Source: an uncultured Porphyromonadaceae bacterium
GTDB taxonomy: Bacteria > Bacteroidota > Bacteroidia > Bacteroidales > Muribaculaceae
Assembly (NCBI GenBank): GCA_946553045.1
Contig: CAMNRO010000005.1
Span: 1 to 64,000, forward strand
DNA: 64,000 nt
Direction: 5' to 3'
Below are positions 1 to 64,000 of this stretch, in pieces (position 1 is the first letter of the stretch; each line of letters begins with the position of its first letter). A model generated the notes under the pieces. The model was not told the DNA's origin and did not search any database. It saw nothing but the letters and a program-made list of their open reading frames with translations. The position numbers were made by a program, and so were the translations under genes.

Positions 1-65
1 CACCCACTAATCACTAACCACTAACCCCTCACCACTAACCCATAACCTCTCACCACTAACCCAGA
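1..65 (+). repeat. Intergenic short-unit array 1 (heptads, C-rich arm)
   Basis: Nine heptads of the CACTAAC type (CACTAAT, CACTAAC, CCATAAC, CTCTCAC and variants) run without a break to four bases before the start codon at 69. The window edge removes whatever lies upstream, so a G-rich partner arm of the kind seen at other arrays cannot be checked here. No Shine-Dalgarno sequence is present; the array occupies that position. Confidence 0.85.
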
Positions 66-68
66 ACA

Positions 69-776
69 ATGAAAACTGACTTTTTCAAAATAGCTGTTGT
101 GGCTGCCATGCTGTTCTCAGCCGTACAACTCTCCGCCCAGAACCGCGATTGGGCTCAGCATGGCCGCTACGCACAGGCAAACAAGGAGCTGCCCGCTCCC
201 GTCAAGGGCGAGCACCGTGTGGTGTTCATGGGTAATTCCATCACCGACCACTGGGCCGACATGCGCCCCGATTTCTTCAAGGCCAACAACTATGTCGGCC
301 GCGGAATCAGCGGACAGACTTCCTATCAGTTCCTGCTCCGTTTCCGCGAGGACGTAATCAATCTCAAGCCCGAGGTGGTGGTTATCAATGCCGGCACCAA
401 CGACTGCGCCGAAAATACACACGCCTTCAACCCCGAAATCACCCTCGGCAATGTCATGTCTATGGTTGAGCTCGCCAAAGCCAACGGAATAAAGGTGATA
501 ATCGCCTCTACGCTTCCCGCCACGACTTTCGGCTGGAATCCTGCAATCAAGGATGCCCCCGAGCGCGTGAAAACCATCAACAAACTCATAAAGGACTATG
601 CCGACGCCAACAAGATACCCTATGTGGACTACTACAGCGCTATGGTGGCCGGCCCCGACGGCACCATGAACCCCGCCTACAGCAACGACGGCGTGCACCC
701 CACCCACGCCGGCTACGAAGTGATGGAGCCCATCGTCAAAGCCGTCATCGACAAGACGCTCAAGCGCAAGAAATAA
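69..776 (+). CDS. Secreted SGNH/GDSL-family lipase/esterase
   Basis: A 235-residue protein with an N-terminal signal peptide (hydrophobic stretch near residues 8-22, ending LSAQ). It carries the SGNH blocks in order: block I GNSITD with the nucleophilic Ser near residue 57, block II around GISGQT, block III NAGTND, and block V DGVHPTHAGY with the Asp/His pair near residues 207 and 210. Family members hydrolyse acyl esters; in Bacteroidales they often deacetylate glycans, but the substrate cannot be read from sequence. The full catalytic set and usual length argue for an active periplasmic or secreted enzyme. It appears monocistronic, with a hairpin terminator directly after it. Confidence 0.9.
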   Translation: MKTDFFKIAVVAAMLFSAVQLSAQNRDWAQHGRYAQANKELPAPVKGEHRVVFMGNSITDHWADMRPDFFKANNYVGRGISGQTSYQFLLRFREDVINLKPEVVVINAGTNDCAENTHAFNPEITLGNVMSMVELAKANGIKVIIASTLPATTFGWNPAIKDAPERVKTINKLIKDYADANKIPYVDYYSAMVAGPDGTMNPAYSNDGVHPTHAGYEVMEPIVKAVIDKTLKRKK

Positions 777-797
777 ATTTCCTGCCGCATATACAGA

Positions 798-830
798 CAA
801 AGGCGCCCCGTGCTGAGCGAGGCGCCTTTG
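798..830 (+). terminator. Rho-independent-type hairpin after the SGNH esterase
   Basis: A 10-bp perfect stem (CAAAGGCGCC / GGCGCCTTTG) with a 13-nt loop lies 21 bases after the stop codon and ends in a short T-rich run. It separates the plus-strand esterase from the convergent lipoprotein gene and could serve both directions. Confidence 0.75.
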
Positions 831-848
831 TTGTATTCAGAGATTGGG

Positions 849-1304
849 TTAGCGGGTGGATTTGAGGGTGTAGTTCATGCCCGGGGTTGGCGAGGGAGTG
901 AGGCTGGCGTCGACCATGGTGATGGTGGAGTCGGTGTCTACGAGGAAGTAGACCTCGCCGGAGCCGTCGCCCGAGAGTTTCAGGTATTTCTGTCCGTTGG
1001 CGCCTGTGCCGACGGTGAAGTCGCCTTCGCCGGCGAAGGAGGCAAGGTCCTGCACGGTGCCTGCCGAGTCGGTGGTGAAATAGGTCTGAACGATGTCGTA
1101 GTCGCCCTCTGTGGCGTCGTCGTCGAAGTCGAGGAGCACGGTATAGCGTATGCCGTCGACATCAGCTCCGGGCAGAACGCCGGTATATACCTTGTCGGTG
1201 CTCCTGTCGGAGGTGAGGGGAGTTGTGGGCTTCCGGGTGTCGGTGCATGCGCCCAAGGCGATCAGAGCTGCGGCCGCGGCCAGATAACAAAAAGTCCGTT
1301 TCAT
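849..1304 (-). CDS. Small NlpE-like lipoprotein
   Basis: About 151 residues starting at MKRTFC; an in-frame ATG two codons upstream (1310) is the alternative. A lipoprotein signal peptide ends in ALGAC, placing the lipidated Cys at residue 20. The mature part begins with YTGVLPGADVDGIRYTVLL, which resembles the NlpE N-terminal domain (typically GVLPCADCxGI followed by beta strands). The CxxC pair of classical NlpE is missing (GADVDG instead of CADCEG), so copper sensing by those cysteines is unlikely. A beta-rich envelope lipoprotein is the safe reading; function unknown. Confidence 0.7.
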   Translation of the reverse strand: MKRTFCYLAAAAALIALGACTDTRKPTTPLTSDRSTDKVYTGVLPGADVDGIRYTVLLDFDDDATEGDYDIVQTYFTTDSAGTVQDLASFAGEGDFTVGTGANGQKYLKLSGDGSGEVYFLVDTDSTITMVDASLTPSPTPGMNYTLKSTR

Positions 1305-1363
1305 AGTCATAGTGTATTTTCAGTATCTACTCATACGCTATAACGCAGCCTCACGGCAAAGGT

Positions 1364-2434
1364 TCATCGACCTGTCAGAGCACGGGCTACAGCGGTGTAT
1401 ATGGCCCCGCCGCGTATGTCGCGGGCCAGTATCGTGCCGTCGGGTCCGAAGAGCATAATCATCGGTATGCCGTCGAAGCCGTATTTTTCCATAGGCTCCA
1501 TGCCCGCTCCGATGAGCTGTGGCCATAAGTAGCCTTCTTTTTCTATGGTTTCGAGTGTGTTGGCATCCTTATCCCATGTAGCAACGCCCAGAATTGTGAA
1601 ACGGTCATCGTCTTTATAGCGTTCGTAAAGAGGCTTGAGGGTTTCGCGGGCTTCCTGGCGGCAGGGGCCGCACCAGCTGGCCCAGAAGTCGACGAGCACA
1701 TACTTGCCTTTGCCGAGATAATCGGATAGCTTTGCAGGGCTACCGTCGGGATTACGGGCTTCGAGGTCTACGAATTTATGGCCCGTAGATGTGGCGAGCG
1801 CACTTGCTTTCTGACGGTTGAATTTCTGAGCCACTGGTAGCTCTGTCAGATAGGTCGGCAGAGATGCGAAGAATGCGGGCCATTCCTCGGGCTCGATATA
1901 CCATCTGTTTTCCATGAGCAGACACTCGCCGAAGCCGTTGCCGGCGTTTTCCTTTGTCATGGCTATGCTGTGTGCCTTTTCATTGCCGAAAGCACTGTCG
2001 TAGAATTTCTTGTATTCGGTCTGGAACTGTTCGGGGTCCGGGTATTTTTCTCTGAGAGCTTTTGCGCAACTGTCTAAAAAGAGATATTGGGCTTTGCGCT
2101 CCTTTTCGTGTTTCTGTAGCTTTGTGTTTATTTCGCCACCCGACATAGGATAGTGGCTGTCGAAGTCGAGAACCACGGGAGCTTCTTCGAGTACGCAGTT
2201 GCTGAAAGTGCTGCCGCACTCAACGCGCACGAAAGCCCCTCGGCCGTAGCTGCCGCTGAAGTGAAGACGTCCGTCGGCGACTGTGGCCGAGTCGATTACG
2301 GCGTTATCGCGGAAATAGTCGGTCATGTAGAATTTCTCGCCATCCATGTCGTTGATATTGGCCGAGATGTTGTAGTCTACGGCGTTGGCCGATAGACCGA
2401 TGAGTAGTGATACAAGAAATAAGGTCTGTTTCAT
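1364..2434 (-). CDS. TlpA-like thioredoxin-fold protein with DUF4369-like N-terminus
   Basis: A 356-residue exported protein: signal peptide (residues 1-18), an N-terminal beta-rich domain of the kind in Bacteroidetes TlpA-like proteins (NISANINDMDGEKFYM), a helical linker, and a C-terminal thioredoxin domain from about residue 220. The active site is WCGPC with Cys255 and Cys258, preceded by YVLVDFWAS and followed by a cis-Pro loop near FDGIPMIML. It is expected to act in the periplasm as a thiol reductant or disulfide exchanger; the partner is unknown. A TATTTTTG -7 box lies 28 bases upstream of the ATG. Confidence 0.88.
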   Translation of the reverse strand: MKQTLFLVSLLIGLSANAVDYNISANINDMDGEKFYMTDYFRDNAVIDSATVADGRLHFSGSYGRGAFVRVECGSTFSNCVLEEAPVVLDFDSHYPMSGGEINTKLQKHEKERKAQYLFLDSCAKALREKYPDPEQFQTEYKKFYDSAFGNEKAHSIAMTKENAGNGFGECLLMENRWYIEPEEWPAFFASLPTYLTELPVAQKFNRQKASALATSTGHKFVDLEARNPDGSPAKLSDYLGKGKYVLVDFWASWCGPCRQEARETLKPLYERYKDDDRFTILGVATWDKDANTLETIEKEGYLWPQLIGAGMEPMEKYGFDGIPMIMLFGPDGTILARDIRGGAIYTAVARALTGR

Positions 2435-2461
2435 AAGATATTAGATGTTTTAAGTTTTTTG

Positions 2462-2469
2462 CAAAAATA
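2462..2469 (-). promoter_or_regulatory. Bacteroidetes -7 box (TATTTTTG) for the TlpA-like gene
   Basis: On the minus strand the sequence reads TATTTTTG, matching TAnnTTTG. It lies 28 bases upstream of the start codon at 2434. No clear -33 TTTG is seen, partly because a terminator sits directly upstream. Confidence 0.55.
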
Positions 2470-2472
2470 GAA

Positions 2473-2506
2473 AAAACGGCCGGAATCAAAAAATTCCGAC
2501 CGTTTT
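2473..2506 (-). terminator. Terminator hairpin after GH78 rhamnosidase
   Basis: A 14-bp stem with one mismatch (AAAACGGCCGGAAT / ATTCCGACCGTTTT) and a 6-nt loop lies 19 bases after the rhamnosidase stop codon. On the minus strand it ends in a T run. Confidence 0.8.
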
Positions 2507-2525
2507 AATTATATTGAACAAGCTC

Positions 2526-5105
2526 TTAAACTTTAAATTTGAAAGTATGTGTGCCTTCGCCCACTTCGACAGGCTCGGGGGCGTAGACGGTGGCAGTTGT
2601 GGCGCCGGGCACGGTGACGGTCAGGCGGATATTGTCGCCGTCGCGCTTCCACGATGAGCTGATGTTGCCGCGTACGGATTTGTAGGTGGCTTCGGCCGAA
2701 GCGAGGCCGGCGGGGTAGTGGGGACGTATGATTACGTTCGCGAAACCGGGCTTGGCGGGGTCGTGGTTTATGCCGGCGAGATCGCGGCGCATCCACGAGC
2801 AGATATCGCCCATGAAGACATGGTTGAGCGAGGCGTCGTGGAATTCGGGGCTGAGCGTCCATGTCTCGGGCAGGGTGGTGTAGCCCATCTTTTCGAGCCA
2901 GTAGCCCCACGAGGGCGCGTCGGTCTTTGTGGCCATGCGGTAGGCGTCGTCCACGTAGCCGTAGCGAGTGAGCATTGCGGGTACGGTCTTGCTGCCGAGG
3001 AGGCCGTAGTCGAGGAAGTAATCGTTGGCTTCGACGGCCTTGTGGAGCGATTCGGCCACTGCAGCCTCCTTGCCTTCGGGCACTATGCCGGAGTAGAGGG
3101 CAACGCCGAGCGCGGCCTGTGTGCCGTTGGCGTAGGTGGCTTCGGCTTCGTTGAACCAGCGTGCGTTGATGGTGTCGCGCAGCGCCTCGGCCTTGGCGCG
3201 GTAGGGAGCGGCGTCCTTGCCGAGAATGTCGGCGAAGCGGGCCATTTTCACGTTGTCGAGATAGTAATATACGCTCGATGTGTAGTCGGTCGGAGTCTGG
3301 GCCGAGGAGCTGAGCCAGTCGCCGATACCGTCGGTGAAGAGACCGTTGGGTTTTTCGTTGGCGCGGGCCCATTCGAAGTATTTCTCCATCGTAGGATACA
3401 TTCGCTCGATGGCGCGGCTGTCGCCGTAGTAATCATAGAGAGCTTCGGGAATTATGAACAGGGCTGCATCCCATACCGGGCCGGGCCAGTTGCCGTAGCC
3501 CCAGCCGCAGGAAGGAATGATGCCGGCAATGTTGCCGTTGTCGCGCTGATTGTCGGCGAAGTCGTTCATCCACTTCTCGTAGAGTGTAATGCCGTCGTAG
3601 TTCTGCAGGGCGAGGTCGATAGCTACGTGAGCGTCGGCTGTCCAGCCGTTTTTCTCGCGCTGGGGGCAGTCGGTGGGTATGCTGTGGAGATTTCCGAGGT
3701 AGCTGAGCATTGTGGCGTCGTAGATTTTGCCGAGCAGGGGCTCGGAGGAGGCGAAAGAGCCTGCGGGCTGCACGTCGGTGTGCATGAAATAGCCTTTCAC
3801 ATTGTCGGCGGTGAGCTCGACGGGGCGGTCGGCGGTCACCTCTACATAGCGGAAGCCGTGGTAGGTGAATCCGGGGCGGAAACTTTCTGCTTCGCCGGTG
3901 CCTGCGAGTATGAATTCGTCGGTCTGGAACTGCTCGCCGGGCTTCTGCGGGCAGTAGTAGACGTCGATGTTGCCCTGCTGGAGACGTCCGTCGTCCTTGA
4001 GCATTTCGCCGTGCGCCATCTTGAAGTGAGTGCCGCGTTCGCCGGCAACTTCGAGCGACGATACGCCGGCAATGTTCTTGCCCATGTCGAATACATATGC
4101 CGTGTCGCCGAAATTGGCTATCAGTTCGGGCTTGATTACCTCTACGGGGCGTATGGCCGGCATGGCCTGGGCCTTCAGGAGGGGAGAGGGGGCCTCTACG
4201 GCTGCTGCCGCGGTCCACTCCGAGTCGTCGAAACCTGCCGAGCGCCAGCCCTGCGGTTCGAGGCGGGCGTCGTAGCGGTCGCCGCTGTATATATTGTTAT
4301 ATGTATAAGGGCCTGTGGCAGTGCGCCATGTGCTGTCGGACACTACTATCGCCTCTTCGGCACCCGGGGAGCGGAGCTCGAAAATCATGGCCGGGCGGCG
4401 GCGCCAGCGTGCGCGCTCGAAATCCCACACGGCCTTGCTCTGGCAGTTGGCGAAGCCGTTGCCGAGTACTGCGGCCACGGTGTTGTCGCCCTCGGCGAGG
4501 AGGTCGGTCACGTCGTAGGTTGCATATAGATTGCGCTTGTCGTAGTGGGTGTATCCGGGGTCCATGTGGCTGTCGCCTACGCGCTTGCCGTTGATCCACA
4601 GCTCGTAGTATCCGGCGGCCGATATGTAGGCGCGGGCAGCGGCAGGAACCGTCTCAAGCGAGAAATCCTTGCGGAACATCGGGGCGGGCTCGTGTTCCAT
4701 GTCGAGCGTATCGCTGATCCATACGGCCTGCCAGTCGGCGGGGTTCATTTTTGCGGTCTCGAAAGTGGCTGTGGGCGATTTCTTGTCGCCGCTCACCACG
4801 CGCCATGCGTAGCGGTGATGGCTCTCGAGGGGAGCTCCTGCATATACCGCCGTCAGAGTGTTGGCCGGAATCTCGGCCGACTGCCATATGAGGCGCTTGG
4901 CTTCCAGGTCTTCGGGCGATTCGGCAACTTCCACCACATAGGGCTGGTTGCCGCGGTCTACTGTCCATGTGAAGCGGGGCGACTGCTCGTCGATGCCGAC
5001 CGGGTCGACGAGATATTCGCATCTCAGATTGCCGGCACCGTCGCTTGTGCAGCCCGAGAGAGCGGCCGCGGCGGCCAGAGCAGAGCTCAGATAGATTTTT
5101 TTCAT
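2526..5105 (-). CDS. Alpha-L-rhamnosidase, GH78, lipoprotein
   Basis: About 859 residues. I chose ATG 5105 because it opens a lipoprotein signal (MKKIYLSS...ALSGC, lipid Cys19) and because a -7 box at 5126-5133 would lie inside a longer form starting at 5171. After a fibronectin-like domain comes the Bac_rhamnosid N region (ISAAGYYELWINGKRVG), beta-sandwiches, then the (alpha/alpha)6 catalytic barrel with the GH78 signature DCPQREKNGWTADA and a C-terminal beta-sandwich. GH78 enzymes release terminal alpha-L-rhamnose by inversion, as on pectic rhamnogalacturonan or plant glycosides. The lipid anchor places it on the outer or periplasmic membrane. It is divergent from the GH2 gene. Confidence 0.92.
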   Translation of the reverse strand: MKKIYLSSALAAAAALSGCTSDGAGNLRCEYLVDPVGIDEQSPRFTWTVDRGNQPYVVEVAESPEDLEAKRLIWQSAEIPANTLTAVYAGAPLESHHRYAWRVVSGDKKSPTATFETAKMNPADWQAVWISDTLDMEHEPAPMFRKDFSLETVPAAARAYISAAGYYELWINGKRVGDSHMDPGYTHYDKRNLYATYDVTDLLAEGDNTVAAVLGNGFANCQSKAVWDFERARWRRRPAMIFELRSPGAEEAIVVSDSTWRTATGPYTYNNIYSGDRYDARLEPQGWRSAGFDDSEWTAAAAVEAPSPLLKAQAMPAIRPVEVIKPELIANFGDTAYVFDMGKNIAGVSSLEVAGERGTHFKMAHGEMLKDDGRLQQGNIDVYYCPQKPGEQFQTDEFILAGTGEAESFRPGFTYHGFRYVEVTADRPVELTADNVKGYFMHTDVQPAGSFASSEPLLGKIYDATMLSYLGNLHSIPTDCPQREKNGWTADAHVAIDLALQNYDGITLYEKWMNDFADNQRDNGNIAGIIPSCGWGYGNWPGPVWDAALFIIPEALYDYYGDSRAIERMYPTMEKYFEWARANEKPNGLFTDGIGDWLSSSAQTPTDYTSSVYYYLDNVKMARFADILGKDAAPYRAKAEALRDTINARWFNEAEATYANGTQAALGVALYSGIVPEGKEAAVAESLHKAVEANDYFLDYGLLGSKTVPAMLTRYGYVDDAYRMATKTDAPSWGYWLEKMGYTTLPETWTLSPEFHDASLNHVFMGDICSWMRRDLAGINHDPAKPGFANVIIRPHYPAGLASAEATYKSVRGNISSSWKRDGDNIRLTVTVPGATTATVYAPEPVEVGEGTHTFKFKV

Positions 5106-5125
5106 AGTGTCAGGATTGGTTTTTG

Positions 5126-5133
5126 CAAAGATA
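5126..5133 (-). promoter_or_regulatory. -7 box (TATCTTTG) for GH78 rhamnosidase
   Basis: Minus-strand TATCTTTG, a perfect TAnnTTTG match, 20 bases upstream of the ATG at 5105. Its position decides against the longer start at 5171. Confidence 0.65.
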
Positions 5134-5335
5134 CTCAAAGAGTTCTGTAGCGGTGTCATTCGCACTGCCAAAAGACTATTATTTTGTATTTTGCCGAAAA
5201 GGATATGTGTCCGTGGGCGTCCGGGCAGCCCGGAAAAATGTTATCAATTGCGCCAAAATAGTATATAAATATGTATATACACGTCTAATCACCGATTTGA
5301 CAGCATCGGACACAAATAAATTCATGATATGCGGG

Positions 5336-5343
5336 TATATTTG
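5336..5343 (+). promoter_or_regulatory. -7 box (TATATTTG) for the GH2 gene
   Basis: TATATTTG matches TAnnTTTG and lies 41 bases upstream of the ATG at 5385. No TTTG is seen at the usual spacing upstream, so only the -7 element is supported. Confidence 0.55.
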
Positions 5344-5384
5344 CACTTGGAAACCGGGGGCCTTGCTCCGGAATCTTTCAAACC

Positions 5385-7232
5385 ATGAAAATTATCAAAT
5401 CTTCTGCAATGAAAAAAGTATATGTATCTATTCTGGCGATGGCGGCAGCACTTGCTCCCTTCGCCGCCGGTGCGTGGACTCCCGCCGGCGACCACATCTC
5501 CACCTCCTGGGCTGCAGATGTGAATCCTGAAAAACCCTGGAACGTATACCCCCGCCCCATCATGGAGCGCACCGCATGGGAAAACCTCAACGGTCTCTGG
5601 CAGTATGCCATCGTGCCGCAGGCCGATGCCGAGCCCGCTCAGTGGCAGGGTGAGATTCTGGTGCCCTACGCAGTAGAGTCGAGCCTCTCGGGCGTGGGCA
5701 AGAACGTGAAAAACAACGAAGCCCTCTGGTATAACCGCACATTCACCGTGCCCGCCGCATGGAAGGGCAAGGACGTGATGCTCAACTTCGACGCCGTCGA
5801 CTGGGCATGCGACGTATGGGTGAACGACGTGAAGGTAGGCTCGCACAAGGGCGGCTACACTCCCTTCAGCCTCAACGTAACCCCCGCGCTCAAGGCAAAG
5901 GGCGAGAACAAACTCACCGTGCGCGTAACCGACCCCACCGACGCCGGCTATCAGCCCCGTGGCAAGCAGGTGAACAATCCCCATGGTATCTGGTACACCC
6001 CCGTCACCGGCATCTGGCAGACCGTATGGCTCGAACCCGTATCGCCCGCCAACCACATCGCCGCTCTCAAGACCGTGCCCAATATCGACACACATAAACT
6101 TACTGTGGACGTAACTCCCGCTACTGCCGACGCTCAGCTCGTAGCCGAGGTGAAGGTGAGCGAGAACGGCAAGACCGTGGCCACCGGCAAGAGCCTTGCC
6201 GGCCACCCCGTGGAAATCGCCATGCCCGCCGACGCCAAACTCTGGACTCCCGACACCCCCAACCTCTACGACCTCGAGGTGACCCTCTACTCGGCCGGCA
6301 AGCCCGTCGACAAGGTGAAGAGCTACACCGCCATGCGTAAGGTATCGACCGCGCGCGACGAAAAAGGCATCGTGCGCCTGCAGCTCAACAACAAGGACGT
6401 GTTCCACTTCGGTCCTCTCGACCAGGGCTGGTGGCCCGACGGTCTCTACACCGCTCCCACCTACGAGGCCATGATCTATGACATCGACAAGACCAAAGAC
6501 TGGGGCTACAACATGATTCGCAAGCACGTGAAAGTGGAACCCGCCACATGGTACACCTACTGCGACCGCAAGGGTATCCTCGTATGGCAGGACATGCCCA
6601 ACGGCGACGGCACCCCTGAATGGCAGATGCACAAATACTTCGACGGCACCGAGCGCAAGCGCTCCGCCGAAAGCGAGGCCAACTTCCGCCGCGAGTGGAA
6701 AGAAATCATGGACGCTCTCTACAACTATCCCTCTGTTGTGGTATGGGTTCCCTTCAACGAAGCATGGGGTCACTTCAAGGGTCCCGAAATCGTGGAATGG
6801 ACCAAGGCCTACGACCCCAGCCGCCTCGTGAACCCCGCCAGCGGCGGTAACCACTACCACACCGGCGACATGCTCGACATACACCACTATCCCGGTCCCA
6901 AGATGCTTCTCTTCGACGGCGAACGTGCCAACGTGCTCGGCGAATACGGCGGCATCGGCCTGGTAATCAAAGACCACATCTGGTCGCCCGACCGCAACTG
7001 GGGCTACACTCAGTTCAACTCGCCCAAGGAAGTGACCGACCAGTACGTGGACTACATCAACACCCTTCTCGAGCTCGTGCCCGCAGGCTACACCGGAGCT
7101 GTCTACACCCAGACCACCGACGTTGAGAACGAAGTCAACGGCCTCATGACCTACGACCGCAAGGTCATCAAGGTCGACGAAGACCGTCTCCGTAAGGCCA
7201 ACAAGGCTCTCTGCAACAGTCTCAATAAATAA
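5385..7232 (+). CDS. Secreted GH2-family glycoside hydrolase (beta-galactosidase-like)
   Basis: 615 residues with a signal peptide; an in-frame ATG at 5409 (MKKVYVSI) is an equally plausible start. Domains: N-terminal sugar-binding jelly roll (WENLNGLWQYAI to about residue 220), immunoglobulin-like GH2 domain, then the TIM barrel. The acid/base is Glu459 in VVVWVPFNEAWG and the nucleophile probably Glu520 in NVLGEYGG. It is shorter than LacZ-type enzymes and lacks C-terminal domains. GH2 covers galactosidases, glucuronidases, mannosidases and arabinofuranosidases, so the sugar is open. Neighbouring GH78 and GH125 suggest work on a complex plant or host glycan. A hairpin separates it from the GH125 gene. 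Confidence 0.88.
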   Translation: MKIIKSSAMKKVYVSILAMAAALAPFAAGAWTPAGDHISTSWAADVNPEKPWNVYPRPIMERTAWENLNGLWQYAIVPQADAEPAQWQGEILVPYAVESSLSGVGKNVKNNEALWYNRTFTVPAAWKGKDVMLNFDAVDWACDVWVNDVKVGSHKGGYTPFSLNVTPALKAKGENKLTVRVTDPTDAGYQPRGKQVNNPHGIWYTPVTGIWQTVWLEPVSPANHIAALKTVPNIDTHKLTVDVTPATADAQLVAEVKVSENGKTVATGKSLAGHPVEIAMPADAKLWTPDTPNLYDLEVTLYSAGKPVDKVKSYTAMRKVSTARDEKGIVRLQLNNKDVFHFGPLDQGWWPDGLYTAPTYEAMIYDIDKTKDWGYNMIRKHVKVEPATWYTYCDRKGILVWQDMPNGDGTPEWQMHKYFDGTERKRSAESEANFRREWKEIMDALYNYPSVVVWVPFNEAWGHFKGPEIVEWTKAYDPSRLVNPASGGNHYHTGDMLDIHHYPGPKMLLFDGERANVLGEYGGIGLVIKDHIWSPDRNWGYTQFNSPKEVTDQYVDYINTLLELVPAGYTGAVYTQTTDVENEVNGLMTYDRKVIKVDEDRLRKANKALCNSLNK

Positions 7233-7250
7233 AATAGCTATTGTTCAGCC

Positions 7251-7276
7251 ATTATGGCAGCTTCGGCTGCCATAAT
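7251..7276 (+). terminator. Hairpin between GH2 and GH125 genes
   Basis: A perfect 11-bp stem (ATTATGGCAGC / GCTGCCATAAT) closed by a TTCG tetraloop, 18 bases after the GH2 stop. There is no T tract after it, so it may be an attenuator or RNA-stability element rather than a full terminator. Confidence 0.6.
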
Positions 7277-7299
7277 TCAAACTATTAATGAACTAATTA

Positions 7300-8769
7300 A
7301 TGAAAGGACTTTCTATATTGATTTCGGCAGGAATGCTCATGTGCTGCACATCGCTCCATGCCGCCGGAACCAACGTATGCGCCAGCGATAATACGGCCGT
7401 AAGCGCCGTTTCGGCCGCCAAGCGCTACGCCGTGACAAACCGCCCTGCCGAGTCGGCGCGTCTGTTCAAGTCTAAGGCTGTGGAAAAGGAAATCAAGCGT
7501 GTCAAGAAAATGCTCAAGAACCCCAAGCTTGCCTGGATGTTCGAGAACTGCTTCCCCAACACGCTCGACACCACCGTCCACTACCGCATTGCCGACGACG
7601 GCTCGCACGACACCTTTGTCTACACAGGCGATATCCACGCCATGTGGCTGCGCGACTCCGGTGCCCAGGTGTGGCCCTACGTGCAGCTCGCCAACAAAGA
7701 CAATGAGCTCAAAAACATGCTTGCAGGCGTCATCAACCGTCAGTTCAAGTGCATTATCATCGACCCCTATGCAAATGCCTTCAACGACGGCCCCGTAGGC
7801 GGCGAATGGCAGAGCGACTATACCGACATGAAGCCCGAGCTTCACGAACGCAAATATGAAATCGACTCGCTCTGCTATCCTATCCGTCTCGCCTATGAGT
7901 ACTGGAAGGTGACTGGCGACGACAGCGTCTTCGGTGCCAACTGGCTCAAGGCCATCAATGCCGTCCTCGCAACATTCGTCGACCAGCAGCGCAAGGATTC
8001 GCTGGGCTCATACCGTTTCCAGCGCAATACGCCCAAGGCATCCGATACTCTGATAAACGACGGCTACGGCTCGCCCGTGAGCGGCTGCGGCCTCATCGTA
8101 TCGGCCTTCCGTCCCTCCGACGACGCCACAACATTCCAGTATCTTGTGCCGTCGAACTTCATGGCCGTGTCGAGCCTCCGCAAGGCCGCCGAAATCCTCG
8201 GCGCCGTCAATAAGGACACCGCTCTTGCCGGACGCTGCACCGCTCTTGCCGACGAGGTTGAGGCTGCCCTCAAGAAGCATGCCGTCTACAACCATCCTGA
8301 TTTCGGCCAGATCTACGCTTTCGAGGTAGACGGCTTTGGCAACTCGCACCTCATGGACGACGCCAACGTGCCCAGCCTTCTGGCAATGGCATACCTTGGC
8401 GATGTAGATGTCAACGACCCCATCTATCAGAACACACGCCGTTTCGTGTGGAGCGAACGCAATCCCTACTTCTTCCGCGGCCCCGCCGGCGAAGGTATTG
8501 GCGGCCCCCACATCGGCTACGACATGGCATGGCCCATGAGTATCATGATGAAGGCCTTCACCTCGCAGGACGACAACGAAATCCGCGACTGCATTGCCAT
8601 GCTCCTCGCCACCGACGCCGAGACTGGCTTCATTCACGAATCGTTCAACGTGCACGACGCAAACAAGTTCACCCGCGAGTGGTTTGCCTGGCAGAACACC
8701 CTCTTCGGAGAGCTTATCCTCAAGCTCGTCAACGAAGGCAAGGTAGACCTCCTCAACAGCATTTCCTGA
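7300..8769 (+). CDS. Exo-alpha-1,6-mannosidase-like glycoside hydrolase, GH125
   Basis: 489 residues with a signal peptide (residues 1-21, ending LHAAG). It matches the GH125 family (former DUF1237) along its length: YTGDIHAMWLRDSGAQVWPY near residues 108-127, GEWQSDYTDMKPELHERKYE, a CGLIVSAFRPSDDA segment near 265-277, and IHESFNVHD near residue 445. GH125 enzymes are inverting exo-alpha-1,6-mannosidases with one acidic acid and one acidic base; the RPSDD and HES acids are likely candidates, by analogy. The family acts on N-glycan or yeast mannan branches. It follows the GH2 gene by 67 bases and may be co-transcribed. Confidence 0.92.
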   Translation: MKGLSILISAGMLMCCTSLHAAGTNVCASDNTAVSAVSAAKRYAVTNRPAESARLFKSKAVEKEIKRVKKMLKNPKLAWMFENCFPNTLDTTVHYRIADDGSHDTFVYTGDIHAMWLRDSGAQVWPYVQLANKDNELKNMLAGVINRQFKCIIIDPYANAFNDGPVGGEWQSDYTDMKPELHERKYEIDSLCYPIRLAYEYWKVTGDDSVFGANWLKAINAVLATFVDQQRKDSLGSYRFQRNTPKASDTLINDGYGSPVSGCGLIVSAFRPSDDATTFQYLVPSNFMAVSSLRKAAEILGAVNKDTALAGRCTALADEVEAALKKHAVYNHPDFGQIYAFEVDGFGNSHLMDDANVPSLLAMAYLGDVDVNDPIYQNTRRFVWSERNPYFFRGPAGEGIGGPHIGYDMAWPMSIMMKAFTSQDDNEIRDCIAMLLATDAETGFIHESFNVHDANKFTREWFAWQNTLFGELILKLVNEGKVDLLNSIS

Positions 8770-8790
8770 CAATTAATCAACCACTGACAA

Positions 8791-8824
8791 CAGGCGCCAC
8801 GCGGACCTCTCCGCATGGCGCCTG
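8791..8824 (+). terminator. Terminator hairpin after GH125
   Basis: A two-part stem (CAGGCGCC / GGCGCCTG outside, GCGGA / TCCGC inside) 21 bases after the stop codon, followed by TTCTGTT. Very GC-rich and stable. Confidence 0.75.
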
Positions 8825-8897
8825 TTCTGTTGAGGACGCTGATACTCCCAGTCGATGATATTGATTACCAATAGACAAGAATTTTAAACAGACAGCG

Positions 8898-8927
8898 TTG
8901 CTCCGGATTCTAAAATGTGTAACTTTG
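8898..8927 (+). promoter_or_regulatory. Promoter of the KilA-N gene
   Basis: TTGC (8898-8901), an 18-bp spacer and TAACTTTG (8920-8927) match the Bacteroidetes -33/-7 pattern. The ATG is 35 bases downstream. Confidence 0.7.
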
Positions 8928-8962
8928 CAATATCTAAAAGTGCCTGATTAATAAATATTATT

Positions 8963-9766
8963 ATGACAAAAATCACCGTACAGAATAACGAAGTCAATAT
9001 CATAAAAGTAAATGGGGAAGACTATATCTGCCTGACGGATATGTTGCGTGCCAAAGACGGGGATTTTTTCATAACCGATTGGCTGCGCAACCGCAATACG
9101 CTTGAATATATCGGTATTTGGGAGAAAGTATATAATCCCGATTTTAATTATGGCGAATTCGCCATAATTAAAAATCAGTCCGGTCTCAATAGTTTCAAGA
9201 TAAGTGTCAAGGAATTTGTGGCGAGGACAAATGCGATTAGTGTTCAGGCAAAGGCTGGTAGATATGGCGGCACATACGCTCACAAGGACATCGCCTTTGA
9301 GTTTGCGATGTGGATAAGTCCTGAGTTCAAGATTTACATAGTAAAAGAGTTTCAACGGCTTAAAACAGAGGAACAACAGCAGCTGGGATGGTCGGCGAAG
9401 CGTGAACTGTCGAAAATAAATTACCGCATACATACCGATGCGATAAAGCAGAATCTTATTCCTGCAGAGATTACTTCGGCTCAGGCGAGCATAATCTATG
9501 CTAATGAAGCCGATGTGCTGAATGTAGCTATGTTCGGTGTGACGGCAAAGCAATGGAGGGAGGCTAACCCTGATCTGAAAGGCAATATACGCGATTATGC
9601 TACTGTCAATGAGCTTATCTGTCTGTCTAATATGGAAAACATCAATGCTGTTTTTATTGAGCAGGGTATGACGCAGACCGAGCGGCTTGTGAAACTGAAT
9701 CAAATAGCCATTCATCAGATGCGCGTGCTGGAGAATGATTGTAGTGACCGTAAATTTTTGAAATAA
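8963..9766 (+). CDS. KilA-N domain DNA-binding protein
   Basis: 267 residues. The N-terminal half fits the KilA-N fold (ICLTDMLRAKDGDFFITDWLRNR near residues 21-45, then NPDFNYGEFAIIK, FKISVKEFVARTNAISV, and GGTYAHKDIAFEFAMWISPEFK). The C-terminal half is helical with no recognised domain. KilA-N is typical of phage and large DNA viruses but is also found as single chromosomal genes in Bacteroidales. No phage genes flank it. It is clearly more AT-rich than its neighbours, which suggests transfer. A perfect 32-bp palindrome lies inside the coding sequence at 9142-9173. DNA binding is inferred from the domain; target unknown. Confidence 0.88.
   Translation: MTKITVQNNEVNIIKVNGEDYICLTDMLRAKDGDFFITDWLRNRNTLEYIGIWEKVYNPDFNYGEFAIIKNQSGLNSFKISVKEFVARTNAISVQAKAGRYGGTYAHKDIAFEFAMWISPEFKIYIVKEFQRLKTEEQQQLGWSAKRELSKINYRIHTDAIKQNLIPAEITSAQASIIYANEADVLNVAMFGVTAKQWREANPDLKGNIRDYATVNELICLSNMENINAVFIEQGMTQTERLVKLNQIAIHQMRVLENDCSDRKFLK
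9142..9173. repeat. Perfect 32-bp palindrome inside the KilA-N gene
   Basis: Sixteen bases on each side of the centre (9157/9158, GAA|TTC) are exact reverse complements with no loop; the core is TTATGGCGAATTCGCCATAA. It encodes the conserved NYGEFAI part of the protein. It could extrude as a cruciform, fold in mRNA, or be an operator bound by a dimer. Confidence 0.9.
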
Positions 9767-9826
9767 AACCATCTTTTCGGTTATCCGACGCCAAACCCTG
9801 GATTTTGTGCATCTGGCAGAGGATAC

Positions 9827-9864
9827 AAAAAGCCGTTTCTGCTGTGCGTCAGAAACGGCTTTTT
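9827..9864. terminator. Bidirectional terminator after KilA-N
   Basis: A perfect 15-bp stem (AAAAAGCCGTTTCTG / CAGAAACGGCTTTTT), 8-nt loop, T tract on both strands. It can end KilA-N transcription rightward and a possible small transcript leftward. Confidence 0.85.
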
Positions 9865-9885
9865 TACCTTAGCGAGATTGGAATC

Positions 9886-9963
9886 CTAAAAACAATCCTT
9901 ATCCAAAATCATAAATAACCAATCTTGCGATTGACTTGCCTCTCCGGCAAGTATTAATACCAT
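9886..9963 (-). CDS. Possible 25-residue small ORF / small RNA region
   Basis: A minus-strand ORF starts MVLILAGEAS and ends DWLFMILDKDCF. It lies 26 bases below a minus-strand TATCTTTG box (9989-9996) and before the bidirectional terminator, so a transcript of about 150 nt is possible. A hairpin (ACTTGCC/GGCAAGT) overlaps the coding part. I recognise no family. It could equally be a non-coding RNA or chance. Confidence 0.25.
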   Translation of the reverse strand: MVLILAGEASQSQDWLFMILDKDCF

Positions 9964-9988
9964 ATACCTTAATCCATTTTTGATATTG

Positions 9989-9996
9989 CAAAGATA
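9989..9996 (-). promoter_or_regulatory. Minus-strand -7 box (TATCTTTG)
   Basis: Perfect TAnnTTTG match on the minus strand with no recognised gene directly downstream except the short ORF at 9886-9963. A TTTG is present 12 bp upstream, closer than usual. Confidence 0.4.
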
Positions 9997-10144
9997 GTGC
10001 ATGTGGTCCAAAGCTATGTAGCAGCTGTGCGCCACAATTGTACACAAACACAATTGATACAAATTTGGCGCAAATGAATACAAATAGCCAGCCAGGTGTG
10101 GCACTTTAACATACACGTCAAGTGTAAAAACGACTTTTAATTGC

Positions 10145-10152
10145 TAAATTTG
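10145..10152 (+). promoter_or_regulatory. -7 box (TAAATTTG) for the hybrid histidine kinase
   Basis: TAAATTTG matches TAnnTTTG and lies 27 bases upstream of the ATG at 10180. This also argues against a TTG start at 10141, which would lie in the promoter. Confidence 0.6.
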
Positions 10153-10179
10153 CAAAGCAAACTTGAATCTGTGCCGCAT

Positions 10180-13100
10180 ATGAAGCAATTAGATAATTTA
10201 AGATATGTTTTTTTGATTGTATGTGCCCTTTTAGGCATTCGCGCCGCCGCATACAACATAAGGCAGACATCAAATTCCGAAGGCCTTTCAAGCAGTGCCG
10301 TTCTTGCCATGGCGCAGGACTCCGACGGGTTCCTGTGGCTCGGTACGCTCGATGGTATAAATATCACCGACGGCTCCACTACGGTGCCGTTTTCGGTGCA
10401 GTACCCCGGAGTGTCGCTGTCGGGAAATCTTATTGAAAGCATAATGTCGGCGCCCGGTGCCGACATGTGGATACGGACCAATCACGGTCTCGACCGCTTC
10501 AATACCACCACACAGGCTCTGGCGTCGTATCCGCAGTTTAACGGCCAGGAACGCATGTGTCTCGACCGCGAGGGCAATATATATGTTCTCGGCACCGACA
10601 GCCGCCTCCATTATCTTCCGGTTTCGTCTACCGACGATTTCATAGAGATAAAGGCCGACAGCGTGTCGTACGATTCGGCCGTGTTTATGGAGAAAGATAG
10701 CGATAGCCTCATATTTTTCGGCCCTGACGGCGTTGTGGCTTATAATCTGGAGCTCGAGGGCGACTCACCGGCCCTTGCCGGACGTAGGGTTATCTCTCCC
10801 GAGGGTGTGGCGGTGGCGCACAACGATATTGACGGCGCTCTCGCTGTCGGTACCGACGGCATGCTCCGGCACGTGGCCTTCGACGGCACTGTGACCAATC
10901 TTTTCAGTCTTAAGGCCCAGATAGAGCGCCGTGGCGTCGTTTCCGACCTTATACGCGATTCCCGTGGCGATATTTACGTGTCGTTCGAATCGAACGGTGT
11001 GATACGCGCCCGCAAAACCCAGATCGGCACCTACCGTCTGGCCGACATAGGCATTAAAGCGGGTGTGTTCTGCCTCGAAAAATCGTCGACACAGCCCGTC
11101 GTATGGATTGGCTCCGACTGCCAGGGGCTATATGCGTGCTACGACAGTCCGTATATGATACGTTCGTATGATTTCTCCTTCTTCGACAAAAAAATAAACC
11201 ACCCTATCCGCGCCCTGTATCTCGACGACAGCCATAACCTCTGGATTGGCACCAAAGGCGGGGGCATTCTGCGTATGGGAGGCTTCAGCGGCAACATGAC
11301 AGAGCCTGGCCAGATGGAGCTTTACACAAGCTCCAACAGTGCGCTCGACAACAACTCGGTCTTCGCCTTCGCTGGCAGCTCGCGCCCTGTGCTGTGGGTG
11401 GCGACAGATGCCGGTGTGAACTATTACAGCTATAAGGACAATAAGCTGGTGTCGTGCGAGGCCGACCCCGCGCTGAAATTCATTCACGGCATATACGAGG
11501 AGAATGATTCGACGCTGTGGCTTTCTACCGTAGGCAACGGTGTGGTGCGCTGCCGCATTTCGGGAGCCCCCACGAGCCCGCATATCGATGTTGTGAAGGT
11601 CTATGAGGTCGACGGCGGCAACCGCACATCGAATTTCTTCTTCGACATGGCCGCCGACACCCAGGGCAAGCTGCTGTTCGCCAACCGCGGTCTGGGCGCT
11701 TTCGTAATCGAGGGCGACTCGCTGGTACATGTGCCCCTTGCCGGCAATTACGATACAAAATCGGTTCTCGATGTCTTTTCTGTAATCAACGAGGACGCCG
11801 CCAAATGGCTCGGCACCGGCCACGGTCTGCTCAAGGTCGCAGACAGCGGCGAGCGTCTGTTCTTCGGTCTTGAAAACGGATTCATCAACAATACAATCCA
11901 CGACATGCTCAGCGACAGCGAGGGTAAACTCTGGATTTCGACCAACAACGGTCTTTACCGCTTCGACCCCCAGTCGGAGAAAACACAGGTGTTCGCACGT
12001 CAGGACGGCGTGAATGTCACCGAATTCAGCGACGGAGCAGCCTTCAACACCGGCTCCATGCTCATCTTCGGCGGTATCGACGGTCTTGTCACAGTTTCCA
12101 AAACGCCGGGCTTCACGGCCCCGCAGCCCTATCGCCCGTTGATTTCGCTCCAGAGACTGGCTATATCGGGCGAAAATGTAAATCCGACCGGATATCTCAA
12201 GACCGAAAACAACTGCACGAAACTCAGTCTCGCTCCCGAACAGAACCATTTCGCCGTCACATTCGCTATCCCCGATTTCCTCAATCCGCTCGATTATAAT
12301 TATCTCTACACTCTCGACGGTCGCGAATGGATTAACAACGGCTCGAACGGTACGATTTCGTTCAACGAAATGAGCTACGGCAAGTATAATCTTCGTGTGA
12401 AATACGTCAACCGTATCACAGGCATCGAGGGCGAGCCTTACCGGCTTGAGATAAACATCAGGGCGCCGTGGTATCTCACCGATTATGCCAAGGCAGCATA
12501 TATCCTCCTGCTGCTCGCCACAGTCGGCGGCCTTGTATTCTTCTATATATGGCGTCAGCGCCGCAAGCGTGCCGAAGAGCTGTCTATCATCGAGCACCAG
12601 CACCGCGAGGAAGTCTACGAAGAAAAACTCCGATTCTTCACCAACATCACGCATGAGTTCTGCACCCCGCTGACGCTTATCTACGGCCCCTGCGAGCGCA
12701 TAATGTCGTATGAAGGCACCGACGACTACATCAAGAAATATATCGGCCTGGTGCGCACAAACGTGGAGCGCCTCAACACCCTCATTCAGGAGCTTATCGA
12801 CTTCAGACGCATAGAGACCGGCCACAAGATTCTCAAGATTCGGCCGGTGAACATCAGCGACCTCTGCGACGAGACCGTAGCCACTTTCTCGGACCTTGCC
12901 GAGCGCAACAACATCGATTTCAATGCCGATATTCAGCGCGCCGTGACCTGGAACACCGATTTCAGCTCGCTCCGCAAGATTCTCAACAATCTAATATCCA
13001 ACGCATTCAAATATACGCCCGTCGGAGGCGGCATCAAGGTCGAGGTCCGCGTCGAGGGCGAGAGACTCCTTGTGTCGGTATATAATACCGGCAAGGGTAT

Positions 13101-14211
13101 AGCCGAGAAAGACCGCGAGCGCATATTCAACCGCTACAGCGTGCTCGACAATGTGGAGGAAAATGCTGTCAAGGGCCTATCCACCCGCAACGGCCTCGGC
13201 ATGGCAATCTGCCACAGCATGGTCAAGATGCTCCACGGCCACATCGCCATCGAGAGCGAGGTCGGCAGCTACGCGCGCTTTATCGTCACTCTGCCCATGC
13301 TCGAGACCGATGTAAAAGAAGAGACGCACGCCATTCACGACGACAAGGCTTTGACTCCGGCCTCCGGCGATGAGCAACAGCGCCAGGAGGCCTCGGCAGA
13401 GCAGGAAACGGCGCCCGTGGAGGTCGACAAGAGCAAGAGCACGGTGCTTGTCATCGACGATAATGTCGAAATTCTGTCGCTGCTCAGCGACAGCCTCTCC
13501 GACTATAGGGTGCGCACCGCCAAATCGGCTCAGGAAGGCCTCGACCTGCTCAAGAAAGAGACGCCCGATGTCATTATCACCGATGTGATGATGCCTGGTA
13601 CCGATGGCCTCACCTTCGCACGCCAGATAAAGGCAAACCGGCATACCATGCACCTGCCTCTGATTATCCTCTCGGCAAAGACAAGCAACGAGGAAAAAGT
13701 GGAGGGTATCGTGTCGGGTGCCGACGTGTTTATCGGCAAGCCCTTCAGCGTCAAATATCTGCGTGCTGTTGTGGCGCGTCTGCTCGAGAGCCGCAATACT
13801 CTCCGCGAGTACTACAACTCGTCGGCCAGCGCATATGAATATACCGACGGACACCTTCTCGACCGCGACGACAAGGACTTCCTCGGCCGTGTGGTCGAAT
13901 ATATCGACAACCACATCGACGACGACCTCTCGCCCGACCAGCTCGCCGCCGGACTCCAGATGAGCCTCCGCAATCTATACCGCAAGTTCAAGGAGCTCAA
14001 CCAGCCTACGCCAAACGATTTCATCAAGAACCACCGAATCACATACGCGGCCAAGCTGCTGCTCACAACATCGTTTACCGTGCAGGAAATCATATACCGC
14101 ACCGGTTTCTCGAACCGCTCGCACTTCTATAAGGAGTTCGACAAGCGCTTCGGCATGACGCCCAAGGACTACCGCCAGTCCAACAAGAAGCGCGACGCCT
14201 CCTTCGAATAG
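10180..14211 (+). CDS. Hybrid two-component system sensor kinase/response regulator (HTCS)
   Basis: About 1343 residues. Order: N-terminal membrane segment or signal (FLIVCALLGIRAAA), two seven-bladed-type propeller domains of reg_prop repeats (WLGTLDGI, LWIGTKGGGI, LWISTNNGLYRFD), Y_Y_Y domain, a membrane helix near 770-790, HisKA with phospho-His near 825 (FFTNITHEFCTPLTLI), HATPase (NNLISNAFKYTP; RNGLGMAI), REC with phospho-Asp near 1135 (VIITDVMMPG), and a C-terminal AraC-type HTH. The periplasmic part binds a glycan fragment and the AraC part activates degradation genes. HTCSs usually sit beside susC/susD pairs; none is in this window, so the target may be the GH genes upstream or a distant locus. 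Confidence 0.95.
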   Translation: MKQLDNLRYVFLIVCALLGIRAAAYNIRQTSNSEGLSSSAVLAMAQDSDGFLWLGTLDGINITDGSTTVPFSVQYPGVSLSGNLIESIMSAPGADMWIRTNHGLDRFNTTTQALASYPQFNGQERMCLDREGNIYVLGTDSRLHYLPVSSTDDFIEIKADSVSYDSAVFMEKDSDSLIFFGPDGVVAYNLELEGDSPALAGRRVISPEGVAVAHNDIDGALAVGTDGMLRHVAFDGTVTNLFSLKAQIERRGVVSDLIRDSRGDIYVSFESNGVIRARKTQIGTYRLADIGIKAGVFCLEKSSTQPVVWIGSDCQGLYACYDSPYMIRSYDFSFFDKKINHPIRALYLDDSHNLWIGTKGGGILRMGGFSGNMTEPGQMELYTSSNSALDNNSVFAFAGSSRPVLWVATDAGVNYYSYKDNKLVSCEADPALKFIHGIYEENDSTLWLSTVGNGVVRCRISGAPTSPHIDVVKVYEVDGGNRTSNFFFDMAADTQGKLLFANRGLGAFVIEGDSLVHVPLAGNYDTKSVLDVFSVINEDAAKWLGTGHGLLKVADSGERLFFGLENGFINNTIHDMLSDSEGKLWISTNNGLYRFDPQSEKTQVFARQDGVNVTEFSDGAAFNTGSMLIFGGIDGLVTVSKTPGFTAPQPYRPLISLQRLAISGENVNPTGYLKTENNCTKLSLAPEQNHFAVTFAIPDFLNPLDYNYLYTLDGREWINNGSNGTISFNEMSYGKYNLRVKYVNRITGIEGEPYRLEINIRAPWYLTDYAKAAYILLLLATVGGLVFFYIWRQRRKRAEELSIIEHQHREEVYEEKLRFFTNITHEFCTPLTLIYGPCERIMSYEGTDDYIKKYIGLVRTNVERLNTLIQELIDFRRIETGHKILKIRPVNISDLCDETVATFSDLAERNNIDFNADIQRAVTWNTDFSSLRKILNNLISNAFKYTPVGGGIKVEVRVEGERLLVSVYNTGKGIAEKDRERIFNRYSVLDNVEENAVKGLSTRNGLGMAICHSMVKMLHGHIAIESEVGSYARFIVTLPMLETDVKEETHAIHDDKALTPASGDEQQRQEASAEQETAPVEVDKSKSTVLVIDDNVEILSLLSDSLSDYRVRTAKSAQEGLDLLKKETPDVIITDVMMPGTDGLTFARQIKANRHTMHLPLIILSAKTSNEEKVEGIVSGADVFIGKPFSVKYLRAVVARLLESRNTLREYYNSSASAYEYTDGHLLDRDDKDFLGRVVEYIDNHIDDDLSPDQLAAGLQMSLRNLYRKFKELNQPTPNDFIKNHRITYAAKLLLTTSFTVQEIIYRTGFSNRSHFYKEFDKRFGMTPKDYRQSNKKRDASFE

Positions 14212-14231
14212 CGGCCTTTCGTGGCCATAAA

Positions 14232-14267
14232 ACAGCAGCGGACAAGCCTGAGCCTGTCCGCTGCTGT
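14232..14267. terminator. Terminator between HTCS and pdxA (convergent)
   Basis: A perfect 13-bp stem (ACAGCAGCGGACA / TGTCCGCTGCTGT) with a 10-nt loop, 20 bases after the HTCS stop and 28 bases from the end of pdxA. No strong T run on the plus strand. Confidence 0.7.
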
Positions 14268-14295
14268 CATAATATAAATATCTATATACTCTTAC

Positions 14296-15396
14296 TTATA
14301 CGTTTTCCTTGGGCTTGCCGGGGGCTTCCTTGCGCTCTTTTTCGGGGCTCTGCCGGCGCAGGGGGCGGCGGTAGGCTTCGGCGTGGCGGCCACGGTTGCG
14401 GTAAATGTCGAGGGCCATGTAGATTGCGCTGCGCATGGACTCGGCCGAGGCTTCGCCCTTGCCGGCGATGTCGTAGCCGGTGCCGTGGTCGGGCGAGGTG
14501 CGCACGAATGGCAGTCCGGCGGTGAAATTCACGCCCTGATCCATTGCCAATGTCTTGAATGGAGCGAGGCCCTGGTCGTGGTACATTGCCAGGACGCCGT
14601 CGAAGGCGCGGTAGCTCTCGCTGCCGAAGAATCCGTCGGAGGCATAGGGGCCGAAAGCAAGTATTCTCTCGGCCTGAGCCTCGGCTATGGCCGGTATTAT
14701 GGTTTCTTCCTCTTCCTTGCCCAGGAGGCCGTGTTCGCCCGAGTGAGGATTGAGCGACAGAACGGCTATGCGCGGGTTCTGTATGCCGAAATCGCGGCGC
14801 AGCGACATGTCGAAGTCCTTGATTTTGTCTGTAATCAGCTCTTTTGTGAGGGCTCCGGGTACTTCTGCTATAGGCATGTGGGAGGTTGCGAGCGCTACGC
14901 GCAGATAGTCGGTGCACAGCACCATCAGCGCCTTAGCTTCGGCATTGTCCTCGCCCGCAAGCGCAGTCTGCAGATACTCTGTGTGGCCCGGGAACTTGAA
15001 CTCGTCGCTCTGTATCGAATGCTTGTCGATAGGAGCGGTCACGAGCACGTCGATGTCGCCGTTGCGGAGGTCGGCCACAGCCGTCTCGAGGGCTGCCAGA
15101 GCGGCTGCCCCCGCAGCCGGAGATGCCGTGCCGGGCTCGATTTTGAGGTCTTCGCCGACCACGTTGACGATGTTGAATACGCCGTCGCGGGCGTCGGCGG
15201 CACTGTCTATGCGGGTAAACTGTACCTGAGGCAGCTCCATGGCCTTGCGGTAGAAGGAGGCCGCCTTTGCCGAGCCGTAGACCACAACGGTGCACAAATC
15301 GGCTATGCGGTTGTCCTCGAGAGTCTTGAGGATTACCTCGTAGCCTATGCCGTTGGTGTCGCCGTGGGTGATACCCACCTTTATCTTGTTGCTCAT
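14296..15396 (-). CDS. pdxA: 4-hydroxythreonine-4-phosphate dehydrogenase
   Basis: 366 residues. NAD-dependent oxidation and decarboxylation of 4-phosphohydroxy-L-threonine in the DXP-dependent pathway to pyridoxal phosphate; cytosolic. The family start GITHGDTNGIGYEVILKTL is intact, followed by VTAPIDKHSI and the metal/substrate region near MYHDQGLAPFKTLA and VRTSPDHGTGYDIAGKG. The C-terminal tail after residue 340 is basic and low in complexity (RRPLRRQSPEKERKEAP) and longer than in E. coli PdxA. Its leader is one of the short-unit arrays, which fills the whole gap to rlmN. Confidence 0.95.
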   Translation of the reverse strand: MSNKIKVGITHGDTNGIGYEVILKTLEDNRIADLCTVVVYGSAKAASFYRKAMELPQVQFTRIDSAADARDGVFNIVNVVGEDLKIEPGTASPAAGAAALAALETAVADLRNGDIDVLVTAPIDKHSIQSDEFKFPGHTEYLQTALAGEDNAEAKALMVLCTDYLRVALATSHMPIAEVPGALTKELITDKIKDFDMSLRRDFGIQNPRIAVLSLNPHSGEHGLLGKEEEETIIPAIAEAQAERILAFGPYASDGFFGSESYRAFDGVLAMYHDQGLAPFKTLAMDQGVNFTAGLPFVRTSPDHGTGYDIAGKGEASAESMRSAIYMALDIYRNRGRHAEAYRRPLRRQSPEKERKEAPGKPKENV

Positions 15397-15410
15397 TTGA
15401 AGTCGGGTTT

Positions 15411-15530
15411 GTGAAGTTGTTAAAGAGTTTAAGGTCTTTGAGGAGTTTAAAAATTTGAAAGAGTCAGCTTAACCGCCCAGCAGCCCGTCAGCCTGTCAGC
15501 CTGATAGCCCATCAGCCCAACCGCCTAATC
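15411..15530 (-). repeat. Intergenic short-unit array 2 (rlmN stop to pdxA leader)
   Basis: Read on the minus strand, octads of the GGCTGAC/GGCGGTTG type begin inside the last codons of rlmN (GGC GAT TAG GCGG) and supply its TAG stop. They run through GGCTGATG, GGCTATCA, GGCTGACA, GGCTGACG and GGCTGCTG. They then change to 9-base units of the TTTAAACTCC/TCAAAGACC type that end about 20 bases before the pdxA ATG. The two arms are only weakly complementary at this locus. Confidence 0.85.
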
Positions 15531-16544
15531 GCCCGCCTTGGCTTTGCCGGCAAGCATGCCGCATGCGGCCATGATGTCTTCGCCGCGGCTTGCGCGTATG
15601 GTAGCGGTGATTCCGGCCGCGTTGAGGCGGTCGCGGAAAGCCTCCATGGTGGCGGTGTCGCTGGGGCGCCCTTCGAAGCCGGGTGTGCGGTGGAAGCGTA
15701 TCAGATTCACGCGGGCGTCAGAACCGCGCAGCAGGCGCGCCAGGGCGTCGGCGTGCTTGTCGTCGTCGTTGAGGCCGGCGAACATTGTGTATTCCATCGA
15801 CAGACGGCGCTGGTGGGCGAAGTCGTGGGCTTTGAGCAGCGGCATTATCTCGCGGAGAGGGAAAGCCTTCTCGACGGGCATTATGCGCTCGCGTTCGCCC
15901 GCGAATGGAGTGTGGACGCTCAGCGCTATGTGCACCTGGGTGCGGTCCAGGAGCGTGCGGAGCCCCTTGGTGTTGCCGATGGTCGATACGGTGATACGGC
16001 GCGGGCTCCATGCCATACCCCATTTCGCGGTGAGAATGTCGATGGCGCCGAGGACGGCCTCGAGATTGTCGGTCGGCTCGCCCATGCCCATGAAGACGAT
16101 GTTGGTGAGCTTGTCGCTGTCCGGTATTGAGAGAATCTGGTTGATTATGGCGCCTGTGTCGAGATTGCCCTGGAAACCGCCCTGGCCCGTCATGCAGAAC
16201 TTGCAGCCCATGCGGCAACCGGCCTGGCTCGACACGCATAGTGTGGCACGCTCGCGGTCGGGGATATATACTGCCTCGATGTCGCGTCCTCCGACGCCTT
16301 CGAAGAGGTATTTGGCTGTGCCGTCGGTGCTTCTGGCCTCCATCTTGGGTGCCTCGCGGCCTACGGTATATGTCTTTTTAAGCTCTTCGCGGGCTTTTTT
16401 GGGGAGGTCGGTCATGGAGTCGATGTCGGCCACTCTTTTCTGATAGAGCCATGCTGCCATCTGCTTGGCCGCGAAAGGTCTCAGCCCCACAGAGGCAGCC
16501 ACTTCGCCGAGTTGTTCGGGATTAAGCCCTAATAGTTTCTTCAT
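15525..16544 (-). CDS. rlmN: 23S rRNA (adenine-2503-C2)/tRNA methyltransferase
   Basis: 339 residues. A radical SAM enzyme that methylates A2503 of 23S rRNA and A37 of some tRNAs. The cluster motif CxxxCxxC is Cys110, Cys114, Cys117 (CRMGCKFCMTG), and the methyl-carrying C-terminal Cys is Cys328 (IMAACGML). GMGEPTDN and HTPFAGERERIMP are also conserved family blocks. Its start codon overlaps the gpsA stop by one base (TGATG), so the two are translationally coupled. The stop TAG and the Asp codon before it belong to the first unit of array 2. Confidence 0.95.
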   Translation of the reverse strand: MKKLLGLNPEQLGEVAASVGLRPFAAKQMAAWLYQKRVADIDSMTDLPKKAREELKKTYTVGREAPKMEARSTDGTAKYLFEGVGGRDIEAVYIPDRERATLCVSSQAGCRMGCKFCMTGQGGFQGNLDTGAIINQILSIPDSDKLTNIVFMGMGEPTDNLEAVLGAIDILTAKWGMAWSPRRITVSTIGNTKGLRTLLDRTQVHIALSVHTPFAGERERIMPVEKAFPLREIMPLLKAHDFAHQRRLSMEYTMFAGLNDDDKHADALARLLRGSDARVNLIRFHRTPGFEGRPSDTATMEAFRDRLNAAGITATIRASRGEDIMAACGMLAGKAKAGD

Positions 16545-17548
16545 CAGTCGAATGTTTGAGCCATGGCATGCAGCGCCGCCTGTACGGGCATGCCCCGGTA
16601 GAGGATATTGTAAACATTGTCGAGTATAGGCATATCCACGCCGAAACGCTCGTTTATTTCGTGAATGCAGCGTGTGCCGTAGTAGCCTTCGGCGGTCTGG
16701 TTCATTTCCATACGGGCGTTGCGCACGGAGTATCCGCAGCCTATCATGGAGCCGAAGTTATGGTTTCGCGAGAAGCGCGAGTATGCCGTCACGAGGAGGT
16801 CGCCCAGATAGACGGAGTCGCATATGTTGCGCGGAGCCGGGCATGCCGCCTCGAGGAAACGCTCCATCTCGCGTATGGCGTTCGACACGAGAATGGCCGA
16901 GAAATTATCGCCCGTCTTGGTGCCGTGCACTATTCCTGCGGCGATGGCATATATGTTTTTCAGCACGGAGGCATATTCAATGCCGTCTACATCGGCCGAG
17001 CATATGGCGTGTGTGCGGCTGCTGCGCAGGCACGAGGCGAAAGCCTCGGCGGTCCCGGTATTTCGGCAGCCGACGGTGAGATACGACGGACGGTCGAGGG
17101 CCACCTCTTCGGCATGGCATGGGCCGCCTATCACGAGCATTTTGTTGCTGTCTACGCCGAAGCGGCGCACCATGAAGTCGGTTATGAGTTCGTTGGTCTG
17201 CGGCACCATGCCCTTGATGGCCGATACCACCGTCTTGCCGCTTATATCGGCGGTAATCTTGTCGATATGCTCGCTGAAATAGGGCGAAGGCATTACCATG
17301 AGCAGGGTGTCGGCTTCGGCGCATACCTTGTTGATGTCGCTCGAGAAGGCGATACGGTCCACGTCGAAATGGGCGTCGGTGAGGTAGGCCGGATTGTGGC
17401 CGAGCTGGCGGAATTCGGCTATGCGGTCGTCGCGCCGCATATACCACATTATCTCGGCGCGGTTCTTCAGCAGCAGTTTTGCCAGGGCCGTGGCCCAGCT
17501 TCCGCCGCCCATCACGGCTATCTTGCCCGGAAAAGAGATGTTGTCCAT
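16544..17548 (-). CDS. gpsA: NAD(P)-dependent glycerol-3-phosphate dehydrogenase
   Basis: 334 residues. Reduces dihydroxyacetone phosphate to sn-glycerol-3-phosphate for phospholipid synthesis. The dinucleotide motif GGGSWATALAKLL is at residues 15-27; the catalytic Lys lies in EYASVLKNIYAIAAGI near residue 190, and the substrate-binding block SRNHNFGSMIG follows. Length is normal. It lies between lysS and rlmN in the same direction; lysS-gpsA adjacency is common in Bacteroidales. A hairpin in the 110-base gap to lysS suggests partial uncoupling. Confidence 0.95.
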   Translation of the reverse strand: MDNISFPGKIAVMGGGSWATALAKLLLKNRAEIMWYMRRDDRIAEFRQLGHNPAYLTDAHFDVDRIAFSSDINKVCAEADTLLMVMPSPYFSEHIDKITADISGKTVVSAIKGMVPQTNELITDFMVRRFGVDSNKMLVIGGPCHAEEVALDRPSYLTVGCRNTGTAEAFASCLRSSRTHAICSADVDGIEYASVLKNIYAIAAGIVHGTKTGDNFSAILVSNAIREMERFLEAACPAPRNICDSVYLGDLLVTAYSRFSRNHNFGSMIGCGYSVRNARMEMNQTAEGYYGTRCIHEINERFGVDMPILDNVYNILYRGMPVQAALHAMAQTFD

Positions 17549-17589
17549 TTTAACAGATATTATTGAAACACCCTCTTGATAAAAGAGTC

Positions 17590-17627
17590 AAGATAAAGGT
17601 TCTGTGATATTACGGAACCTTTATCTT
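17590..17627 (-). terminator. Hairpin between lysS and gpsA
   Basis: A perfect 13-bp stem (AAGATAAAGGTTC / GAACCTTTATCTT) with a 12-nt loop, 31 bases after the lysS stop. It may end or attenuate lysS transcription before gpsA. Confidence 0.7.
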
Positions 17628-17658
17628 GCTGTTATTACATTGTAAGGTCTGCGGCGTG

Positions 17659-19389
17659 TTATGCGTTCGCTGCGGCTACCCATTCGGCCACGGTGTCGGG
17701 CGAGGGATTCTTCAGGCCGAGCTTGTGCTTCTTGTTGAGACCGCAGAAGTCCTGGTGGGCTTTGGCGGGGTTGGCCTGGGCGAGGGCGGCAACGGTGAGA
17801 ATGCCGGCCTTCTGGATTACGGGCACCCATTCTTCGGGAACGCCTACGGCTGCGAAAGCTTCGGCGCTGTCGCGCTTCTCTACTTTCTCGGGGCGCATCT
17901 GCGGGAAGAGGAGCACTTCCTGGATTGCGGTCTGGCCAGTCATGAGCATTACGAGGCGGTCCATGCCTATGCCCATGCCCGATGTGGGGGGCATGCCGTA
18001 TTCGAGGGCGCGGATAAAGTCGGCGTCGATAATCATGGCCTCGTCGTCGCCCTTCTCGCCGAGTCGCATCTGCTCTACGAAGCGTTCGTACTGGTCGATG
18101 GGGTCGTTGAGCTCAGAGTAAGCGTTTGCAAGCTCTTTGCCGTTCACCATCAGCTCGAAACGTTCGGTGAGTTCGGGGTTGTCGCGGTGGCGCTTGGTGA
18201 GCGGCGACATTTCGATGGGGTAGTCGGTGATGAAGGTGGGCTGAATGTAGAGGCCTTCGCATTTTTCGCCGAAAATCTCGTCGATGAGCTTGCCTTTGCC
18301 CATGGTGTCGTCGACCTCAATGCCGAGTTCGCGGGCTGTCTTGCGGAGCTGTTCCTCGTCCATGCCGGTGATGTCGACGCCGGTGTGGTCCTTGATGGCC
18401 TGGGCCATGGTCACGCGGGGGAACGGAGCCTTGAAGCTGATGACGTTGTCGCCGACCTTGACTTCGGTTGTGCCGTTGACGTCGAGGCAGATTTTCTCGA
18501 GCATACGCTCGGTGAAGCTCATCATCCAGTTGTAGTCCTTGTAGGCCACATAGATTTCCATGCAGGTGAACTCGGGGTTGTGGGTACGGTCCATGCCCTC
18601 GTTGCGGAAGTTCTTGGAGAACTCATAGACACCGTCGAATCCGCCCACGATGAGGCGCTTCAGATAGAGCTCATCGGCGATTCGGAGGTAGAGGGGAATG
18701 TCGAGAGCGTTGTGGTGAGTGATGAACGGACGAGCCGACGCACCGCCGGGAATGCTCTGGAGGATAGGAGTCTCGACCTCGATGTAGCCTGCGGCGTTGA
18801 AGTATTCGCGCATGGAGGTGTAGACCTTGGTGCGCTTGAGGAATATCTGCTTCACGGCGTCGTTTACCACCAGGTCGACATAGCGGCGGCGGTAGCGGAG
18901 TTCGGGGTCGTCGAAGGCGTCGTAGGTCACGCCGTCCTTCACCTTCACGATAGGAAGGGGACGCAGGCTCTTGCTGAGTACTATGAGCTCCTGGGCGTGA
19001 ACGGAGATTTCGCCGGTCTGGGTGCGGAACACGTAGCCGCGGATTCCGACGAAGTCGCCTATGTCGAGGAGTTTCTTGAATACGGTGTTATAAAGTTCCT
19101 TGTCCTCGCCGGGGCAGATTTCGTCGCGCGATATATATACCTGAATGCGGCCGAAAGCGTCCTGCAGCTCTATGAACGAGGCCTTGCCCATGATACGGCG
19201 GCTCATGATACGGCCGGCGACCGCTATCTCGCGGCGGGGTGCTTCGTCTTCGAAATTCTCTTTTATCTCGTCGCTGTGGCCTGTGACGGTGAATTCTGCC
19301 GCGGGATATGGCTCAATGCCGAGGCGGCGCAGTTCGGCCAGACTGTTGCGGCGTATGGCTTCCTGTTCGCTGAGTTCGAGTGGATTCAT
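17659..19389 (-). CDS. lysS: Lysyl-tRNA synthetase, class II
   Basis: 576 residues from the ATG opening [14 protein letters not shown] (an ATG two codons earlier is less like the family). OB-fold anticodon-binding domain (residues 55-160), then the class II core with motif 2 [15 protein letters not shown] and motif 3 [12 protein letters not shown]. After the core comes an extra tail of about 70 residues (from [17 protein letters not shown]), helical and resembling a helix-hairpin-helix domain, which E. coli LysS lacks and Bacteroidetes enzymes often have. A TATCTTTG box lies 24 bases upstream. Confidence 0.96.
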
Positions 19390-19412
19390 AATCATTATCT
19401 TGCTTTAACTCG

Positions 19413-19420
19413 CAAAGATA
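19413..19420 (-). promoter_or_regulatory. -7 box (TATCTTTG) for lysS
   Basis: Perfect minus-strand TAnnTTTG match 24 bases before the lysS ATG. It lies just upstream of the stop-proximal end of the next gene, so lysS has its own start. Confidence 0.65.
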
Positions 19421-19431
19421 CGAAAAATTCG

Positions 19432-21195
19432 TCATATACTCCGCAGAGAGTCTACAAATTCGCCCATGCTGCCTTTGCGTTCGTTGCGGAAGGACATGTC
19501 GGTGTAGATGGTGGCGCAGAGCGGGCTCGCCTCTTTGAGCGAACGCCATTCGGCCCAGAGGGCGTCGTAGGCGGCTATCGAGCGGCGTATTTCGGGCTGA
19601 AGAGATGTGTCGCCGCCGGCGTAGAGGTGGCTGTAGATCATCAGGCGCCACATTTCGCGTATCAGATGATATTTTATGCGCCCGTAGGTGCACGACACGT
19701 CTATGGCCTCCTTCAGCGCCGGGTCGTCGCAGTCTATCTGGCGCGACATTGCCTCGATGGCTGCCCACATGTGTGCGGCTTCGTCTTTCTCGGCCAGCAC
19801 TTTGCCGGCGGCATTGGCCGCAAGTATGGCATCTATGACGTGGCCGTTGGCCGAGGCGCTGAAAAATTCGTCGCGCGTCCACCATACGTCGTTGTGGGTG
19901 TAGCTGTTGCAGTGGCCTTTGCGCACGGCCTCGACGCTCATCAGCGCAATCTGGCGGAAGAGGTAGGCATTGTAGCCATGGAGCGATATGCTGTCGCAGA
20001 ACTCGCGGAATATGTCTTCTTCGGAGCGCGAGGTGTCGGCCGCCCAGCGCGCCACAACGAAGGTGTTGAGGTCGGTCCATATCTCATGGTTTATGTACGG
20101 ACCCTGCCAGCCTCCGCCGTGCGACCATGTCATGACGCCCTTGAGCAGCCCCGTGCCTGCGACGTCGCGCAGTCCGCGCGGCGCATCGGGCGCATTGTCG
20201 CGGCCGGTGAAGCGGTGGGTGCCGAATTCTATGTCGAGCGCCGTCTCCGGCCAGCCGTCGATTACGCCTTTTGCCGTGTAGTAGGGGTGGGCGCCTTTGC
20301 CGTAGGCCTCCATGCGCGACTGCGACTCGACCACCTGCTGGTGCCGCCCGCGGCCCAGGGCCGGGTTGAAGGGTGTCATGCGGTGATAGTCGTTCTGCTG
20401 GTATTTGATGGAGAAAAAGAGCAGCGGGTGCGGCTCTACGGCGTCGGTCACGCTCAGATAGAAGTCGGGGTTGTTGTGGAAGTTATATCCGAAATCCCAT
20501 GTGCGGTAGAATAGCTTCTTGCCGCGTTTCACGCACACTTCCTCGCGGAGCAGGCTGATGAGGTCTATGTGGTCGGCGACGGCGTCTTTGCCACCGCGTA
20601 TAGGACTGCCGCCCATATGGAAGGGAGTGTCGTGCAGATATGTCTCGCCAAAGCGCAGGGTAATGCCTCCGAGGGCCGGGAAGCGCTCGAAAATGCGGTC
20701 TATCTGATAGCATAGCAGGCGGCGGGTAGTCTCGCGGCTGATGTCGGGCTTGCGGGCGCGTTCGTTGCTTCCGCCTGTGCCTGCCACAGAGCCCGCTCCG
20801 CGGATTGAGTCGCCGTAGAGCTCCCATACCGAGGCCGGAAAGACGAGGAAGTCGGTGAAGGGGTAGACTGGCACTTCCGCCGCCTCATAACGGGCAAGCA
20901 TGGAGTCTATCCGGGCGGCTTTTGCGTCTATCCAGCGGCGTTCGTCGCTGCCTGCAGGGGTCAGGCGGCTGTCGAAGCCCGCGTAGTCTATGGCGCAGTT
21001 TATGTGCCAGTGTGTCACGGTGCCGCTGAATCCGGCGCTTTTCAGAAATTCGGGCGAATTATATTTGGTTTCGAATGGTGCTTCGCCGGGATTGTTGTGC
21101 ACCATGTCCATGATTTCCGGCAAAGATTCGGCTTTGGCTACGAGCGATGCAAGCGACAGAGACATCACGAGCCCATATTTTAAGAGTTTTAGCAT
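19432..21195 (-). CDS. Secreted protein of unknown function, possible TIM-barrel glycan-active enzyme
   Basis: 587 residues with a signal peptide (MLKLLKYGLVMSLSLASLVAKA). I do not recognise a named family. Visible features are barrel-like alternating strands and helices in residues 40-360, with acidic residues at strand ends (GGITLRFGETYLHD, FYRTWDFGYNF, ALDIEFGTHRF), many aromatic residues, and a mainly helical C-terminal 200 residues. This layout resembles bacterial alpha-glucuronidase-like proteins, with a barrel plus helical C-domain, but I cannot confirm it. It lies upstream of lysS (42 bases) and downstream of the arginine operon terminator. Confidence 0.6.
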   Translation of the reverse strand: MLKLLKYGLVMSLSLASLVAKAESLPEIMDMVHNNPGEAPFETKYNSPEFLKSAGFSGTVTHWHINCAIDYAGFDSRLTPAGSDERRWIDAKAARIDSMLARYEAAEVPVYPFTDFLVFPASVWELYGDSIRGAGSVAGTGGSNERARKPDISRETTRRLLCYQIDRIFERFPALGGITLRFGETYLHDTPFHMGGSPIRGGKDAVADHIDLISLLREEVCVKRGKKLFYRTWDFGYNFHNNPDFYLSVTDAVEPHPLLFFSIKYQQNDYHRMTPFNPALGRGRHQQVVESQSRMEAYGKGAHPYYTAKGVIDGWPETALDIEFGTHRFTGRDNAPDAPRGLRDVAGTGLLKGVMTWSHGGGWQGPYINHEIWTDLNTFVVARWAADTSRSEEDIFREFCDSISLHGYNAYLFRQIALMSVEAVRKGHCNSYTHNDVWWTRDEFFSASANGHVIDAILAANAAGKVLAEKDEAAHMWAAIEAMSRQIDCDDPALKEAIDVSCTYGRIKYHLIREMWRLMIYSHLYAGGDTSLQPEIRRSIAAYDALWAEWRSLKEASPLCATIYTDMSFRNERKGSMGEFVDSLRSI

Positions 21196-21255
21196 AAAAT
21201 ACTATTTGAGCCCCTGTGGTGTCGGTTGTCTAAGATGTTGATACTTCATAAACTG

Positions 21256-21290
21256 ACTTTGGGGCATATTCGCGAAATATGCCCCAAAGT
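21256..21290 (-). terminator. Terminator of the arginine operon
   Basis: A perfect 15-bp stem (ACTTTGGGGCATATT / AATATGCCCCAAAGT) with a 5-nt loop, 27 bases after the argH stop on the minus strand. Confidence 0.8.
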
Positions 21291-21317
21291 TAAATATAAT
21301 CCTATAAACGGCAAAAA

Positions 21318-22616
21318 TTATCCGAAGATTTTCATCACCGCCGCCATTTTTCCGGCAATTTCGGCGGTGGCAAGATTGCCTGCGCTGCCGAGATGAGTGT
21401 GGTGCACCTCTCGGACAGGTCTGTAGGTGCCGTTCTGCACTTCTTCGCCTACTTTTCTGTAGGCTTCGCGGAAAGGCACGCCCGAAAGGACAAGCCGGTT
21501 GACTTCCTCGACGGTAAAGAGGTAGTCGTAGCGGCCATCGTCGGTGATATTGTCTTTCACAATTATGTGGGCGAGCATGAAATCGGCCATTTCCAGACAG
21601 TCGGCCATCTCGTCGATAGCCGGGAAGAGTATGTCTTTCATCAGCTGCAGGTCGCGGTTGTAGCCAAGGGGCAGATTGGCGGTGAGGAGCGCCAGCTCGT
21701 TCGGCACCGACTGCAGGCGGTTGCATTTGCCGCGCATTATCTCGAACACGTCGGGATTCTTTTTATGAGGCATTATGCTCGAGCCGGTCGTAAGTTCGTC
21801 GGGGAAGCTTACGAAGCCGAAATTCTGGCACATCCACATGCACACGTCCATCGCCAGGTGGCCCAGCGTGGAGGCTATCGCCGCTATTGCCGCCGCTACG
21901 GCGCGTTCGGTCTTTCCGCGGCTCATCTGCGCGGCCACCACATTATAGTGAGGCGCGTCGAAGCCGAGCAGCCGCGTTGTCATCATTCTGTCGAGAGGGA
22001 AGCTGCTTCCGTAGCCGGCCGCAGAGCCCAGAGGATTCTGATTGGTAATGCGGTAGGCGGCGGCAAGCAGCTGCATGTCGTCGGTAAACGCTTCGGCATA
22101 TGCGCCGAACCATAGCCCGAACGACGACGGCATGGCAACCTGCAGATGCGTGTAGCCGGGCATGAGTTTTTCCTTGTGCTCTTCCGATAGAGCCTGAAGG
22201 CGGCCGAAAAGCTTGTCGACGGCGGCGGCAAGGCGTTTCAGCTCGTCGCGCATGAAGAGTTTGAGGTCTACCAGCACCTGGTCGTTGCGCGAGCGGCCCG
22301 AGTGTATCTTCTTGCCGAGGTCGCCGAGGCGGCGGGTGAGCATGAGCTCTATCTGTGAGTGCACGTCTTCAATCTCAGGCTCTATCTCGAACTCGCCGCG
22401 CTCTATCACGGCGGCAATCTCGCCGAGGCCTTCGAGCAGCACTGGCAGTTCCTCCGGGCCCAGCAGACCTATGCTTTCAAGCATTTTTATATGAGCCATC
22501 GAGCCCTCCACATCGTAGCGCGCAAGCCGGAGGTCGAGCTCGCGGTCGCGGCCGACGGTGAACTGTTCTATCATTTTGTCGGGCTCGAAGCCCTTGCTCC
22601 AAAGTTTTGTTTCCAT
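21318..22616 (-). CDS. argH: Argininosuccinate lyase
   Basis: 432 residues. Splits argininosuccinate into arginine and fumarate, the last step of the pathway. The start METKLWSKGF matches the usual ArgH N-terminus. Conserved blocks: SGRSRNDQVLVDLKLFMRDE, PGYTHLQVAMPSSFG (catalytic His) and the signature GSSIMPHKKNPD with the mobile-loop Ser. Last gene of the operon. Its first 46 bases overlap the end of argE in another frame, an unusually long overlap that implies coupled translation. Confidence 0.96.
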   Translation of the reverse strand: METKLWSKGFEPDKMIEQFTVGRDRELDLRLARYDVEGSMAHIKMLESIGLLGPEELPVLLEGLGEIAAVIERGEFEIEPEIEDVHSQIELMLTRRLGDLGKKIHSGRSRNDQVLVDLKLFMRDELKRLAAAVDKLFGRLQALSEEHKEKLMPGYTHLQVAMPSSFGLWFGAYAEAFTDDMQLLAAAYRITNQNPLGSAAGYGSSFPLDRMMTTRLLGFDAPHYNVVAAQMSRGKTERAVAAAIAAIASTLGHLAMDVCMWMCQNFGFVSFPDELTTGSSIMPHKKNPDVFEIMRGKCNRLQSVPNELALLTANLPLGYNRDLQLMKDILFPAIDEMADCLEMADFMLAHIIVKDNITDDGRYDYLFTVEEVNRLVLSGVPFREAYRKVGEEVQNGTYRPVREVHHTHLGSAGNLATAEIAGKMAAVMKIFG

Positions 22617-23680
22617 TCTATGTTGCGTATAAGGAGGGGGTATTTTTCTATCGCTTCTGCTATTTCGTCGATGAGCACGTATTCGTCGGCCGTGTGCGAC
22701 CTTGCCGACTGCCCGGGGCCGATTTTCATCGACGGAAGGTCGTGCATGAGCGCCATGTCGCTCGTCGTGGGGCTTACGAAGGGTGCCAGGCCCATGCCGG
22801 CGGCCGCTTTTACCAGCGGGTGACTTTCATCTATGACCGAGGCCTGCACGCGGGTGGAGCGGGGCGTGAGCTCCGACCAGCGCACGGCTTCCTGCAGTAT
22901 CCGGGCCGTCTCGGCGTTGGTGTAGGCGTCGGTGGTGCGCACGTCTACCACAAAACGGCACTCTGCGGGCACCACATTGTGCTGGCTGCCGGCCTCAATC
23001 TGTGTCACATTGATTTTCACCGGACCCAACAGCGCCGATTCGGCCGGAAATCGGAAGGAGCGCAATGTCTCGATGTCTTCGATGGCGCGGTAGAGGGCAT
23101 TGATGCCTTCGTTGCGGGCGGCATGGCCGGCTACACCGCGTGTGAGGCCGTCGAGCACCACCAGACCGCGCTCGGCCACAGCGGGCCGGAAGCCTGTCGG
23201 CTCGCCCACGATTACCATGTCGGGGCCGATGCCGAGTCTTTTGATTTCGGGCAGAAACGCGCGCATGCCAAGCTCTCCCATCACTTCCTCGGCCGCAGTT
23301 ATGGCCACAATGAGGTTGAACGGAAGTTCCTCGCCGCTCAGAGCGAGAAAGGCCGAGAGGAGGCACACGGCCGAGGCGCCGGCGTCGTTGCTGCCGAGAC
23401 CGTAGAGACGTCCGTCTTCAATGTCTGGCTTGTAGGGGTCGCGCGTGTATTGCGGCGAGGGCTTTACGGTGTCGTGATGGCTGTTGAGCATCAGAGTGGG
23501 GCGTTCGGGGTCAAAGCCGGGCGCCACGGCCCATACGTTGTTGTGGAAACGGCGCACATCGGCTCCTCGCTCATGCAGCCAGTCGTAGATGAGGGCGGCG
23601 GTGCCGTCTTCAGCCCTCGACGGGGAGGGGATTGCAATCAGACCTTTGAGAAGGTCGACTGCTTCGTCGGTGCGGTTCAT
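22571..23680 (-). CDS. argE: M20-family deacylase of arginine biosynthesis (ArgE-like)
   Basis: 369 residues, zinc-dependent M20 peptidase fold. Metal ligands are visible as NSHHDTVKP (His and Asp), the bridging Asp in GLGSNDAGAS, and the catalytic Glu pair in ITAAEEVMGE. In the Bacteroidetes pathway the acyl group stays on until after carbamoylation, so the expected substrate is N-succinyl- or N-acetyl-citrulline rather than acetylornithine; this is inference from the neighbouring argF'. The gene starts 4 bases after argB and its 3' end overlaps argH by 46 bases. Confidence 0.85.
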   Translation of the reverse strand: MNRTDEAVDLLKGLIAIPSPSRAEDGTAALIYDWLHERGADVRRFHNNVWAVAPGFDPERPTLMLNSHHDTVKPSPQYTRDPYKPDIEDGRLYGLGSNDAGASAVCLLSAFLALSGEELPFNLIVAITAAEEVMGELGMRAFLPEIKRLGIGPDMVIVGEPTGFRPAVAERGLVVLDGLTRGVAGHAARNEGINALYRAIEDIETLRSFRFPAESALLGPVKINVTQIEAGSQHNVVPAECRFVVDVRTTDAYTNAETARILQEAVRWSELTPRSTRVQASVIDESHPLVKAAAGMGLAPFVSPTTSDMALMHDLPSMKIGPGQSARSHTADEYVLIDEIAEAIEKYPLLIRNIEWKQNFGARASSPTK

Positions 23681-23684
23681 GGCC

Positions 23685-24476
23685 TCAGGCGCTTATTACG
23701 GTTCCGACACTGCCGAGAATCGAATCGCTACGGCATATCCTCACGCTCGCCACACCCTGGCGGATAGCTGAGAAGGCGTTGTCAATCTTGGGTATCATGC
23801 CTTTGCTGACAATGCCGTCTTTTTTCAGGCTTTCGTAAAGCGAGGGCGTAATCGACGGTATGAGCGAGTCGGGATTGTCGGTATCGGCCATCACACCGGG
23901 CATCTCGAAGCAGAATGTGAGGTCTACGGGGCCTATGCGGGAGGCCACAATGGCTACGGCCGAGGCCACGGAGTCGGCATTGCAGTTGAGAAGGTTTCCT
24001 TCGCCGTCGTGGCAGATGGCGCAGAAAACGGGCATGACGCCGTCGTCGAGCAGGGAGGCTATCAGGCTGTCGTTGACGGCCATAGGGTCGATGTCGCCGA
24101 CAAAGCCGTAGTCGATAGGCTCGGGCGGCCGGCGGCGGGCCGGAATCATGTTCCCGTCGGCGCCGCACATGCCGATGGCGTTGGTGCCTGCGGCCTGGAG
24201 GCGCGCCACTATGCGCTTGTTTATCAGCCCGGCGTAGACCATGGTGACGACGTCGATGGTAGCGGCGTCGGTGACGCGCCTGCCCTCTATCATCGTGGTG
24301 GGAATGTCGAGGCGGGCGCTGAGGCGTGTAGCCTCCTTTCCGCCGCCGTGCACAAGTATCCGGGGCCCTTCCATGCGGGCCAGGTCGTGAATCAGCGCAT
24401 CGAGGGCGGCGGGATTGTCGATTACGTTCCCGCCGACCTTGATGACATTGATGTGTGTGCCTGAATCGGTCTTCAT
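23685..24476 (-). CDS. argB: N-acyl (acetyl/succinyl) glutamate kinase
   Basis: 263 residues, amino-acid kinase fold. Phosphorylates the gamma carboxyl of N-acylglutamate. KVGGNVID near residues 12-19 and LVHGGGKEATRLSARL near 42-57 form the ATP and substrate loops. NADSVASAVAI is the second binding region. In Bacteroidetes operons of this type the substrate is thought to be N-succinylglutamate. It overlaps the end of argF' by 4 bases (ATGA). Confidence 0.93.
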   Translation of the reverse strand: MKTDSGTHINVIKVGGNVIDNPAALDALIHDLARMEGPRILVHGGGKEATRLSARLDIPTTMIEGRRVTDAATIDVVTMVYAGLINKRIVARLQAAGTNAIGMCGADGNMIPARRRPPEPIDYGFVGDIDPMAVNDSLIASLLDDGVMPVFCAICHDGEGNLLNCNADSVASAVAIVASRIGPVDLTFCFEMPGVMADTDNPDSLIPSITPSLYESLKKDGIVSKGMIPKIDNAFSAIRQGVASVRICRSDSILGSVGTVISA

Positions 24477-25426
24477 AGCGTCTCGAGCATGCGTTTGATT
24501 ACAGTCTGGGCCGAAATCTCACGGTTTGCCGCTTCGGGAATGACGAGGCTGGCGGGCGACTCGATGACATCGTCGGTGACAATCATATTGCGGCGCACAG
24601 GCAGACAGTGCATGAAGAAGGCATTGTTGGTGAGCTTCATCTTGGCCGAGTCGATGGTCCAGCTGCGGTCTGTAGACAGAATCCGGCCATAGTCCGGGTC
24701 GGCGAAGGCCGACCAGTTTTTGGCATAGACGAAGTCGGCGCCTTCGAGGGCATGGTTCTGGTCATAGTCTATTTTCGCACCGCGGGTGAAGCGTTCGTCG
24801 AGCTCATAACCCTTGGGGTGTGTCACGGTTACGTCGTATCCGGCGGCTACCATCCATTCCACGAAAGAGTTGGGCACGGCCTGCGGCAGCGCTTTGGGGT
24901 GAGGCGCCCAGGTGAGCACCACTTTGGGCCGCTCGGTCTTCTTGTGCTCTTCTATGGTGATGAGGTCGGCGAAGCTCTGCAGGGGGTGTCCGGTGGCGGC
25001 TTCCATGCTGAATACGGGGCGTCCCGAGTGGCGTATAAACTGCTCGAGCACCATCTCGCTGTAGTCTTCGGCCTTGTCTTTGAGCGAGGCGAACGAACGG
25101 ACGCCGATGATGTCGCAGTAGCTTCCCATCACGGGTATTGCTTCGAGCAGATGTTCGGCCTTGTCGCCGTCCATCACGACCCCGCGCTCGGTCTCGAGCT
25201 TCCAGGCGCCCTGGTTCACGTCGAGAACCATCACATTCATACCCAGGTTCATGGCCGCCTTCTGAGTGCTCAGACGCGTGCGCAGGCTGGAGTTGAAGAA
25301 AATCATGAGCAGAGTGCGGTTTCGGCCCAGGTCGGTGTGGGCGAAACGGTTGCGTTTTATCTCGAGGGCCTCGGCGACAGCCTGGCGCAGGTCGCCGATA
25401 TCCGATACGTTGGTAAACTTATTCAT
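24473..25426 (-). CDS. argF': N-succinyl/N-acetyl-ornithine carbamoyltransferase
   Basis: About 317 residues from MNKFTNVSDIGDL; an ATG two codons earlier (25432) is the alternative. Transfers the carbamoyl group from carbamoyl phosphate to an acylated ornithine. Family marks: FFNSSLRTRLSTQKA in place of the STRTR loop, QGAWKLETERGVVMDG, IRHSGRPVFSMEAATGHPLQ and HCLPVRRN. In the Bacteroides fragilis enzyme, Pro90 selects succinyl over acetyl ornithine. Counting from MNKF, residue 90 here is Ala (MDGDKAEHLLE). The rest matches the succinyl type, so substrate preference is uncertain. It overlaps argD by 8 bases. Confidence 0.92.
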   Translation of the reverse strand: MNKFTNVSDIGDLRQAVAEALEIKRNRFAHTDLGRNRTLLMIFFNSSLRTRLSTQKAAMNLGMNVMVLDVNQGAWKLETERGVVMDGDKAEHLLEAIPVMGSYCDIIGVRSFASLKDKAEDYSEMVLEQFIRHSGRPVFSMEAATGHPLQSFADLITIEEHKKTERPKVVLTWAPHPKALPQAVPNSFVEWMVAAGYDVTVTHPKGYELDERFTRGAKIDYDQNHALEGADFVYAKNWSAFADPDYGRILSTDRSWTIDSAKMKLTNNAFFMHCLPVRRNMIVTDDVIESPASLVIPEAANREISAQTVIKRMLETL

Positions 25427-26549
25427 TGTCAAACATTTTTCTGAGGTGAGAAAGAAAATGGTCGGCCTGCTCTGCGGTCAGGCCGAGGGCCGGAAGAAGG
25501 CGGACGGTGTTCGGACCCGCGCCGCCGGTGAATATGTGGTGGTCGAAGAGCAGGGCGCGGCGGAATTCGGATGCCGGCTGCTCGACGTCGAAGCCTATCA
25601 TCAGGCCGCGGCCGCGCACATTGTGCGCTCCTTCGACGGCTTGCAGCTGCGACAGGAGATAGCTGCCTGTGGCGGCGGCGTTCTCGACGAGGTTTTCGTC
25701 GCGCATCACCTCGAGCACGGCTATGGCGGCCGCACATGCGAGGTGGTTGCCGCCGAAGGTGGTGCCGAGCATGCCTTTGCGGGCCTCGAAGGCCGGCGAT
25801 ATCAGCACCGCCCCCATGGGGAAGCCGTTGGCAATGCCTTTGGCGCAGGTTATGATCTCGGGGCGTATGCCGGCATACTGATGGGCGAAGAATCTGCCCG
25901 TGCGGCCGTAGCCGCTCTGGATTTCGTCGAGGATAAGGACGGTGCCGGTCTCTTCGGTGAGGCTGCGCAGGGCGCGCAGATAGTCATCGTCGGGCATGCG
26001 TATGCCGGCGACACCCTGTATGCCCTCTACAATCATGGCGCAGTACTGTCGGGTCTCGAGGGCCTCGCGTGCGGCCTCGATATCGTTGAGGTCAACGAAA
26101 TCTACCGCGTCGGTGCGGTTGAAGGGCGACTGGATTGCGGGGTTGTCGGTTGCAGCGACAGCGCCCGAGGTGCGGCCGTGAAAAGCCTTGCCTACCGCCA
26201 GAAGCTTGCGGCGTCCGTTGGCGAAAGAGGCCAGCTTGATGGCGTTTTCGTTTGCCTCGGCGCCTGAGTTGCACAGGAAGAGGCTGTAGTCGTCATAGCC
26301 GCTGAGTTCGCCCAGGAGGTCGGCGAAACGCTGCTGGAGCGAATTTTCTACAGAGTTGGAGTAGAAGCCCAGCCGCGCCGCCTGCCCGGCTATGGCCTCG
26401 ACATAATGCGGGTGTGCGTGGCCTATGGATATTACGGCATGGCCGCCGTAGAGGTCGAGATATTCGGTGCCGTCGGCTGTGTAGACATACGAGCCGCAGG
26501 CCCGCACCGGTTCGATGGGGTATAATGAATAAACGTCGAATAATTGCAT
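25419..26549 (-). CDS. argD: Acetyl/succinyl-ornithine aminotransferase
   Basis: 376 residues, class III PLP aminotransferase that makes N-acylornithine from the semialdehyde. The PLP Asp is in LILDEIQSGYGRTG, and the Schiff-base Lys is in CAKGIANGFPMGAV. DLYGGHAVISIGHAHP at the N-terminus and NSGAEANENAIKLA are typical. It follows argC by 2 bases and its 3' end overlaps argF' by 8 bases. Confidence 0.95.
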   Translation of the reverse strand: MQLFDVYSLYPIEPVRACGSYVYTADGTEYLDLYGGHAVISIGHAHPHYVEAIAGQAARLGFYSNSVENSLQQRFADLLGELSGYDDYSLFLCNSGAEANENAIKLASFANGRRKLLAVGKAFHGRTSGAVAATDNPAIQSPFNRTDAVDFVDLNDIEAAREALETRQYCAMIVEGIQGVAGIRMPDDDYLRALRSLTEETGTVLILDEIQSGYGRTGRFFAHQYAGIRPEIITCAKGIANGFPMGAVLISPAFEARKGMLGTTFGGNHLACAAAIAVLEVMRDENLVENAAATGSYLLSQLQAVEGAHNVRGRGLMIGFDVEQPASEFRRALLFDHHIFTGGAGPNTVRLLPALGLTAEQADHFLSHLRKMFDNE

Positions 26550-26551
26550 GG

Positions 26552-27532
26552 TCAGAACGCTGAGGGTTTAAGACGCAGGCCGGTGCGCGGGTCGAGGCCG
26601 AATATGATGTTCATGTTCTGGACGGCCTGGCCGCTGGCGCCTTTGAGAAGATTGTCGATTGCGACGGTGACGAGCAGGACGCCGTTTTCGCTGTAAGTGA
26701 GCGATACGGCCGCCTTGTTGGTGTTTACGACCTGCTTCATGTCGATCGCTTTGCGGCTGAATACCGTAAAGGGCGCATTGGCGTAGAAATCGCTGTAGAG
26801 CGCCTCGGCATTTTTCTGCGATGTCGCCACGGGTATGGTCGCCGTCACGAAAATGCCTCTGGCAAAGTTGCCGCGCACGGGGATAAACACAGGCTTGCCC
26901 TCGGCCGAGGGCTGCAGCTTGCGTAGCGAGCGGACGATTTCGGCCAGATGCTGGTGGTCGAAAGGCTTGTAGACCGACAGATTGTCGGTGCGCCAGCTGA
27001 AGTGTGTGGTGGCGCCGGGCTTCACGCCCGCTCCCGTGGAGCCTGTTATGCCGGTGATGTTTACGGCGGCCAGATTGTCGGGGAGCATGCCGGCCTTGGC
27101 CAGCGGCAGAAGCGCCAGCTGTATGGCCGTGGCGAAGCAGCCGGGATTTGCCACGGAGGCGCTCCCGGCTATGGCCTCGGTCTGAAGTTCGGGCAGGCCG
27201 TAGACATAGCCGTCGCTCTCGTCGCGGTAGTCCTGCGCGAGGTCTATCACCTTCAGATGTGCCGGGCGTTCGTTTTCGCTCCAGAAAACGGTGCTCTGGC
27301 CGTGAGCCGAGCACAGAAAAAGGAGGTCGATTTCTTCAAGATTGTAGGAATCCGAGAAAACAAGGTCGGTTTCGCCGAGGAGGCCTTCGTGGACCTCGCT
27401 TATCGGTTTTCCCGCATTGCTCGACGAGTGTATCCATGCAATTTCTGCTGCCGGATGGTTAATAAGCAGCCTTAGGAGCTCGCCGGCGGTATATCCGGCG
27501 CCTCCTATTATACCGATACGGATATGTTCCAT
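26552..27532 (-). CDS. argC: N-acyl-gamma-glutamyl-phosphate reductase
   Basis: 326 residues. NADPH-dependent reduction of N-acylglutamyl phosphate to the semialdehyde. The N-terminal Rossmann motif GIIGGAGYTAGELLRLL is followed by the active-site Cys in SVANPGCFATAIQLA. HQHLAEI near residue 190 supplies the conserved His block. It is of the typical length and sits 5 bases after argG. Confidence 0.95.
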   Translation of the reverse strand: MEHIRIGIIGGAGYTAGELLRLLINHPAAEIAWIHSSSNAGKPISEVHEGLLGETDLVFSDSYNLEEIDLLFLCSAHGQSTVFWSENERPAHLKVIDLAQDYRDESDGYVYGLPELQTEAIAGSASVANPGCFATAIQLALLPLAKAGMLPDNLAAVNITGITGSTGAGVKPGATTHFSWRTDNLSVYKPFDHQHLAEIVRSLRKLQPSAEGKPVFIPVRGNFARGIFVTATIPVATSQKNAEALYSDFYANAPFTVFSRKAIDMKQVVNTNKAAVSLTYSENGVLLVTVAIDNLLKGASGQAVQNMNIIFGLDPRTGLRLKPSAF

Positions 27533-27537
27533 ACGGC

Positions 27538-28758
27538 TTAGCTCTTGTGCCCGTCTTCCCCGTAGGGGTGGTGGCTGTAATATATCTTAAGCGGGTTTGC
27601 CAGAATGCGGGTGAAGCCTCTGACGTCGTCGGCGCTCCAGCCCTTGTTGACTTCGCCGTATTCGCCGAAGTCGGTCTTCATGAGGTCGCCGTCGGTGGTG
27701 ACGCCCACGAGAGTGTATGTGCGCGGATGCAGGGTTATCTCTACTGTACCCGACACATTTTCCTGGCTCGACTCAAGCATGGCCTCGATGTCGCGCATTA
27801 CGGGTTCGAGATACTGCGCTTCGTGCAGGAACATGCCATACCATGTGCTTACCTGGTCTTTCCAGTACTGCTGCCACTTGGTGAGGGTGTGCTTTTCGAG
27901 CATCTTGTGGGCGGCGATGATGAGAATCGGTCCGGCGGCCTCGAAGCCTACGCGGCCCTTGATGCCGATGATTGTGTCGCCGATGTGCATGTCGCGGCCT
28001 ATGCCGTAGCGCGAGCCGATTTCTTCGATACGGCGGATGGCGTCTACTTTATTGGCGAAAGTTTCGCCGTTTACAGCCACAGGCTCGCCTTTCTCAAAAG
28101 TGATGGTGAGCTTTTCGGGGCCTTCGGCCACAATCTGGCTCGGGTATGCCTCTTCGGGAAGTGTCTGCTCGGAGTGTAGGGTTTCCTTGCCGCCTACAGA
28201 TGTGCCCCAGAGGCCTTTGTTGATGGAATATTCCATCTTTTTGAAGTCGGCTTCGTAGCCGTGGTTCTTCAGATAGTCGATTTCGTGCTCACGTGTAAGG
28301 GTCATGTCGCGTGTCGGAGTGATAATCTCCATTCCCGGGGCGAGAATCTGGAATGTGAGGTCGAATCGCACCTGGTCGTTGCCCGCGCCTGTCGAGCCGT
28401 GAGCAACGGCGTCGGCGCCAATCTTTTTGGCGTAGTCTATGATTGCCATAGCCTGGAAGATACGCTCGGAGCTTACGGAGATAGGATATGTGCCGTTGCG
28501 GAGCACATTTCCGGCTATCATGTAGCGTATGCTGCGGTCGTAGTAATCCTGGGTGACGTCGAGAGTGGCGTGGCTGGCGGCGCCGAGGAGGCGGGCCTTG
28601 TCGGCGATTACGGCAAGTTCTTCGTCGCTGAAACCGCCGGTATTGGCTATTGCGGTGTGGACTTCATATCCGAGGTCTTCGCTGAGATACTTCACGGCGA
28701 AGCTGGTGTCGAGGCCTCCGCTGAAGGCCAGGACAACCTTTTTCTTTTTCGTTTCCAT
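27538..28758 (-). CDS. argG: Argininosuccinate synthase
   Basis: 406 residues. ATP-dependent joining of citrulline and aspartate. The ATP-binding P-loop AFSGGLDTSFAVKYL is at residues 10-24, and VAHGSTGAGNDQVRFD is the citrulline/aspartate-binding block. It is the second gene of the operon, 57 bases after the GNAT gene. Confidence 0.96.
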   Translation of the reverse strand: METKKKKVVLAFSGGLDTSFAVKYLSEDLGYEVHTAIANTGGFSDEELAVIADKARLLGAASHATLDVTQDYYDRSIRYMIAGNVLRNGTYPISVSSERIFQAMAIIDYAKKIGADAVAHGSTGAGNDQVRFDLTFQILAPGMEIITPTRDMTLTREHEIDYLKNHGYEADFKKMEYSINKGLWGTSVGGKETLHSEQTLPEEAYPSQIVAEGPEKLTITFEKGEPVAVNGETFANKVDAIRRIEEIGSRYGIGRDMHIGDTIIGIKGRVGFEAAGPILIIAAHKMLEKHTLTKWQQYWKDQVSTWYGMFLHEAQYLEPVMRDIEAMLESSQENVSGTVEITLHPRTYTLVGVTTDGDLMKTDFGEYGEVNKGWSADDVRGFTRILANPLKIYYSHHPYGEDGHKS

Positions 28759-28815
28759 TTGTCTTTAGGAATAGTTGTGCAGATGTTTTTGGTGTGAGAT
28801 ATGTGCCGGATTCAC

Positions 28816-29433
28816 TTATTTGAGGTGAAGCAGTTTTTTTACCGAACCCTTCATTTTCATGAGGTAAGGATTGGGTCGGTCGTTTGGTTCGACAGGATGC
28901 TCGGGGTCGTAGAGCATGCCTGTGCACAGGCACATTCGTCGGTTGTTTCGCTGGAGAATGTCGTAGTTGCGGCATCCTTCACATCCTTTCCAGAATTCAT
29001 CGTCGTCGGTGAGTTCGGAAAAGGTTACGGGTCGGTAGCCCATGTGCGAGTTTATTTTCATCACCGGAAGCGAGGTGGTGATGGAAAATAGCTTGGCAAA
29101 CGGAAAGCGTAGTCGAGCCAGCTCGAAAGTTTTCGCCTTGATGGCGCCGGCAAGGCCAAGATGGCGGTATTCGGGGTCGACAATCAGTCCGGACGTTGCC
29201 ACAAAGTCGCCATGACTCCAGCACTCTATGTAGCTGAAGCCTACGAGGCGCTCGCCATGCATCGCTACCACGCTCTTGCCGCCGGTGATTTTGGCTGCAA
29301 TATACTCTGGTGAACGGCGCGCTATGCCCGTGCCACGCTGAAGGGCCGATTCGTAGATCATGGTGACGATCTGCTCGGCATATTTGGTGTGCTCGGGTTG
29401 TGCGAACGCGACATTGATGTCTTTAATGTTCAT
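28816..29433 (-). CDS. GNAT acyltransferase, probable first enzyme of arginine synthesis
   Basis: 205 residues. GNAT core with the acyl-CoA pyrophosphate loop in VDPEYRHLGLAGAIKAK (residues 85-101). The C-terminal third carries four Cys (CEGC at 151-154 and CLC at 168-170), suggesting a metal site not found in ordinary GNATs. The operon otherwise lacks an acylglutamate synthase, and in Bacteroides a GNAT also precedes argG. Acylation of glutamate is therefore the best guess, not proven. First gene after the operon promoter. Confidence 0.75.
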   Translation of the reverse strand: MNIKDINVAFAQPEHTKYAEQIVTMIYESALQRGTGIARRSPEYIAAKITGGKSVVAMHGERLVGFSYIECWSHGDFVATSGLIVDPEYRHLGLAGAIKAKTFELARLRFPFAKLFSITTSLPVMKINSHMGYRPVTFSELTDDDEFWKGCEGCRNYDILQRNNRRMCLCTGMLYDPEHPVEPNDRPNPYLMKMKGSVKKLLHLK

Positions 29434-29457
29434 GTCACTGATTGCTTTTTACAAAAA

Positions 29458-29510
29458 CTTACTCCATTTTCCTTTCGTAAAAAAACGGAGTGTTGCAGTT
29501 TTTAGTAAGT
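29458..29510 (-). promoter_or_regulatory. Nested inverted repeats in the arginine operon leader
   Basis: Two overlapping inverted repeats lie in the 5' leader: ACTTACT (29458-29464) with AGTAAGT (29504-29510), and ACTCCATTTT (29461-29470) with AAAACGGAGT (29482-29491, one mismatch). They end 25 bases before the GNAT start. Possible roles are an ArgR-type operator or an attenuator; nothing in the sequence decides. Confidence 0.45.
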
Positions 29511-29580
29511 GTTGATGGAAATGTTTAGATGTATTTAAATATAATTATTGTTTATTGGTTTACTGATTGTAAAATTTCGG

Positions 29581-29588
29581 CAAAGTTA
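29581..29588 (-). promoter_or_regulatory. -7 box (TAACTTTG) of the arginine operon
   Basis: Minus-strand TAACTTTG, a perfect TAnnTTTG match, about 150 bases upstream of the GNAT start. This leaves a leader long enough for regulation. No convincing -33 element. Confidence 0.55.
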
Positions 29589-29631
29589 CAATTTTTTGTC
29601 GATAACGGGCCATAATAGCCAAGAAATGTTT

Positions 29632-30336
29632 TTATAGACCGCCGCATATGCGCTCGAGCGCATTGTTGGGGCGTATTGCAAGGGCGCGGCGCGCATATCG
29701 GACGGCGCGCTCGCGGTCGGAGGAGGCGAGGGTTGTGGCGAGAGCGGCCAGAACATCGTAGTTGTCGGGCGAAATTTCGAGAATTTTCTCCCAGTAGGCT
29801 GTCGCGGCGGCGATGTCGCCCGTCATCAAGGCTGCTTCGGCGAGTGTGGCGAGGGCGTCGGTGTCGGCCGGGTTGCCGGCGAGCATTTTGTGGCTGTAGT
29901 CGGTCATTCGGGCCGGGTCGCGCCGCAGGGTGTAGTAGCGCAGCAGCCTTATGTCTATCGGACGGCTGAGGTAGGGCAGGGTGCGCTGCAGGCGCAGCAG
30001 GAAGTTTTCGTATATCTCGGGCCGTCGTAGGGTGAAGGCCTCTGTGCGGGCCGGCTCGAGCACGGCGTCGAGAGGCACGGAGTGAGCCAGGGCCCGCTCC
30101 ATTGTCGCTGAGCTGCCGGTGCTGTCGGAGCGCATTTCCTGGGCTATGATGATACGGGCGTAGGGCAGCGGCGCCGACGGATTTTTGTCGGACAGGAGCA
30201 TGTAGAGCGCGCTTGCGCCCGACCATTCGCCGTTGACGAAGGCGCGGTCGGCCTTTGCGGCCAGCGCGCTGTCGGGCGTCTCGGCGGCGTGCAGGCCGAA
30301 AGTCAGTAGTATCAGCAGGATAGCGATAATCCTCAT
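29632..30336 (-). CDS. Exported tetratricopeptide-repeat protein
   Basis: 234 residues with a short signal peptide (MRIIAILLILLTFGLHAAE). Two to three TPR-like helix pairs are visible (ALAAKADRAFVNGEWSGASALYMLL near 24-48, MLAGNPADTDALATLAEAALMTGDIAAATAYWEKIL near 150-185, and the following NYDVLAALATTLA). Probably a periplasmic protein-protein interaction scaffold; partner unknown. It begins 9 bases after the nucleoside kinase and is likely co-transcribed with it. Confidence 0.75.
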   Translation of the reverse strand: MRIIAILLILLTFGLHAAETPDSALAAKADRAFVNGEWSGASALYMLLSDKNPSAPLPYARIIIAQEMRSDSTGSSATMERALAHSVPLDAVLEPARTEAFTLRRPEIYENFLLRLQRTLPYLSRPIDIRLLRYYTLRRDPARMTDYSHKMLAGNPADTDALATLAEAALMTGDIAAATAYWEKILEISPDNYDVLAALATTLASSDRERAVRYARRALAIRPNNALERICGGL

Positions 30337-30345
30337 CTCGAAAAA

Positions 30346-32007
30346 TCAGTATTTGAAGGAACTGCCGCCCAGAAATTCGCGCAGAAGGCTCGTCGAGGGT
30401 ATCAGGGCCTGGTTGATGGGCACGAAGTAGCTCAGGAATTTGCGCAGGCGGTAGGCTTCGGCATATTCGGGCACGTCGGAGGGCACGCCGCGTAGCACGG
30501 CTTCGGCATAGTCCTTGATTACGCCGAGCTCAAAGAGCAGCGATGAGTTGAACATTGCGTCGGCATTCTCCTGATAGGGGAAAATCCACTTTTCTTCGCC
30601 GCGGCGCACGCTCGGCCAGCGGCGTATGGTCTCTTCGGCCGATGTGCCGCGGTATTTATGGTCGCGGATAATGCGGCGCAGCAGGCGGTTGTCGGTCGTG
30701 GGAACCCAGTTGTGCTCGTCGAGCGAGAGGGTGGTGAGGGCCGACACGTAGACACGGTATTTCATCGCCTCGGGTATGTTTGCGGTCAGCTCCGGATTGA
30801 GGCCGTGTATGCCCTCGATGAGCAGAATGGAGCCTTCTTCGAGCTTGATTCGGTCGCCTTTGTACTGGCGGCGGCCAAGCTCGAAATTGTAGGTGGGCAG
30901 TTCTACTTCCTCGCCGGCGAGAATGCGGTTGAAATCGTTGTTGAACTGCTCGAGGTCGAGGGCGTAGAGCGATTCGTAGTCGTATTCGCCGTCGGCGTCG
31001 CGGGGTGTGCATTCGCGGTTGACAAAGTAGTTGTCGAGCGAAATCATCTGTGGCTTCAGCAGATTTGTCATCAGCTGGATAGCGAGGCGTTTGGTGGTAG
31101 TTGTCTTGCCCGACGACGAAGGCCCGGCAATGAGCACAATGCGTGCGCCGCCGTCGCGGTAGCGGCGCGTTATGTCGTCGCTGATATGGGCGAGAGCCTT
31201 CTCGTGGAGCGCTTCCGACACGTTTATGAGGTCGGCGGCGCGGCGGCTGTTGACATAGGTGTTGAGCTCGCCTACGGTGCTGACGCCTACAATGCGGTTG
31301 AAGCGCAGATACTCGGTGAATGCGCCATACATCTTCTCCTGGCGGATAGGACGTGCGGCTTTCGCGGGGTTGGCGGGGTCGAATGGCATCAGGAGGAAGC
31401 CCTGCTTGTAGCGGTGGAGGTCGAACACGGGCACATAGCCGGTAGATGGCGCCAGGGCGCCGTAGTAGCTGTCGCTGAGGCCGTCGAGAGTGTAATAGGT
31501 GGTGTAGAGCGGGCGCGCCGTGCGCAGCAGCAGGGCGGTGCTTTCGAGGCCTTCGCGTTCGAATATCCCGACAGCGTCGGAGGTGAGGCTTTCGGAATGC
31601 TCGAAGGGGAGGTCGAGCGCCACCAGACGCCGCATTTCGCTTTTGAGCGACGATACGATTTCGTCGGATACCTCGTCGATGCCCTGCAGGCGGCAGTAGT
31701 AGCCGTGTGCAATGGAATGCTCGATGGTCAGCCGTGTGCCCGGCAGCATGGCCGCTACAGCTCGGTAGAGCAGCATGCAGAGTGAGCGGGTGTAGACGCG
31801 CGGCCCTGAACCTTCGGTGTGGCTCTGGAACTCTACAAGCTTGGGCGTGTACACTTTATAGGCCAGCGCCTCGGTCTTGTTGTTGACTCGCGCGCATATG
31901 GGGCGGAATCCAAGCTCGCTTTCGAGGCTGGAAGCGAAATCGAGCAGGGTGGAGCCTCCTTCGATTTCGATATATCGGTCGACATTCTTGCAGAAAATCC
32001 GTATCAT
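30346..32007 (-). CDS. Nucleoside kinase (uridine kinase-like) with N-terminal TGS domain
   Basis: 553 residues. An N-terminal TGS-like domain (MIRIFCKNVDRYIEIEGG), then a ThrRS-like second domain containing EHSIAHGYYC, and a C-terminal P-loop kinase of the uridine/phosphoribulokinase family with Walker A GPSSSGKTTTTKRL near residue 293 and LLIEGIHGLNPEL further on. This fusion is widespread in Bacteroidales and annotated as nucleoside kinase; the exact phosphate acceptor is not settled by sequence. Array 3 runs up to the base next to its start codon. Confidence 0.87.
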   Translation of the reverse strand: MIRIFCKNVDRYIEIEGGSTLLDFASSLESELGFRPICARVNNKTEALAYKVYTPKLVEFQSHTEGSGPRVYTRSLCMLLYRAVAAMLPGTRLTIEHSIAHGYYCRLQGIDEVSDEIVSSLKSEMRRLVALDLPFEHSESLTSDAVGIFEREGLESTALLLRTARPLYTTYYTLDGLSDSYYGALAPSTGYVPVFDLHRYKQGFLLMPFDPANPAKAARPIRQEKMYGAFTEYLRFNRIVGVSTVGELNTYVNSRRAADLINVSEALHEKALAHISDDITRRYRDGGARIVLIAGPSSSGKTTTTKRLAIQLMTNLLKPQMISLDNYFVNRECTPRDADGEYDYESLYALDLEQFNNDFNRILAGEEVELPTYNFELGRRQYKGDRIKLEEGSILLIEGIHGLNPELTANIPEAMKYRVYVSALTTLSLDEHNWVPTTDNRLLRRIIRDHKYRGTSAEETIRRWPSVRRGEEKWIFPYQENADAMFNSSLLFELGVIKDYAEAVLRGVPSDVPEYAEAYRLRKFLSYFVPINQALIPSTSLLREFLGGSSFKY

Positions 32008-32008
32008 T

Positions 32009-32117
32009 GTGGGCTGTTGGGCTGTTAGGCGGTTAGGTGGTTAGGAGGTTGGGAAATTAGGAGTTGGGAGTCAGTCGGAATCAACTTCCAACTACTAACT
32101 TCTAACTTGTAACTAAG
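32009..32117 (-). repeat. Intergenic short-unit array 3 (before nucleoside kinase)
   Basis: On the minus strand a weak G-rich arm starts 12 bases after the upstream glycosyltransferase stop (units GTTACAA, GTTAGAA, GTTAGTA, GTTGGAA). It is followed by a C-rich arm of octads (CCTCCTAA, CCACCTAA, CCGCCTAA, CAGCCCAA, CAGCCCA) that ends two bases before the kinase ATG. Confidence 0.85.
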
Positions 32118-32129
32118 GTCTATCCGATT

Positions 32130-32933
32130 TCAACAGTTAGACGAATCGCGGTCTATGTCTTTGTCGGGGCGGGCCTTCTGGCGGTCTTCCTCGATTTTGG
32201 CGAGGATTGAGAAACGGTATATGGCGTCGTGCACGGCATGGATAAACCCGGGCAGGCCGTCGCGTATGCCGCCCTTGAGTATATAGCTCTTGAAAAAGCG
32301 GAATTGCGGCTCGTAGAAGAGCTTGAGGGTGCGATAGCGCTTGCTGCGGCGTGTTTTCTCGCGGTCGGTATAGGCGTTCATCTTGGTGAAGGTCTGGCCG
32401 ACACTCTCGTTGGCCAGGTGTATGTACGCCAGCTCGGTGCGCTTGGCCGGGATATAGACCTTCGGACCCCGGTGGGTGGGGCGCGAGTGGATTTCGTAGG
32501 GCCATGTGGCGCCTACTCGGTTGAAAAAGCGGAGTATGTAGTCGGGGTAATAAGCATGCATCCAGCGGCCCATGAAATAGTTCTTGATAGGTATCATGAT
32601 TGCGCGGGGCGAGGGGTCGCGCTCTATTTCGGCGTAAAGATAGTCGGCGAGGGCACGGGGCACAATTTCGTCGGCGTCGGCCACGATTACCCAGTCGTAT
32701 TTTGCGGCCTTGAGGCCGAAATCGCGGTATGCCTCGGGCAGACGGTGCTCGCCGCGCTCCTTGACGATGACACGGGCGCCGTGGGCCTTGGCAATCTCGA
32801 CGGTGCGGTCGGTGCTCTCCATGTCGATGACAAGGATTTCGTCGAAGACCTCGAGCGCCTTCAGGCAGCGGTCGAGGTGCTTCTCGGCGTTATATGTGTG
32901 TACGATGGCCGATATTTTGGGTCGTTCGTTCAT
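32130..32933 (-). CDS. Glycosyltransferase family 2 (WaaE/KdtX-like)
   Basis: 267 residues, GT-A fold, cytoplasmic face of the inner membrane. N-terminal ISAIVHTYNAEKHLDRCL, then DEILVIDMESTDRT and the metal-binding DADE in VIVADADEIVPRAL. MKNY/FMGRWMHAYYPDYILRFF is typical of the WaaE/KdtX group, which adds glucose or another hexose to heptose or Kdo of the LPS core. The sugar is not predictable. It overlaps the upstream kinase gene by 4 bases, in a run of LPS-core-like genes. Confidence 0.85.
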   Translation of the reverse strand: MNERPKISAIVHTYNAEKHLDRCLKALEVFDEILVIDMESTDRTVEIAKAHGARVIVKERGEHRLPEAYRDFGLKAAKYDWVIVADADEIVPRALADYLYAEIERDPSPRAIMIPIKNYFMGRWMHAYYPDYILRFFNRVGATWPYEIHSRPTHRGPKVYIPAKRTELAYIHLANESVGQTFTKMNAYTDREKTRRSKRYRTLKLFYEPQFRFFKSYILKGGIRDGLPGFIHAVHDAIYRFSILAKIEEDRQKARPDKDIDRDSSNC

Positions 32934-33679
32934 TTCTTACCTCTTATAAATTCTTTGATGTGGCGTTTGCGCCAGAGTTTTTTCTGTCGCTGACGGTATA
33001 TCTCGATAGCCTCGCTTTCCGTGGTCTCGGGGTCGGGCTGAAGGGCGGCATATTCGCGGGCGAGGACTGCCAGACCTTCGGCGGTGTCGAGCACGGCGCC
33101 GAAGTTGGCCATGAGCCGGCGGCGGTCGTGCACGTCGAACTCCATGCGGTTGATGTCGATGAGAGAGAAGCTGTAGTCACCCTTGCCGTCGGGGCGGAAC
33201 AGAATGTTGCCCTGGGTGAAATCTTTCATGAAAACGCCGGCGGCATGCAGGCGGTTCATGTATGCGGCCAGCGAGCGGGCCAGATTGGCGAAATCGGGCC
33301 GTTTTTCGGCGCCGCGGAGGTCGTTCCAGCCCTCGAGATAGCGGCATACATAGTAGGAGCGGCCGAGGCGTCCGGCGCTCAGCAGGCACACGGAGGCAAC
33401 GGGCTCGGGAGTGTCGAAGCCGAGGTCGCGAAGGCGCGTGGCATTCGCGAAGGCGCGCATGGCCTTGGGACGGCGCATGTTTCCGTAGATGAGGCCTTTG
33501 ACAGCACCCGGAACGCCGAACGATTTTATGCAGAGCGGCTCTGCGCCGTCTGTCAGGGCGATGACATTGCGGCCGCGGTAAATCACCCGGTCGGAGCTGT
33601 CGAGCCCATGTTCGGCCAGCCGTGAGGCTATGGCTTCGGCGCCGGCAATGCTATTGTTTATGTCGGTGAGCACCTTCAT
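32930..33679 (-). CDS. Lipopolysaccharide/Kdo kinase family protein (InaA/WaaP-like)
   Basis: 249 residues with a protein-kinase-like fold. An N-lobe Lys is in PLCIKSFGVPGAVKG, and the catalytic loop reads GVFMKDFTQGNILFR (Asp and Asn of the D-x-x-x-x-N pattern) followed by LIDINRMEF in place of DFG. Family members phosphorylate Kdo or heptose of the inner core. The usual loop His is replaced by Lys (MKD). Its 5' end overlaps the GT4 gene by 29 bases and its 3' end overlaps GT2 by 4, so translation is coupled. Confidence 0.8.
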   Translation of the reverse strand: MKVLTDINNSIAGAEAIASRLAEHGLDSSDRVIYRGRNVIALTDGAEPLCIKSFGVPGAVKGLIYGNMRRPKAMRAFANATRLRDLGFDTPEPVASVCLLSAGRLGRSYYVCRYLEGWNDLRGAEKRPDFANLARSLAAYMNRLHAAGVFMKDFTQGNILFRPDGKGDYSFSLIDINRMEFDVHDRRRLMANFGAVLDTAEGLAVLAREYAALQPDPETTESEAIEIYRQRQKKLWRKRHIKEFIRGKK

Positions 33680-34733
33680 ATATGGCCATTATTTCATTGT
33701 AAAAGCGGTCGTAGCCGAATCTGTTTTCGAATGTTTCTCTGGCAGCTTGGCCCATTTTTGCGCGCAGGCTGCTGTCGGCGGCCAGGAGGCGTATGGCGGC
33801 GGCAAGCGAATCGGGGTCGCCGGGGCGCACTAAAAGGCCGTCGGTGCCGTCGGTTATGATTTCTGTCGGGCCGCCGGCCTTGGAGGATATCGGAGGCACG
33901 CCCTGGCTCATGAACTCGAGCACGGCCAGACCGAACGATTCGGGCACCCTCGTGGGCAGCACGCCTATGTCTGCGGCCGAAACGGCTGTGTAGATGTCGT
34001 CGATATGTCCGGGCCACTCCACGCGGTCGTCAATGCCGAGCCTGCGGCATTTTTCCATCAGGGGCAGCACTGTCTTTGCCGTTCCGACGCCCCCGACGGT
34101 AAGCCGCACGGGCATATCGGTGAGTTTGGCCATGGCTTCGATGAGAATGTCGACGCCTTTTTCGGGCGATATGCGGCCTATGTAGAGCACATTCACCATG
34201 TCGGATGAGGGCTTGGTGGCAGGCTCCGGCGGCATTATTGAGTTGTGGACCACATGAAGCTTGGCCTCGTCGCAGCCCGGTCGGCCTGCGATAAATTCTT
34301 TCCGGGCAGCTTCCGACACGAAGATGATGTCGTCGAGCTGACGGTAGAGGTCGCGCTCCATGCTGCTGTTTTTTGCGGACTTCACGAGGTGACGGGTCAC
34401 TACTACGCGCACTTTCCCGGGCTCTTTCATGAGACGGCGGGCGCGCACGGCCGTGTAAGCATCCTTGAAATTATGCGCGTGCAGCACTATGGGTGCGTCC
34501 ATGCGGTTGAGCACTCGGGCCAGGGTCATTGGGCTTAGAAAGTCGATGGCGCCGCGCAGAGGCAGATGGCCGGGCGTGAATCCGGCGGCTTCGAAAGGCT
34601 TGTCGACGGCTTCGCAGCGGCGCGTGACAACGGCCACGCTGTGCCCTTCGGCCGTGCACCGGCGGCAGAGGTCGAGCACATATCGCTCGCCCCCTCCCCA
34701 TGCTTTGTTCGATACCAGATGGACGATGTTCAT
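33651..34733 (-). CDS. Glycosyltransferase family 4
   Basis: 360 residues, GT-B fold. N-terminal NKAWGGGERYVLDLCRR, mid-protein NVLYIGRISPEKGVDILIEA, and the nucleotide-sugar-binding block PESFGLAVLEFMSQGVPPISSKAGGPTEI near 265-295 with the E-x7-E arrangement. Such enzymes add hexoses to LPS core or other surface glycans. Array 4 fills the space to the preceding glycosyltransferase and ends four bases before this ATG. Confidence 0.9.
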   Translation of the reverse strand: MNIVHLVSNKAWGGGERYVLDLCRRCTAEGHSVAVVTRRCEAVDKPFEAAGFTPGHLPLRGAIDFLSPMTLARVLNRMDAPIVLHAHNFKDAYTAVRARRLMKEPGKVRVVVTRHLVKSAKNSSMERDLYRQLDDIIFVSEAARKEFIAGRPGCDEAKLHVVHNSIMPPEPATKPSSDMVNVLYIGRISPEKGVDILIEAMAKLTDMPVRLTVGGVGTAKTVLPLMEKCRRLGIDDRVEWPGHIDDIYTAVSAADIGVLPTRVPESFGLAVLEFMSQGVPPISSKAGGPTEIITDGTDGLLVRPGDPDSLAAAIRLLAADSSLRAKMGQAARETFENRFGYDRFYNEIMAIYEGAHRHKQ

Positions 34734-34734
34734 T

Positions 34735-34950
34735 CTTTTAGGAAGTTGGGAGATTGGGAGATTGGGAGGTTAGGAGATTAGGAAGTTGGGAGATTGGGAG
34801 GTTAGGAGGTTAGGAGATTAGGAAGTTGGGAGGTTAAGAGGTTAGGGAGGATAGGAGATTATGCGGTTGGGAATTCGAATGGATTCCTAATTTCATAATC
34901 TCATACTTTCATAACCTCTTAACCTCCCAACTTCCTAATCTCCTAATTCA
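34735..34950 (-). repeat. Intergenic short-unit array 4 (octads, two complementary arms)
   Basis: On the plus strand thirteen consecutive octads run from 34738 to 34841 (TTAGGAAG, TTGGGAGA, TTGGGAGG, TTAGGAGA, TTAGGAGG, TTAAGAGG) and continue less regularly to about 34873. After a short AT-rich centre the strand switches to the complement (TAACCTCT, TAACCTCC, CAACTTCC, TAATCTCC) until 34947. In gene direction the G-rich arm starts at the TGA of the upstream glycosyltransferase (TGA ATTAGGAGA) and the C-rich arm ends four bases before the GT4 ATG. Confidence 0.95.
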
Positions 34951-35697
34951 GTTTTTAAGGAGTTTGCGCGAGGTGCGGTAGGCGTGCATGGTGGCTATGA
35001 AGCGGGTTTTGGCAATGTCGTTGCCTGTGGCGCCGTCGAGAATGGCGCCGTCGCGCAGATGGCATTTCAGGAAGGCGCATGCGGCGCGTAGCCAGCGGAA
35101 GGGTGCCGGAGCGTCGATGCCTGCTGCCGCCATGAGGCGTCCGCGTAGTTCGGCATGGCGCAGTTCCTTGAAGTGCAGCTCGCCGATTTCGGTGCAGCGG
35201 AAGTGCAGCATGTCGCCCTGCAGCAGCTGCGGGCTTATGCTTCCGGCATATGTCAGGCGTTCGCCTACGTCGAGAAGGTCCCACGAGGCATAGCGCTTGT
35301 CGAAAAGGCGTGTCTCGACAGAGGGGTGCATGCCGCTGTGCGCTACCGGACGGCCGCAGACATAGCTCACCACCCGGAAGCAGTACATGCGGTGGCGGAA
35401 TCCTTCGGCCTTAAGGGCTATTATGCTGCGGCGAAGTTCGTCGGAAAGCACTTCGTCGGCATCGATGGAAAGCACATAGGGAGCGCTCGCCAGACCGGCG
35501 GCATACTGTCGCTGCGAGCCATAGCCGGCAAAATCGCGCTCGGTGACCTTGCAGCCGTAGCGGCGGCAGATTTCGGCCGTATTGTCGGTCGAGTGCGAAT
35601 CGACCACCACGATTTCGTCGGCAACGCCGATGAGCGAGTTGAGGCAGCGTTCGATGTTGCGCTCCTCGTTGCGTGTAATGATTGTCGCTGATAGCAT
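34948..35697 (-). CDS. Glycosyltransferase family 2
   Basis: 249 residues, GT-A fold. LSATIITRNEERNIERCLNSL, then DEIVVVDSHSTDNTAEI and the DxD-type SIDADEVLSDELRR near residues 78-92. Relative of the other GT2 in this cluster (WaaE/KdtX-like) but shorter and with a different C-terminus (LRAACAFLKCHLRDGAILDGATGND). Likely adds a core sugar; specificity unknown. It is enclosed by arrays 4 and 5, so both its leader and its 3' flank are repeat DNA. Confidence 0.86.
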   Translation of the reverse strand: MLSATIITRNEERNIERCLNSLIGVADEIVVVDSHSTDNTAEICRRYGCKVTERDFAGYGSQRQYAAGLASAPYVLSIDADEVLSDELRRSIIALKAEGFRHRMYCFRVVSYVCGRPVAHSGMHPSVETRLFDKRYASWDLLDVGERLTYAGSISPQLLQGDMLHFRCTEIGELHFKELRHAELRGRLMAAAGIDAPAPFRWLRAACAFLKCHLRDGAILDGATGNDIAKTRFIATMHAYRTSRKLLKN

Positions 35698-35823
35698 TGC
35701 AGTTGGGCGGTTAGGCAGTTAGGCTGACAAGCTGACGGGCTGTTGTGCTGACGGGCTCATTAGCTTGTCAGCCTGTCAGCCCGTCAGCTTAAATGCCTAA
35801 CAGCCTATCGGCTTATTAGCTTA
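35698..35823 (-). repeat. Intergenic short-unit array 5 (GGCTGAC octads, complementary arms)
   Basis: In gene direction it starts at the TAA of the upstream dehydrogenase (TAAGCTAATAAGCC), runs as octads GATAGGCT, GTTAGGCA, GACGGGCT, GACAGGCT, then changes to the complement (GCCCGTCA, GCCCGTCA, GCTTGTCA, GCCTAACT, GCCTAACC) and ends at CAACTGCA directly before the ATG. No non-repeat sequence is left between the two genes. Confidence 0.93.
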
Positions 35824-37017
35824 AAGTTCGAGGTCGCCGTCCACTACTTCGTGCCAGGGCAGACCGTTTTCGGCGAGGGCGGCCAGGAAGGGATCCGGGT
35901 CGAATTCCTCGACGTTGCGCACGCCCTTGAGATTCCATTTTCCAGTGAGGAACATCATGGCGCCGACCATGGCAGGAACGCCTGTGGTGTAGCTCACGGC
36001 CTGCATGCCAGTTTCCTTGTAGGCGGCTTCGTGCGAGCAGTTGTTGTAGATGTAGTATGTCATCGGCTTGCCTTCCTTGCTCTTGCCCGAAATGCGGCAG
36101 CCGATGGAGGTTTCGCCGTGATAGTTCTCGCCGAGGTCCTGCGGATTAGGCAGCACAGCCTTGAGGAACTGCAGAGGCACGATTTTGGTGCCGTTGTATT
36201 CCACTTCGTCGATGCGTGCCATGCCGATGTTCTGAATCACACGGAGGTGTGTGAGGTATTCCTGTCCGAATGTCATCCAGAAGCGGGCGCGCTTGATGGT
36301 GGGGAAGTTCTGCACGAGGCTCTCGAGCTCTTCGTGGTAGAGCAGATAGCTCTCGCGCGGGCCGATGTTGGGATAGCTGAGGGTCTTGTGGAACTCGAGG
36401 GGCTTGGTTACCACCCACTTGCCTTCTTCCCAGTAGCGTCCGTTCTGAGTGATTTCGCGAATGTTGATTTCGGGGTTGAAGTTGGTGGCGAAAGCCTTGC
36501 CGTGGTCGCCGGCGTTGCAGTCTACGATGTCGAGGGTCTCCATTTCGCTGAACCAGTGCTTGGCCGCATAGGCTGTGAAAACGCCGCTCACACCGGGGTC
36601 GAAACCGCAGCCGAGGATAGCGGTGAGGCCGGCCTGCTCGAAGCGCTCGCGGTAGGCCCACTGCCAGGAATACTCGAAGTGAGCAACGTCCTTGGGCTCG
36701 TAGTTGGCTGTGTCGAGGTAGTTTACTCCGCACTGCAGGCATGCCTCCATGATGGTGAGGTCCTGATATGGCAGAGCCACGTTGATTACCAGTTCGGGTT
36801 TGTGGCGCTCGAGCAGAGCCACAATCTGGTCTACATGGTCGGCATCGACGCTGTCGGTGCTGACATTGGGCTTGCCGATAGCCTTTGCAACGGCGTCGCA
36901 TTTCGAGCGGGTACGCGAGGCGATGACGATTTCAGAGAAAACCTCGGGATGCTGCGCGCACTTGTGGGCCACAACCGTGCCCACGCCTCCGCAGCCGATG
37001 ATAACAACTTTTGCCAT
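35821..37017 (-). CDS. Carboxynorspermidine/carboxyspermidine dehydrogenase (saccharopine dehydrogenase family)
   Basis: 398 residues. Rossmann motif VVIIGCGGVGTVVAHK at the N-terminus, CGFDPGVSGVFTAYA, DCNAGDHGKAFATNFNPE and the C-terminal YNNCSHEAAYKETGMQAVSYTTG, which are typical of the bacterial CASDH group. It condenses aspartate semialdehyde with a diamine (putrescine or diaminopropane) and reduces the product, the alternative polyamine route found in Bacteroides. The partner decarboxylase (NspC) is not in the window. It follows the flippase-like gene by 23 bases. Confidence 0.85.
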   Translation of the reverse strand: MAKVVIIGCGGVGTVVAHKCAQHPEVFSEIVIASRTRSKCDAVAKAIGKPNVSTDSVDADHVDQIVALLERHKPELVINVALPYQDLTIMEACLQCGVNYLDTANYEPKDVAHFEYSWQWAYRERFEQAGLTAILGCGFDPGVSGVFTAYAAKHWFSEMETLDIVDCNAGDHGKAFATNFNPEINIREITQNGRYWEEGKWVVTKPLEFHKTLSYPNIGPRESYLLYHEELESLVQNFPTIKRARFWMTFGQEYLTHLRVIQNIGMARIDEVEYNGTKIVPLQFLKAVLPNPQDLGENYHGETSIGCRISGKSKEGKPMTYYIYNNCSHEAAYKETGMQAVSYTTGVPAMVGAMMFLTGKWNLKGVRNVEEFDPDPFLAALAENGLPWHEVVDGDLEL

Positions 37018-37040
37018 ATTCGTTTAAAATATCTGTTTTT

Positions 37041-38054
37041 TTATGATTTGATTCTCTTTTTGTCGAGGGCGATGGCTATGAATGTGAAAATGCCAAGCCC
37101 GATGATGAGGAGGGTGTTTGCGCCGAGCACAAGGTTGGCAAAGGCGCTGCCTTCCATCGTGCCGAGGCCGTAGATGCTCAGACCGAAGATTGTGGCCCAC
37201 TGCCAGGGACCTATGCCGCCGTTGGAGGGCACGCCCATCGATATCGACGAGAGAACCCATGTGACCAGTGCGGCCTGCACGCCGTGTTGCTCCACGATTT
37301 CGGTCGTGAAGGGAAAGGCGTAGAAGGCCAGGTAGTTCTGAAGGAAATAGCAGCCCCAGAGAGCCACTGTCAGAAGCAGCCAGCGTCCTTTGTGGGGCAT
37401 TTTGACGATTACGGCGAAGCCCTGCCACAGTTCGCGGACAGCCGTCTGTATCTTGACAATCCTGGGGTTGTCGGTCTTGCGCGCCATGAAAATCCACACG
37501 GCGGCTATCGCGGCCACTGACGCGCCCCACAGCCACGGCGACTCAAGCAGGCGCGCTATCGCGGCAAGGCTCTCGCCGTTCTGGTGCAGATAGCTCAGAA
37601 TGGCCTTCGACGAAATCAGAAAAGCGCTCAGGGCAAGCAGCAGCACAGTGAGCGTGTCGGCCAGGCGGTCGGCGACCATAGAGCCGAAGACAGTCGTGAA
37701 AGGCGCCTGCTGACGCTGCGATATGTAGCCCGTGCGCCATACCTCGCCAAGGCGCGGGAAGACGAGGTTTACGGCATAGGTGCCGAATATACTGTATATC
37801 AGGGCATGTGCCGGGGCGTTGATTCCGAGGGCCTTGAGCTGTATGCCCCAGCGGAATGCCCTTATGATGTGCGAGAACACGGCCAGTACGAGGCCTGCGG
37901 CTATCCAGCGGAAGTCGCATTGGGTGCGGATGATGTGAATCATCTCCTTGAAGTCGATTCCGGTGAACAGCAGGTAGCACAGACCTATGCTGATTATCAG
38001 CGGAATTATATATTTCATCAGCTGCCCGAAACGGGAACTTTTCTTTTTCTCCAT
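37041..38054 (-). CDS. Flippase-like membrane protein (UPF0104 / LPG synthase transmembrane region)
   Basis: 337 residues with about eight membrane segments. The N-terminal QLMKYIIPLIISIGLCYLLF, then the conserved RAFRWGIQLKALG, FPRLGEVWRTGYISQ and the C-terminal SSISMGVPSNGGIGPWQWATI identify the YbhN/UPF0104 family, related to the transmembrane part of lysylphosphatidylglycerol synthases. No aminoacyl-transferase domain is present. Probable lipid translocation or membrane lipid transport; substrate unknown. First gene of the cluster, with a TACATTTG box 57 bases upstream. Confidence 0.8.
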   Translation of the reverse strand: MEKKKSSRFGQLMKYIIPLIISIGLCYLLFTGIDFKEMIHIIRTQCDFRWIAAGLVLAVFSHIIRAFRWGIQLKALGINAPAHALIYSIFGTYAVNLVFPRLGEVWRTGYISQRQQAPFTTVFGSMVADRLADTLTVLLLALSAFLISSKAILSYLHQNGESLAAIARLLESPWLWGASVAAIAAVWIFMARKTDNPRIVKIQTAVRELWQGFAVIVKMPHKGRWLLLTVALWGCYFLQNYLAFYAFPFTTEIVEQHGVQAALVTWVLSSISMGVPSNGGIGPWQWATIFGLSIYGLGTMEGSAFANLVLGANTLLIIGLGIFTFIAIALDKKRIKS

Positions 38055-38110
38055 GAATAAGGCGGGTTTGGTTTTTTTTCTAAGATATTGTTCAATACCC
38101 GTTAAACATG

Positions 38111-38118
38111 CAAATGTA
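38111..38118 (-). promoter_or_regulatory. -7 box (TACATTTG) of the flippase-polyamine-LPS directon
   Basis: Minus-strand TACATTTG, a perfect TAnnTTTG match, 57 bases before the ATG at 38054. The genes from 38054 down to 29632 have no other obvious -7 box in their gaps, so a single long transcript is possible. Confidence 0.55.
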
Positions 38119-38235
38119 CGTATTTTTTTTGACTATTCACAGTGTTCGGCTGCTGTCTGTATTGTTGAGGATGTCTATTTGGCGCAAAAAATGGTCGAAA
38201 TGTCGTTGGCATGGCAATATGAGCACGTTTTTTTG

Positions 38236-38243
38236 TAATTTTG
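38236..38243 (+). promoter_or_regulatory. -7 box (TAATTTTG) for the AraC regulator
   Basis: TAATTTTG lies 18 bases before the ATG at 38262. A TTG start at 38241 would lie inside it, so I use the ATG. Confidence 0.55.
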
Positions 38244-38261
38244 GCGCATAAATCATATCAA

Positions 38262-39164
38262 ATGGACTCGCAATTATCCAAAAGTATCCAAGGACTCGCA
38301 AACATATCAGCCGATTACAGCCATATCGACGACGCTTGTCTCTTGTTCCGTCTTGACCCCGACCTCAGCCGTCATTTTCGTGAACTCGAACTTGTGCGCA
38401 ATAGTGTGGAAGGCATGTTTTGCTTTCTGCACACGAAAGGAACCGTGGAGATGTGGTTCAATTCCGAACGTTACACCCTGACCGAGCCATCGCTTGTCGT
38501 GGCGCCCCAGGGCACGCTCCTTCGTTTCGAAAGCCCCGACTGGTCCGAAGTCGACGCATACGTTCTTGTGCTCTCGCGTGAATTTCTGCAGGATATAAAT
38601 ATCTCGTTCTCGGCAATCTCGGGCGAGGCTTTCATAAAGAACCCCTCGCACATGATTGAGCTCCGCGACCGCGAGCTGCCGCTGGTAATGCGCTATTTCA
38701 AGCTCATACACACTGTGATGAGCGACAACTTCAACAGCCAGCTCAACCGCCATATGGTGTCGAACATTATGGCCGCTTTCTTCTATCAGACCGTGGTTTT
38801 CCTGTATAAGCGTCTGGATCTGGTCGACCCGAGCCGCCCCGGCACAAACCGCAACAATTACGTGCACGAATTCCTGAAACTCGTTCATCTCTACTACACC
38901 AAGGAGCGCTCGGTCAACTTCTATGCCTCCAAGCTCTTCATATCTCCCAAATATCTGTCGTTGCTCGTAAAAGAGGCTACAGGCCGTTCCGCCGCCCGGT
39001 GGATTGACTATTTCGTCATCAGCGAGGCCAAGAATCTGCTGCGCTTCTCGGGCAAGAACATACAGCAGGTGGCATATGCCCTCAACTTCTCCAATCAGTC
39101 ATCATTCGGCAAATACTTCAAGCACCTCACCGGCATGTCGCCCACCGAATATCAGAAAAGCTGA
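38262..39164 (+). CDS. AraC-family transcriptional regulator
   Basis: 300 residues. The N-terminal cupin-like sensing domain (to about residue 165: LTEPSLVVAPQGTLLRFE) is followed by a C-terminal pair of helix-turn-helix units (FYASKLFISPKYLSLLVKEATG and QQVAYALNFSNQSSFGKYFKHLTGMSPTEYQ). Typical single-component regulator of Bacteroidales. Its targets are unknown; it is divergent from the flippase/LPS directon, whose promoter is 125 bases away, so control of that cluster is possible. Confidence 0.88.
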   Translation: MDSQLSKSIQGLANISADYSHIDDACLLFRLDPDLSRHFRELELVRNSVEGMFCFLHTKGTVEMWFNSERYTLTEPSLVVAPQGTLLRFESPDWSEVDAYVLVLSREFLQDINISFSAISGEAFIKNPSHMIELRDRELPLVMRYFKLIHTVMSDNFNSQLNRHMVSNIMAAFFYQTVVFLYKRLDLVDPSRPGTNRNNYVHEFLKLVHLYYTKERSVNFYASKLFISPKYLSLLVKEATGRSAARWIDYFVISEAKNLLRFSGKNIQQVAYALNFSNQSSFGKYFKHLTGMSPTEYQKS

Positions 39165-39194
39165 CAATAGCTTGCAAAAACAAGGGTTTAGGGC

Positions 39195-39225
39195 TTGCGT
39201 AATTGCAATTTAAATTGTAAATTTG
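39195..39225 (+). promoter_or_regulatory. Promoter of the S24/XRE regulator
   Basis: TTGC (39195-39198), a 19-bp spacer and TAAATTTG (39218-39225) form a good Bacteroidetes promoter, 17 bases before the ATG at 39243. This supports the shorter protein start. Confidence 0.75.
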
Positions 39226-39242
39226 CGCAAAAGAGACTGATT

Positions 39243-39929
39243 ATGGATAATGCTCCCGGACGGCTCGATCTCCCCGGGCCCGCGGCCGATGTTGTAGACC
39301 GCATAAAATATCTTGTAAAATTGATGCGAATGACGCAGGCGCAGTTCGCCGCCCGAATGGGCGTCGATCCGGCGGCTGTGTCGCGCGTGCTGAAAGGAAA
39401 GGCTGCGCCTAACGATGTATTTCTCAATCGAATAGTCGTTAACTTTGGCGTGTCGAAAGACTGGCTCGCGCGAGGTGCCGATGTGCCTTTCCCGCGCGGC
39501 GGAGCGGCCGAGGCGCCGCGTCGTCCGGAAGGCGCGCCCGTCTATAACATAGACGTTACGGCCGGCACGACGCCGCTGAGCCGCATGTTTACCGACGAGC
39601 GAATAATAGGCCGTGTCAATCTGCCCGGGCTTGACCCCGAGCTGCCAATTGTGCGTGTGAGCGGCAATTCGATGCAGCCTCGCCTCAACCCCGGTTGCTA
39701 TATCTCAATACGGTCCGTGCGCCGTGAGGCTACAATCTCGTGGGGGCAGATATATGTGGTGGTGCTTGCCGACTTCAGGGTCGTGAAGTATGTGCGCCGC
39801 CATGACGACCCGACGAAAGTGATTCTGCACAGCGAAAATCCCGACTACGACGATATCGAAATCAACCGCTCCGATATCGAAGGTTTGTATCTTGTTGAAA
39901 ACGTGATAAATCATGACTTCATCGCCTAA
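39243..39929 (+). CDS. XRE-type regulator with S24 (LexA/CI-like) peptidase domain
   Basis: 228 residues. N-terminal helix-turn-helix (MTQAQFAARMGVDPAAVSRVL, residues 30-50) and a C-terminal S24 domain with the Ser/Lys dyad Ser143 (SGNSMQPRL) and Lys182 (FRVVKYV). S24 repressors cleave themselves on RecA-ssDNA contact. A clear Ala-Gly cleavage site is hard to place; VTAG at residues 105-108 is the best candidate. Likely a stress or prophage-like repressor in the chromosome. The rnhB start lies 17 bases inside its 3' end. Confidence 0.85.
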   Translation: MDNAPGRLDLPGPAADVVDRIKYLVKLMRMTQAQFAARMGVDPAAVSRVLKGKAAPNDVFLNRIVVNFGVSKDWLARGADVPFPRGGAAEAPRRPEGAPVYNIDVTAGTTPLSRMFTDERIIGRVNLPGLDPELPIVRVSGNSMQPRLNPGCYISIRSVRREATISWGQIYVVVLADFRVVKYVRRHDDPTKVILHSENPDYDDIEINRSDIEGLYLVENVINHDFIA

Positions 39930-40515
39930 GCATGCCCCACTCCCTCCCTGTTCGGCGCCCGGAGTGCTCGAGGCAGGGTGCGACGAGGCCGGCCGCGGCT
40001 GTCTCGCAGGCCCTGTGTTTGCCGCCGCCGTAATTCTTCCCGACGATTTCTCGCATCCCTGGCTCAACGACTCCAAGCAGATGAGCGAACGGCGCCGCAT
40101 GGAGTTGCGCGAGGTCATTATGGCCGAAGCCCTTGCGTGGGCCGTGGCAAGCGTTGATGCCGCCGAAATCGACAGCATGAATATTCTTAACGCCTCTATC
40201 GAAGCCATGCACCGTGCGCTGGCTCAGCTGGCGGTGCGCCCTGGCGCAATCGCTGTCGACGGAAACCGCTTCAAGTCTTTCGAAGATATACCGCATGCAT
40301 GCTTCGTGAAGGGCGACGGCCGTTTCGCCAACATCGCCGCCGCCTCGGTGCTCGCCAAGACTTCGCGCGACCTGTATATGCTCGAGGCTCACCGCCAATA
40401 TCCGCAGTATGCCTGGGATGTCAACAAGGCCTATCCGACGGCCGCACACCGTGCTGCCATCGCCGAGTACGGCCCCTGCCCGCTCCACCGCATAACATTC
40501 AAGCTCCTGAAATAG
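39913..40515 (+). CDS. rnhB: Ribonuclease HII
   Basis: 200 residues. Removes ribonucleotides from DNA and RNA primers. The metal-binding acids are Asp24 and Glu25 in GCDEAGRGCLAGPV, followed by DSKQMSERRR, the DGNRF Asp and VLAKTSRD. The first 16 residues are Pro/Cys-rich and longer than in typical RNase HII. Its start overlaps the S24 regulator by 17 bases, so expression may follow that regulator. Confidence 0.95.
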   Translation: MTSSPKHAPLPPCSAPGVLEAGCDEAGRGCLAGPVFAAAVILPDDFSHPWLNDSKQMSERRRMELREVIMAEALAWAVASVDAAEIDSMNILNASIEAMHRALAQLAVRPGAIAVDGNRFKSFEDIPHACFVKGDGRFANIAAASVLAKTSRDLYMLEAHRQYPQYAWDVNKAYPTAAHRAAIAEYGPCPLHRITFKLLK

Positions 40516-40555
40516 CCGGTCTTTAAAGGCGTTAAAAGCCTTAACAACCTTAATT
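40516..40555 (+). repeat. Weak short-unit element after rnhB
   Basis: TTTAAAGGC, GTTAAAAGCC, TTAACAACC, TTAA: a short G-to-C switch of 9-base units directly after the rnhB stop, like the TTAAAG units of arrays 2 and 7. Too short to be sure it belongs with them. Confidence 0.4.
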
Positions 40556-40592
40556 TACGCCCGAATTTATTTACAAAACCAATCATAATCCT

Positions 40593-42530
40593 ATGAAAAA
40601 AATATGTCTGCTCGGACTTGGTCTGATGGCGGCTGCTTCGGCCTCGGCCAAGGTGACTCTGTCGCAGTTCATCACCGACAATATGGTGATGCAGCAAAAC
40701 TCAACCATGACCGTGCCCGGAAAAGCGCTGCCCGGCGCTAAGGTGACTGTGAAAACCGACTGGCTCGACAAGCCCCTGGCCGTAAAGGCCGGTGCCGACG
40801 GCGCTTTCAGAGTCGATGTGCCGACTCCCGCTGCCGGAGGTCCCTTTACGATGATTCTGTCTGATGGCGACGGCGACCCGACGGTGCTGTGCAATCTCCT
40901 TGCTGGCGAGGTGTGGATATGTTCGGGCCAGTCGAACATGGAGTTCATGGTGAACCGCAACAACTGGGGCTCGAGCCTCATGAACGGCGACGTGGTCGTG
41001 GCAACATCTCAGCACCCCGATATACGTATCCTGAAAGTGAAGCAGCAGACAAGCTATACGCCCCTCGACGATACCGCCGTTGCCAATGGCGGCTGGGTGG
41101 AAGCCAATCCTGCCACGATGGGAGTGTCGGCCATCGGCTATCTTTTCGCCCTGCAGATGCACGACGAGCTCGGAGTTCCCGTCGGTATCATCGATTCCAG
41201 CTGGGGTGGCACCGTTGCCGAGGCCTGGACGCCTTTCGGCCCTCTCGAAAGCGTGCCCGGATTCGAGTCGCAGCTCAATGCTCTGCAGAGCAGCGGCTTC
41301 GACGCCGAGCGTATTAATAAGGTATATAATCAGCAGTTCGCCCAATGGACAGAGTCGCTCGACAAGGCCGGACGTGAGTTCGACCGCGGTGTAATGCAGT
41401 CGGGTGCCGGCTGGGGCAAGATGCCGCTGCCTGGAATCTGGGAAAACTCGGTGCTTCCCGGTTTCGACGGCCTGGTGTGGATTCAGCGCGAGCTCGAGCT
41501 GCCCGCCGAGGCTGCCGGCAAGCCTCTGACACTCGAGGTGGGTGTTGTCGACGACCTCGACGACACATATTTCAACGGCGTGCGTATCGGCGGCTACGAA
41601 AATCCCGGCAAATCGCGTGTCTATGAGGTGCCCGGCAATCTTGTGAAGGCCGGAAAAAATGTAATAACCGTAAAAATCGTCGATTTCATGGGCGAGGGCG
41701 GTGTGAAAGACGGCTCGAAGATGGCTGCTGCTGTCGATGGCAAGGTCTATCCTCTCGACGGCGAGTGGAGCTACTGCGCCGACATGACTCTCGCCGAAAT
41801 GCCCCGCAGGCCTTCGTCGCCCCAGGGTCCGAACTATCCTACGGTGCTCTACAACGCCATGATAAATCCGCTTAAGGTTCTTCCTGTCAAGGGTGTGATA
41901 TGGTATCAGGGCTGCAGCAACGTCGGTCGCGCCGCCCAGTACGAGCCTCTGTTCAAATCGCTCATCGGCAGTTGGCGCACGGCATTCGATAATCCCGAAA
42001 TGTCCTTCTACTTCGTTCAGCTCGCCGGCTATCTGGCTCAGAAGAACGTGCAGCCCGAATCGGAGTGGGCACTGCTGCGCAACAGCCAGGCCAAGGCTCT
42101 CGAACTGCCCAACACCGGCATGGCCGTGGCCATAGACCTTGGTCACCCCACCGATATACACCCCTCGAACAAGCAGGAAGTTGCCCGCCGCCTCGGTCTC
42201 ATAGCGCTCAGCCGCGACTATGGCAGGAAAGATGTGGTGTATAAGGCTCCCGTGCTCAAATCTGCCAAGGCCGACGGCAATAAGATGGTGCTGAAATTCG
42301 ACGGCGCCGTCAAGCCAACCTCGGTGGCTGTGACGGGCTTCATTGTCGGCGGCAAAGACGGTAAGTTTGCCTATGCCAACGCCCGCATGGTCGGCGACGA
42401 CACCATCGTCGTTTCCTCGCCTCTCGTCGACAAGCCCGCCGTAGTCCGCTACGACTGGGCCGACTATCCCGGCGGCAACCTCTACGGCACCACCGGTCTC
42501 CCGGTCGCTCCCTTTGCCACCGACCTCTGA
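40593..42530 (+). CDS. Sialate O-acetylesterase-type esterase (SASA domain)
   Basis: 645 residues with a signal peptide (MKKICLLGLGLMAAASASA). The SASA/SGNH-like core is interrupted by a beta-sandwich insertion (about residues 290-380, VWIQRELELPAEAAGKPLTLEVGVV), typical of the large form. The nucleophile Ser is in WICSGQSNMEFMV near residue 111; the Asp/His block is LGHPTDIHPSNKQEV near residue 520. It removes O-acetyl groups from sialic acid or acetylated plant glycans. Location is periplasmic or outer surface. Confidence 0.9.
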   Translation: MKKICLLGLGLMAAASASAKVTLSQFITDNMVMQQNSTMTVPGKALPGAKVTVKTDWLDKPLAVKAGADGAFRVDVPTPAAGGPFTMILSDGDGDPTVLCNLLAGEVWICSGQSNMEFMVNRNNWGSSLMNGDVVVATSQHPDIRILKVKQQTSYTPLDDTAVANGGWVEANPATMGVSAIGYLFALQMHDELGVPVGIIDSSWGGTVAEAWTPFGPLESVPGFESQLNALQSSGFDAERINKVYNQQFAQWTESLDKAGREFDRGVMQSGAGWGKMPLPGIWENSVLPGFDGLVWIQRELELPAEAAGKPLTLEVGVVDDLDDTYFNGVRIGGYENPGKSRVYEVPGNLVKAGKNVITVKIVDFMGEGGVKDGSKMAAAVDGKVYPLDGEWSYCADMTLAEMPRRPSSPQGPNYPTVLYNAMINPLKVLPVKGVIWYQGCSNVGRAAQYEPLFKSLIGSWRTAFDNPEMSFYFVQLAGYLAQKNVQPESEWALLRNSQAKALELPNTGMAVAIDLGHPTDIHPSNKQEVARRLGLIALSRDYGRKDVVYKAPVLKSAKADGNKMVLKFDGAVKPTSVAVTGFIVGGKDGKFAYANARMVGDDTIVVSSPLVDKPAVVRYDWADYPGGNLYGTTGLPVAPFATDL

Positions 42531-42552
42531 ACCGAGCGGTGAGGATTTTGTA

Positions 42553-42601
42553 AAAAAGTTAAGGGTGAAGATACGACTATTATCTTCACCCTTAACTTTT
42601 T
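42553..42601. terminator. Bidirectional terminator between SASA esterase and hflX
   Basis: A perfect 21-bp stem (AAAAAGTTAAGGGTGAAGATA and its complement) with a 7-nt loop; A and T runs at the ends serve both convergent genes. Confidence 0.9.
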
Positions 42602-42606
42602 ACCTT

Positions 42607-43824
42607 TTATTCGTATGTCTCGTATAGAAGGTCGTTGTAGGGGAATCGGGAGAGGTGTATTTCGCGCGCCATTGTGTAGAGGCGGTCCTTGAGTTCGTCG
42701 ATGTTCACGCCCTTCTTGGCTGAAATGAAGACGCAGTTGTCGTTCATTCGTGCCATCCACGAGGCTTTAAGCTCTTCGAGGGTGCGGTTGCAGCGCTGGC
42801 GCGGTGTGAGGTCGTCTTCGGCTTTCGGCGTGCATGAGAATGCGTCGATTTTGTTGAAAACGAGCAGCATGGGCTTGTCGGCGCCGTTGCATACCTCGCG
42901 CAGGGTCTTGTCGACCACCTCTATCTGTTCCTCGAAGTTGGGGTGCGATATATCGACCACATGTACCAGAATGTCGGCCTCGCGCACCTCGTCGAGAGTC
43001 GATTTGAACGAGTCCACAAGGTGTGTGGGCAGCTTGCGGATAAAGCCGACGGTGTCGGTGAGCAGGAAAGGCAGGTTGTCGATTACGACTTTTCGTACCG
43101 TCGTGTCGAGGGTTGCGAAAAGTTTGTTTTCGGCAAATACATCGCTCTTGCTCAGGAGGTTCATGATGGTTGATTTGCCAACGTTGGTATAGCCCACGAG
43201 AGCTACTCGGGTCAGCTTGCCGCGGTTCTTGCGCTGCACGGCTTTCTGGCGGTCTATGGCCTTGAGCTCTTCCTTGAGCAGAGATATTTTGGTGAGGATT
43301 ATACGGCGGTCGGTCTCGATCTGTGTCTCGCCCGGGCCGCGCATGCCGATACCGCCGCGCTGGCGCTCGAGGTGGGTCCACATTCGGGTGAGGCGGGGCA
43401 GAAGATACTGGTACTGGGCCAGCTCTACCTGCGTCTTGGCGCTCGCTGTCTGCGCGCGTTTGGCGAATATGTCGAGAATCAGGTTGGTACGGTCGAGAAT
43501 CTTTACGCCGAGCTCGCGCTCGATGTTGAGCACCTGCTTGGTCGAGAGGTCGTCGTCGAAGATGGCCATGGCGATGTCGCCGTCGTCTTCGATATACTTT
43601 TTTATCTCTTCGAGCTTGCCTTTGCCGACGAATGTGCGCGGGTTGGGGTAGTCGAGGCGCTGGGTGAAGCGCTTGACGGCTTCCGCACCGGCGGTGTCGG
43701 CCAGGAATGCGAGCTCGTCGAGGTATTCCTCAGATTTGGCCTCGTCCTGTGTCGGCGTGATGAGGCCGACCAGAACGGCGCGTTCCGGCTGCGCTCCCTG
43801 CGCTATGATAGAGTTCTGTTTCAT
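42607..43824 (-). CDS. hflX: Ribosome-associated GTPase HflX
   Basis: 405 residues. N-terminal HflX domain, a coiled linker with LTRMWTHLERQRGGIGMRGPGETQIE, then the G domain: G1 GYTNVGKSTIMNLLS, G3 DTVGFIRKLP and G4 NKID. HflX splits stalled ribosomes under stress. The C-terminal domain is short. Its leader contains array 6 between two strong hairpins, and the whole spacer to the acyl-CoA ligase gene is repeat or palindrome. Confidence 0.95.
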   Translation of the reverse strand: MKQNSIIAQGAQPERAVLVGLITPTQDEAKSEEYLDELAFLADTAGAEAVKRFTQRLDYPNPRTFVGKGKLEEIKKYIEDDGDIAMAIFDDDLSTKQVLNIERELGVKILDRTNLILDIFAKRAQTASAKTQVELAQYQYLLPRLTRMWTHLERQRGGIGMRGPGETQIETDRRIILTKISLLKEELKAIDRQKAVQRKNRGKLTRVALVGYTNVGKSTIMNLLSKSDVFAENKLFATLDTTVRKVVIDNLPFLLTDTVGFIRKLPTHLVDSFKSTLDEVREADILVHVVDISHPNFEEQIEVVDKTLREVCNGADKPMLLVFNKIDAFSCTPKAEDDLTPRQRCNRTLEELKASWMARMNDNCVFISAKKGVNIDELKDRLYTMAREIHLSRFPYNDLLYETYE

Positions 43825-43833
43825 TACTGGACT

Positions 43834-43853
43834 AAATTCCGCGAGCGGAATTT
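43834..43853 (-). repeat. Short palindrome at the hflX side of array 6
   Basis: AAATTCCGC / GCGGAATTT with a 2-nt centre, 9 bases upstream of the hflX ATG; it would place a hairpin close to the ribosome-binding region. Confidence 0.75.
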
Positions 43854-43946
43854 AAGGTTAGGGGTTAGAGGTTAGTGGTTAAAGGTTAGTGTTTAATGTG
43901 GGGGCGTGTCATTGACCTCTAACCACTAACCATTAACCACTAACCC
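43852..43946 (-). repeat. Intergenic short-unit array 6 (TTAGTGG heptads, complementary arms)
   Basis: On the plus strand the units TTAGGGG, TTAGAGG, TTAGTGG, TTAAAGG, TTAGTGT, TTAATGT occupy 43858-43899. After a GC-rich centre the complement follows (CTCTAAC, CACTAAC, CATTAAC, CACTAAC). In hflX direction the G-rich arm comes first and the C-rich arm lies nearest the start codon. Units are 7 bases, unlike the 8 of arrays 4 and 5. Confidence 0.93.
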
Positions 43947-43971
43947 TGTGGTTTTCAATTTGAAAACCACA
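43947..43971 (-). repeat. Palindrome at the ligase side of array 6
   Basis: TGTGGTTTTCAA / TTGAAAACCACA, a 12-bp perfect stem around one base, 8 bases after the acyl-CoA ligase stop. It may be that gene's terminator, though it lacks a U tract. Confidence 0.8.
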
Positions 43972-43977
43972 CTTTAA

Positions 43978-45792
43978 TCAGCAATACATCGCCTCGATGG
44001 CGTCGGCATAGGCCGAGTTGATGACCGGGCGGCGTATCTTGAGTGTATTGGTGAGCTCTCCGGCCTCGATGGTGAATTCGCGGGGGAGGAGAGTGAATTT
44101 CTTAATCTTTTCGAAGCCGGCGAGACCTTTCTGAAGCTTCTCGATGCGCTCGGCGATGAAGCGGCGTATCTCGCTGTTGTTCACGAGGTCGTCGATTGAG
44201 CTGTAGCTGATGCCCTTCTGTCCGGCGTACTCCTTGAGGGCTTCGAAGGCAGGCACGATGAAGGCTGTGACATACTTGCGCTGGTCGCCGATGACGGCCA
44301 CCTGCTCTATGTAGCGGTCCTCGCCGAGGCGGCTTTCGATGGCCTGCGGGGCTATGTATTTGCCGTTGGAGGTCTTGAAGAGGTCTTTGAGGCGCTCGGT
44401 GAGTATGAGCGAGCCGTTTTCGTCGAAGCGGCCGGCGTCGCCCGTGCGGAACCAGCCGTCGGGGGTAAACACGGAGTTGTCCGTGTCCGGTCGGCCGAAA
44501 TAGCCGCGCATCACAGTCGGGCCTTTCACGAGAATTTCGTTGTTCTCGCCTATTTTCACCTGAACGTCGGAGAGGGTAGTGCCGACGGTTCCGAATTCAT
44601 AGCCTACGGTAGGATAGCACGACACAGTCGCCGTGGTCTCCGACAGACCGTAGCCGATGATGATATTGATTCCGCAGGCGTGCATGAACTCCACGATGGC
44701 GCTCGACAGCGGTGCGCCTGCCGTAGGGAAGAATCGGCCGTTCTCAAGGCCTATGGCTGCGCGCAGTTTAGAAAATACGAGCTTGTTGTAGAGCTGATAG
44801 CGCTGTTCGAGAAGCCAGGGAGCCTTGCGGCCCATGCGCACGTATTCGAGATTGCGCTTGGCGCCGGCGGCAAGAGCGCGCTCGAACATTATTTTGGTAA
44901 AGCCGCGTGTGGAGCTGATTTTCTCCTGCACGGCTGAATATACCTTCTCCCAGAAGCGGGGAACGCTGCACATGCATGTGGGCTTTGCCACCTTCACGGC
45001 GGTCTGTATCTCCTTGGGGTTGGGGTTGATGTCTACGCGTATGCCCATGGTGAGGCAGAAGTATGTCCAGGCCTTTTCGAATATGTGGCTCAGGGGGAGG
45101 AAGCATACGGAGGTGTCGGCATCCGAGAGGGTGTCGAGGCGCGCGCGGTGCATGTCGATGGCGGCATCGAAGCAGCTGTGCGGCAGAATGGCGCCCTTTG
45201 GCTCGCCGGTGGTGCCCGAGGTGTAGATGAGAGTGGCTATGTCGTCGGGGTTGGCGGCGGCTGTGCGGAGGGCGACTTCGGCCCGGCAGTCGGCTGAGGC
45301 GGCCGCACCCAGGGCGAGGAAGTCCTTGAAAAGCATCGATGTCGTGTCGCCGGATTCGAAGACGATGTCGTCGCCGAATGCTACGATATGCTTCATCGAC
45401 GGGCATTCCGCCGCAATCTTGCGGGCTATATCATAATGCGCCTGTGTGCCGGCGAAAATGGCCTGTGCGCTGGCGTCGTTGACTATGTATTTCACCTGGT
45501 CGGCGCTGCTGGTGGCATAAATCGACACGGGAACCGCGCGGTTGCGGTAGCAGGCGAAGTCGGTGACCAGTATCTCGCTGCAGTTGGGCGCAAGAATGGC
45601 TATATTGTCCTGAGGCTTGATTCCGAGCATCTCGAGGGCGCAGGCGGCATGCTCCACGCGGTCGGCAAGTTCGCCCCATGAGCACGGGCGCAAGGTTCGC
45701 GCCGCGGTGTCGATGGTGGTGAATGCCACCCGCTCGCGGCCATAACGCCCTGTCTGCTGCTCGATTATGTGTGTGAGAATATTGGGCATCAA
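43978..45792 (-). CDS. Long-chain fatty-acid-CoA ligase (AMP-forming)
   Basis: 604 residues (or 603 from the next ATG). ANL superfamily: the AMP/ATP loop TLIYTSGTTGEPKGAIL near residues 190-206, GYGLSETTATVSCYPTVG, the GDAGRFDENGSLILTERLKDLFKTSNGKYIAPQ hinge region and the C-terminal lysine region. Activates fatty acids to acyl-CoA for phospholipid synthesis or degradation. No neighbour explains it. A TACCTTTG box is 25 bases upstream. Confidence 0.92.
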   Translation of the reverse strand: MMPNILTHIIEQQTGRYGRERVAFTTIDTAARTLRPCSWGELADRVEHAACALEMLGIKPQDNIAILAPNCSEILVTDFACYRNRAVPVSIYATSSADQVKYIVNDASAQAIFAGTQAHYDIARKIAAECPSMKHIVAFGDDIVFESGDTTSMLFKDFLALGAAASADCRAEVALRTAAANPDDIATLIYTSGTTGEPKGAILPHSCFDAAIDMHRARLDTLSDADTSVCFLPLSHIFEKAWTYFCLTMGIRVDINPNPKEIQTAVKVAKPTCMCSVPRFWEKVYSAVQEKISSTRGFTKIMFERALAAGAKRNLEYVRMGRKAPWLLEQRYQLYNKLVFSKLRAAIGLENGRFFPTAGAPLSSAIVEFMHACGINIIIGYGLSETTATVSCYPTVGYEFGTVGTTLSDVQVKIGENNEILVKGPTVMRGYFGRPDTDNSVFTPDGWFRTGDAGRFDENGSLILTERLKDLFKTSNGKYIAPQAIESRLGEDRYIEQVAVIGDQRKYVTAFIVPAFEALKEYAGQKGISYSSIDDLVNNSEIRRFIAERIEKLQKGLAGFEKIKKFTLLPREFTIEAGELTNTLKIRRPVINSAYADAIEAMYC

Positions 45793-45817
45793 ATATGTGT
45801 CTTACAATAGTAGTCTG

Positions 45818-45825
45818 CAAAGGTA
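45818..45825 (-). promoter_or_regulatory. -7 box (TACCTTTG) for the acyl-CoA ligase
   Basis: Minus-strand TACCTTTG 25 bases before the ATG at 45792. A possible -33 TTTG lies 23 bases further upstream. Confidence 0.6.
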
Positions 45826-45948
45826 CAACCTTTGCCTTTCATTATTAACAAATTGAACCGTGAAAATGACGTGCCGTTAACAAACGTTTCCAAGTTCTAT
45901 GCGTAAAGTTAACTTGTGTTAACAAATTTTAAGCCTTTACACCCCGAT

Positions 45949-45979
45949 TTTGTCATGACGCCACCTTTGGCTACCTTTG
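45949..45979 (+). promoter_or_regulatory. Promoter of the DUF4491 gene
   Basis: TTTG (45949-45952), a 19-bp spacer and TACCTTTG (45972-45979), an excellent Bacteroidetes promoter. The start codon is 182 bases downstream, so the predicted 5' leader contains all of array 10. Confidence 0.75.
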
Positions 45980-46002
45980 TAAAACCGCTGGTTCCGGTTT
46001 GG

Positions 46003-46160
46003 GTTAGAGGTTAGAGGTTAGTGGTTAGTGGTTAGTGGTTAGTGGTCGCACTACTCCCCCAACTTCCTAATCGCCTAACAGCTTAACCGCCCAACTGCCC
46101 AACCGCCTGTCAGCTTAACAGCCCAATAGCCCAATAGCCTAACTTCCTAATTTCCTAAAC
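46003..46160 (+). repeat. Intergenic short-unit array 10 in the DUF4491 leader
   Basis: G-rich heptads first (TTAGAGG, TTAGAGG, TTAGTGG repeated four times; 46004-46048), then C-rich octads (AACTTCCT, AATCGCCT, AACAGCTT, AACCGCCC, AACTGCCC, AACCGCCT, AACAGCCC, AATAGCCC, AATAGCCT, AACTTCCT, AATTTCCT), ending AAACA next to ATG. The two arms differ in unit length and pair only partly. Confidence 0.95.
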
Positions 46161-46161
46161 A

Positions 46162-46503
46162 ATGGCAGAATTTCTTAGCGAGTGGCATATCGAAGGCCTT
46201 GTAGTAGGCCTGGCCACTTTTCTTATCATAGGCATTTTCCACCCGGTGGTCATAAAATGCGAGTACTACTTCGGCGTCCGCTGCTGGTGGTGGTTTCTTG
46301 TGCTCGGCATAGTCATGTGCGTGCTGTCTGTGCTTGCCTCCGACAGCGTGCTCTCCACACTGGCCGGAGTCACCGCATTCTCCTCATTCTGGACGATAAA
46401 GGAAATATTCGAGCAGCGCGAAAGGGTGCGTAAAGGCTGGTTCCCCGCAAACCCTCGGCGCACCCGAAAGGCGTCGGGCGACGCAAAAACGCCTCAATCA
46501 TAG
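46162..46503 (+). CDS. DUF4491 small membrane protein
   Basis: 113 residues with about three membrane segments (GLVVGLATFLIIGIFHPVV, WWWFLVLGIVMCVLSVLA, LSTLAGVTAFSSFWTI). IGIFHPVVIKCEYYFG and the WTIKEIFEQRERVRKGWFP end are typical of DUF4491, a conserved Bacteroidetes family of unknown role. The basic tail should be cytoplasmic. Its start codon follows array 10 after four bases. Confidence 0.8.
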   Translation: MAEFLSEWHIEGLVVGLATFLIIGIFHPVVIKCEYYFGVRCWWWFLVLGIVMCVLSVLASDSVLSTLAGVTAFSSFWTIKEIFEQRERVRKGWFPANPRRTRKASGDAKTPQS

Positions 46504-46536
46504 TGCCACGGCCTACAAAAAGCTGTAAAAATGCCT

Positions 46537-46564
46537 TTTGTATGCAGAATTATCACTATATTTG
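46537..46564 (+). promoter_or_regulatory. Promoter of secDF
   Basis: TTTG (46537-46540) and TATATTTG (46557-46564) with a 16-bp spacer, slightly short. The ATG follows 55 bases downstream. Confidence 0.6.
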
Positions 46565-46619
46565 CGAGCCGAAATCGACACCTTGTAAATTCAATTATTA
46601 ATAAAACCATAAATTTCAC

Positions 46620-49505
46620 ATGCAAAGCAAAGGAAATCTGGGCAGCATCGTAGCCGGTGTCATTGCCGTTTTCTTGGTATTGGTGTGTCTGTTCTACCTT
46701 TCATTCACGTTCATCTCGAACAAGTATGAAAGCCAGGCTGCAACCTATGCCATAGCAGAATCGGGCGACAACGACGACGCAGCCTACAACAGGGCCTACA
46801 AGCACTACATGGACTCGCTCGGCGACCAGAAAGTCTACATGGGCGCTTACACTCTCAATCAGGTACGTAAATGGGGCGTTGGCCTCGGTCTTGACCTCAA
46901 GGGCGGTATGAACGTTATCCTTCAGGTCGACATGCCCGACATGATGCGCGGCATGAAGAGCGGCGACACCGACTCGGTGTTCGAATCAGCTCTCGCCGAC
47001 GCTAACAAGCTCGTTGCAACACATCAGACCGACGACTTCGTGAGCTCTTTCGTGAAGAGCTACCGTCAGGCAAAGCCCATGGCCGACTTCTCGGTTCTCT
47101 TCCAGGACGTTGTGAAGCCCGGCATGAGCGACGACGCTGCCACCGCAGCCCTCAAGGCTCAGGTGAAAGACCGTGTCGACAACTCCGCTACAAACGTGCT
47201 CCGCAACCGTATCGACCAGTTCGGCGTTGTTTCGCCCAACATTCAGGTGCTTAAAGGCAAGGACGGCCAGATTCTCCTCGAGCTCCCCGGTGTGAAAGAC
47301 CACGAACGCGTCCGCGACCTTCTCCAGCGCTCGGCTAACCTCGAATTCTACGAGACATACCGCGCCGAAGAAATCGCCAACGCTCTCGGCTCGCTCGCCA
47401 ACGCACTGTCGAACGACACCACCGTCAACATCGCTCCCTACATCGCCATGCTCCAGCAGGGCGCAGGCTACGGCGCTACCGTAGGCTATGCCCCCGACGC
47501 AAAGACCATGGACGCCATCAGCGCCGTGCTCGCTACTCCGCAGGCCAAGGCTCTTCTGCCCAACGACCTCAAGCTCCGCTGGGGTGTGAAGCCTACCGTG
47601 CGCATCGATGAAAACGGCAAAGAACACAACTTCGGCACCGCTCTCTACGCCCTCCGCACAAACGGCGGCAAGGCCCGCCTCGACGGCCAGGCCGTGAGCG
47701 ACGCCTCGACAAACTACGATCCCCTCCGCGGCAACGAAGTTTCCATGCGCATGAACTCTACCGGCGCACGCCAGTGGGCCATCATCACCGGCCAGAACAT
47801 CGGCAAGCAGGTGGCAATCGTTCTCGACGACATGGTTTACTCCGCTCCCAATGTGAACGACAAAATCGAAGGCGGCTCATCGTCTATCACAGGTGACTTC
47901 GACCTCGACGAAGCCCGCGACCTCGCCAACGTGCTCAAGAGCGGCCGTATGGACGCCAAGGTGCACATCATCTCCGACATGGTCGTAGGTCCGTCGCTCG
48001 GTCAGCAGGCCATCAACGCAGGCTTCACCTCCTTCGTTGTCGCTCTGGTGCTCCTCATGATTTTCATGATTGCATTCTACGGCGTAATGCCCGGCCTCAT
48101 CGCCAACGTCTGCCTCATCTGCAACCTCTTCTTCACAATCGGTATCCTCGCCTCCTTCCAGGCCGTGCTCACCATGAGCGGTATCGCCGGTATCGTGCTC
48201 TCGCTCGGTATGGCTGTCGACGCCAACGTGCTCATCTTCGAGCGTACCAAAGAAGAGCTCCGCGCCGGCAAGAACGTGCGCAACGCCCTCGCCGACGGTT
48301 ACAGCAACGCCTTCTCCGCTATCTTCGACTCGAACCTTACTTCGATTATCACCGGTGTGATTCTTCTCCTCGTCGGCACAGGCCCCATCAAGGGCTTCGC
48401 CACAACCCTCATCATCGGTCTTATCTGCTCCTTCTTTACCGCTGTATATCTGAGCCGTCTGTTCTTCCTCTGGTTCTCTAAGACCAAGGCCTTCAACTCG
48501 CTCACATTCAGCACCGGCCTCTCGAAGAAGATGTTTATCAACGCCCACATCAACTTCCTCGGCCAGCGTAAGCTTGCCTTCTCGGTTGTAGGTGTAATCG
48601 TTGTCATCGTAGCAGCATCGCTCTTCGTTCGCGGCCTCAACCGCGGTATCGACTTCTCCGGCGGCCGCAACTACATCGTCAAGTTCGAACGCCCCGTCGA
48701 CACCCAGGAACTCCAGCAGGTTCTCGCAGCCCAGTTCCCCGACGCTTCCACATCGGTCATCACCATCGAAAGCTCGAACCAGGTTCGCGTAAGCACCAAC
48801 TACAAAATCAACTCCGAAGAAGCCGGTGTCGAAAACGAAATCACCGACAAACTCTTCGAAGCCCTCAAGCCCTACCTCCGCGAAGGCATGAGCGCTGCCG
48901 AGTTCTCCACAACCGACGCAAGCCAGGGTATCGTCAGCTCGCAGCTCGTAGGCCCCTCGATTGCAAACGACATGAAGACCAAGGCATATCTCGCAGTGAC
49001 TATCTCGCTGCTGGCTATGTTCCTCTACATTCTTCTCCGTTTCCGCAACGTAGCCTTCTCGCTCGGCGCCCTCGCAGCCGTTGCTTTCACAGCATTTGCA
49101 ATCATCGGCTTCTACTCGCTCTTCTATGGCATTCTGCCCTTCGCGATGGAAGTAGACCAGACCTTCATAGCGGCGATTCTGACCGTTATCGGCTATCAGA
49201 TCAACGATACCGTGGTTGTCTTCGACCGCGTGCGTGAAAACATCGGTCTCTATCCCAAGCAGGATTTCTTCACCACCATCAACAACTCGATCAACACCAC
49301 CCTCAGCCGTACCATCATGACATCGGCTTCGACCCTCCTGGTGCTGCTCTGTATCTTCATTCTCGGTGGCGACGCAATCCGCAGCTTCACCTTCGCAATG
49401 CTCTTCGGTGTAATCATCGGCACACTCGCTACAATCTACGTAGCCTGCCCCGTTGCTTACCTCACCGACAGCCGTCGCAAGGCTGCTGCCGCCAAAAAGA
49501 AATAA
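46620..49505 (+). CDS. secDF: Protein translocase subunit SecDF (fused SecD and SecF)
   Basis: 961 residues. Inner-membrane RND-type partner of SecYEG that uses the proton gradient to pull exported proteins. SecD half: N-terminal membrane helix, GVGLGLDLKGGMNVILQVD, the large P1 periplasmic domain, and membrane motif MAVDANVLIFERTKEE. SecF half from about residue 635: second N-terminal helix, RGIDFSGGRNYIVKF, and VIGYQINDTVVVFDRVREN. The fusion is usual in Bacteroidetes. Codon use is strongly biased, as in highly expressed genes. A strong terminator follows. Confidence 0.97.
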   Translation: MQSKGNLGSIVAGVIAVFLVLVCLFYLSFTFISNKYESQAATYAIAESGDNDDAAYNRAYKHYMDSLGDQKVYMGAYTLNQVRKWGVGLGLDLKGGMNVILQVDMPDMMRGMKSGDTDSVFESALADANKLVATHQTDDFVSSFVKSYRQAKPMADFSVLFQDVVKPGMSDDAATAALKAQVKDRVDNSATNVLRNRIDQFGVVSPNIQVLKGKDGQILLELPGVKDHERVRDLLQRSANLEFYETYRAEEIANALGSLANALSNDTTVNIAPYIAMLQQGAGYGATVGYAPDAKTMDAISAVLATPQAKALLPNDLKLRWGVKPTVRIDENGKEHNFGTALYALRTNGGKARLDGQAVSDASTNYDPLRGNEVSMRMNSTGARQWAIITGQNIGKQVAIVLDDMVYSAPNVNDKIEGGSSSITGDFDLDEARDLANVLKSGRMDAKVHIISDMVVGPSLGQQAINAGFTSFVVALVLLMIFMIAFYGVMPGLIANVCLICNLFFTIGILASFQAVLTMSGIAGIVLSLGMAVDANVLIFERTKEELRAGKNVRNALADGYSNAFSAIFDSNLTSIITGVILLLVGTGPIKGFATTLIIGLICSFFTAVYLSRLFFLWFSKTKAFNSLTFSTGLSKKMFINAHINFLGQRKLAFSVVGVIVVIVAASLFVRGLNRGIDFSGGRNYIVKFERPVDTQELQQVLAAQFPDASTSVITIESSNQVRVSTNYKINSEEAGVENEITDKLFEALKPYLREGMSAAEFSTTDASQGIVSSQLVGPSIANDMKTKAYLAVTISLLAMFLYILLRFRNVAFSLGALAAVAFTAFAIIGFYSLFYGILPFAMEVDQTFIAAILTVIGYQINDTVVVFDRVRENIGLYPKQDFFTTINNSINTTLSRTIMTSASTLLVLLCIFILGGDAIRSFTFAMLFGVIIGTLATIYVACPVAYLTDSRRKAAAAKKK

Positions 49506-49520
49506 GCCCAATCCTTAACC

Positions 49521-49564
49521 ATAGCAAAGCGGCCCGCCGAATCCCGGCGGGCCGCTTTTGCTAT
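49521..49564 (+). terminator. Terminator of secDF
   Basis: Stem of about 18 bp (ATAGCAAAGCGGCCCGCCG / CGGCGGGCCGCTTTTGCTAT) with a short loop. Very stable and located 15 bases after the stop. Confidence 0.85.
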
Positions 49565-49570
49565 GATAGA

Positions 49571-49686
49571 AACATTAAAGTCCTCAAAGTCTTCAAGGTT
49601 CTTAAAGTCCTTAAAGTCTTTAAAGACCCTAACCTCCTACCTTCCTAATCTCCTAATTTCCCAACCTCCTAATCTCCTATTCTCCT
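49571..49686 (-). repeat. Intergenic short-unit array 7 (3' end of mscS-type gene)
   Basis: On the minus strand octads AGGAGAAT, AGGAGATT, AGGAGGTT, GGGAAATT, AGGAGATT, AGGAAGGT, AGGAGGTT start inside the last codons of the channel gene (AGG AGA ATA GGA GAT TAG) and supply its stop. They then change to 9-base units (ACTTTAAGG, ACTTTAAGA, ACCTTGAAG, ACTTTGAGG). Here the neighbour is convergent secDF, so the second arm faces no start codon. Confidence 0.92.
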
Positions 49687-50850
49687 GATATCGTTGCCGG
49701 CCGGAGTCTGGAACATGCGCAGGCCGAACTCGGCCACGATAGCATATATATGGTCGAAAATATCGCTCTGGATATTCTCGAACGCCTCCCATTCGACGGT
49801 CTTGGTGAAGAAATACAGCTCGAGAGGCAGCCCGGAAGGTGTGGGGTCAAGCTGGCGCACCATCTCGGTCATAGAGTGGTTTATGGCGGGGTGATTCTTT
49901 ATATAATGGTCGAGATAGCGGCGCAGCAGATGGAGATTTACCGTGTGTGCGGCGTCGGCTATGTCGAGGCCCTCGAGCCAGCCGCGTTCCGAAAGCGTGC
50001 GGAGCTCCTCGGGCGTGCAGAAACGAACCGTATTGACGTCGATATATATAGGACGCTCCACGCGTCGGCCGCCCGATTCGCGCATTGCCTGATAGTTGCG
50101 GAACGAGTCGGTCACAAGAGAGTAGGGCGGTATGGTGCTGATGGAATTATCCCAGTTTCTCACTTTTACGGTCGTGAGGGTGATTTCGAGCACTTCGCCG
50201 TTGGCTCCGTGGCGTTCGGCTACAATCCAGTCGCCGATATGGAGCATCTTATTGACCGTGAGCTGTACGGAGGCTACAAAGCCCAGTATCGTGTCCTTGA
50301 ACACCAGCATCATCACACCGGCTGTGGCGCCCAAGGCGGTCAGGATAGCCAGCGGACCTCGTCCGAAGAGTATGCTGCAGCATATTAGCACGCCTATGCA
50401 GATGGCTATCACCTTTATGGTCTGGAATAGTCCCCGCACGGCCCATATCTTGTATCGGGGCCTTTTTTTGACGGCTTCATACAGGTTGTCGGCAAATATC
50501 ATGATGATATAGATATATGTGCCGAGAATGTATAGCGCGGTGACTACTCCGAGCCAGTGGATTCCGTCGTCGCCTCCGCTGAAAAATCCCGGCAGGAGCC
50601 AGTTGACAATCAGTGCCGGCACGAGCTGGGCTATGGCGTTGAGCATTTTGTTGTTGAGCAGGTCGTCGTCCCATTTGGTGCGGCTTATGTGCTCGATGTA
50701 GTGCTCGATATAGGGTATTACAAATTTGGCCAGCTTGAACGATATATAGGCCGCCAGGGCTATCCCGATGAGGATTATGGCCGTGATGATGTTTGGGGCG
50801 TAGGAGGTGCCGATATTTTCGGCAAGGAAGGTCTTGATGGTCTCGAACAT
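49669..50850 (-). CDS. Mechanosensitive ion channel of the MscS family
   Basis: 393 residues. Four to five membrane helices (residues 15-150), the pore helix region GPLAILTALGATAGVMMLVFKDTILGFVAS near 170-200 with Gly/Ala packing, then the MscS beta domain (GDWIVAERHGANGEVLEITLTTVKVRNWDNSISTIP) and a cytoplasmic alpha/beta domain. YbdG-like in length. Relieves hypo-osmotic pressure. The C-terminal RRIGD and the stop codon are made of array 7 units. It lies downstream of fabF, separated by array 8. Confidence 0.9.
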   Translation of the reverse strand: MFETIKTFLAENIGTSYAPNIITAIILIGIALAAYISFKLAKFVIPYIEHYIEHISRTKWDDDLLNNKMLNAIAQLVPALIVNWLLPGFFSGGDDGIHWLGVVTALYILGTYIYIIMIFADNLYEAVKKRPRYKIWAVRGLFQTIKVIAICIGVLICCSILFGRGPLAILTALGATAGVMMLVFKDTILGFVASVQLTVNKMLHIGDWIVAERHGANGEVLEITLTTVKVRNWDNSISTIPPYSLVTDSFRNYQAMRESGGRRVERPIYIDVNTVRFCTPEELRTLSERGWLEGLDIADAAHTVNLHLLRRYLDHYIKNHPAINHSMTEMVRQLDPTPSGLPLELYFFTKTVEWEAFENIQSDIFDHIYAIVAEFGLRMFQTPAGNDIRRIGD

Positions 50851-50851
50851 A

Positions 50852-51043
50852 TGTAAGGAGGAAGTAAGAGGAAGGAATAAGGAATAAGTAATAAGTAATA
50901 AGGAATAGGTAATAAGGGATAGGGGGGGGCGGAGATGCGGAAAGGGATAAGCAATAAGGCTTAGTGGCCGGAGCCAAATCCTTATTACTTATCCCTTATT
51001 GCTTATTACTTTAAGAAGTACTTATTACTTGAAGAAGTGCTTA
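50852..51043 (-). repeat. Intergenic short-unit array 8 (TAATAAG heptads, complementary arms)
   Basis: In gene direction it begins with the fabF stop (AAATAAGCACTT), continues AAGTAATAAG, AATAAGC, AATAAGG, GATAAGT, AATAAGG, then after a GC-rich centre changes to the complement (CTTATTG, CTTATCC, CTTATTA, CCTATTC, CTTATTA, CTTATTA, CTTATTC), ending 3 bases before the channel ATG. A run of eight G on the plus strand (50922-50929) lies within it. Confidence 0.93.
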
Positions 51044-52312
51044 TTTCTCGAATTTCTTCACGATGACGGTAGCGTTGTGGCCGCCGAAACCGAAAGAGTT
51101 CGACAGTGCTGCGCGCACTGTGCGCTTCTGAGCGCGGTCGAAGGTGAAGTTGAGGGTATAGTCGATTTCCTCGTCCTTGTCTTCGGGGTCGTGGTTGATT
51201 GTCGGGGGCACGATGTCTTCTTCTACGGCCTTGATGCTGAATACGGCTTCGAGGGCGCCGGTAGCGCCGAGGAGGTGTCCGGTCATCGATTTTGTAGAAG
51301 AGATGTTGAGCTTGTGGGCTGCGTCGCCGAACAGTTCCACGATAGCCTTGACCTCGGAGATGTCGCCGACGGGAGTCGACGTGCCGTGCACGTTGATATA
51401 GTCGATATCTTCGGGCTTCATGCCGGCGTCCTCGAGGGCGTTGCTCATGGCGAGCTTGGCGCCGAGGCCTTCGGGGTGAGTGGCGGTGAGGTGGTAAGCG
51501 TCGGCCGACATGCCGCCGCCGGCTACCTCGCAGTAGATTTTAGCACCGCGTGCGAGTGCGTGTTCGAGTTCTTCGAGCACGAGCACTGCCGAGCCTTCGC
51601 CCATCACAAAGCCGTCGCGGCTTTTGCTGAAGGGACGCGAGGCGGTCTGGGGGCTGTCGTTGCGGGTCGAGAGGGCGTGCATGGAGTTGAAGCCGCCTAC
51701 GCCTGCAGGGAAGATGGCTGCTTCAGCGCCGCCGGTGATCATGACGTCGGCTTTGCCCAGACGGATAAGGTTGAATGCGTCGATAATGGCATTGTTGCTC
51801 GAGGCGCAGGCCGAAACGACACCGTAGTTGGGGCCATGGTAGCCATATTCCATCGAGATGTGGCCGCTTGCGATGTCGGCAATCATCTTGGGAATGAAGA
51901 AGGGGTTGTATTTGGGCCCCTTGTCGGCGTTCATGGCATAATATCCTGCTTCTTCCTCGAAGGTGTGGAGACCTCCGATGCCGGCTGCTACAATCACGCC
52001 TACGCGGTTTTTGTCGACGTTGTTGCCTTCTTCGGCATCGATGCCGGAGTCGGCCACGGCCTGACGGGCTGCCACAAGCGCATACTGTGCGTAGAGGTCG
52101 AGCTGGCGCGCCTTGCGGCGGTCGAAATGATCCTCGGCTTTGAAACCTTTGACTTCGCAGGCAAACTGGGTTTTGAACAGGCTGGCGTCGAAATGGGTGA
52201 TGGGGCCGGCACCGCTCACGCCTGCTTTGGCGTTCTCCCAGGTAGTGGCAACATCGTTGCCAAGCGGGGTGATAGCTCCAAGGCCGGTAACTACGACTCT
52301 TTTAAGTTCCAT
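51041..52312 (-). CDS. fabF: Beta-ketoacyl-ACP synthase II
   Basis: 423 residues. Elongates acyl-ACP with malonyl-ACP in fatty acid synthesis. Thiolase fold with the catalytic Cys in VVSACASSNNAI near residue 169, His in NVHGTSTPVGD near 310 and His in SMTGHLLGATGALEAV near 345. It follows acpP by 124 bases in the usual acpP-fabF order. Its TAA stop is the first TAAG of array 8. Confidence 0.96.
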   Translation of the reverse strand: MELKRVVVTGLGAITPLGNDVATTWENAKAGVSGAGPITHFDASLFKTQFACEVKGFKAEDHFDRRKARQLDLYAQYALVAARQAVADSGIDAEEGNNVDKNRVGVIVAAGIGGLHTFEEEAGYYAMNADKGPKYNPFFIPKMIADIASGHISMEYGYHGPNYGVVSACASSNNAIIDAFNLIRLGKADVMITGGAEAAIFPAGVGGFNSMHALSTRNDSPQTASRPFSKSRDGFVMGEGSAVLVLEELEHALARGAKIYCEVAGGGMSADAYHLTATHPEGLGAKLAMSNALEDAGMKPEDIDYINVHGTSTPVGDISEVKAIVELFGDAAHKLNISSTKSMTGHLLGATGALEAVFSIKAVEEDIVPPTINHDPEDKDEEIDYTLNFTFDRAQKRTVRAALSNSFGFGGHNATVIVKKFEK

Positions 52313-52436
52313 TATTTAACGTGTGGGTGTTTGGTTCTGATTGTGATGAGAGAGGGGGAGGGATAAATAGTAAAAACCGCCGTGCTGTTTCACTATGGAA
52401 ATTCGCGGCGGCTGTATTGTGCGTTGTGTCGTGTTC

Positions 52437-52673
52437 TTACTTCGCGTTGGCTTCAACGAAAGCTACTGCGTCGCCGACGGTTTTGATCTTTTCAGCTTCT
52501 TCGTCGGGGATGGTGATACCGAATTCTTTCTCGAAGTCCATGATGAGTTCTACGGTGTCGAGAGAATCTGCGCCGAGGTCGGTGATGAAGCCTGCGGTTT
52601 CGGTTACTTTTTCGGGTTCAACGCCGAGCTTGTCAACTACGATGTTTTTTACGCGATCTGCAATTTCTGACAT
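52437..52673 (-). CDS. acpP: Acyl carrier protein
   Basis: 78 residues, acidic, four-helix bundle. The phosphopantetheine attachment site is Ser37 in [17 protein letters not shown]. Carries growing acyl chains for FabF and the other Fab enzymes. First gene of the acpP-fabF operon. Confidence 0.97.
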
Positions 52674-52974
52674 GATAGTATAGTTTTAAATTTTTAGTAA
52701 ATTCACGTTTTGCGGTGCAAAGTAAGCAAATTTTCTTCAAACAAGGAAATTAAATGGTATTTCTTTTATATCCGGCAACGTGTGCGCAGGATGCAAAACC
52801 CGCTCAGACAGTGCTCTGACGCTGTTTTGACACTAACGGTGAAAAAATGTTAAGCGCCCCCGCAGATGTTGAAAATTCCCTAAATCCTTGCCTGAAAGGA
52901 AATAAATTTGGAAAAGGCCGCGCATTTTCGTATCTTTGCGCGATTTTACGACGTAACATACATTTTTTATTTTT
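52674..52974. other. 301-bp divergent promoter region of acpP and pnp
   Basis: The acpP side has a near-match -7 box on the minus strand (TTACTTTG, 52718-52725) 45 bases before its ATG. The pnp side has a full promoter (52907-52938). The rest is AT-rich with no array and no gene. Confidence 0.6.
52907..52938 (+). promoter_or_regulatory. Promoter of pnp
   Basis: TTTG (52907-52910), a 20-bp spacer and TATCTTTG (52931-52938). The ATG is 36 bases downstream. Confidence 0.75.
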
Positions 52975-55227
52975 ATGAATCCCATCAAAAAAACCATCGA
53001 ACTGCCCGACGGCCGCACGATTACCATCGAGACCGGCAAGTTGGCAAAGCAGGCCGATGGAGCGGTAGAAGTGCGCATGGGCAACACCATGCTCCTCGCC
53101 ACGGTCGTTTCCGCCAAGGAAGCCGGCGAAGGAGTCGATTTCATGCCACTGCAGGTTGAATACAAAGAGAAATTCTCCGCTGCCGGTCGTTTCCCCGGCG
53201 GCTTCCTTAAGCGCGAAGGCCGTGCGAGCGATTACGAAATCCTCACCGCCCGTCTGGTCGACCGCGTGCTCCGTCCCCTCTTCCCGGACAATTACCACGC
53301 CGACACCTTCGTCAATATAATTCTCTTCTCGGCCGACGGCGTCGATGCCCCCGACTGCCTCGCAGGCCTCGCAGCATCTGCTGCAATCGCTGTCAGCGAC
53401 ATTCCCTTCAACGGACCCATCTCCGAAGTCCGTGTGGCTCGTGTAGACGGTAAATTCGTTATCGACCCCACTTTCGAAGAACTCCAGAAAGCCGACATGG
53501 AACTCATGGTCGGCGCAACCTACGACAACATCATGATGGTCGAAGGCGAAATGGACGAAGTGAGCGAAGCCGAACTCCTCGCCGCCCTCCGTGCCGCCCA
53601 CGACGCCATCAAGGCTCAGTGCAAGGTGCAGATGGAACTCGCCGAGGCTGTCGGCAAGGCCAAGCGCGAATACTGCCACGAAGTAAACGACGAAGCCCTC
53701 CGCGCCGACGTGCACGAAAAATGCTACGACCGCGCATATGCCATCGCTAAAGCCGGCTGCGCCGACAAGCACTGGCGTCAGGACAGCTTTGACGCTATCT
53801 GCGACGAATATATCGAATCGCTTCCCGAAGAAGAACGCGACGAAAAGGCACCCCTCGTAAAACGCTACTATCACGACGTTGAGAAAGAAGCCGTTCGCCG
53901 TTGCATCCTCGACGAAGGCATTCGCCTCGACGGTCGCAAGACCACCGAAATCCGCCCCATCTGGATCGAGACAGACTACCTGCCCGGACCTCACGGATCG
54001 GCTGTCTTCACCCGCGGCGAGACCCAGGCCCTCGCAACCGTAACCCTCGGCACAAAACTCGACGAGAAAATACTCGACGACGTTCTCAACCAGGGCCGCG
54101 AGCGCTTCCTCCTCCACTACAACTTCCCTCCCTTCTCCACAGGCGAGGCCAAGCCCCAGCGCGGCGTAGGCCGTCGCGAAGTAGGCCACGGCAACCTCGC
54201 GCACCGCGCCCTCAAGCGCATGTTCCCCAAAGATTTCCCCTACGTATGCCGCGTAGTGAGCGATATCCTCGAAAGTAACGGCTCCTCTTCGATGGCCACC
54301 GTCTGCGCCGGCACTCTGGCGCTTCTCGACGCCGGCGTGAAGATGCGCAAGCCCGTCAGCGGTATCGCCATGGGTCTTATCACCGACACTGCTTCCGGCA
54401 AATATGCCGTGCTCAGCGACATTCTCGGTGACGAAGACCACCTCGGCGACATGGACTTCAAGGTGACCGGTACTGCCGACGGCATCACCGCAACCCAGAT
54501 GGACATCAAGTGCGACGGCCTCAGCTACGAAATCCTTGAGAAAGCCCTTCTCCAGGCCCGCGACGGACGTCTCCACATCCTCAACCTCATCAACGAGGCT
54601 ATCCCCGCTCCCCGCGAGGACTACAAGCCCAACGTGCCCCGCATCGTCACCATGCTCATTCCCAAAGAACTCATCGGCGCCGTTATCGGCCCGGGCGGAA
54701 AAATCATCCAGGGAATCCAGGAAGAGAGCGGTGCCACCGTCTCCATCGACGAAATCGAAGAAGGCGGCTACATCGAAGTGGCTGCTCCCAACCGCGCCGC
54801 TATCGACAAGGCTCTTGCCATGATCAACGCTATCGTAGAGCTTCCCGAAGAAGGCAAGGTTTACGACGGTACCGTGCGCTCCATCATGGACTTCGGCGCA
54901 TTCGTTGAATTCATGCCCCACCGCGACGGTCTGCTCCACATCAGCGAAATCGCATGGGAACGCCTCGACGACATGGCAGCCTCCGGCCTCAAGGAAGGCG
55001 ACAAGGTGCAGGTGAAACTCATCGAAATCGACAAGAAGACCGGCAAATACCGCCTCTCAATGCGTGCCCTCCTGCCCAAGCCCGAAGGCTACGTTGAGCC
55101 CCAGCGCGCTCCCCGCGGCGAACGCGGCCCGCGCCGCGAAGGCGACCGTCCCCGTCGCGAAGGCGCACCCCGCCGTGATGGCGACCGCGGACCCCGCCGC
55201 GAACCCCGCGCTCCCAAGAAAGACTAA
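52975..55227 (+). CDS. pnp: Polyribonucleotide nucleotidyltransferase (PNPase)
   Basis: 750 residues. Phosphorolytic 3'-5' exoribonuclease of the RNA degradosome type. Two RNase PH domains (residues 10-230 and about 320-550, the second with [20 protein letters not shown]), KH domain with [18 protein letters not shown], and S1 domain ([28 protein letters not shown]). The last 35 residues form an Arg/Gly/Pro-rich tail ([17 protein letters not shown]), probably for RNA or protein contacts. Terminator follows. Confidence 0.97.
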
Positions 55228-55242
55228 TTGAACCCTATGCAT

Positions 55243-55279
55243 AAAAAATCGCCGGAAGCACTGCTCCCGGCGATTTTTT
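55243..55279. terminator. Terminator between pnp and the fimbrial operon
   Basis: A perfect 13-bp stem (AAAAAATCGCCGG / CCGGCGATTTTTT) with an 11-nt loop and T tract, 15 bases after the pnp stop. Bidirectional, for the two convergent units. Confidence 0.88.
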
Positions 55280-55290
55280 GTGTTTCCGTG

Positions 55291-56379
55291 TTATTCGTAG
55301 CTGGTCTCAACCTCGATGAAACTGTCGACGGTGGGCGTGCCGAATTCGATGGCGCCCATCTCTTCGTTGGAATTTATGACAAGGCTGTAGATGTAGTGGC
55401 AACCGGGCTGCCATGCCGAAAACTTGCTTGTAGGCAGCGGGAACTTGAGAATGCCGTCGCCGAAGGTAGAGCCCTGCACGATATTCTCTTCGGGTGTGTT
55501 CTCGTTAGGCCACAGCTTGGTTCCGGTCGAGGCGTCGTATATTACGCACATCACGCCTATGTAATTGTCGGCGCCGTTGCCGTTGCTGCGGTAGGTGAGG
55601 GGCTGTGGCATTGCAAACACAGTGCCTCCGCGGCCAAGGCCGGCGGTCGGTATCACGGTGGGTGTCGAGGTGAGGTCGAGGAGCTCGTCGGCGGCCTGCG
55701 ACCAGAGCAGCACATAGTTCTGGGGTGTATTCTGGTCTGTCCACGTGCCTACATTGTCGGCCGATGCCGTCTCCGATGTCGAGCCCGAGGGGAATGTGAA
55801 ATTGCCCTTGGTCATTAAGCTCGACAGAGCCACGTTCGAAACACGCACCTTGAGATTCTCGTTGGAGGAACTCAGCTTCACGGTCACTTTCGACAACGCA
55901 TGTCTGAAATTGAACACAACCTGGGCGTTGGGCTGTCCGGCAGCTCCGCGCAGATTTGGTGCCACGGCATAGACAATATCTTCGGTGCCGCCGGTGGCAT
56001 CATAAGGCACCGGTGCCAGAGGGCCTCCCGACCCGACCCATGACGCAGGCGCGAAGGCGTAGAAATCCACGTTCTCATTGGCCGGCCAGTACTTGACGGG
56101 CGAGTAAGTCCAGGTGTTGCCCGAAGTCTTGGTGACTTCCACGTTGTCCATAAACAGATTGGCGGCAGCGGGCGTGCCCGTGTATGCATACACATTGAAG
56201 GCCGTCAGGTTATTGGTCGTGATATCGCCCGCGCGCGACGACTCCGTGTTGGCCGCAAATCGTATCTCGCCCGAAGCCTCCTCGGCCGGTCCTGAATAGC
56301 TTTCGTCGCTCGAACATGCGCCCAGAGCGGCAGCGCCTGCCACCGCCGAAGCGATGATTAGTAAGTTCTGTCTGTTCAT
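55291..56379 (-). CDS. Fimbrillin (Mfa1/FimA-like) lipoprotein
   Basis: About 362 residues from MNRQNLLIIASAVAGAAALGAC (lipid Cys22); an upstream ATG (56409) would overlap the preceding gene. The mature N-terminal half (EIRFAANTESSRAGDITTNNLTAFNVYAYTG) and the FDFYAFAP-like block (VDFYAFAPASWVGSGG) are typical of Bacteroidales fimbrillins, which are exported as lipoproteins and polymerised after cleavage. The C-terminal strand region (IEFGTPTVDSFIEVETSYE) likely gives the donor strand. Last gene of the three-gene fimbrial operon; 22 bases after the DUF5119 gene. Confidence 0.8.
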   Translation of the reverse strand: MNRQNLLIIASAVAGAAALGACSSDESYSGPAEEASGEIRFAANTESSRAGDITTNNLTAFNVYAYTGTPAAANLFMDNVEVTKTSGNTWTYSPVKYWPANENVDFYAFAPASWVGSGGPLAPVPYDATGGTEDIVYAVAPNLRGAAGQPNAQVVFNFRHALSKVTVKLSSSNENLKVRVSNVALSSLMTKGNFTFPSGSTSETASADNVGTWTDQNTPQNYVLLWSQAADELLDLTSTPTVIPTAGLGRGGTVFAMPQPLTYRSNGNGADNYIGVMCVIYDASTGTKLWPNENTPEENIVQGSTFGDGILKFPLPTSKFSAWQPGCHYIYSLVINSNEEMGAIEFGTPTVDSFIEVETSYE

Positions 56380-56401
56380 ATATTCTTGAGTTTGGTTTGT
56401 T

Positions 56402-57346
56402 CTAGACATTGTACTCGAGGTCTATTTCTATGGTCGTCCAGCCATCTACGATTACGTCGATGTCGCCCACGTCAGACCCCGGAGTGTCGCCTTCGGGAAT
56501 CACAAGCCCTTTTATTTCAATAAAAACGTGTCTCGGAGATATTGAGTTCATCATTTGGTCGGTGAGCTCGAAACTTTTTGAAAAACTCTTGCCGTCGGTG
56601 CGCGTCACCGCTACAGTGAGCGTATATGGGCCGCTGAGAGCCGTCGGGGTAAATGCATCCGCCGAGGCTGTCATAAGGCTGTCTGAGGCCGACAGGACCA
56701 TCGGGGCATAGAGATAATCGTCGTGATTCTCGCTTATCATGGGGCCGAGCCTGAGCGAGGAGTCCGTGCCCGAAAGAGCGGCGTATGCCTTTTTCACGCG
56801 GCCGATACCTTTGATGTCGCTCACTCTGATGTCGTAGACGGTGCATACGGAGTCGGGCAGAGCCCTCACAACGCTTCTGGGGCATTCTTTACACGAGCCG
56901 TCGTCGGCGCTGTAGCTCACGCCGCAGGGAGTCACTTCCAGATACTCCACCTCGGCCCGGTAGAGCATTCCGGTGGTGCCGAACATATCCCTGTCCGTAT
57001 TCCTGGCCGAGGCTGTCATGCCATCGAACGACTGTGTGTCGGTGATTCGTACCGAGGCATCGTCGTTGTTGAACGCTATCATGCGGTATGTTCCCGTCGG
57101 AATCTCCACGCTGCCGCCATCGGCGCCGGCGATGTCGAAGCGCCATACCTGCTCATGGGCGCCAAGTGGAAAAAACATCAGCGTCATGCCCTCGGGCTTG
57201 GCTTCGGGCGCCCTGGTCCATTCGAAGACAACATCGATGCCGCGCACTTCCGACCCCGGGCATGCTATGTCTTTGTGGCTGCACGACACCAGTGTCGCGC
57301 CCGAAAGGGCGACGGCCGCAAGCCATGTTTTTAACGCTGCTTTCAT
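56402..57346 (-). CDS. DUF5119 lipoprotein of a fimbrial operon
   Basis: 314 residues with a lipoprotein signal (lipid Cys22, LVSCSHKD). The VVFEWTRAPEAKPEGMTLMFFP start and GTYRMIAFNNDDASVRITD block are typical of DUF5119, a family found beside Mfa/FimA genes and probably an anchor or assembly subunit (FimB/Mfa2-like). A Cys pair (TPCGVSYSADDGSCKECP) may form a disulfide. It starts 10 bases after the DUF3575 gene. Confidence 0.75.
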   Translation of the reverse strand: MKAALKTWLAAVALSGATLVSCSHKDIACPGSEVRGIDVVFEWTRAPEAKPEGMTLMFFPLGAHEQVWRFDIAGADGGSVEIPTGTYRMIAFNNDDASVRITDTQSFDGMTASARNTDRDMFGTTGMLYRAEVEYLEVTPCGVSYSADDGSCKECPRSVVRALPDSVCTVYDIRVSDIKGIGRVKKAYAALSGTDSSLRLGPMISENHDDYLYAPMVLSASDSLMTASADAFTPTALSGPYTLTVAVTRTDGKSFSKSFELTDQMMNSISPRHVFIEIKGLVIPEGDTPGSDVGDIDVIVDGWTTIEIDLEYNV

Positions 57347-57356
57347 GGGGTCTCGT

Positions 57357-57974
57357 TTATTTTTTCGTATGTCTGCCCGGAAACCACACCAGGCTCACCG
57401 ACAGGCCCGTGAGGCCGAAATAGCGGTGAAACGAATGGCTCGTGCATACATAGCCGTCGCACTGAGGCTTGTACTTTATCAGCGTTCCGCCGGAATAGCC
57501 CGCCCTCACACCGAAATCAAGATTGAGGTTCCGGCTGATTTTCATCGAATATCCATATGAAACACCGGCGCCGAATGTAGCGTCGGGCGATTGCCACCCG
57601 CGGCCGCCGAATTCGAAGTCGTAATCGGATAGCGAGACATATATGCCCGCATGATGCCCCGTCAGGAGCCGGCACTGCGTGCAGCTTCCGAACCAGTAGC
57701 GGACCTCGGCCACGCCCATTCTGATGCGCCAGTAGCGGTGGCGGCTGTCGTTGCTCCACCAGGCGTATGTGCCCGTCAGCGACGCCGAAAAATTAGCAGG
57801 CAGAATCACCTCTATTCCCAGGTCGGGCGTCAGAATGGCGTCGTGCAGCAGATTGGTCTTCAGTGCTATATCCGGACAGTCGCAGTCGGCCGGTCCTGCC
57901 CACACGCCGTGGGAGGAAAGAGCGGCTGCCGCCACGCATACAAAAATCGATACAGCATGAGTCAATCCCTTCAT
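57357..57974 (-). CDS. DUF3575 outer-membrane-type beta-barrel protein
   Basis: 205 residues from MKGLTHAVSIFVCVAA with a clear signal peptide; a longer frame extends to 58307 but that extension lacks coding character. ALKTNLLHDAILTPDLGIEV is the DUF3575 signature, followed by alternating strands (YAWWSNDSRHRYWRIRMGVAEVRYWFG, GVSYGYSMKISRNLNLDFGVRAGY) ending in aromatic SLVWFPGR. Small barrels of this kind head fimbrial operons in Bacteroidales, possibly as an outer-membrane component. First gene of the operon. Confidence 0.8.
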   Translation of the reverse strand: MKGLTHAVSIFVCVAAAALSSHGVWAGPADCDCPDIALKTNLLHDAILTPDLGIEVILPANFSASLTGTYAWWSNDSRHRYWRIRMGVAEVRYWFGSCTQCRLLTGHHAGIYVSLSDYDFEFGGRGWQSPDATFGAGVSYGYSMKISRNLNLDFGVRAGYSGGTLIKYKPQCDGYVCTSHSFHRYFGLTGLSVSLVWFPGRHTKK

Positions 57975-58095
57975 AGGATAAAGTCCGTGTGAATTCGTTC
58001 TTTTACTGACAATCAAACGACCAGGACACGCCATATGTTCACCACGCCCGCCAACTTCAGACTTCCTGCTTGCACCACCCGGCTGCCATCTGGTT

Positions 58096-58126
58096 TTGCG
58101 GTCAACAAAAAAATGATTAATTTTGT
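58096..58126 (+). promoter_or_regulatory. Promoter of the S41 protease gene
   Basis: TTTG (58096-58099), a 19-bp spacer and TAATTTTG (58119-58126). It lies 50 bases before the ATG at 58177. Confidence 0.75.
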
Positions 58127-58176
58127 TTTTTAATTGATTGCGCGCCCGTGTGGGCGTCGCTCCGCGTTCAACCGTT

Positions 58177-59844
58177 ATGAAGAAACTATTATATATCATG
58201 GCCGTAGCCGCCGCGTTTGCCGGCGTTTCGGCTCTGGCCGCGACCCCGGCTGCAGCCCGCAAGGACGATTTCGCCCGCAAGCTGCGCACATTCAATGCCA
58301 TAGTCAAGGAGCTGCAGGCAAACTATGTCGACACGCTCGACGCCAACGATATCATGGACAAGACCATCGGCGCCTTGCTCTATCAGATAGACCCCTATAC
58401 CGAATATTACCCCGCCGGCGACCAGGACGAGCTCCTGTCGATTTCGCAGGGCCAGTATGCCGGCATTGGCTCCACCATCGTCAAGCGTGGAGCCGAGGTG
58501 CTTGTCAGCGAGCCCCAGTGGGAGTCGCCCGCCCGCCGCACCGGCCTGCGCCCCGGCGACGTCATCATTGCCGTCGACGGCGATACGGTGCGCTCTTCGA
58601 TGCAGATAGGCGACGTGAGCCGTCGTCTGCGAGGCCAGGCGGGCACCAATGTGCATGTAGACGTGCGCCGCCCCTATGTGCAGGACTCGATTCTGTCGTT
58701 CGACATCACCCGCGCCGACATCAAGGTGAATCCGCTGCCATATTATGGCATCGATAAGGACGGCACCGGATTTATCCGCCTGACGACATTCAACGAGAGC
58801 AGCGCCCGTCGTGTGAAAGAAGCCGTGGCCGACATGCTCCGCAACCCCGCTCTGAAAGGCATTGTGCTCGACCTCCGCGGCAATGGCGGCGGTCTCCTCG
58901 AGAGCGCCGTGCAGATTGTGGGCAACTTCGTGCCCAAAGGCACAGAGGTGGTCCGCACCCGTGGCCGCGACCGTCGCTCCGAGAAGGTCTATAAGACCAC
59001 CCGCCAGCCACTCGACGCCAATATTCCCCTCGTAGTCCTTACCGACGACGGCACCGCGTCGGCCTCGGAAATCGTGGCCGGCTCGCTGCAGGACCTCGAC
59101 CGCGCCGTTGTCGTCGGCCAGCGCTCATTCGGCAAAGGCCTTGTGCAGACCACGCGTCCGCTGCCCTTCGACGACATCATGAAGCTTACTACGGGCCGAT
59201 ATTATATCCCCTCGGGCCGTCTTATCCAGGCGCTCGACTATTCGCACCGCAACCCCGACGGTACGCCTGCCCGCACCCCCGACAGTCTTACCACCGAGTT
59301 CAAGACCCGTGCCGGCCGCAGTGTGCGCGACGGCGGCGGCATTACCCCCGACGTGACAGTCGAGACCAAGGAGATGAACCGCCTCATATACAATATCATC
59401 GCCGATATGTGGGCTTTCGACTATGCCAACCGCTACTATGCCGCCCACCCCGACGCCGTGCCTGTTGGCGACTTCGAGATTACCGACAGCATATTCGACG
59501 ATTTCAAGGCCTTCATCGATCCCGCCCGCTTCAAATATGACCGTCAGTGCGAGTCGGCGCTCGACTATCTGCGCACCGCGGCCAAAAACGAGGGATACAT
59601 GACCGATTCGGTCGCAGCACAGTTCGATGTTCTGTCGGCCATGCTCAAGCACGACCTCGACCACGACCTCAATATCAACCGCGAGGATATCACCGACATT
59701 CTCCGCGACGAAATAGCGGGCCGCTACTACAGCGACGGCGACCGTGTGCTTCTCACCCTTCCCGGCGACAGCGCATATATCCGCGCCGCGGCAATCATCG
59801 CCGACCCCGCCGAATACAAACGACTCCTTTCTCCGGCAAAATGA
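58177..59844 (+). CDS. C-terminal processing peptidase, family S41
   Basis: 555 residues with a signal peptide (MKKLLYIMAVAAAFAGVSALA). N-terminal helical part, a PDZ domain (residues about 90-170, GIGSTIVKRGAEVLVSEPQ, RTGLRPGDVIIAVDG), then the S41 core with the Ser in TASASE (residues 293-298) and the Lys in RSFGKGLVQ (Lys320). Cuts C-terminal tails of periplasmic proteins. The C-terminal 150 residues form an extra domain usual in Bacteroidetes. The next gene starts on its stop (ATGA). Confidence 0.93.
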   Translation: MKKLLYIMAVAAAFAGVSALAATPAAARKDDFARKLRTFNAIVKELQANYVDTLDANDIMDKTIGALLYQIDPYTEYYPAGDQDELLSISQGQYAGIGSTIVKRGAEVLVSEPQWESPARRTGLRPGDVIIAVDGDTVRSSMQIGDVSRRLRGQAGTNVHVDVRRPYVQDSILSFDITRADIKVNPLPYYGIDKDGTGFIRLTTFNESSARRVKEAVADMLRNPALKGIVLDLRGNGGGLLESAVQIVGNFVPKGTEVVRTRGRDRRSEKVYKTTRQPLDANIPLVVLTDDGTASASEIVAGSLQDLDRAVVVGQRSFGKGLVQTTRPLPFDDIMKLTTGRYYIPSGRLIQALDYSHRNPDGTPARTPDSLTTEFKTRAGRSVRDGGGITPDVTVETKEMNRLIYNIIADMWAFDYANRYYAAHPDAVPVGDFEITDSIFDDFKAFIDPARFKYDRQCESALDYLRTAAKNEGYMTDSVAAQFDVLSAMLKHDLDHDLNINREDITDILRDEIAGRYYSDGDRVLLTLPGDSAYIRAAAIIADPAEYKRLLSPAK

Positions 59845-60482
59845 AAGACCTCCGTGCCGTGCGCGGAGCCTCCCTGATACACTCGCTCATCGCTCAGGGC
59901 GAGCATGAGCATCAGGACTTCAAATTCGCCATTTCCGACGCACGCAAGATAGCGCGCTCCATCTCTGCCTTCGCCAACAACGACGGAGGCCGCCTCCTTA
60001 TTGGCGTGAAAGACAACGGCGTCGTTGCCGGCGTGCGCAACGAAGAGGACATATATGTTGTCGAACAGGCTGCCGAGCGCTACTGCCGTCCGGCCGTGTC
60101 GGTAGAGTTTAAAGGCTATAAGGTCGACGGCACGCTGCTCGTCATAGTGGCCGAAATAGAGGCATGTCCCTCCCGCCCCGTCATGGCATCGGAGCCCGAC
60201 GGCTCATGGCGTGCCTACTATCGTGTCGCCGATGAGAATATCGCCGCACACCCTCTCATGGTCGAAGCCTGGCGCCGCAGTTCGCGTCCTGTCGCGTTCG
60301 AGGAGCTCCATGGCGCTGTCGCAGCCTTTGTCGGCGGTGCCGGTGGTCCTGTCGAAGTGCGCGACATAGCCCTCGGCCTCCACATCAGCACGCCTCGCGC
60401 CGAAAGTGCCGTCGCCGACCTCGCTGCCGCCGGCCTTCTCCGTTTCGTCTACCACCGCGGCGAATTCAGAATAGCGGATTAG
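59841..60482 (+). CDS. AlbA_2 (Schlafen-type) domain protein
   Basis: 213 residues, start ATGA overlapping the protease stop. The N-terminal half is an AlbA_2 domain: GEHEHQDFKFAISDARKIARSISAFANNDGGRLLIGVKDNG near residues 19-60, then VIVAEIEACPSRPVM. Often annotated as ATP-binding, though the domain is better known from nucleic-acid-binding or RNase-type proteins. The C-terminal half looks like a winged helix (VRDIALGLHISTPRAESAVADLAAAGLL). The last codons and stop (ATA GCG GAT TAG) are array 9 units. Confidence 0.78.
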   Translation: MKDLRAVRGASLIHSLIAQGEHEHQDFKFAISDARKIARSISAFANNDGGRLLIGVKDNGVVAGVRNEEDIYVVEQAAERYCRPAVSVEFKGYKVDGTLLVIVAEIEACPSRPVMASEPDGSWRAYYRVADENIAAHPLMVEAWRRSSRPVAFEELHGAVAAFVGGAGGPVEVRDIALGLHISTPRAESAVADLAAAGLLRFVYHRGEFRIAD

Positions 60483-60606
60483 GAGGTTAGGAGGTTAGGA
60501 GGGTAGGAAGTTAAGAAATTAGGAAGTTAGGAGATTAGGAGGTTGGGAGGTCGGTTTAAAAAAAACTTAAGCACCTTAAAGACCCTAAATTCCCTAAACC
60601 CGCAGC
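60470..60606 (+). repeat. Intergenic short-unit array 9 (TTAGGAGG octads)
   Basis: The stop TAG at 60480-60482 lies in the first TTAGGAGG. Nine octads follow (TTAGGAGG three times, GTAGGAAG, TTAAGAAA, TTAGGAAG, TTAGGAGA, TTAGGAGG, TTGGGAGG), to about 60550. The C-rich part is short (CTTAAGCACC, TTAAAGACCC, TAAATTCCC, TAAACCCGC) and ends about 85 bases before the next ATG. Confidence 0.93.
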
Positions 60607-60691
60607 CCCAGAAAAAAACTATTTTCGTGACTTTTTAAACTTTTGGCTATTTAAACGCCTTATATAGCTAAAAGATAAAAAATATACGAAA

Positions 60692-61354
60692 ATGAAAGGA
60701 CGCAATCTAATCCTGATGGCAGTAGGCACACTTGCCGTCGGCATTCTGATGATTCTTTTCCGCAACACCCTGGCAAGCAACAATGTGGTGATTGGCTGCG
60801 GAATACTGTTCATACTCGCCGGTATCGCAAACGTAACCGTCTTTCTCGCCTCGCGCGACAAGGACGGCCATGCCCGCATGGGTGCTGTCGGCACGGCAAT
60901 CGGCTGGGTGGCAAGCGCCGCCGCCGTGGTGCTCGGAGTGGTGATGGTGCTCTTTCGCACCGTATTCGAGACTATGGTCGGCTATATGTTTGCCGTCCTG
61001 CTTCTCTTCGGCGCCATATTCCAGTTCTGCCTCCTCCTCTTCGGGTCGCGGCCCGTGAGATTGTCGAGCTGGTTCTTTCTGGTGCCGATGGTGCTTTGCG
61101 GTGGCGCCGTCTACATCTTCATGCAGCAGCCCGGACAGTCGGACTACACCATAATGCTTGTCACCGGATGCGCTCTTGCTTTCTTCGGCCTCATGACGCT
61201 GGTCGAGGCCGCTTCAATCAGCTCCGGCAACCGCATGCTCCGCAAGCAGCCACAGACCGTTGAAACCCCGCCGGCACAGGCTCCTGCGCCCGCACCGATG
61301 CCCGAGCCGGCCGAAACCGGACAGCCGTCAGAAGAAACCCGCGAAGCCGACTGA
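60692..61354 (+). CDS. Integral membrane protein, HdeD/DUF308-like
   Basis: 220 residues with five to six membrane segments (LILMAVGTLAVGILMILF, VVIGCGILFILAGIANVTVFLA, AIGWVASAAAVVLGVVMVLF, YMFAVLLLFGAIFQFCLLLF, FLVPMVLCGGAVYIF, IMLVTGCALAFFGLMTLV). Repeated short hydrophobic units with G-rich turns fit the HdeD/DUF308 type, but the match is weak. The C-terminal 35 residues are Pro/Ala/Glu-rich and probably cytoplasmic. Function unknown. No clear -7 box seen; the AT-rich 60 bases upstream may hold one. Confidence 0.6.
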   Translation: MKGRNLILMAVGTLAVGILMILFRNTLASNNVVIGCGILFILAGIANVTVFLASRDKDGHARMGAVGTAIGWVASAAAVVLGVVMVLFRTVFETMVGYMFAVLLLFGAIFQFCLLLFGSRPVRLSSWFFLVPMVLCGGAVYIFMQQPGQSDYTIMLVTGCALAFFGLMTLVEAASISSGNRMLRKQPQTVETPPAQAPAPAPMPEPAETGQPSEETREAD

Positions 61355-61557
61355 CATCGGCCTGCGAGCGACCCGAAAAAGGCTCAAAAAAGCGCTTTTT
61401 CGCTATGATTGAGGCGAAAAAATGCATTTTTGGGTCTTCCTTTTATGCGTAAATCAAAAATAATCACGATATTTGCACCTGCAAAACGGGCAGGGCCTCC
61501 GGCGCTGCCGTTGTTTGTGCCATAAAATATACAACCAACCATATAAATCGCATAAAA

Positions 61558-61836
61558 ATGACTAAAGCCGACATTGTCAACGAAATCTACAAGTCGACCG
61601 GCCTTGACAAAGCCGCAGTGCTCACAACCATTGAGCGTTTCATGGAAGTAGTTAAGGACTCCCTCGCCAACGGCGAAAACGTTTATCTCCGTGGTTTCGG
61701 CAGCTTTATCGTGAAGACCCGTTCCGAAAAAACCGCACGCAACATCTCCAAGAACACCACCATCATCATCCCCGAACACAAAATTCCCGCTTTCAAGCCC
61801 GCACGTGTGTTCATGGACGAGGTGAAAGGCGAATAA
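61558..61836 (+). CDS. HU/IHF-family DNA-binding protein
   Basis: 92 residues. DNABII fold: MTKADIVNEIYKSTGLDKAAVLTTIERFMEVV helices, LRGFGSFIVKTRSEKTARNISKNTTIIIPEHKIPAFKP with the beta arms and the Pro that intercalates into DNA (residue about 72). Nucleoid-shaping protein. It is followed by the bS22-like gene and the RNase E/G gene. A near-match -7 box (GATATTTG, 61468-61475) lies upstream. Confidence 0.93.
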   Translation: MTKADIVNEIYKSTGLDKAAVLTTIERFMEVVKDSLANGENVYLRGFGSFIVKTRSEKTARNISKNTTIIIPEHKIPAFKPARVFMDEVKGE

Positions 61837-61915
61837 TCGCACCATACACTCCGGTCTCCCTGTGTGGTGACCATAAATAAACATATCCCTAACCCTCCTA
61901 AAAAAGCGTTCGAAA

Positions 61916-62005
61916 ATGCCCAGCGGAAAGAAAAGAAAAGGCCACAAGATGGCTACGCACAAGCGCAAAAAACGTCTGAGAAAGAACCGCCACAAGAAGA
62001 AATAA
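61916..62005 (+). CDS. bS22/mS38-like small basic ribosomal protein (AURKAIP1/COX24 domain)
   Basis: A 29-residue protein starting MPSGKKRKGHKMATHKRKK and ending LRKNRHKKK, almost entirely Lys, Arg and His. This is the KRxxMxxHKxxKRLRKxRHK pattern of the AURKAIP1/COX24 family, whose members are mitochondrial mS38 and mycobacterial bS22, small-subunit ribosomal proteins. Short enough to be missed by gene finders. It starts 79 bases after HU. A hairpin terminator follows. Confidence 0.85.
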   Translation: MPSGKKRKGHKMATHKRKKRLRKNRHKKK

Positions 62006-62058
62006 GCCCGGCTTATTTCGCGTGGCCGCTGTTAAGCGCATAAAACAAGCTTGGGCGC

Positions 62059-62080
62059 CCGGGAGGTTAAGCCCTCCCGG
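62059..62080 (+). terminator. Terminator after bS22-like gene
   Basis: CCGGGAGG / CCTCCCGG stem with a 6-nt loop, followed by TTTGTTTTTATTTTTTTG. It separates the small ribosomal gene from the RNase E/G gene. Confidence 0.75.
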
Positions 62081-62181
62081 TGCGGCAGGTTTGTTTTTAT
62101 TTTTTTGTTGAGCCTCATCTGATGCGGCTCAAAATGCCTCCACAATTCTTTAACCATCCTTTAATACTCACCCCTGCTTTC

Positions 62182-64000
62182 ATGAAAAGTGAATTAATAG
62201 TAGACGTACAGGCATCCGAGGTGTCGATAGCCCTTCTCGAAGAAGGGCGTCTCGTCTCGCTTCAGAAAGAAGCGCGCAACCTCGCCTATGCCGTGGGCGA
62301 CATCTACCTGGCTAAAGTCAAAAAACTGATGCCGGGCCTCAATGCCGCCTTTGTGAACGTGGGCTATGAAAAGGATGCATTCCTCCATTACCTCGACCTC
62401 GGCTCGCACTTCGCCTCTTACGAGCAGTTTGTGTCGCAGCTCCTGGCCGATAAGAAACGTCTGCCGCGCCTGCCGCAGATGAAGCCTCTGCCCGAAATCG
62501 ACAAACACGGTTCCGTAGCCGATGTGCTCGCGCCCGGCAAGGAACTGCTCGTGCAGATTGTCAAAGAGCCAATATCGTCGAAAGGCCCCCGTCTCACCAC
62601 CGAAATCAGCTTCACAGGCCGCTACCTGGTGCTCACGCCATTCTGCGACAAGATATCTATCTCGCAGAAAATCAAATCGTCCGAAGAAAAGCTTCGCCTC
62701 TACCAGCTCGTAGAGAGCATCAAGCCCCGCAACTACGGCGTCATTATCCGCACCTCGGCCGAGGGCAAGCGTGTGGCCGAGCTCAACCACGAGCTCAAGG
62801 CGCTCATACAGGCCTTTGAAGATGCCTGCCGGAAGGCACAGCAGTCGGCGGCTCCCGCCCTTGTCTTCGAAGAAGAAAACCGGGTTGTCGGAATGCTGCG
62901 CGACGTCTTCAGCCCTTCGTTCGAGAGCATACACGTCAACGACGCCGAGATTCACCGTCAGATTCTCAAATACGTCAATCTGATAGCGCCCGAACGCCGC
63001 GACATCGTAAAGCTCTATGAAAAAGACGAGCCTATCTTCGACCATTTCAGCATCACACGACAGATTAAATCGTCGTTCGGAAAGACAGTATCGTTCAAAT
63101 CGGGCGCATACATAATCATCGAACACACAGAGGCTCTGCACGTAATCGACGTAAACTCCGGCAACCGCTCCAAGGCCACAAACGACCAGGAAAGCAACGC
63201 CCTCGAAGTCAATCTGCGCGCTGCCGACGAAATCGCACGCCAGCTACGCCTGCGCGACATGGGCGGTATCATCGTGGTCGACTTCATCGACATGGCAAAG
63301 CCCGAACACCGCCAGGAGCTCTACGACCACATGCGCGAAATCATGGCCAACGACCGTGCCCGGCACAACATTCTGCCGCTGAGCAAGTTCGGCCTCATGC
63401 AGATTACACGCCAGCGTGTGCGCCCCGTGCTCGACATCACCGTCGACGAAGAGTGTCCCTCCTGTCTCGGCAAAGGCCGCGTGAACCCCTCCATACTGTT
63501 CACCGACACTCTTTTCGAAAAGCTCGAATACATGGTGCGCGACCTCGGCCTGCGCGATTTCATACTCTACGTGCACCCCTACGTAGACGCATATCTGAAA
63601 AAAGGCCTCTTCTCTACCATGTACGGCAAATGGCGCCGCACCCTCGGCCGCTGTTTCAAGATACTACCCGACGAAAGTCTGGCATATCTCCAATACCGCG
63701 CTGTCGGCAAAGACCGCAAGGAAATACCCCTCCGGGCCGAGAAAGACAGCGGTAAAAGCTCCGACAACAAGAAGGCCCTGAAAGCCCGCACACGCGGTCA
63801 GGAAGCCGACGCCCAGGCCGAGCAGCCCAAGCAGCAGAAGCCCAAGGAGCAGCCCGTCAGTCCGTCAGCCCAACAGCCCAAGCCGAAGGCTCAGCCTAAG
63901 CCGGCTCAGCCGAAAGAAGAGCCTCGTCCGGCTCAGCAACCCAAGGAGGAGCAGCCCGTCTGCCCGTCAGCCCAACAGCCCAAGCCAAAGGCTCAGCCCA
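62182..64000 (+). CDS. rng: Ribonuclease E/G family protein, cut by window end
   Basis: At least 606 residues, open at the right edge. N-terminal S1 domain (about residues 35-120, GDIYLAKVKKLMPGLNAAFVNVG), then the RNase E/G catalytic domain with the metal-binding acids in HVIDVNSGNRS near 320 and IIVVDFIDM near 366, and the zinc-link CPSC (Cys425, Cys428). It is RNase G-like to about residue 530. The tail is Pro/Gln/Lys-rich and contains QPVSPSAQQP at 557-566 and QPVCPSAQQP at 591-600, encoded by octads like those of the intergenic arrays. Confidence 0.92.
   Translation, partial: MKSELIVDVQASEVSIALLEEGRLVSLQKEARNLAYAVGDIYLAKVKKLMPGLNAAFVNVGYEKDAFLHYLDLGSHFASYEQFVSQLLADKKRLPRLPQMKPLPEIDKHGSVADVLAPGKELLVQIVKEPISSKGPRLTTEISFTGRYLVLTPFCDKISISQKIKSSEEKLRLYQLVESIKPRNYGVIIRTSAEGKRVAELNHELKALIQAFEDACRKAQQSAAPALVFEEENRVVGMLRDVFSPSFESIHVNDAEIHRQILKYVNLIAPERRDIVKLYEKDEPIFDHFSITRQIKSSFGKTVSFKSGAYIIIEHTEALHVIDVNSGNRSKATNDQESNALEVNLRAADEIARQLRLRDMGGIIVVDFIDMAKPEHRQELYDHMREIMANDRARHNILPLSKFGLMQITRQRVRPVLDITVDEECPSCLGKGRVNPSILFTDTLFEKLEYMVRDLGLRDFILYVHPYVDAYLKKGLFSTMYGKWRRTLGRCFKILPDESLAYLQYRAVGKDRKEIPLRAEKDSGKSSDNKKALKARTRGQEADAQAEQPKQQKPKEQPVSPSAQQPKPKAQPKPAQPKEEPRPAQQPKEEQPVCPSAQQPKPKAQP
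63850..63882 (+). repeat. In-frame octad array copy 1 in the RNase E/G tail
   Basis: Octads CAGCCCGT, CAGTCCGT, CAGCCCAA, CAGCCCAA lie in frame inside the coding sequence. The units are the same as CAGCCCGT and CAGCCCAA in arrays 2, 3 and 5. Confidence 0.85.
63952..63984 (+). repeat. In-frame octad array copy 2 in the RNase E/G tail
   Basis: Second copy, CAGCCCGT, CTGCCCGT, CAGCCCAA, CAGCCCAA, 102 bases (34 codons) after the first and followed by the same AAGCC. The spacing suggests the whole 102-bp segment was duplicated. Confidence 0.85.

Follow-up and report, generated by a model that had tools for sequence, protein, structure and literature searches.

Intergenic arrays of 7-, 8- and 9-bp repeats with a constant arm order in a Bacteroidales gut bacterium

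Introduction

Cyanobacterial genomes carry short tandemly repeated repetitive sequences, degenerate 7-mers that fall into few classes. The closest described relatives of the arrays reported here are the GGGAATC and GGGGA(T/C)T heptamers of Xanthomonas and Nostoc, which are dispersed, mostly intergenic, imperfect and variable in copy number, and which lie with the G-rich motif on the coding strand directly past stop codons and on the non-coding strand directly before start codons (Rehm et al. 2015, PMC4692102). These heptamers overlap stop codons, are few between divergent genes and absent from plasmids, and form convergent pairs, 70 and 75 of them in two Xanthomonas genomes and few in Nostoc; four units are preferred, 83% of the Xanthomonas repeats are common to two species, and a G-quadruplex has been proposed for GGGAATC (PMC4692102). 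In the portion of the work on the Nostoc trnL intron considered here, the P6b stem is made of degenerate 7-mer repeats of which one class supplants another at the same site (PMC4476775). The portion considered of the study on TAACTGA repeats (MacGregor 2015, PMC4679880) describes intergenic heptamer arrays by start codons, patchy across species, in Beggiatoaceae, Cyanobacteria and five Bacteroidetes; there the unit is fixed and directly repeated, with a single indirect repeat in the BOGUAY genome, and related heptamers are rarely or never arrayed. Of the papers that literature searches on arrays in Bacteroidetes, Bacteroidales and Bacteroides listed, those of Rehm et al. and MacGregor alone were relevant, and six repeat strings brought up nothing relevant.

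The arrays that we analyse share with the Rehm heptamers imperfect tandem units, a mostly intergenic location, overlap of stop codons, scarcity in divergent gaps, convergent pairs and a G-rich strand heading away from the flanking gene (31/31 loci here, 17/17 in the isolate genome G050). They differ in having units of 7, 8 and 9 bp, seven families in a single genome, some without G runs, and unequal unit lengths in the two arms of one gap; the units do not conform to GGGNATC, several families lack the G runs of a quadruplex, and the array gaps exceed those of congeners in length, in contrast to the sharing of Xanthomonas repeats between species. As far as the parts considered of the two other studies go, class replacement at one site recalls the Nostoc intron, which is however one site inside a structured RNA whereas here ordinary gene gaps are occupied with no sign of selection for RNA structure; and the adjacency to start codons, the patchy distribution and the presence in Bacteroidetes recall TAACTGA, whose fixed, directly oriented unit nevertheless contrasts with several units in converging arms.

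Materials and methods

The window is the whole stretch of 64,000 nucleotides that was analysed (C5:1-64000, thus starting at a contig end) and belongs to the 2.93-Mb genome of a Bacteroidales gut bacterium, 864 kb of which were surveyed for arrays. The intergenic DNA of this sample comprised 412 pieces, each with 20 bp of padding (184 kb), and the coding DNA 633 kb after 40 bp had been trimmed off gene ends. A single score cut-off was applied to intergenic, shuffled and coding DNA (15 in the sampled genome, 16 in relatives), and intergenic DNA was shuffled three times, keeping dinucleotides or otherwise base composition. Gene calls came from our own codon-score script, trained on the sampled genome and retrained for G050, which overlooked a small gene at 46162, and array-to-gene distances are therefore approximate. 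Arm bounds at the window places were set by the analyst, and spacer replacement was assessed by eye.

Array counts refer to arrays outside called genes (three in set 1 and one in set 2 lie within them). Counts of mismatches, gap context, boundaries, arm composition, centres and arm periods rest on 62 of 64 clusters, two C3 arrays being excluded, and polarity counts leave aside the 33 of 64 clusters with one arm or a small G-C difference. In G050 the script scored GC order alone, and the four other arrays there were single-armed on inspection. The cross-species array count covers records other than L051 and L131-L152; three of its 12 GC arrays come from L076, which also belongs to G050.

Results

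Arrays in the window

Each of the ten places at which the first-pass annotation had reported arrays of 7-, 8- or 9-bp units does hold such an array, where shuffling leads one to expect none. The window opens inside the first (1-65), a C-rich arm of the 7-mer CCACTAA that precedes a plus-strand gene at 69 and lacks its left part at the contig end; the other nine have two arms. At 15411-15530 a left arm of 9-mers of the TTTAAGGTC type (15411-15468; 16 G, 3 C) is followed by a right arm of the 8-mer CAGCCCGT (15475-15533), which overlaps the stop of an RlmN-like gene on the minus strand (15525-16544). At 32009-32117 the 8-mer of the left arm drifts along the array from GGCTGTTG to GGAGGTTG (32010-32062) and the right arm holds 7-mers of the AACTTCT type (32079-32114). 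At 34735-34950 the 8-mers TTAGGAGG (34738-34872) face CCTCCTAA (34885-34947), whose outer four units mirror, in order, four units of the left arm; such an exact mirror is an exception among the arms. At 35698-35823 the 8-mers are GGCTGACG (35699-35760) and CGTCAGCC (35762-35823), and at 43852-43946, between hflX and an acyl-CoA ligase gene, the 7-mers are GGTTAGT (43856-43899) and ACCACTA (43915-43945).

The array at 46003-46160 occupies a divergent gap, its left arm again being GGTTAGT (46002-46046) and its right arm the 8-mer CCCAACTG/CCTAACAG (46058-46158), which stops 3 bp short of an ATG at 46162; the small open reading frame starting there is conserved in G045. In the convergent gap after secDF, at 49571-49686, a 9-mer arm TTAAAGTCC (49575-49625) is followed by the 8-mer CCTAATCT (49628-49686), which includes the stop of a minus-strand gene (49669-50850). 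At 50852-51043 the 7-mers AAGGAAT/AAGTAAT (50855-50921) are followed by the 7-mer CTTATTA and then a 19-bp repeat (50981-51045), and at 60470-60606 the 8-mer TTAGGAGG (60477-60551), which includes the stop of a plus-strand gene ending at 60482, is followed by the 9-mer CTTAAAGAC (60566-60606). Left and right unit lengths are unequal at five places (7/8 at 46003, 9/8 at 49571, 8/9 at 60470, 9/8 at 15411 and 8/7 at 32009), and the arms are hence not simple inverted copies. A search of the whole window against Rfam returned nothing at gathering scores.

The proposal that arrays fill whole gaps holds for about half of them: 22 of 46 tandem gaps in the sample are covered to at least 80% (median 79%), and in the window 31-212 bp of non-array sequence remain on one or both sides of the arrays at 43852, 46003, 49571 and 60470. 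That the C-rich arm adjoins a start codon fails at 60470, where the next start (60692) lies about 86 bp away, and fails again at convergent gaps, where no gene begins.

Frequency and unit families

Segments in the intergenic DNA of the sample number 47 at period 7, 33 at period 8 and 8 at period 9, as against none of any of these periods in each of the three shuffles, and only four segments altogether of periods 4-6 and 10-13. Coding DNA holds 0, 2 and 2, that is four segments in 633 kb compared with 88 in 184 kb, contrary to an equal frequency within genes. Arrays number 64 clusters in the 864 kb, very unevenly spread (51 in the 464 kb of set 1, 13 in the 400 kb of set 2, two of them doubtful), and this unevenness counts against the explanation that is favoured below.

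Seven unit families were counted, among them TTAGGAGG, GGTTAGT, GGCTGACG and AATTAAT, which do not conform to GGGNATC; the view that several families share one architecture, and are not copies of one sequence, is upheld. Unit length is equal in both arms at 24 of 37 two-segment loci and different at 13. G-quadruplex elements of the kind that Rehm et al. propose for GGGAATC would agree with the position rule of PMC4692102 and with the repeated G runs that can be read in arms of TTAGGAGG, GGTTAGT and GGGACTTGT; arms of AATTAAT, AATTATG, AAGTAAT and AGTTAGA, however, have no regular G runs and keep the architecture unchanged, which makes this explanation very unlikely.

Arm polarity

At all 31 clear two-armed loci of the sampled genome (25 and 6 in the two sets) a G-rich arm precedes a C-rich one, with no instance of the opposite order, and the same is true of all 17 in G050. 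By segment sign alone, the 37 two-segment loci comprise 33 GC, 3 CC, 1 undecided and no CG, and the 13 loci of mixed period 10 GC, 2 CC, 1 undecided and no CG; the one CG locus in the gap-context count stems from an array that has fused with coding sequence. The window conforms at eight of its nine two-armed places, the exception being 49571-49686, whose left arm, with 7 G and 9 C, is not G-rich; the truncated place at 1-65 shows one C-rich arm only. Of the single-armed arrays, 19 of 31 (15/24 in set 1, 4/7 in set 2) are closer to the side predicted by their strand, counts that lend the polarity no clear support. Reverse polarity does occur in other records, at L170 6121-6224 and, by eye, in L052 and L171, and this counts against the explanation that we favour below. 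Since the arm order is unvaried in the sampled part of the genome and arrays are not equally frequent in coding DNA, the descriptive part of the first-pass annotation stands: the arrays are real, mostly intergenic and constant in arm order.

Its reading of that order does not stand. A G-rich arm followed by a C-rich arm is unchanged by reverse complementation and reads alike on both strands, so that it cannot tell an orientation set by genes from one set by the plus strand, and it is silent on gene direction and mRNA; nor does it point to transcription, being the same in tandem (32), convergent (3) and divergent (2) gaps with both arms clear. The actual rule is that the inward-running strand of each arm is the C-poor strand, the C fraction of the G-richer strand having a median of 1.7% over 101 arms.

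Rho-type termination acts at C-rich, G-poor sites of transcripts. Bidirectional exit sites of this type, at which a transcript from either direction would leave through a C-rich, G-poor arm and antisense or read-through transcription would be stopped, would account for a polarity that is alike on both strands; whichever strand is read, each clearly scored two-armed array indeed closes with an arm in which C outnumbers G, and convergent gaps are enriched (12/60 array loci against 55/532 gene pairs, p=0.02). AT-rich arms (C2 41699, C4 109716) nevertheless contain little C and the majority of arrays lie between co-directional genes, and we hold this reading to be decidedly improbable.

Position relative to genes

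Arrays start between -35 and +5 bp from the stop at 44 of 61 facing gene ends, and at 25 of 61 the stop lies wholly or partly inside the array, a count that includes one array fused with coding DNA. Only 2 of 60 array loci sit in divergent gaps, whereas 53 of the 333 gaps measuring 60 bp or more are divergent (p=0.0016). Arrays thus avoid coding DNA and divergent, promoter-bearing gaps. Co-directional neighbours flank 46 of 60 array loci and make up 424 of 532 gene pairs, so that the tandem context is not enriched.

A test for functional RNA hairpins

If the arms paired in intercistronic RNA and controlled the stability or translation of neighbouring genes, one would look to the equal arm unit lengths at 24 of the 37 loci, to the 46 of 60 loci between co-directional genes and to strong predicted folds such as that of the sense strand at 34738 (-80 kcal/mol). 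The excess of G-U over A-C mismatches on the transcribed strand by which a selected RNA hairpin would be recognised is, however, absent: arms in tandem gaps show 50 A-C against 20 G-U mismatches (8 against 4 in the hold-out alone and 18 against 13 in G050, both below significance). Of the two complementary RNAs, the sense strand is moreover predicted to form the weaker fold at 17 of 21, 6 of 7 and 8 of 9 loci, 31 of 37 altogether. This direct test opposes the mRNA role that had been suggested, as do the unenriched tandem context, the 13 loci with different arm unit lengths and the identical operons of relatives without these arrays; functional mRNA hairpins accordingly strike us as a poor prospect.

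Comparison with related genomes

The matched DNA of relatives is mostly 65-86% identical and stems from different species, not strains of one. Set against its counterparts in three relatives, the gap in the sampled genome is the longest at nine of ten syntenic array gaps and longer than that of G010 at all ten, for instance 122 bp against 7-20 bp in three congeneric species at 32009, 214 bp against 2-20 bp at 34735 and 153 bp against 10-14 bp at the hflX/acyl-CoA ligase gap; of 14 array-free junctions, 10 differ by at most 25 bp from every relative compared. The array gaps compared are thus longer in the sampled genome than in its congeners, in which the same operons lack these arrays. Arrays in the relatives are fewer, one in 64 kb (G010), one in 57 kb (G007) and two in 50 kb (G045) against 64 in 864 kb; the density of set 2 is not above that of G045, which counts against the favoured explanation. 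The gap that holds the 35698 array carries a different one in G045, of the 7-mer AAGTCAA/TTGACTT. Matches to TTAGGGGG in G004 and G015 were not counted, since the two loci inspected (L131, L134) have no array of period 7, 8 or 9.

An artefact of assembling a metagenome bin might be suspected from a window that opens inside an array at a contig end. The isolate-titled genome (Isolate-013, G050), however, holds 17 loci of like architecture; other records share the architecture with different units, and the array gaps sit within conserved operons, leaving an artefact barely conceivable.

Copying, growth and candidate enzymes

Two arrays that flank the RNase P RNA gene (C8:25038-25121 and 25516-25603) are 89% identical over 99 bp including the centre, with unlike flanks, and the L076 arrays at 3123 and 3874 are likewise a whole-element copy (87% identity over 111 bp). 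Six stretches of at least 28 bp are common to different loci, as against at most three in 12 unit-order shuffles, and stretches of 20-26 bp fall within the shuffle range. Centres are common to only one pair of loci in the sampled genome. Arm regularity gives inward growth no support, outer and inner halves being equal (87 arms, p=0.25).

Fold-back copying was rejected as a general source of the second arm, the own partner being the best match for 4 of 46 left arms and among the top three for 13. A REP/MITE-type element, with a common core at many loci, is at odds with a centre common to two flanking pairs only, one per genome, and CRISPR, with its repeats of 20 bp or more and unique spacers, with head-to-tail units of 7-9 bp. 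Reverse transcriptase, SbcD, Ku and Y1 transposase showed no correspondence with array load in the few genomes sampled for it in any depth. Ku, the usual end-joining factor, had no match in the 49 genomes searched, which counts against the favoured explanation; SbcD had none in the sampled genome but occurs in array-rich G047.

Mobile hairpins that depend on an enzyme of their own, whether a TnpA-REP/Y1 transposase or a short-template reverse transcriptase, would be in keeping with a gene flanked by whole-element copies in each of two species and with one Y1_Tnp and two RVT_1 matches in the sampled genome. Against them stand centres unlike between loci, two pairs excepted, and enzyme matches out of step with array load in the genomes sampled for arrays: RVT_1 is 0 in array-rich G047 (81% complete) and 3 in G007, Y1_Tnp is 4 in array-poor G045, 2 in G047 and 0 in G010. 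We consider such an enzyme quite unlikely.

Discussion

The first-pass annotation knew of no described element class with these properties, but the geometry has a precedent: Rehm et al. (2015) described the inward C-poor arrangement for heptamers in Xanthomonas and Nostoc. What is new is that several families of 7-, 8- and 9-mers occur together in a single genome, that some units lack G runs, that polarity is retained where the arms are mixed, that arrays have been gained in comparison with three congeners and that whole elements have been copied in two instances.

The explanation that we favour, to which we give an even chance, is that the arrays are lineage-specific intergenic repeats that the genome tolerates: copied from array to array, lengthened by slippage and taking the place of spacers, they would be to Bacteroidales what the G-rich heptamers are to Xanthomonas and Nostoc. 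An array would enter a gap by copying from another array, as the two arm-centre-arm cases suggest, and would replace the spacer up to the neighbouring codons, whereupon each arm would grow and diversify by slippage of 7-9 bp. On either side the strand that grows at its 3' end would be the C-poor one, as though a gap had opened and its two 3' ends had been lengthened and joined again. Selection would merely prune, arrays persisting where genes and promoters are unharmed, and any potential mRNA hairpin would, if anything, be weakened. That a general bacterial process extends an opened intergenic site at its two 3' ends with C-poor repeats of 7-9 nt, in a telomere-like manner, and then rejoins the ends is a bolder and unlikely extension; if true, it would yield converging arrays, with unit families common within a genome and turning over between species, across Bacteroidales and perhaps in Xanthomonas and Nostoc too.

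These findings set an array-rich species with several unit families beside congeners that have the same operons without arrays, and separate what is constant (unit length of 7-9, inward C-poor strand, stop-to-start placement) from what varies, namely unit sequence. They weaken the quadruplex and mRNA-hairpin accounts and make the origin of the arrays testable with strain collections. Should array gain follow breaks, it would represent an undescribed way of filling bacterial DNA ends.

Results

We examined the window (the opening 64 kb of contig C5) together with 400 kb more of the same genome (2.93 Mb in 85 contigs) as set 1 (464 kb in total), and kept a further 400 kb as the hold-out set 2. 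The arrays that the first-pass annotation reported at ten places of the window are present at all ten, and the intergenic DNA of the 864-kb sample contains 47, 33 and 8 segments at periods 7, 8 and 9, against 0, 0, 1, 1, 0, 2 and 0 at periods 4, 5, 6, 10, 11, 12 and 13; three shuffles of this DNA gave no segment of period 7-9, and coding DNA (633 kb) holds 0, 2 and 2. Array clusters lie outside genes in 51 cases and inside in 3 for set 1, and in 13 and 1 for set 2. Their density is uneven across contigs: 18 in 84 kb on C5, 21 in 140 kb on C4, 8 in 100 kb on C2, 4 in 140 kb on C1, 3-4 in 60 kb on C7, C8 and C9, two doubtful ones on C3, and zero in the parts read of C6, C10 and C11. C3 and C11 have a low G+C content and little predicted coding sequence, and their low-GC stretches (L193-L196, L211-L212) fit the core codon model poorly and are without convincing arrays; the heptamer repeats of Xanthomonas and Nostoc were absent from plasmids in the study of Rehm et al. 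2015 (PMC4692102).

Runs of array units (CAGCCCGT/CAGCCCAA) also occur inside a coding region of the window (63814-63881 and 63954-63983), where they encode a proline-/glutamine-rich stretch, and arrays may therefore enter genes whose protein tolerates insertion. At two loci (C4 38345-38538 and C5 80458-80638) arrays are nested, a 9-mer array forming the centre between 8-mer arms.

With respect to genes, 46 of 60 array loci lie between tandem, 12 between convergent and 2 between divergent pairs, the figures for all 532 gene pairs being 424, 55 and 53; convergent gaps are over-represented (p=0.02). Divergent gaps are under-represented when gaps of 60 bp or more are taken as the reference (2/60 array loci versus 53/333, p=0.0016). 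For the 61 gene 3' ends that face an array within 150 bp, the array starts between -35 and +5 of the stop in 44, and the stop codon is wholly or partly inside the array in 25.

Segment scoring with a margin yielded 25 G-then-C clusters in set 1 and 6 in set 2 and no C-then-G cluster, the remaining 33 being of a single sign; an alternative rule gave 37 to 1, the sole C-then-G case being an array fused with coding DNA. The earlier proposal that this order carries information on gene direction fails, since a G-then-C array still reads G-then-C on the opposite strand. Arm order is a single property of the element, and its strand-free form is that the C-poor strand of each arm points inward, with its 5' end on the gene side and its 3' end towards the interior of the gap. 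The G-richer strand of 101 arms has a median of 1.7% C and 31% G; where the arms differ in period (13 loci), 10 are G-then-C, 2 have two C-rich arms and 1 is undecided, and single-armed arrays are less clear, with 19 of 31 nearer the expected border. Among 63 arrays found in other genomes, 12 are G-then-C and 2 C-then-G, one of the latter (L099) being coding-like sequence and the other (L170, GCACAAT units) a genuine exception. Reverse polarity with GCACAAT/CATAATT units, the C-richer arm first, is seen at L170 6121-6224, L171 7795-7998 and L052 6731-6824; L170 alone met the scoring rule, the other two being judged by eye. In G050, a genome titled as an isolate, the two-armed arrays are G-then-C in 17/17, from 16 stretches picked by a repeat pattern, 2 of them without an array call.

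The nearest named record to the HflX of the window (90%) is from an uncultured 'Porphyromonadaceae' bin, L051, whose genome (G049) has coordinates identical to those of the congener G045; Muribaculaceae and other Bacteroidales records follow at 83% and less. Synteny with the congeners G045, G010 and G007 holds for the operon at 30346-38054 and for other segments, and ten array gaps were each compared with all three. Our gaps measure 70-214 bp against 2-67 bp in 27 of 30 relatives' values, and exceed all three relatives at 9 of 10; the exception, C5 70561 (70 bp versus 92, 29 and 77), has terminator-like hairpins, by eye, in two relatives. Array-free junctions differ in length by no more than 25 bp from each of the relatives compared in 10 of 14 cases, and one of the four deviating junctions, C5 69722, showed a weak array on reading. 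The 35698 gap carries an 8-mer array (GGCTGACG) here, a 7-mer array (AAGTCAA) in G045 and no array in G010 and G007. At C4 106126 and C5 70561 the stop is near its ancestral position, yet part of the array, and at C5 76455 the reading frame continues into the array. Little of the relatives' spacers is recognisable beside the arrays (by eye, unaligned), which drift at this divergence could also mask. The relatives' load is 4 arrays in the 171 kb of stretches compared, versus 64 in our 864 kb, and set 2 on its own (13 in 400 kb) is not above G045 in density. The array at window 43825-43978 is flanked by short palindromes (AAATTCCGCTCGCGGAATTT and GTGGTTTTCAATTTGAAAACCAC), the relatives having 10-14 bp at this gap.

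The RNase P RNA gene (RF00010, L204:5134-5511 = C8:25134-25511) lies between two arrays (C8:25038-25603, L204 5038-5603) that are 89% identical over 99 bp, with arms and centre in common and unlike flanks. Likewise, two arrays around one predicted ORF in L076, a stretch of G050, have the same centre and are 87% identical over 111 bp. Such pairs arose either when one array was copied into the second gap or when conversion made two existing arrays alike. Comparison of 62 loci gave 6 exact matches of at least 28 bp, against a mean of 1.4 and a maximum of 3 in 12 shuffles, with no excess for shorter matches. Loci of one genome share unit families, which differ from genome to genome; GGTTAG-type and AATTA-type 7-mers also occur in other Bacteroidales. 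Two species, G004 and G015 (95.6% identical across one 4.2-kb stretch), carry TTAGGGGG repeats, at several places paired a few hundred bases apart; two such loci (L131, L134) have no 7-9 bp arrays, and these repeats are some other element.

Discussion

A selected mRNA hairpin should favor G-U over A-C mismatches on the transcribed strand, the two being equal by symmetry absent selection or strand-biased mutation. The 28 tandem loci have 20 G-U and 50 A-C (p=0.0004), and convergent loci, for which either strand could be taken, 5 and 8; A-C outnumbers G-U at 12 loci versus 2 with 7 ties in set 1, and at 3 versus 0 with 4 ties in set 2. The hold-out counts (4 and 8, p=0.39) are not significant alone, nor are those of G050 (13 and 18). 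Folding is weaker for the sense RNA than for its complement at 17/21 (set 1), 6/7 (set 2) and 8/9 (G050) loci. Selection for a hairpin is therefore not seen in the mismatch and folding tests; mild anti-structure selection or strand-biased mutation would give this pattern.

Polarity and the restriction to 7-9 bp would both follow most simply if slipping, C-poor synthesis extended the two 3' ends at an opened site. Four candidate families were surveyed in 49 genomes of the genus, many incomplete, and none follows the array load. Ku had zero matches in these genomes, and RVT_1 (2 in our genome, 0 in the array-rich G047, which is 81% complete, 3 in G007), SbcD (none in ours, present in G047) and Y1_Tnp (1 in ours, 2 in G047, 4 in G045, 0 in G010) do not track the arrays.

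Rehm et al. 2015 (PMC4692102) report convergent pairs among the G-rich heptamers of Xanthomonas and Nostoc, suggest G4 formation while leaving function open, and cite the view that a heptamer reflects the DNA length contacting the polymerase. These heptamers share the position rule and convergent pairs of the present arrays, which we therefore place with the known heptamer repeats, as a variant; further relatives are the repeats of MacGregor 2015 (PMC4679880) and of the Nostoc trnL paper (PMC4476775). Searches of open-licence PMC papers yielded none on the features added here. What the present arrays add to the known systems is a unit range of 7-9, the presence of several families per genome, some of them with units that lack G runs, arms of mixed type, gain relative to congeners and copying of the whole element.
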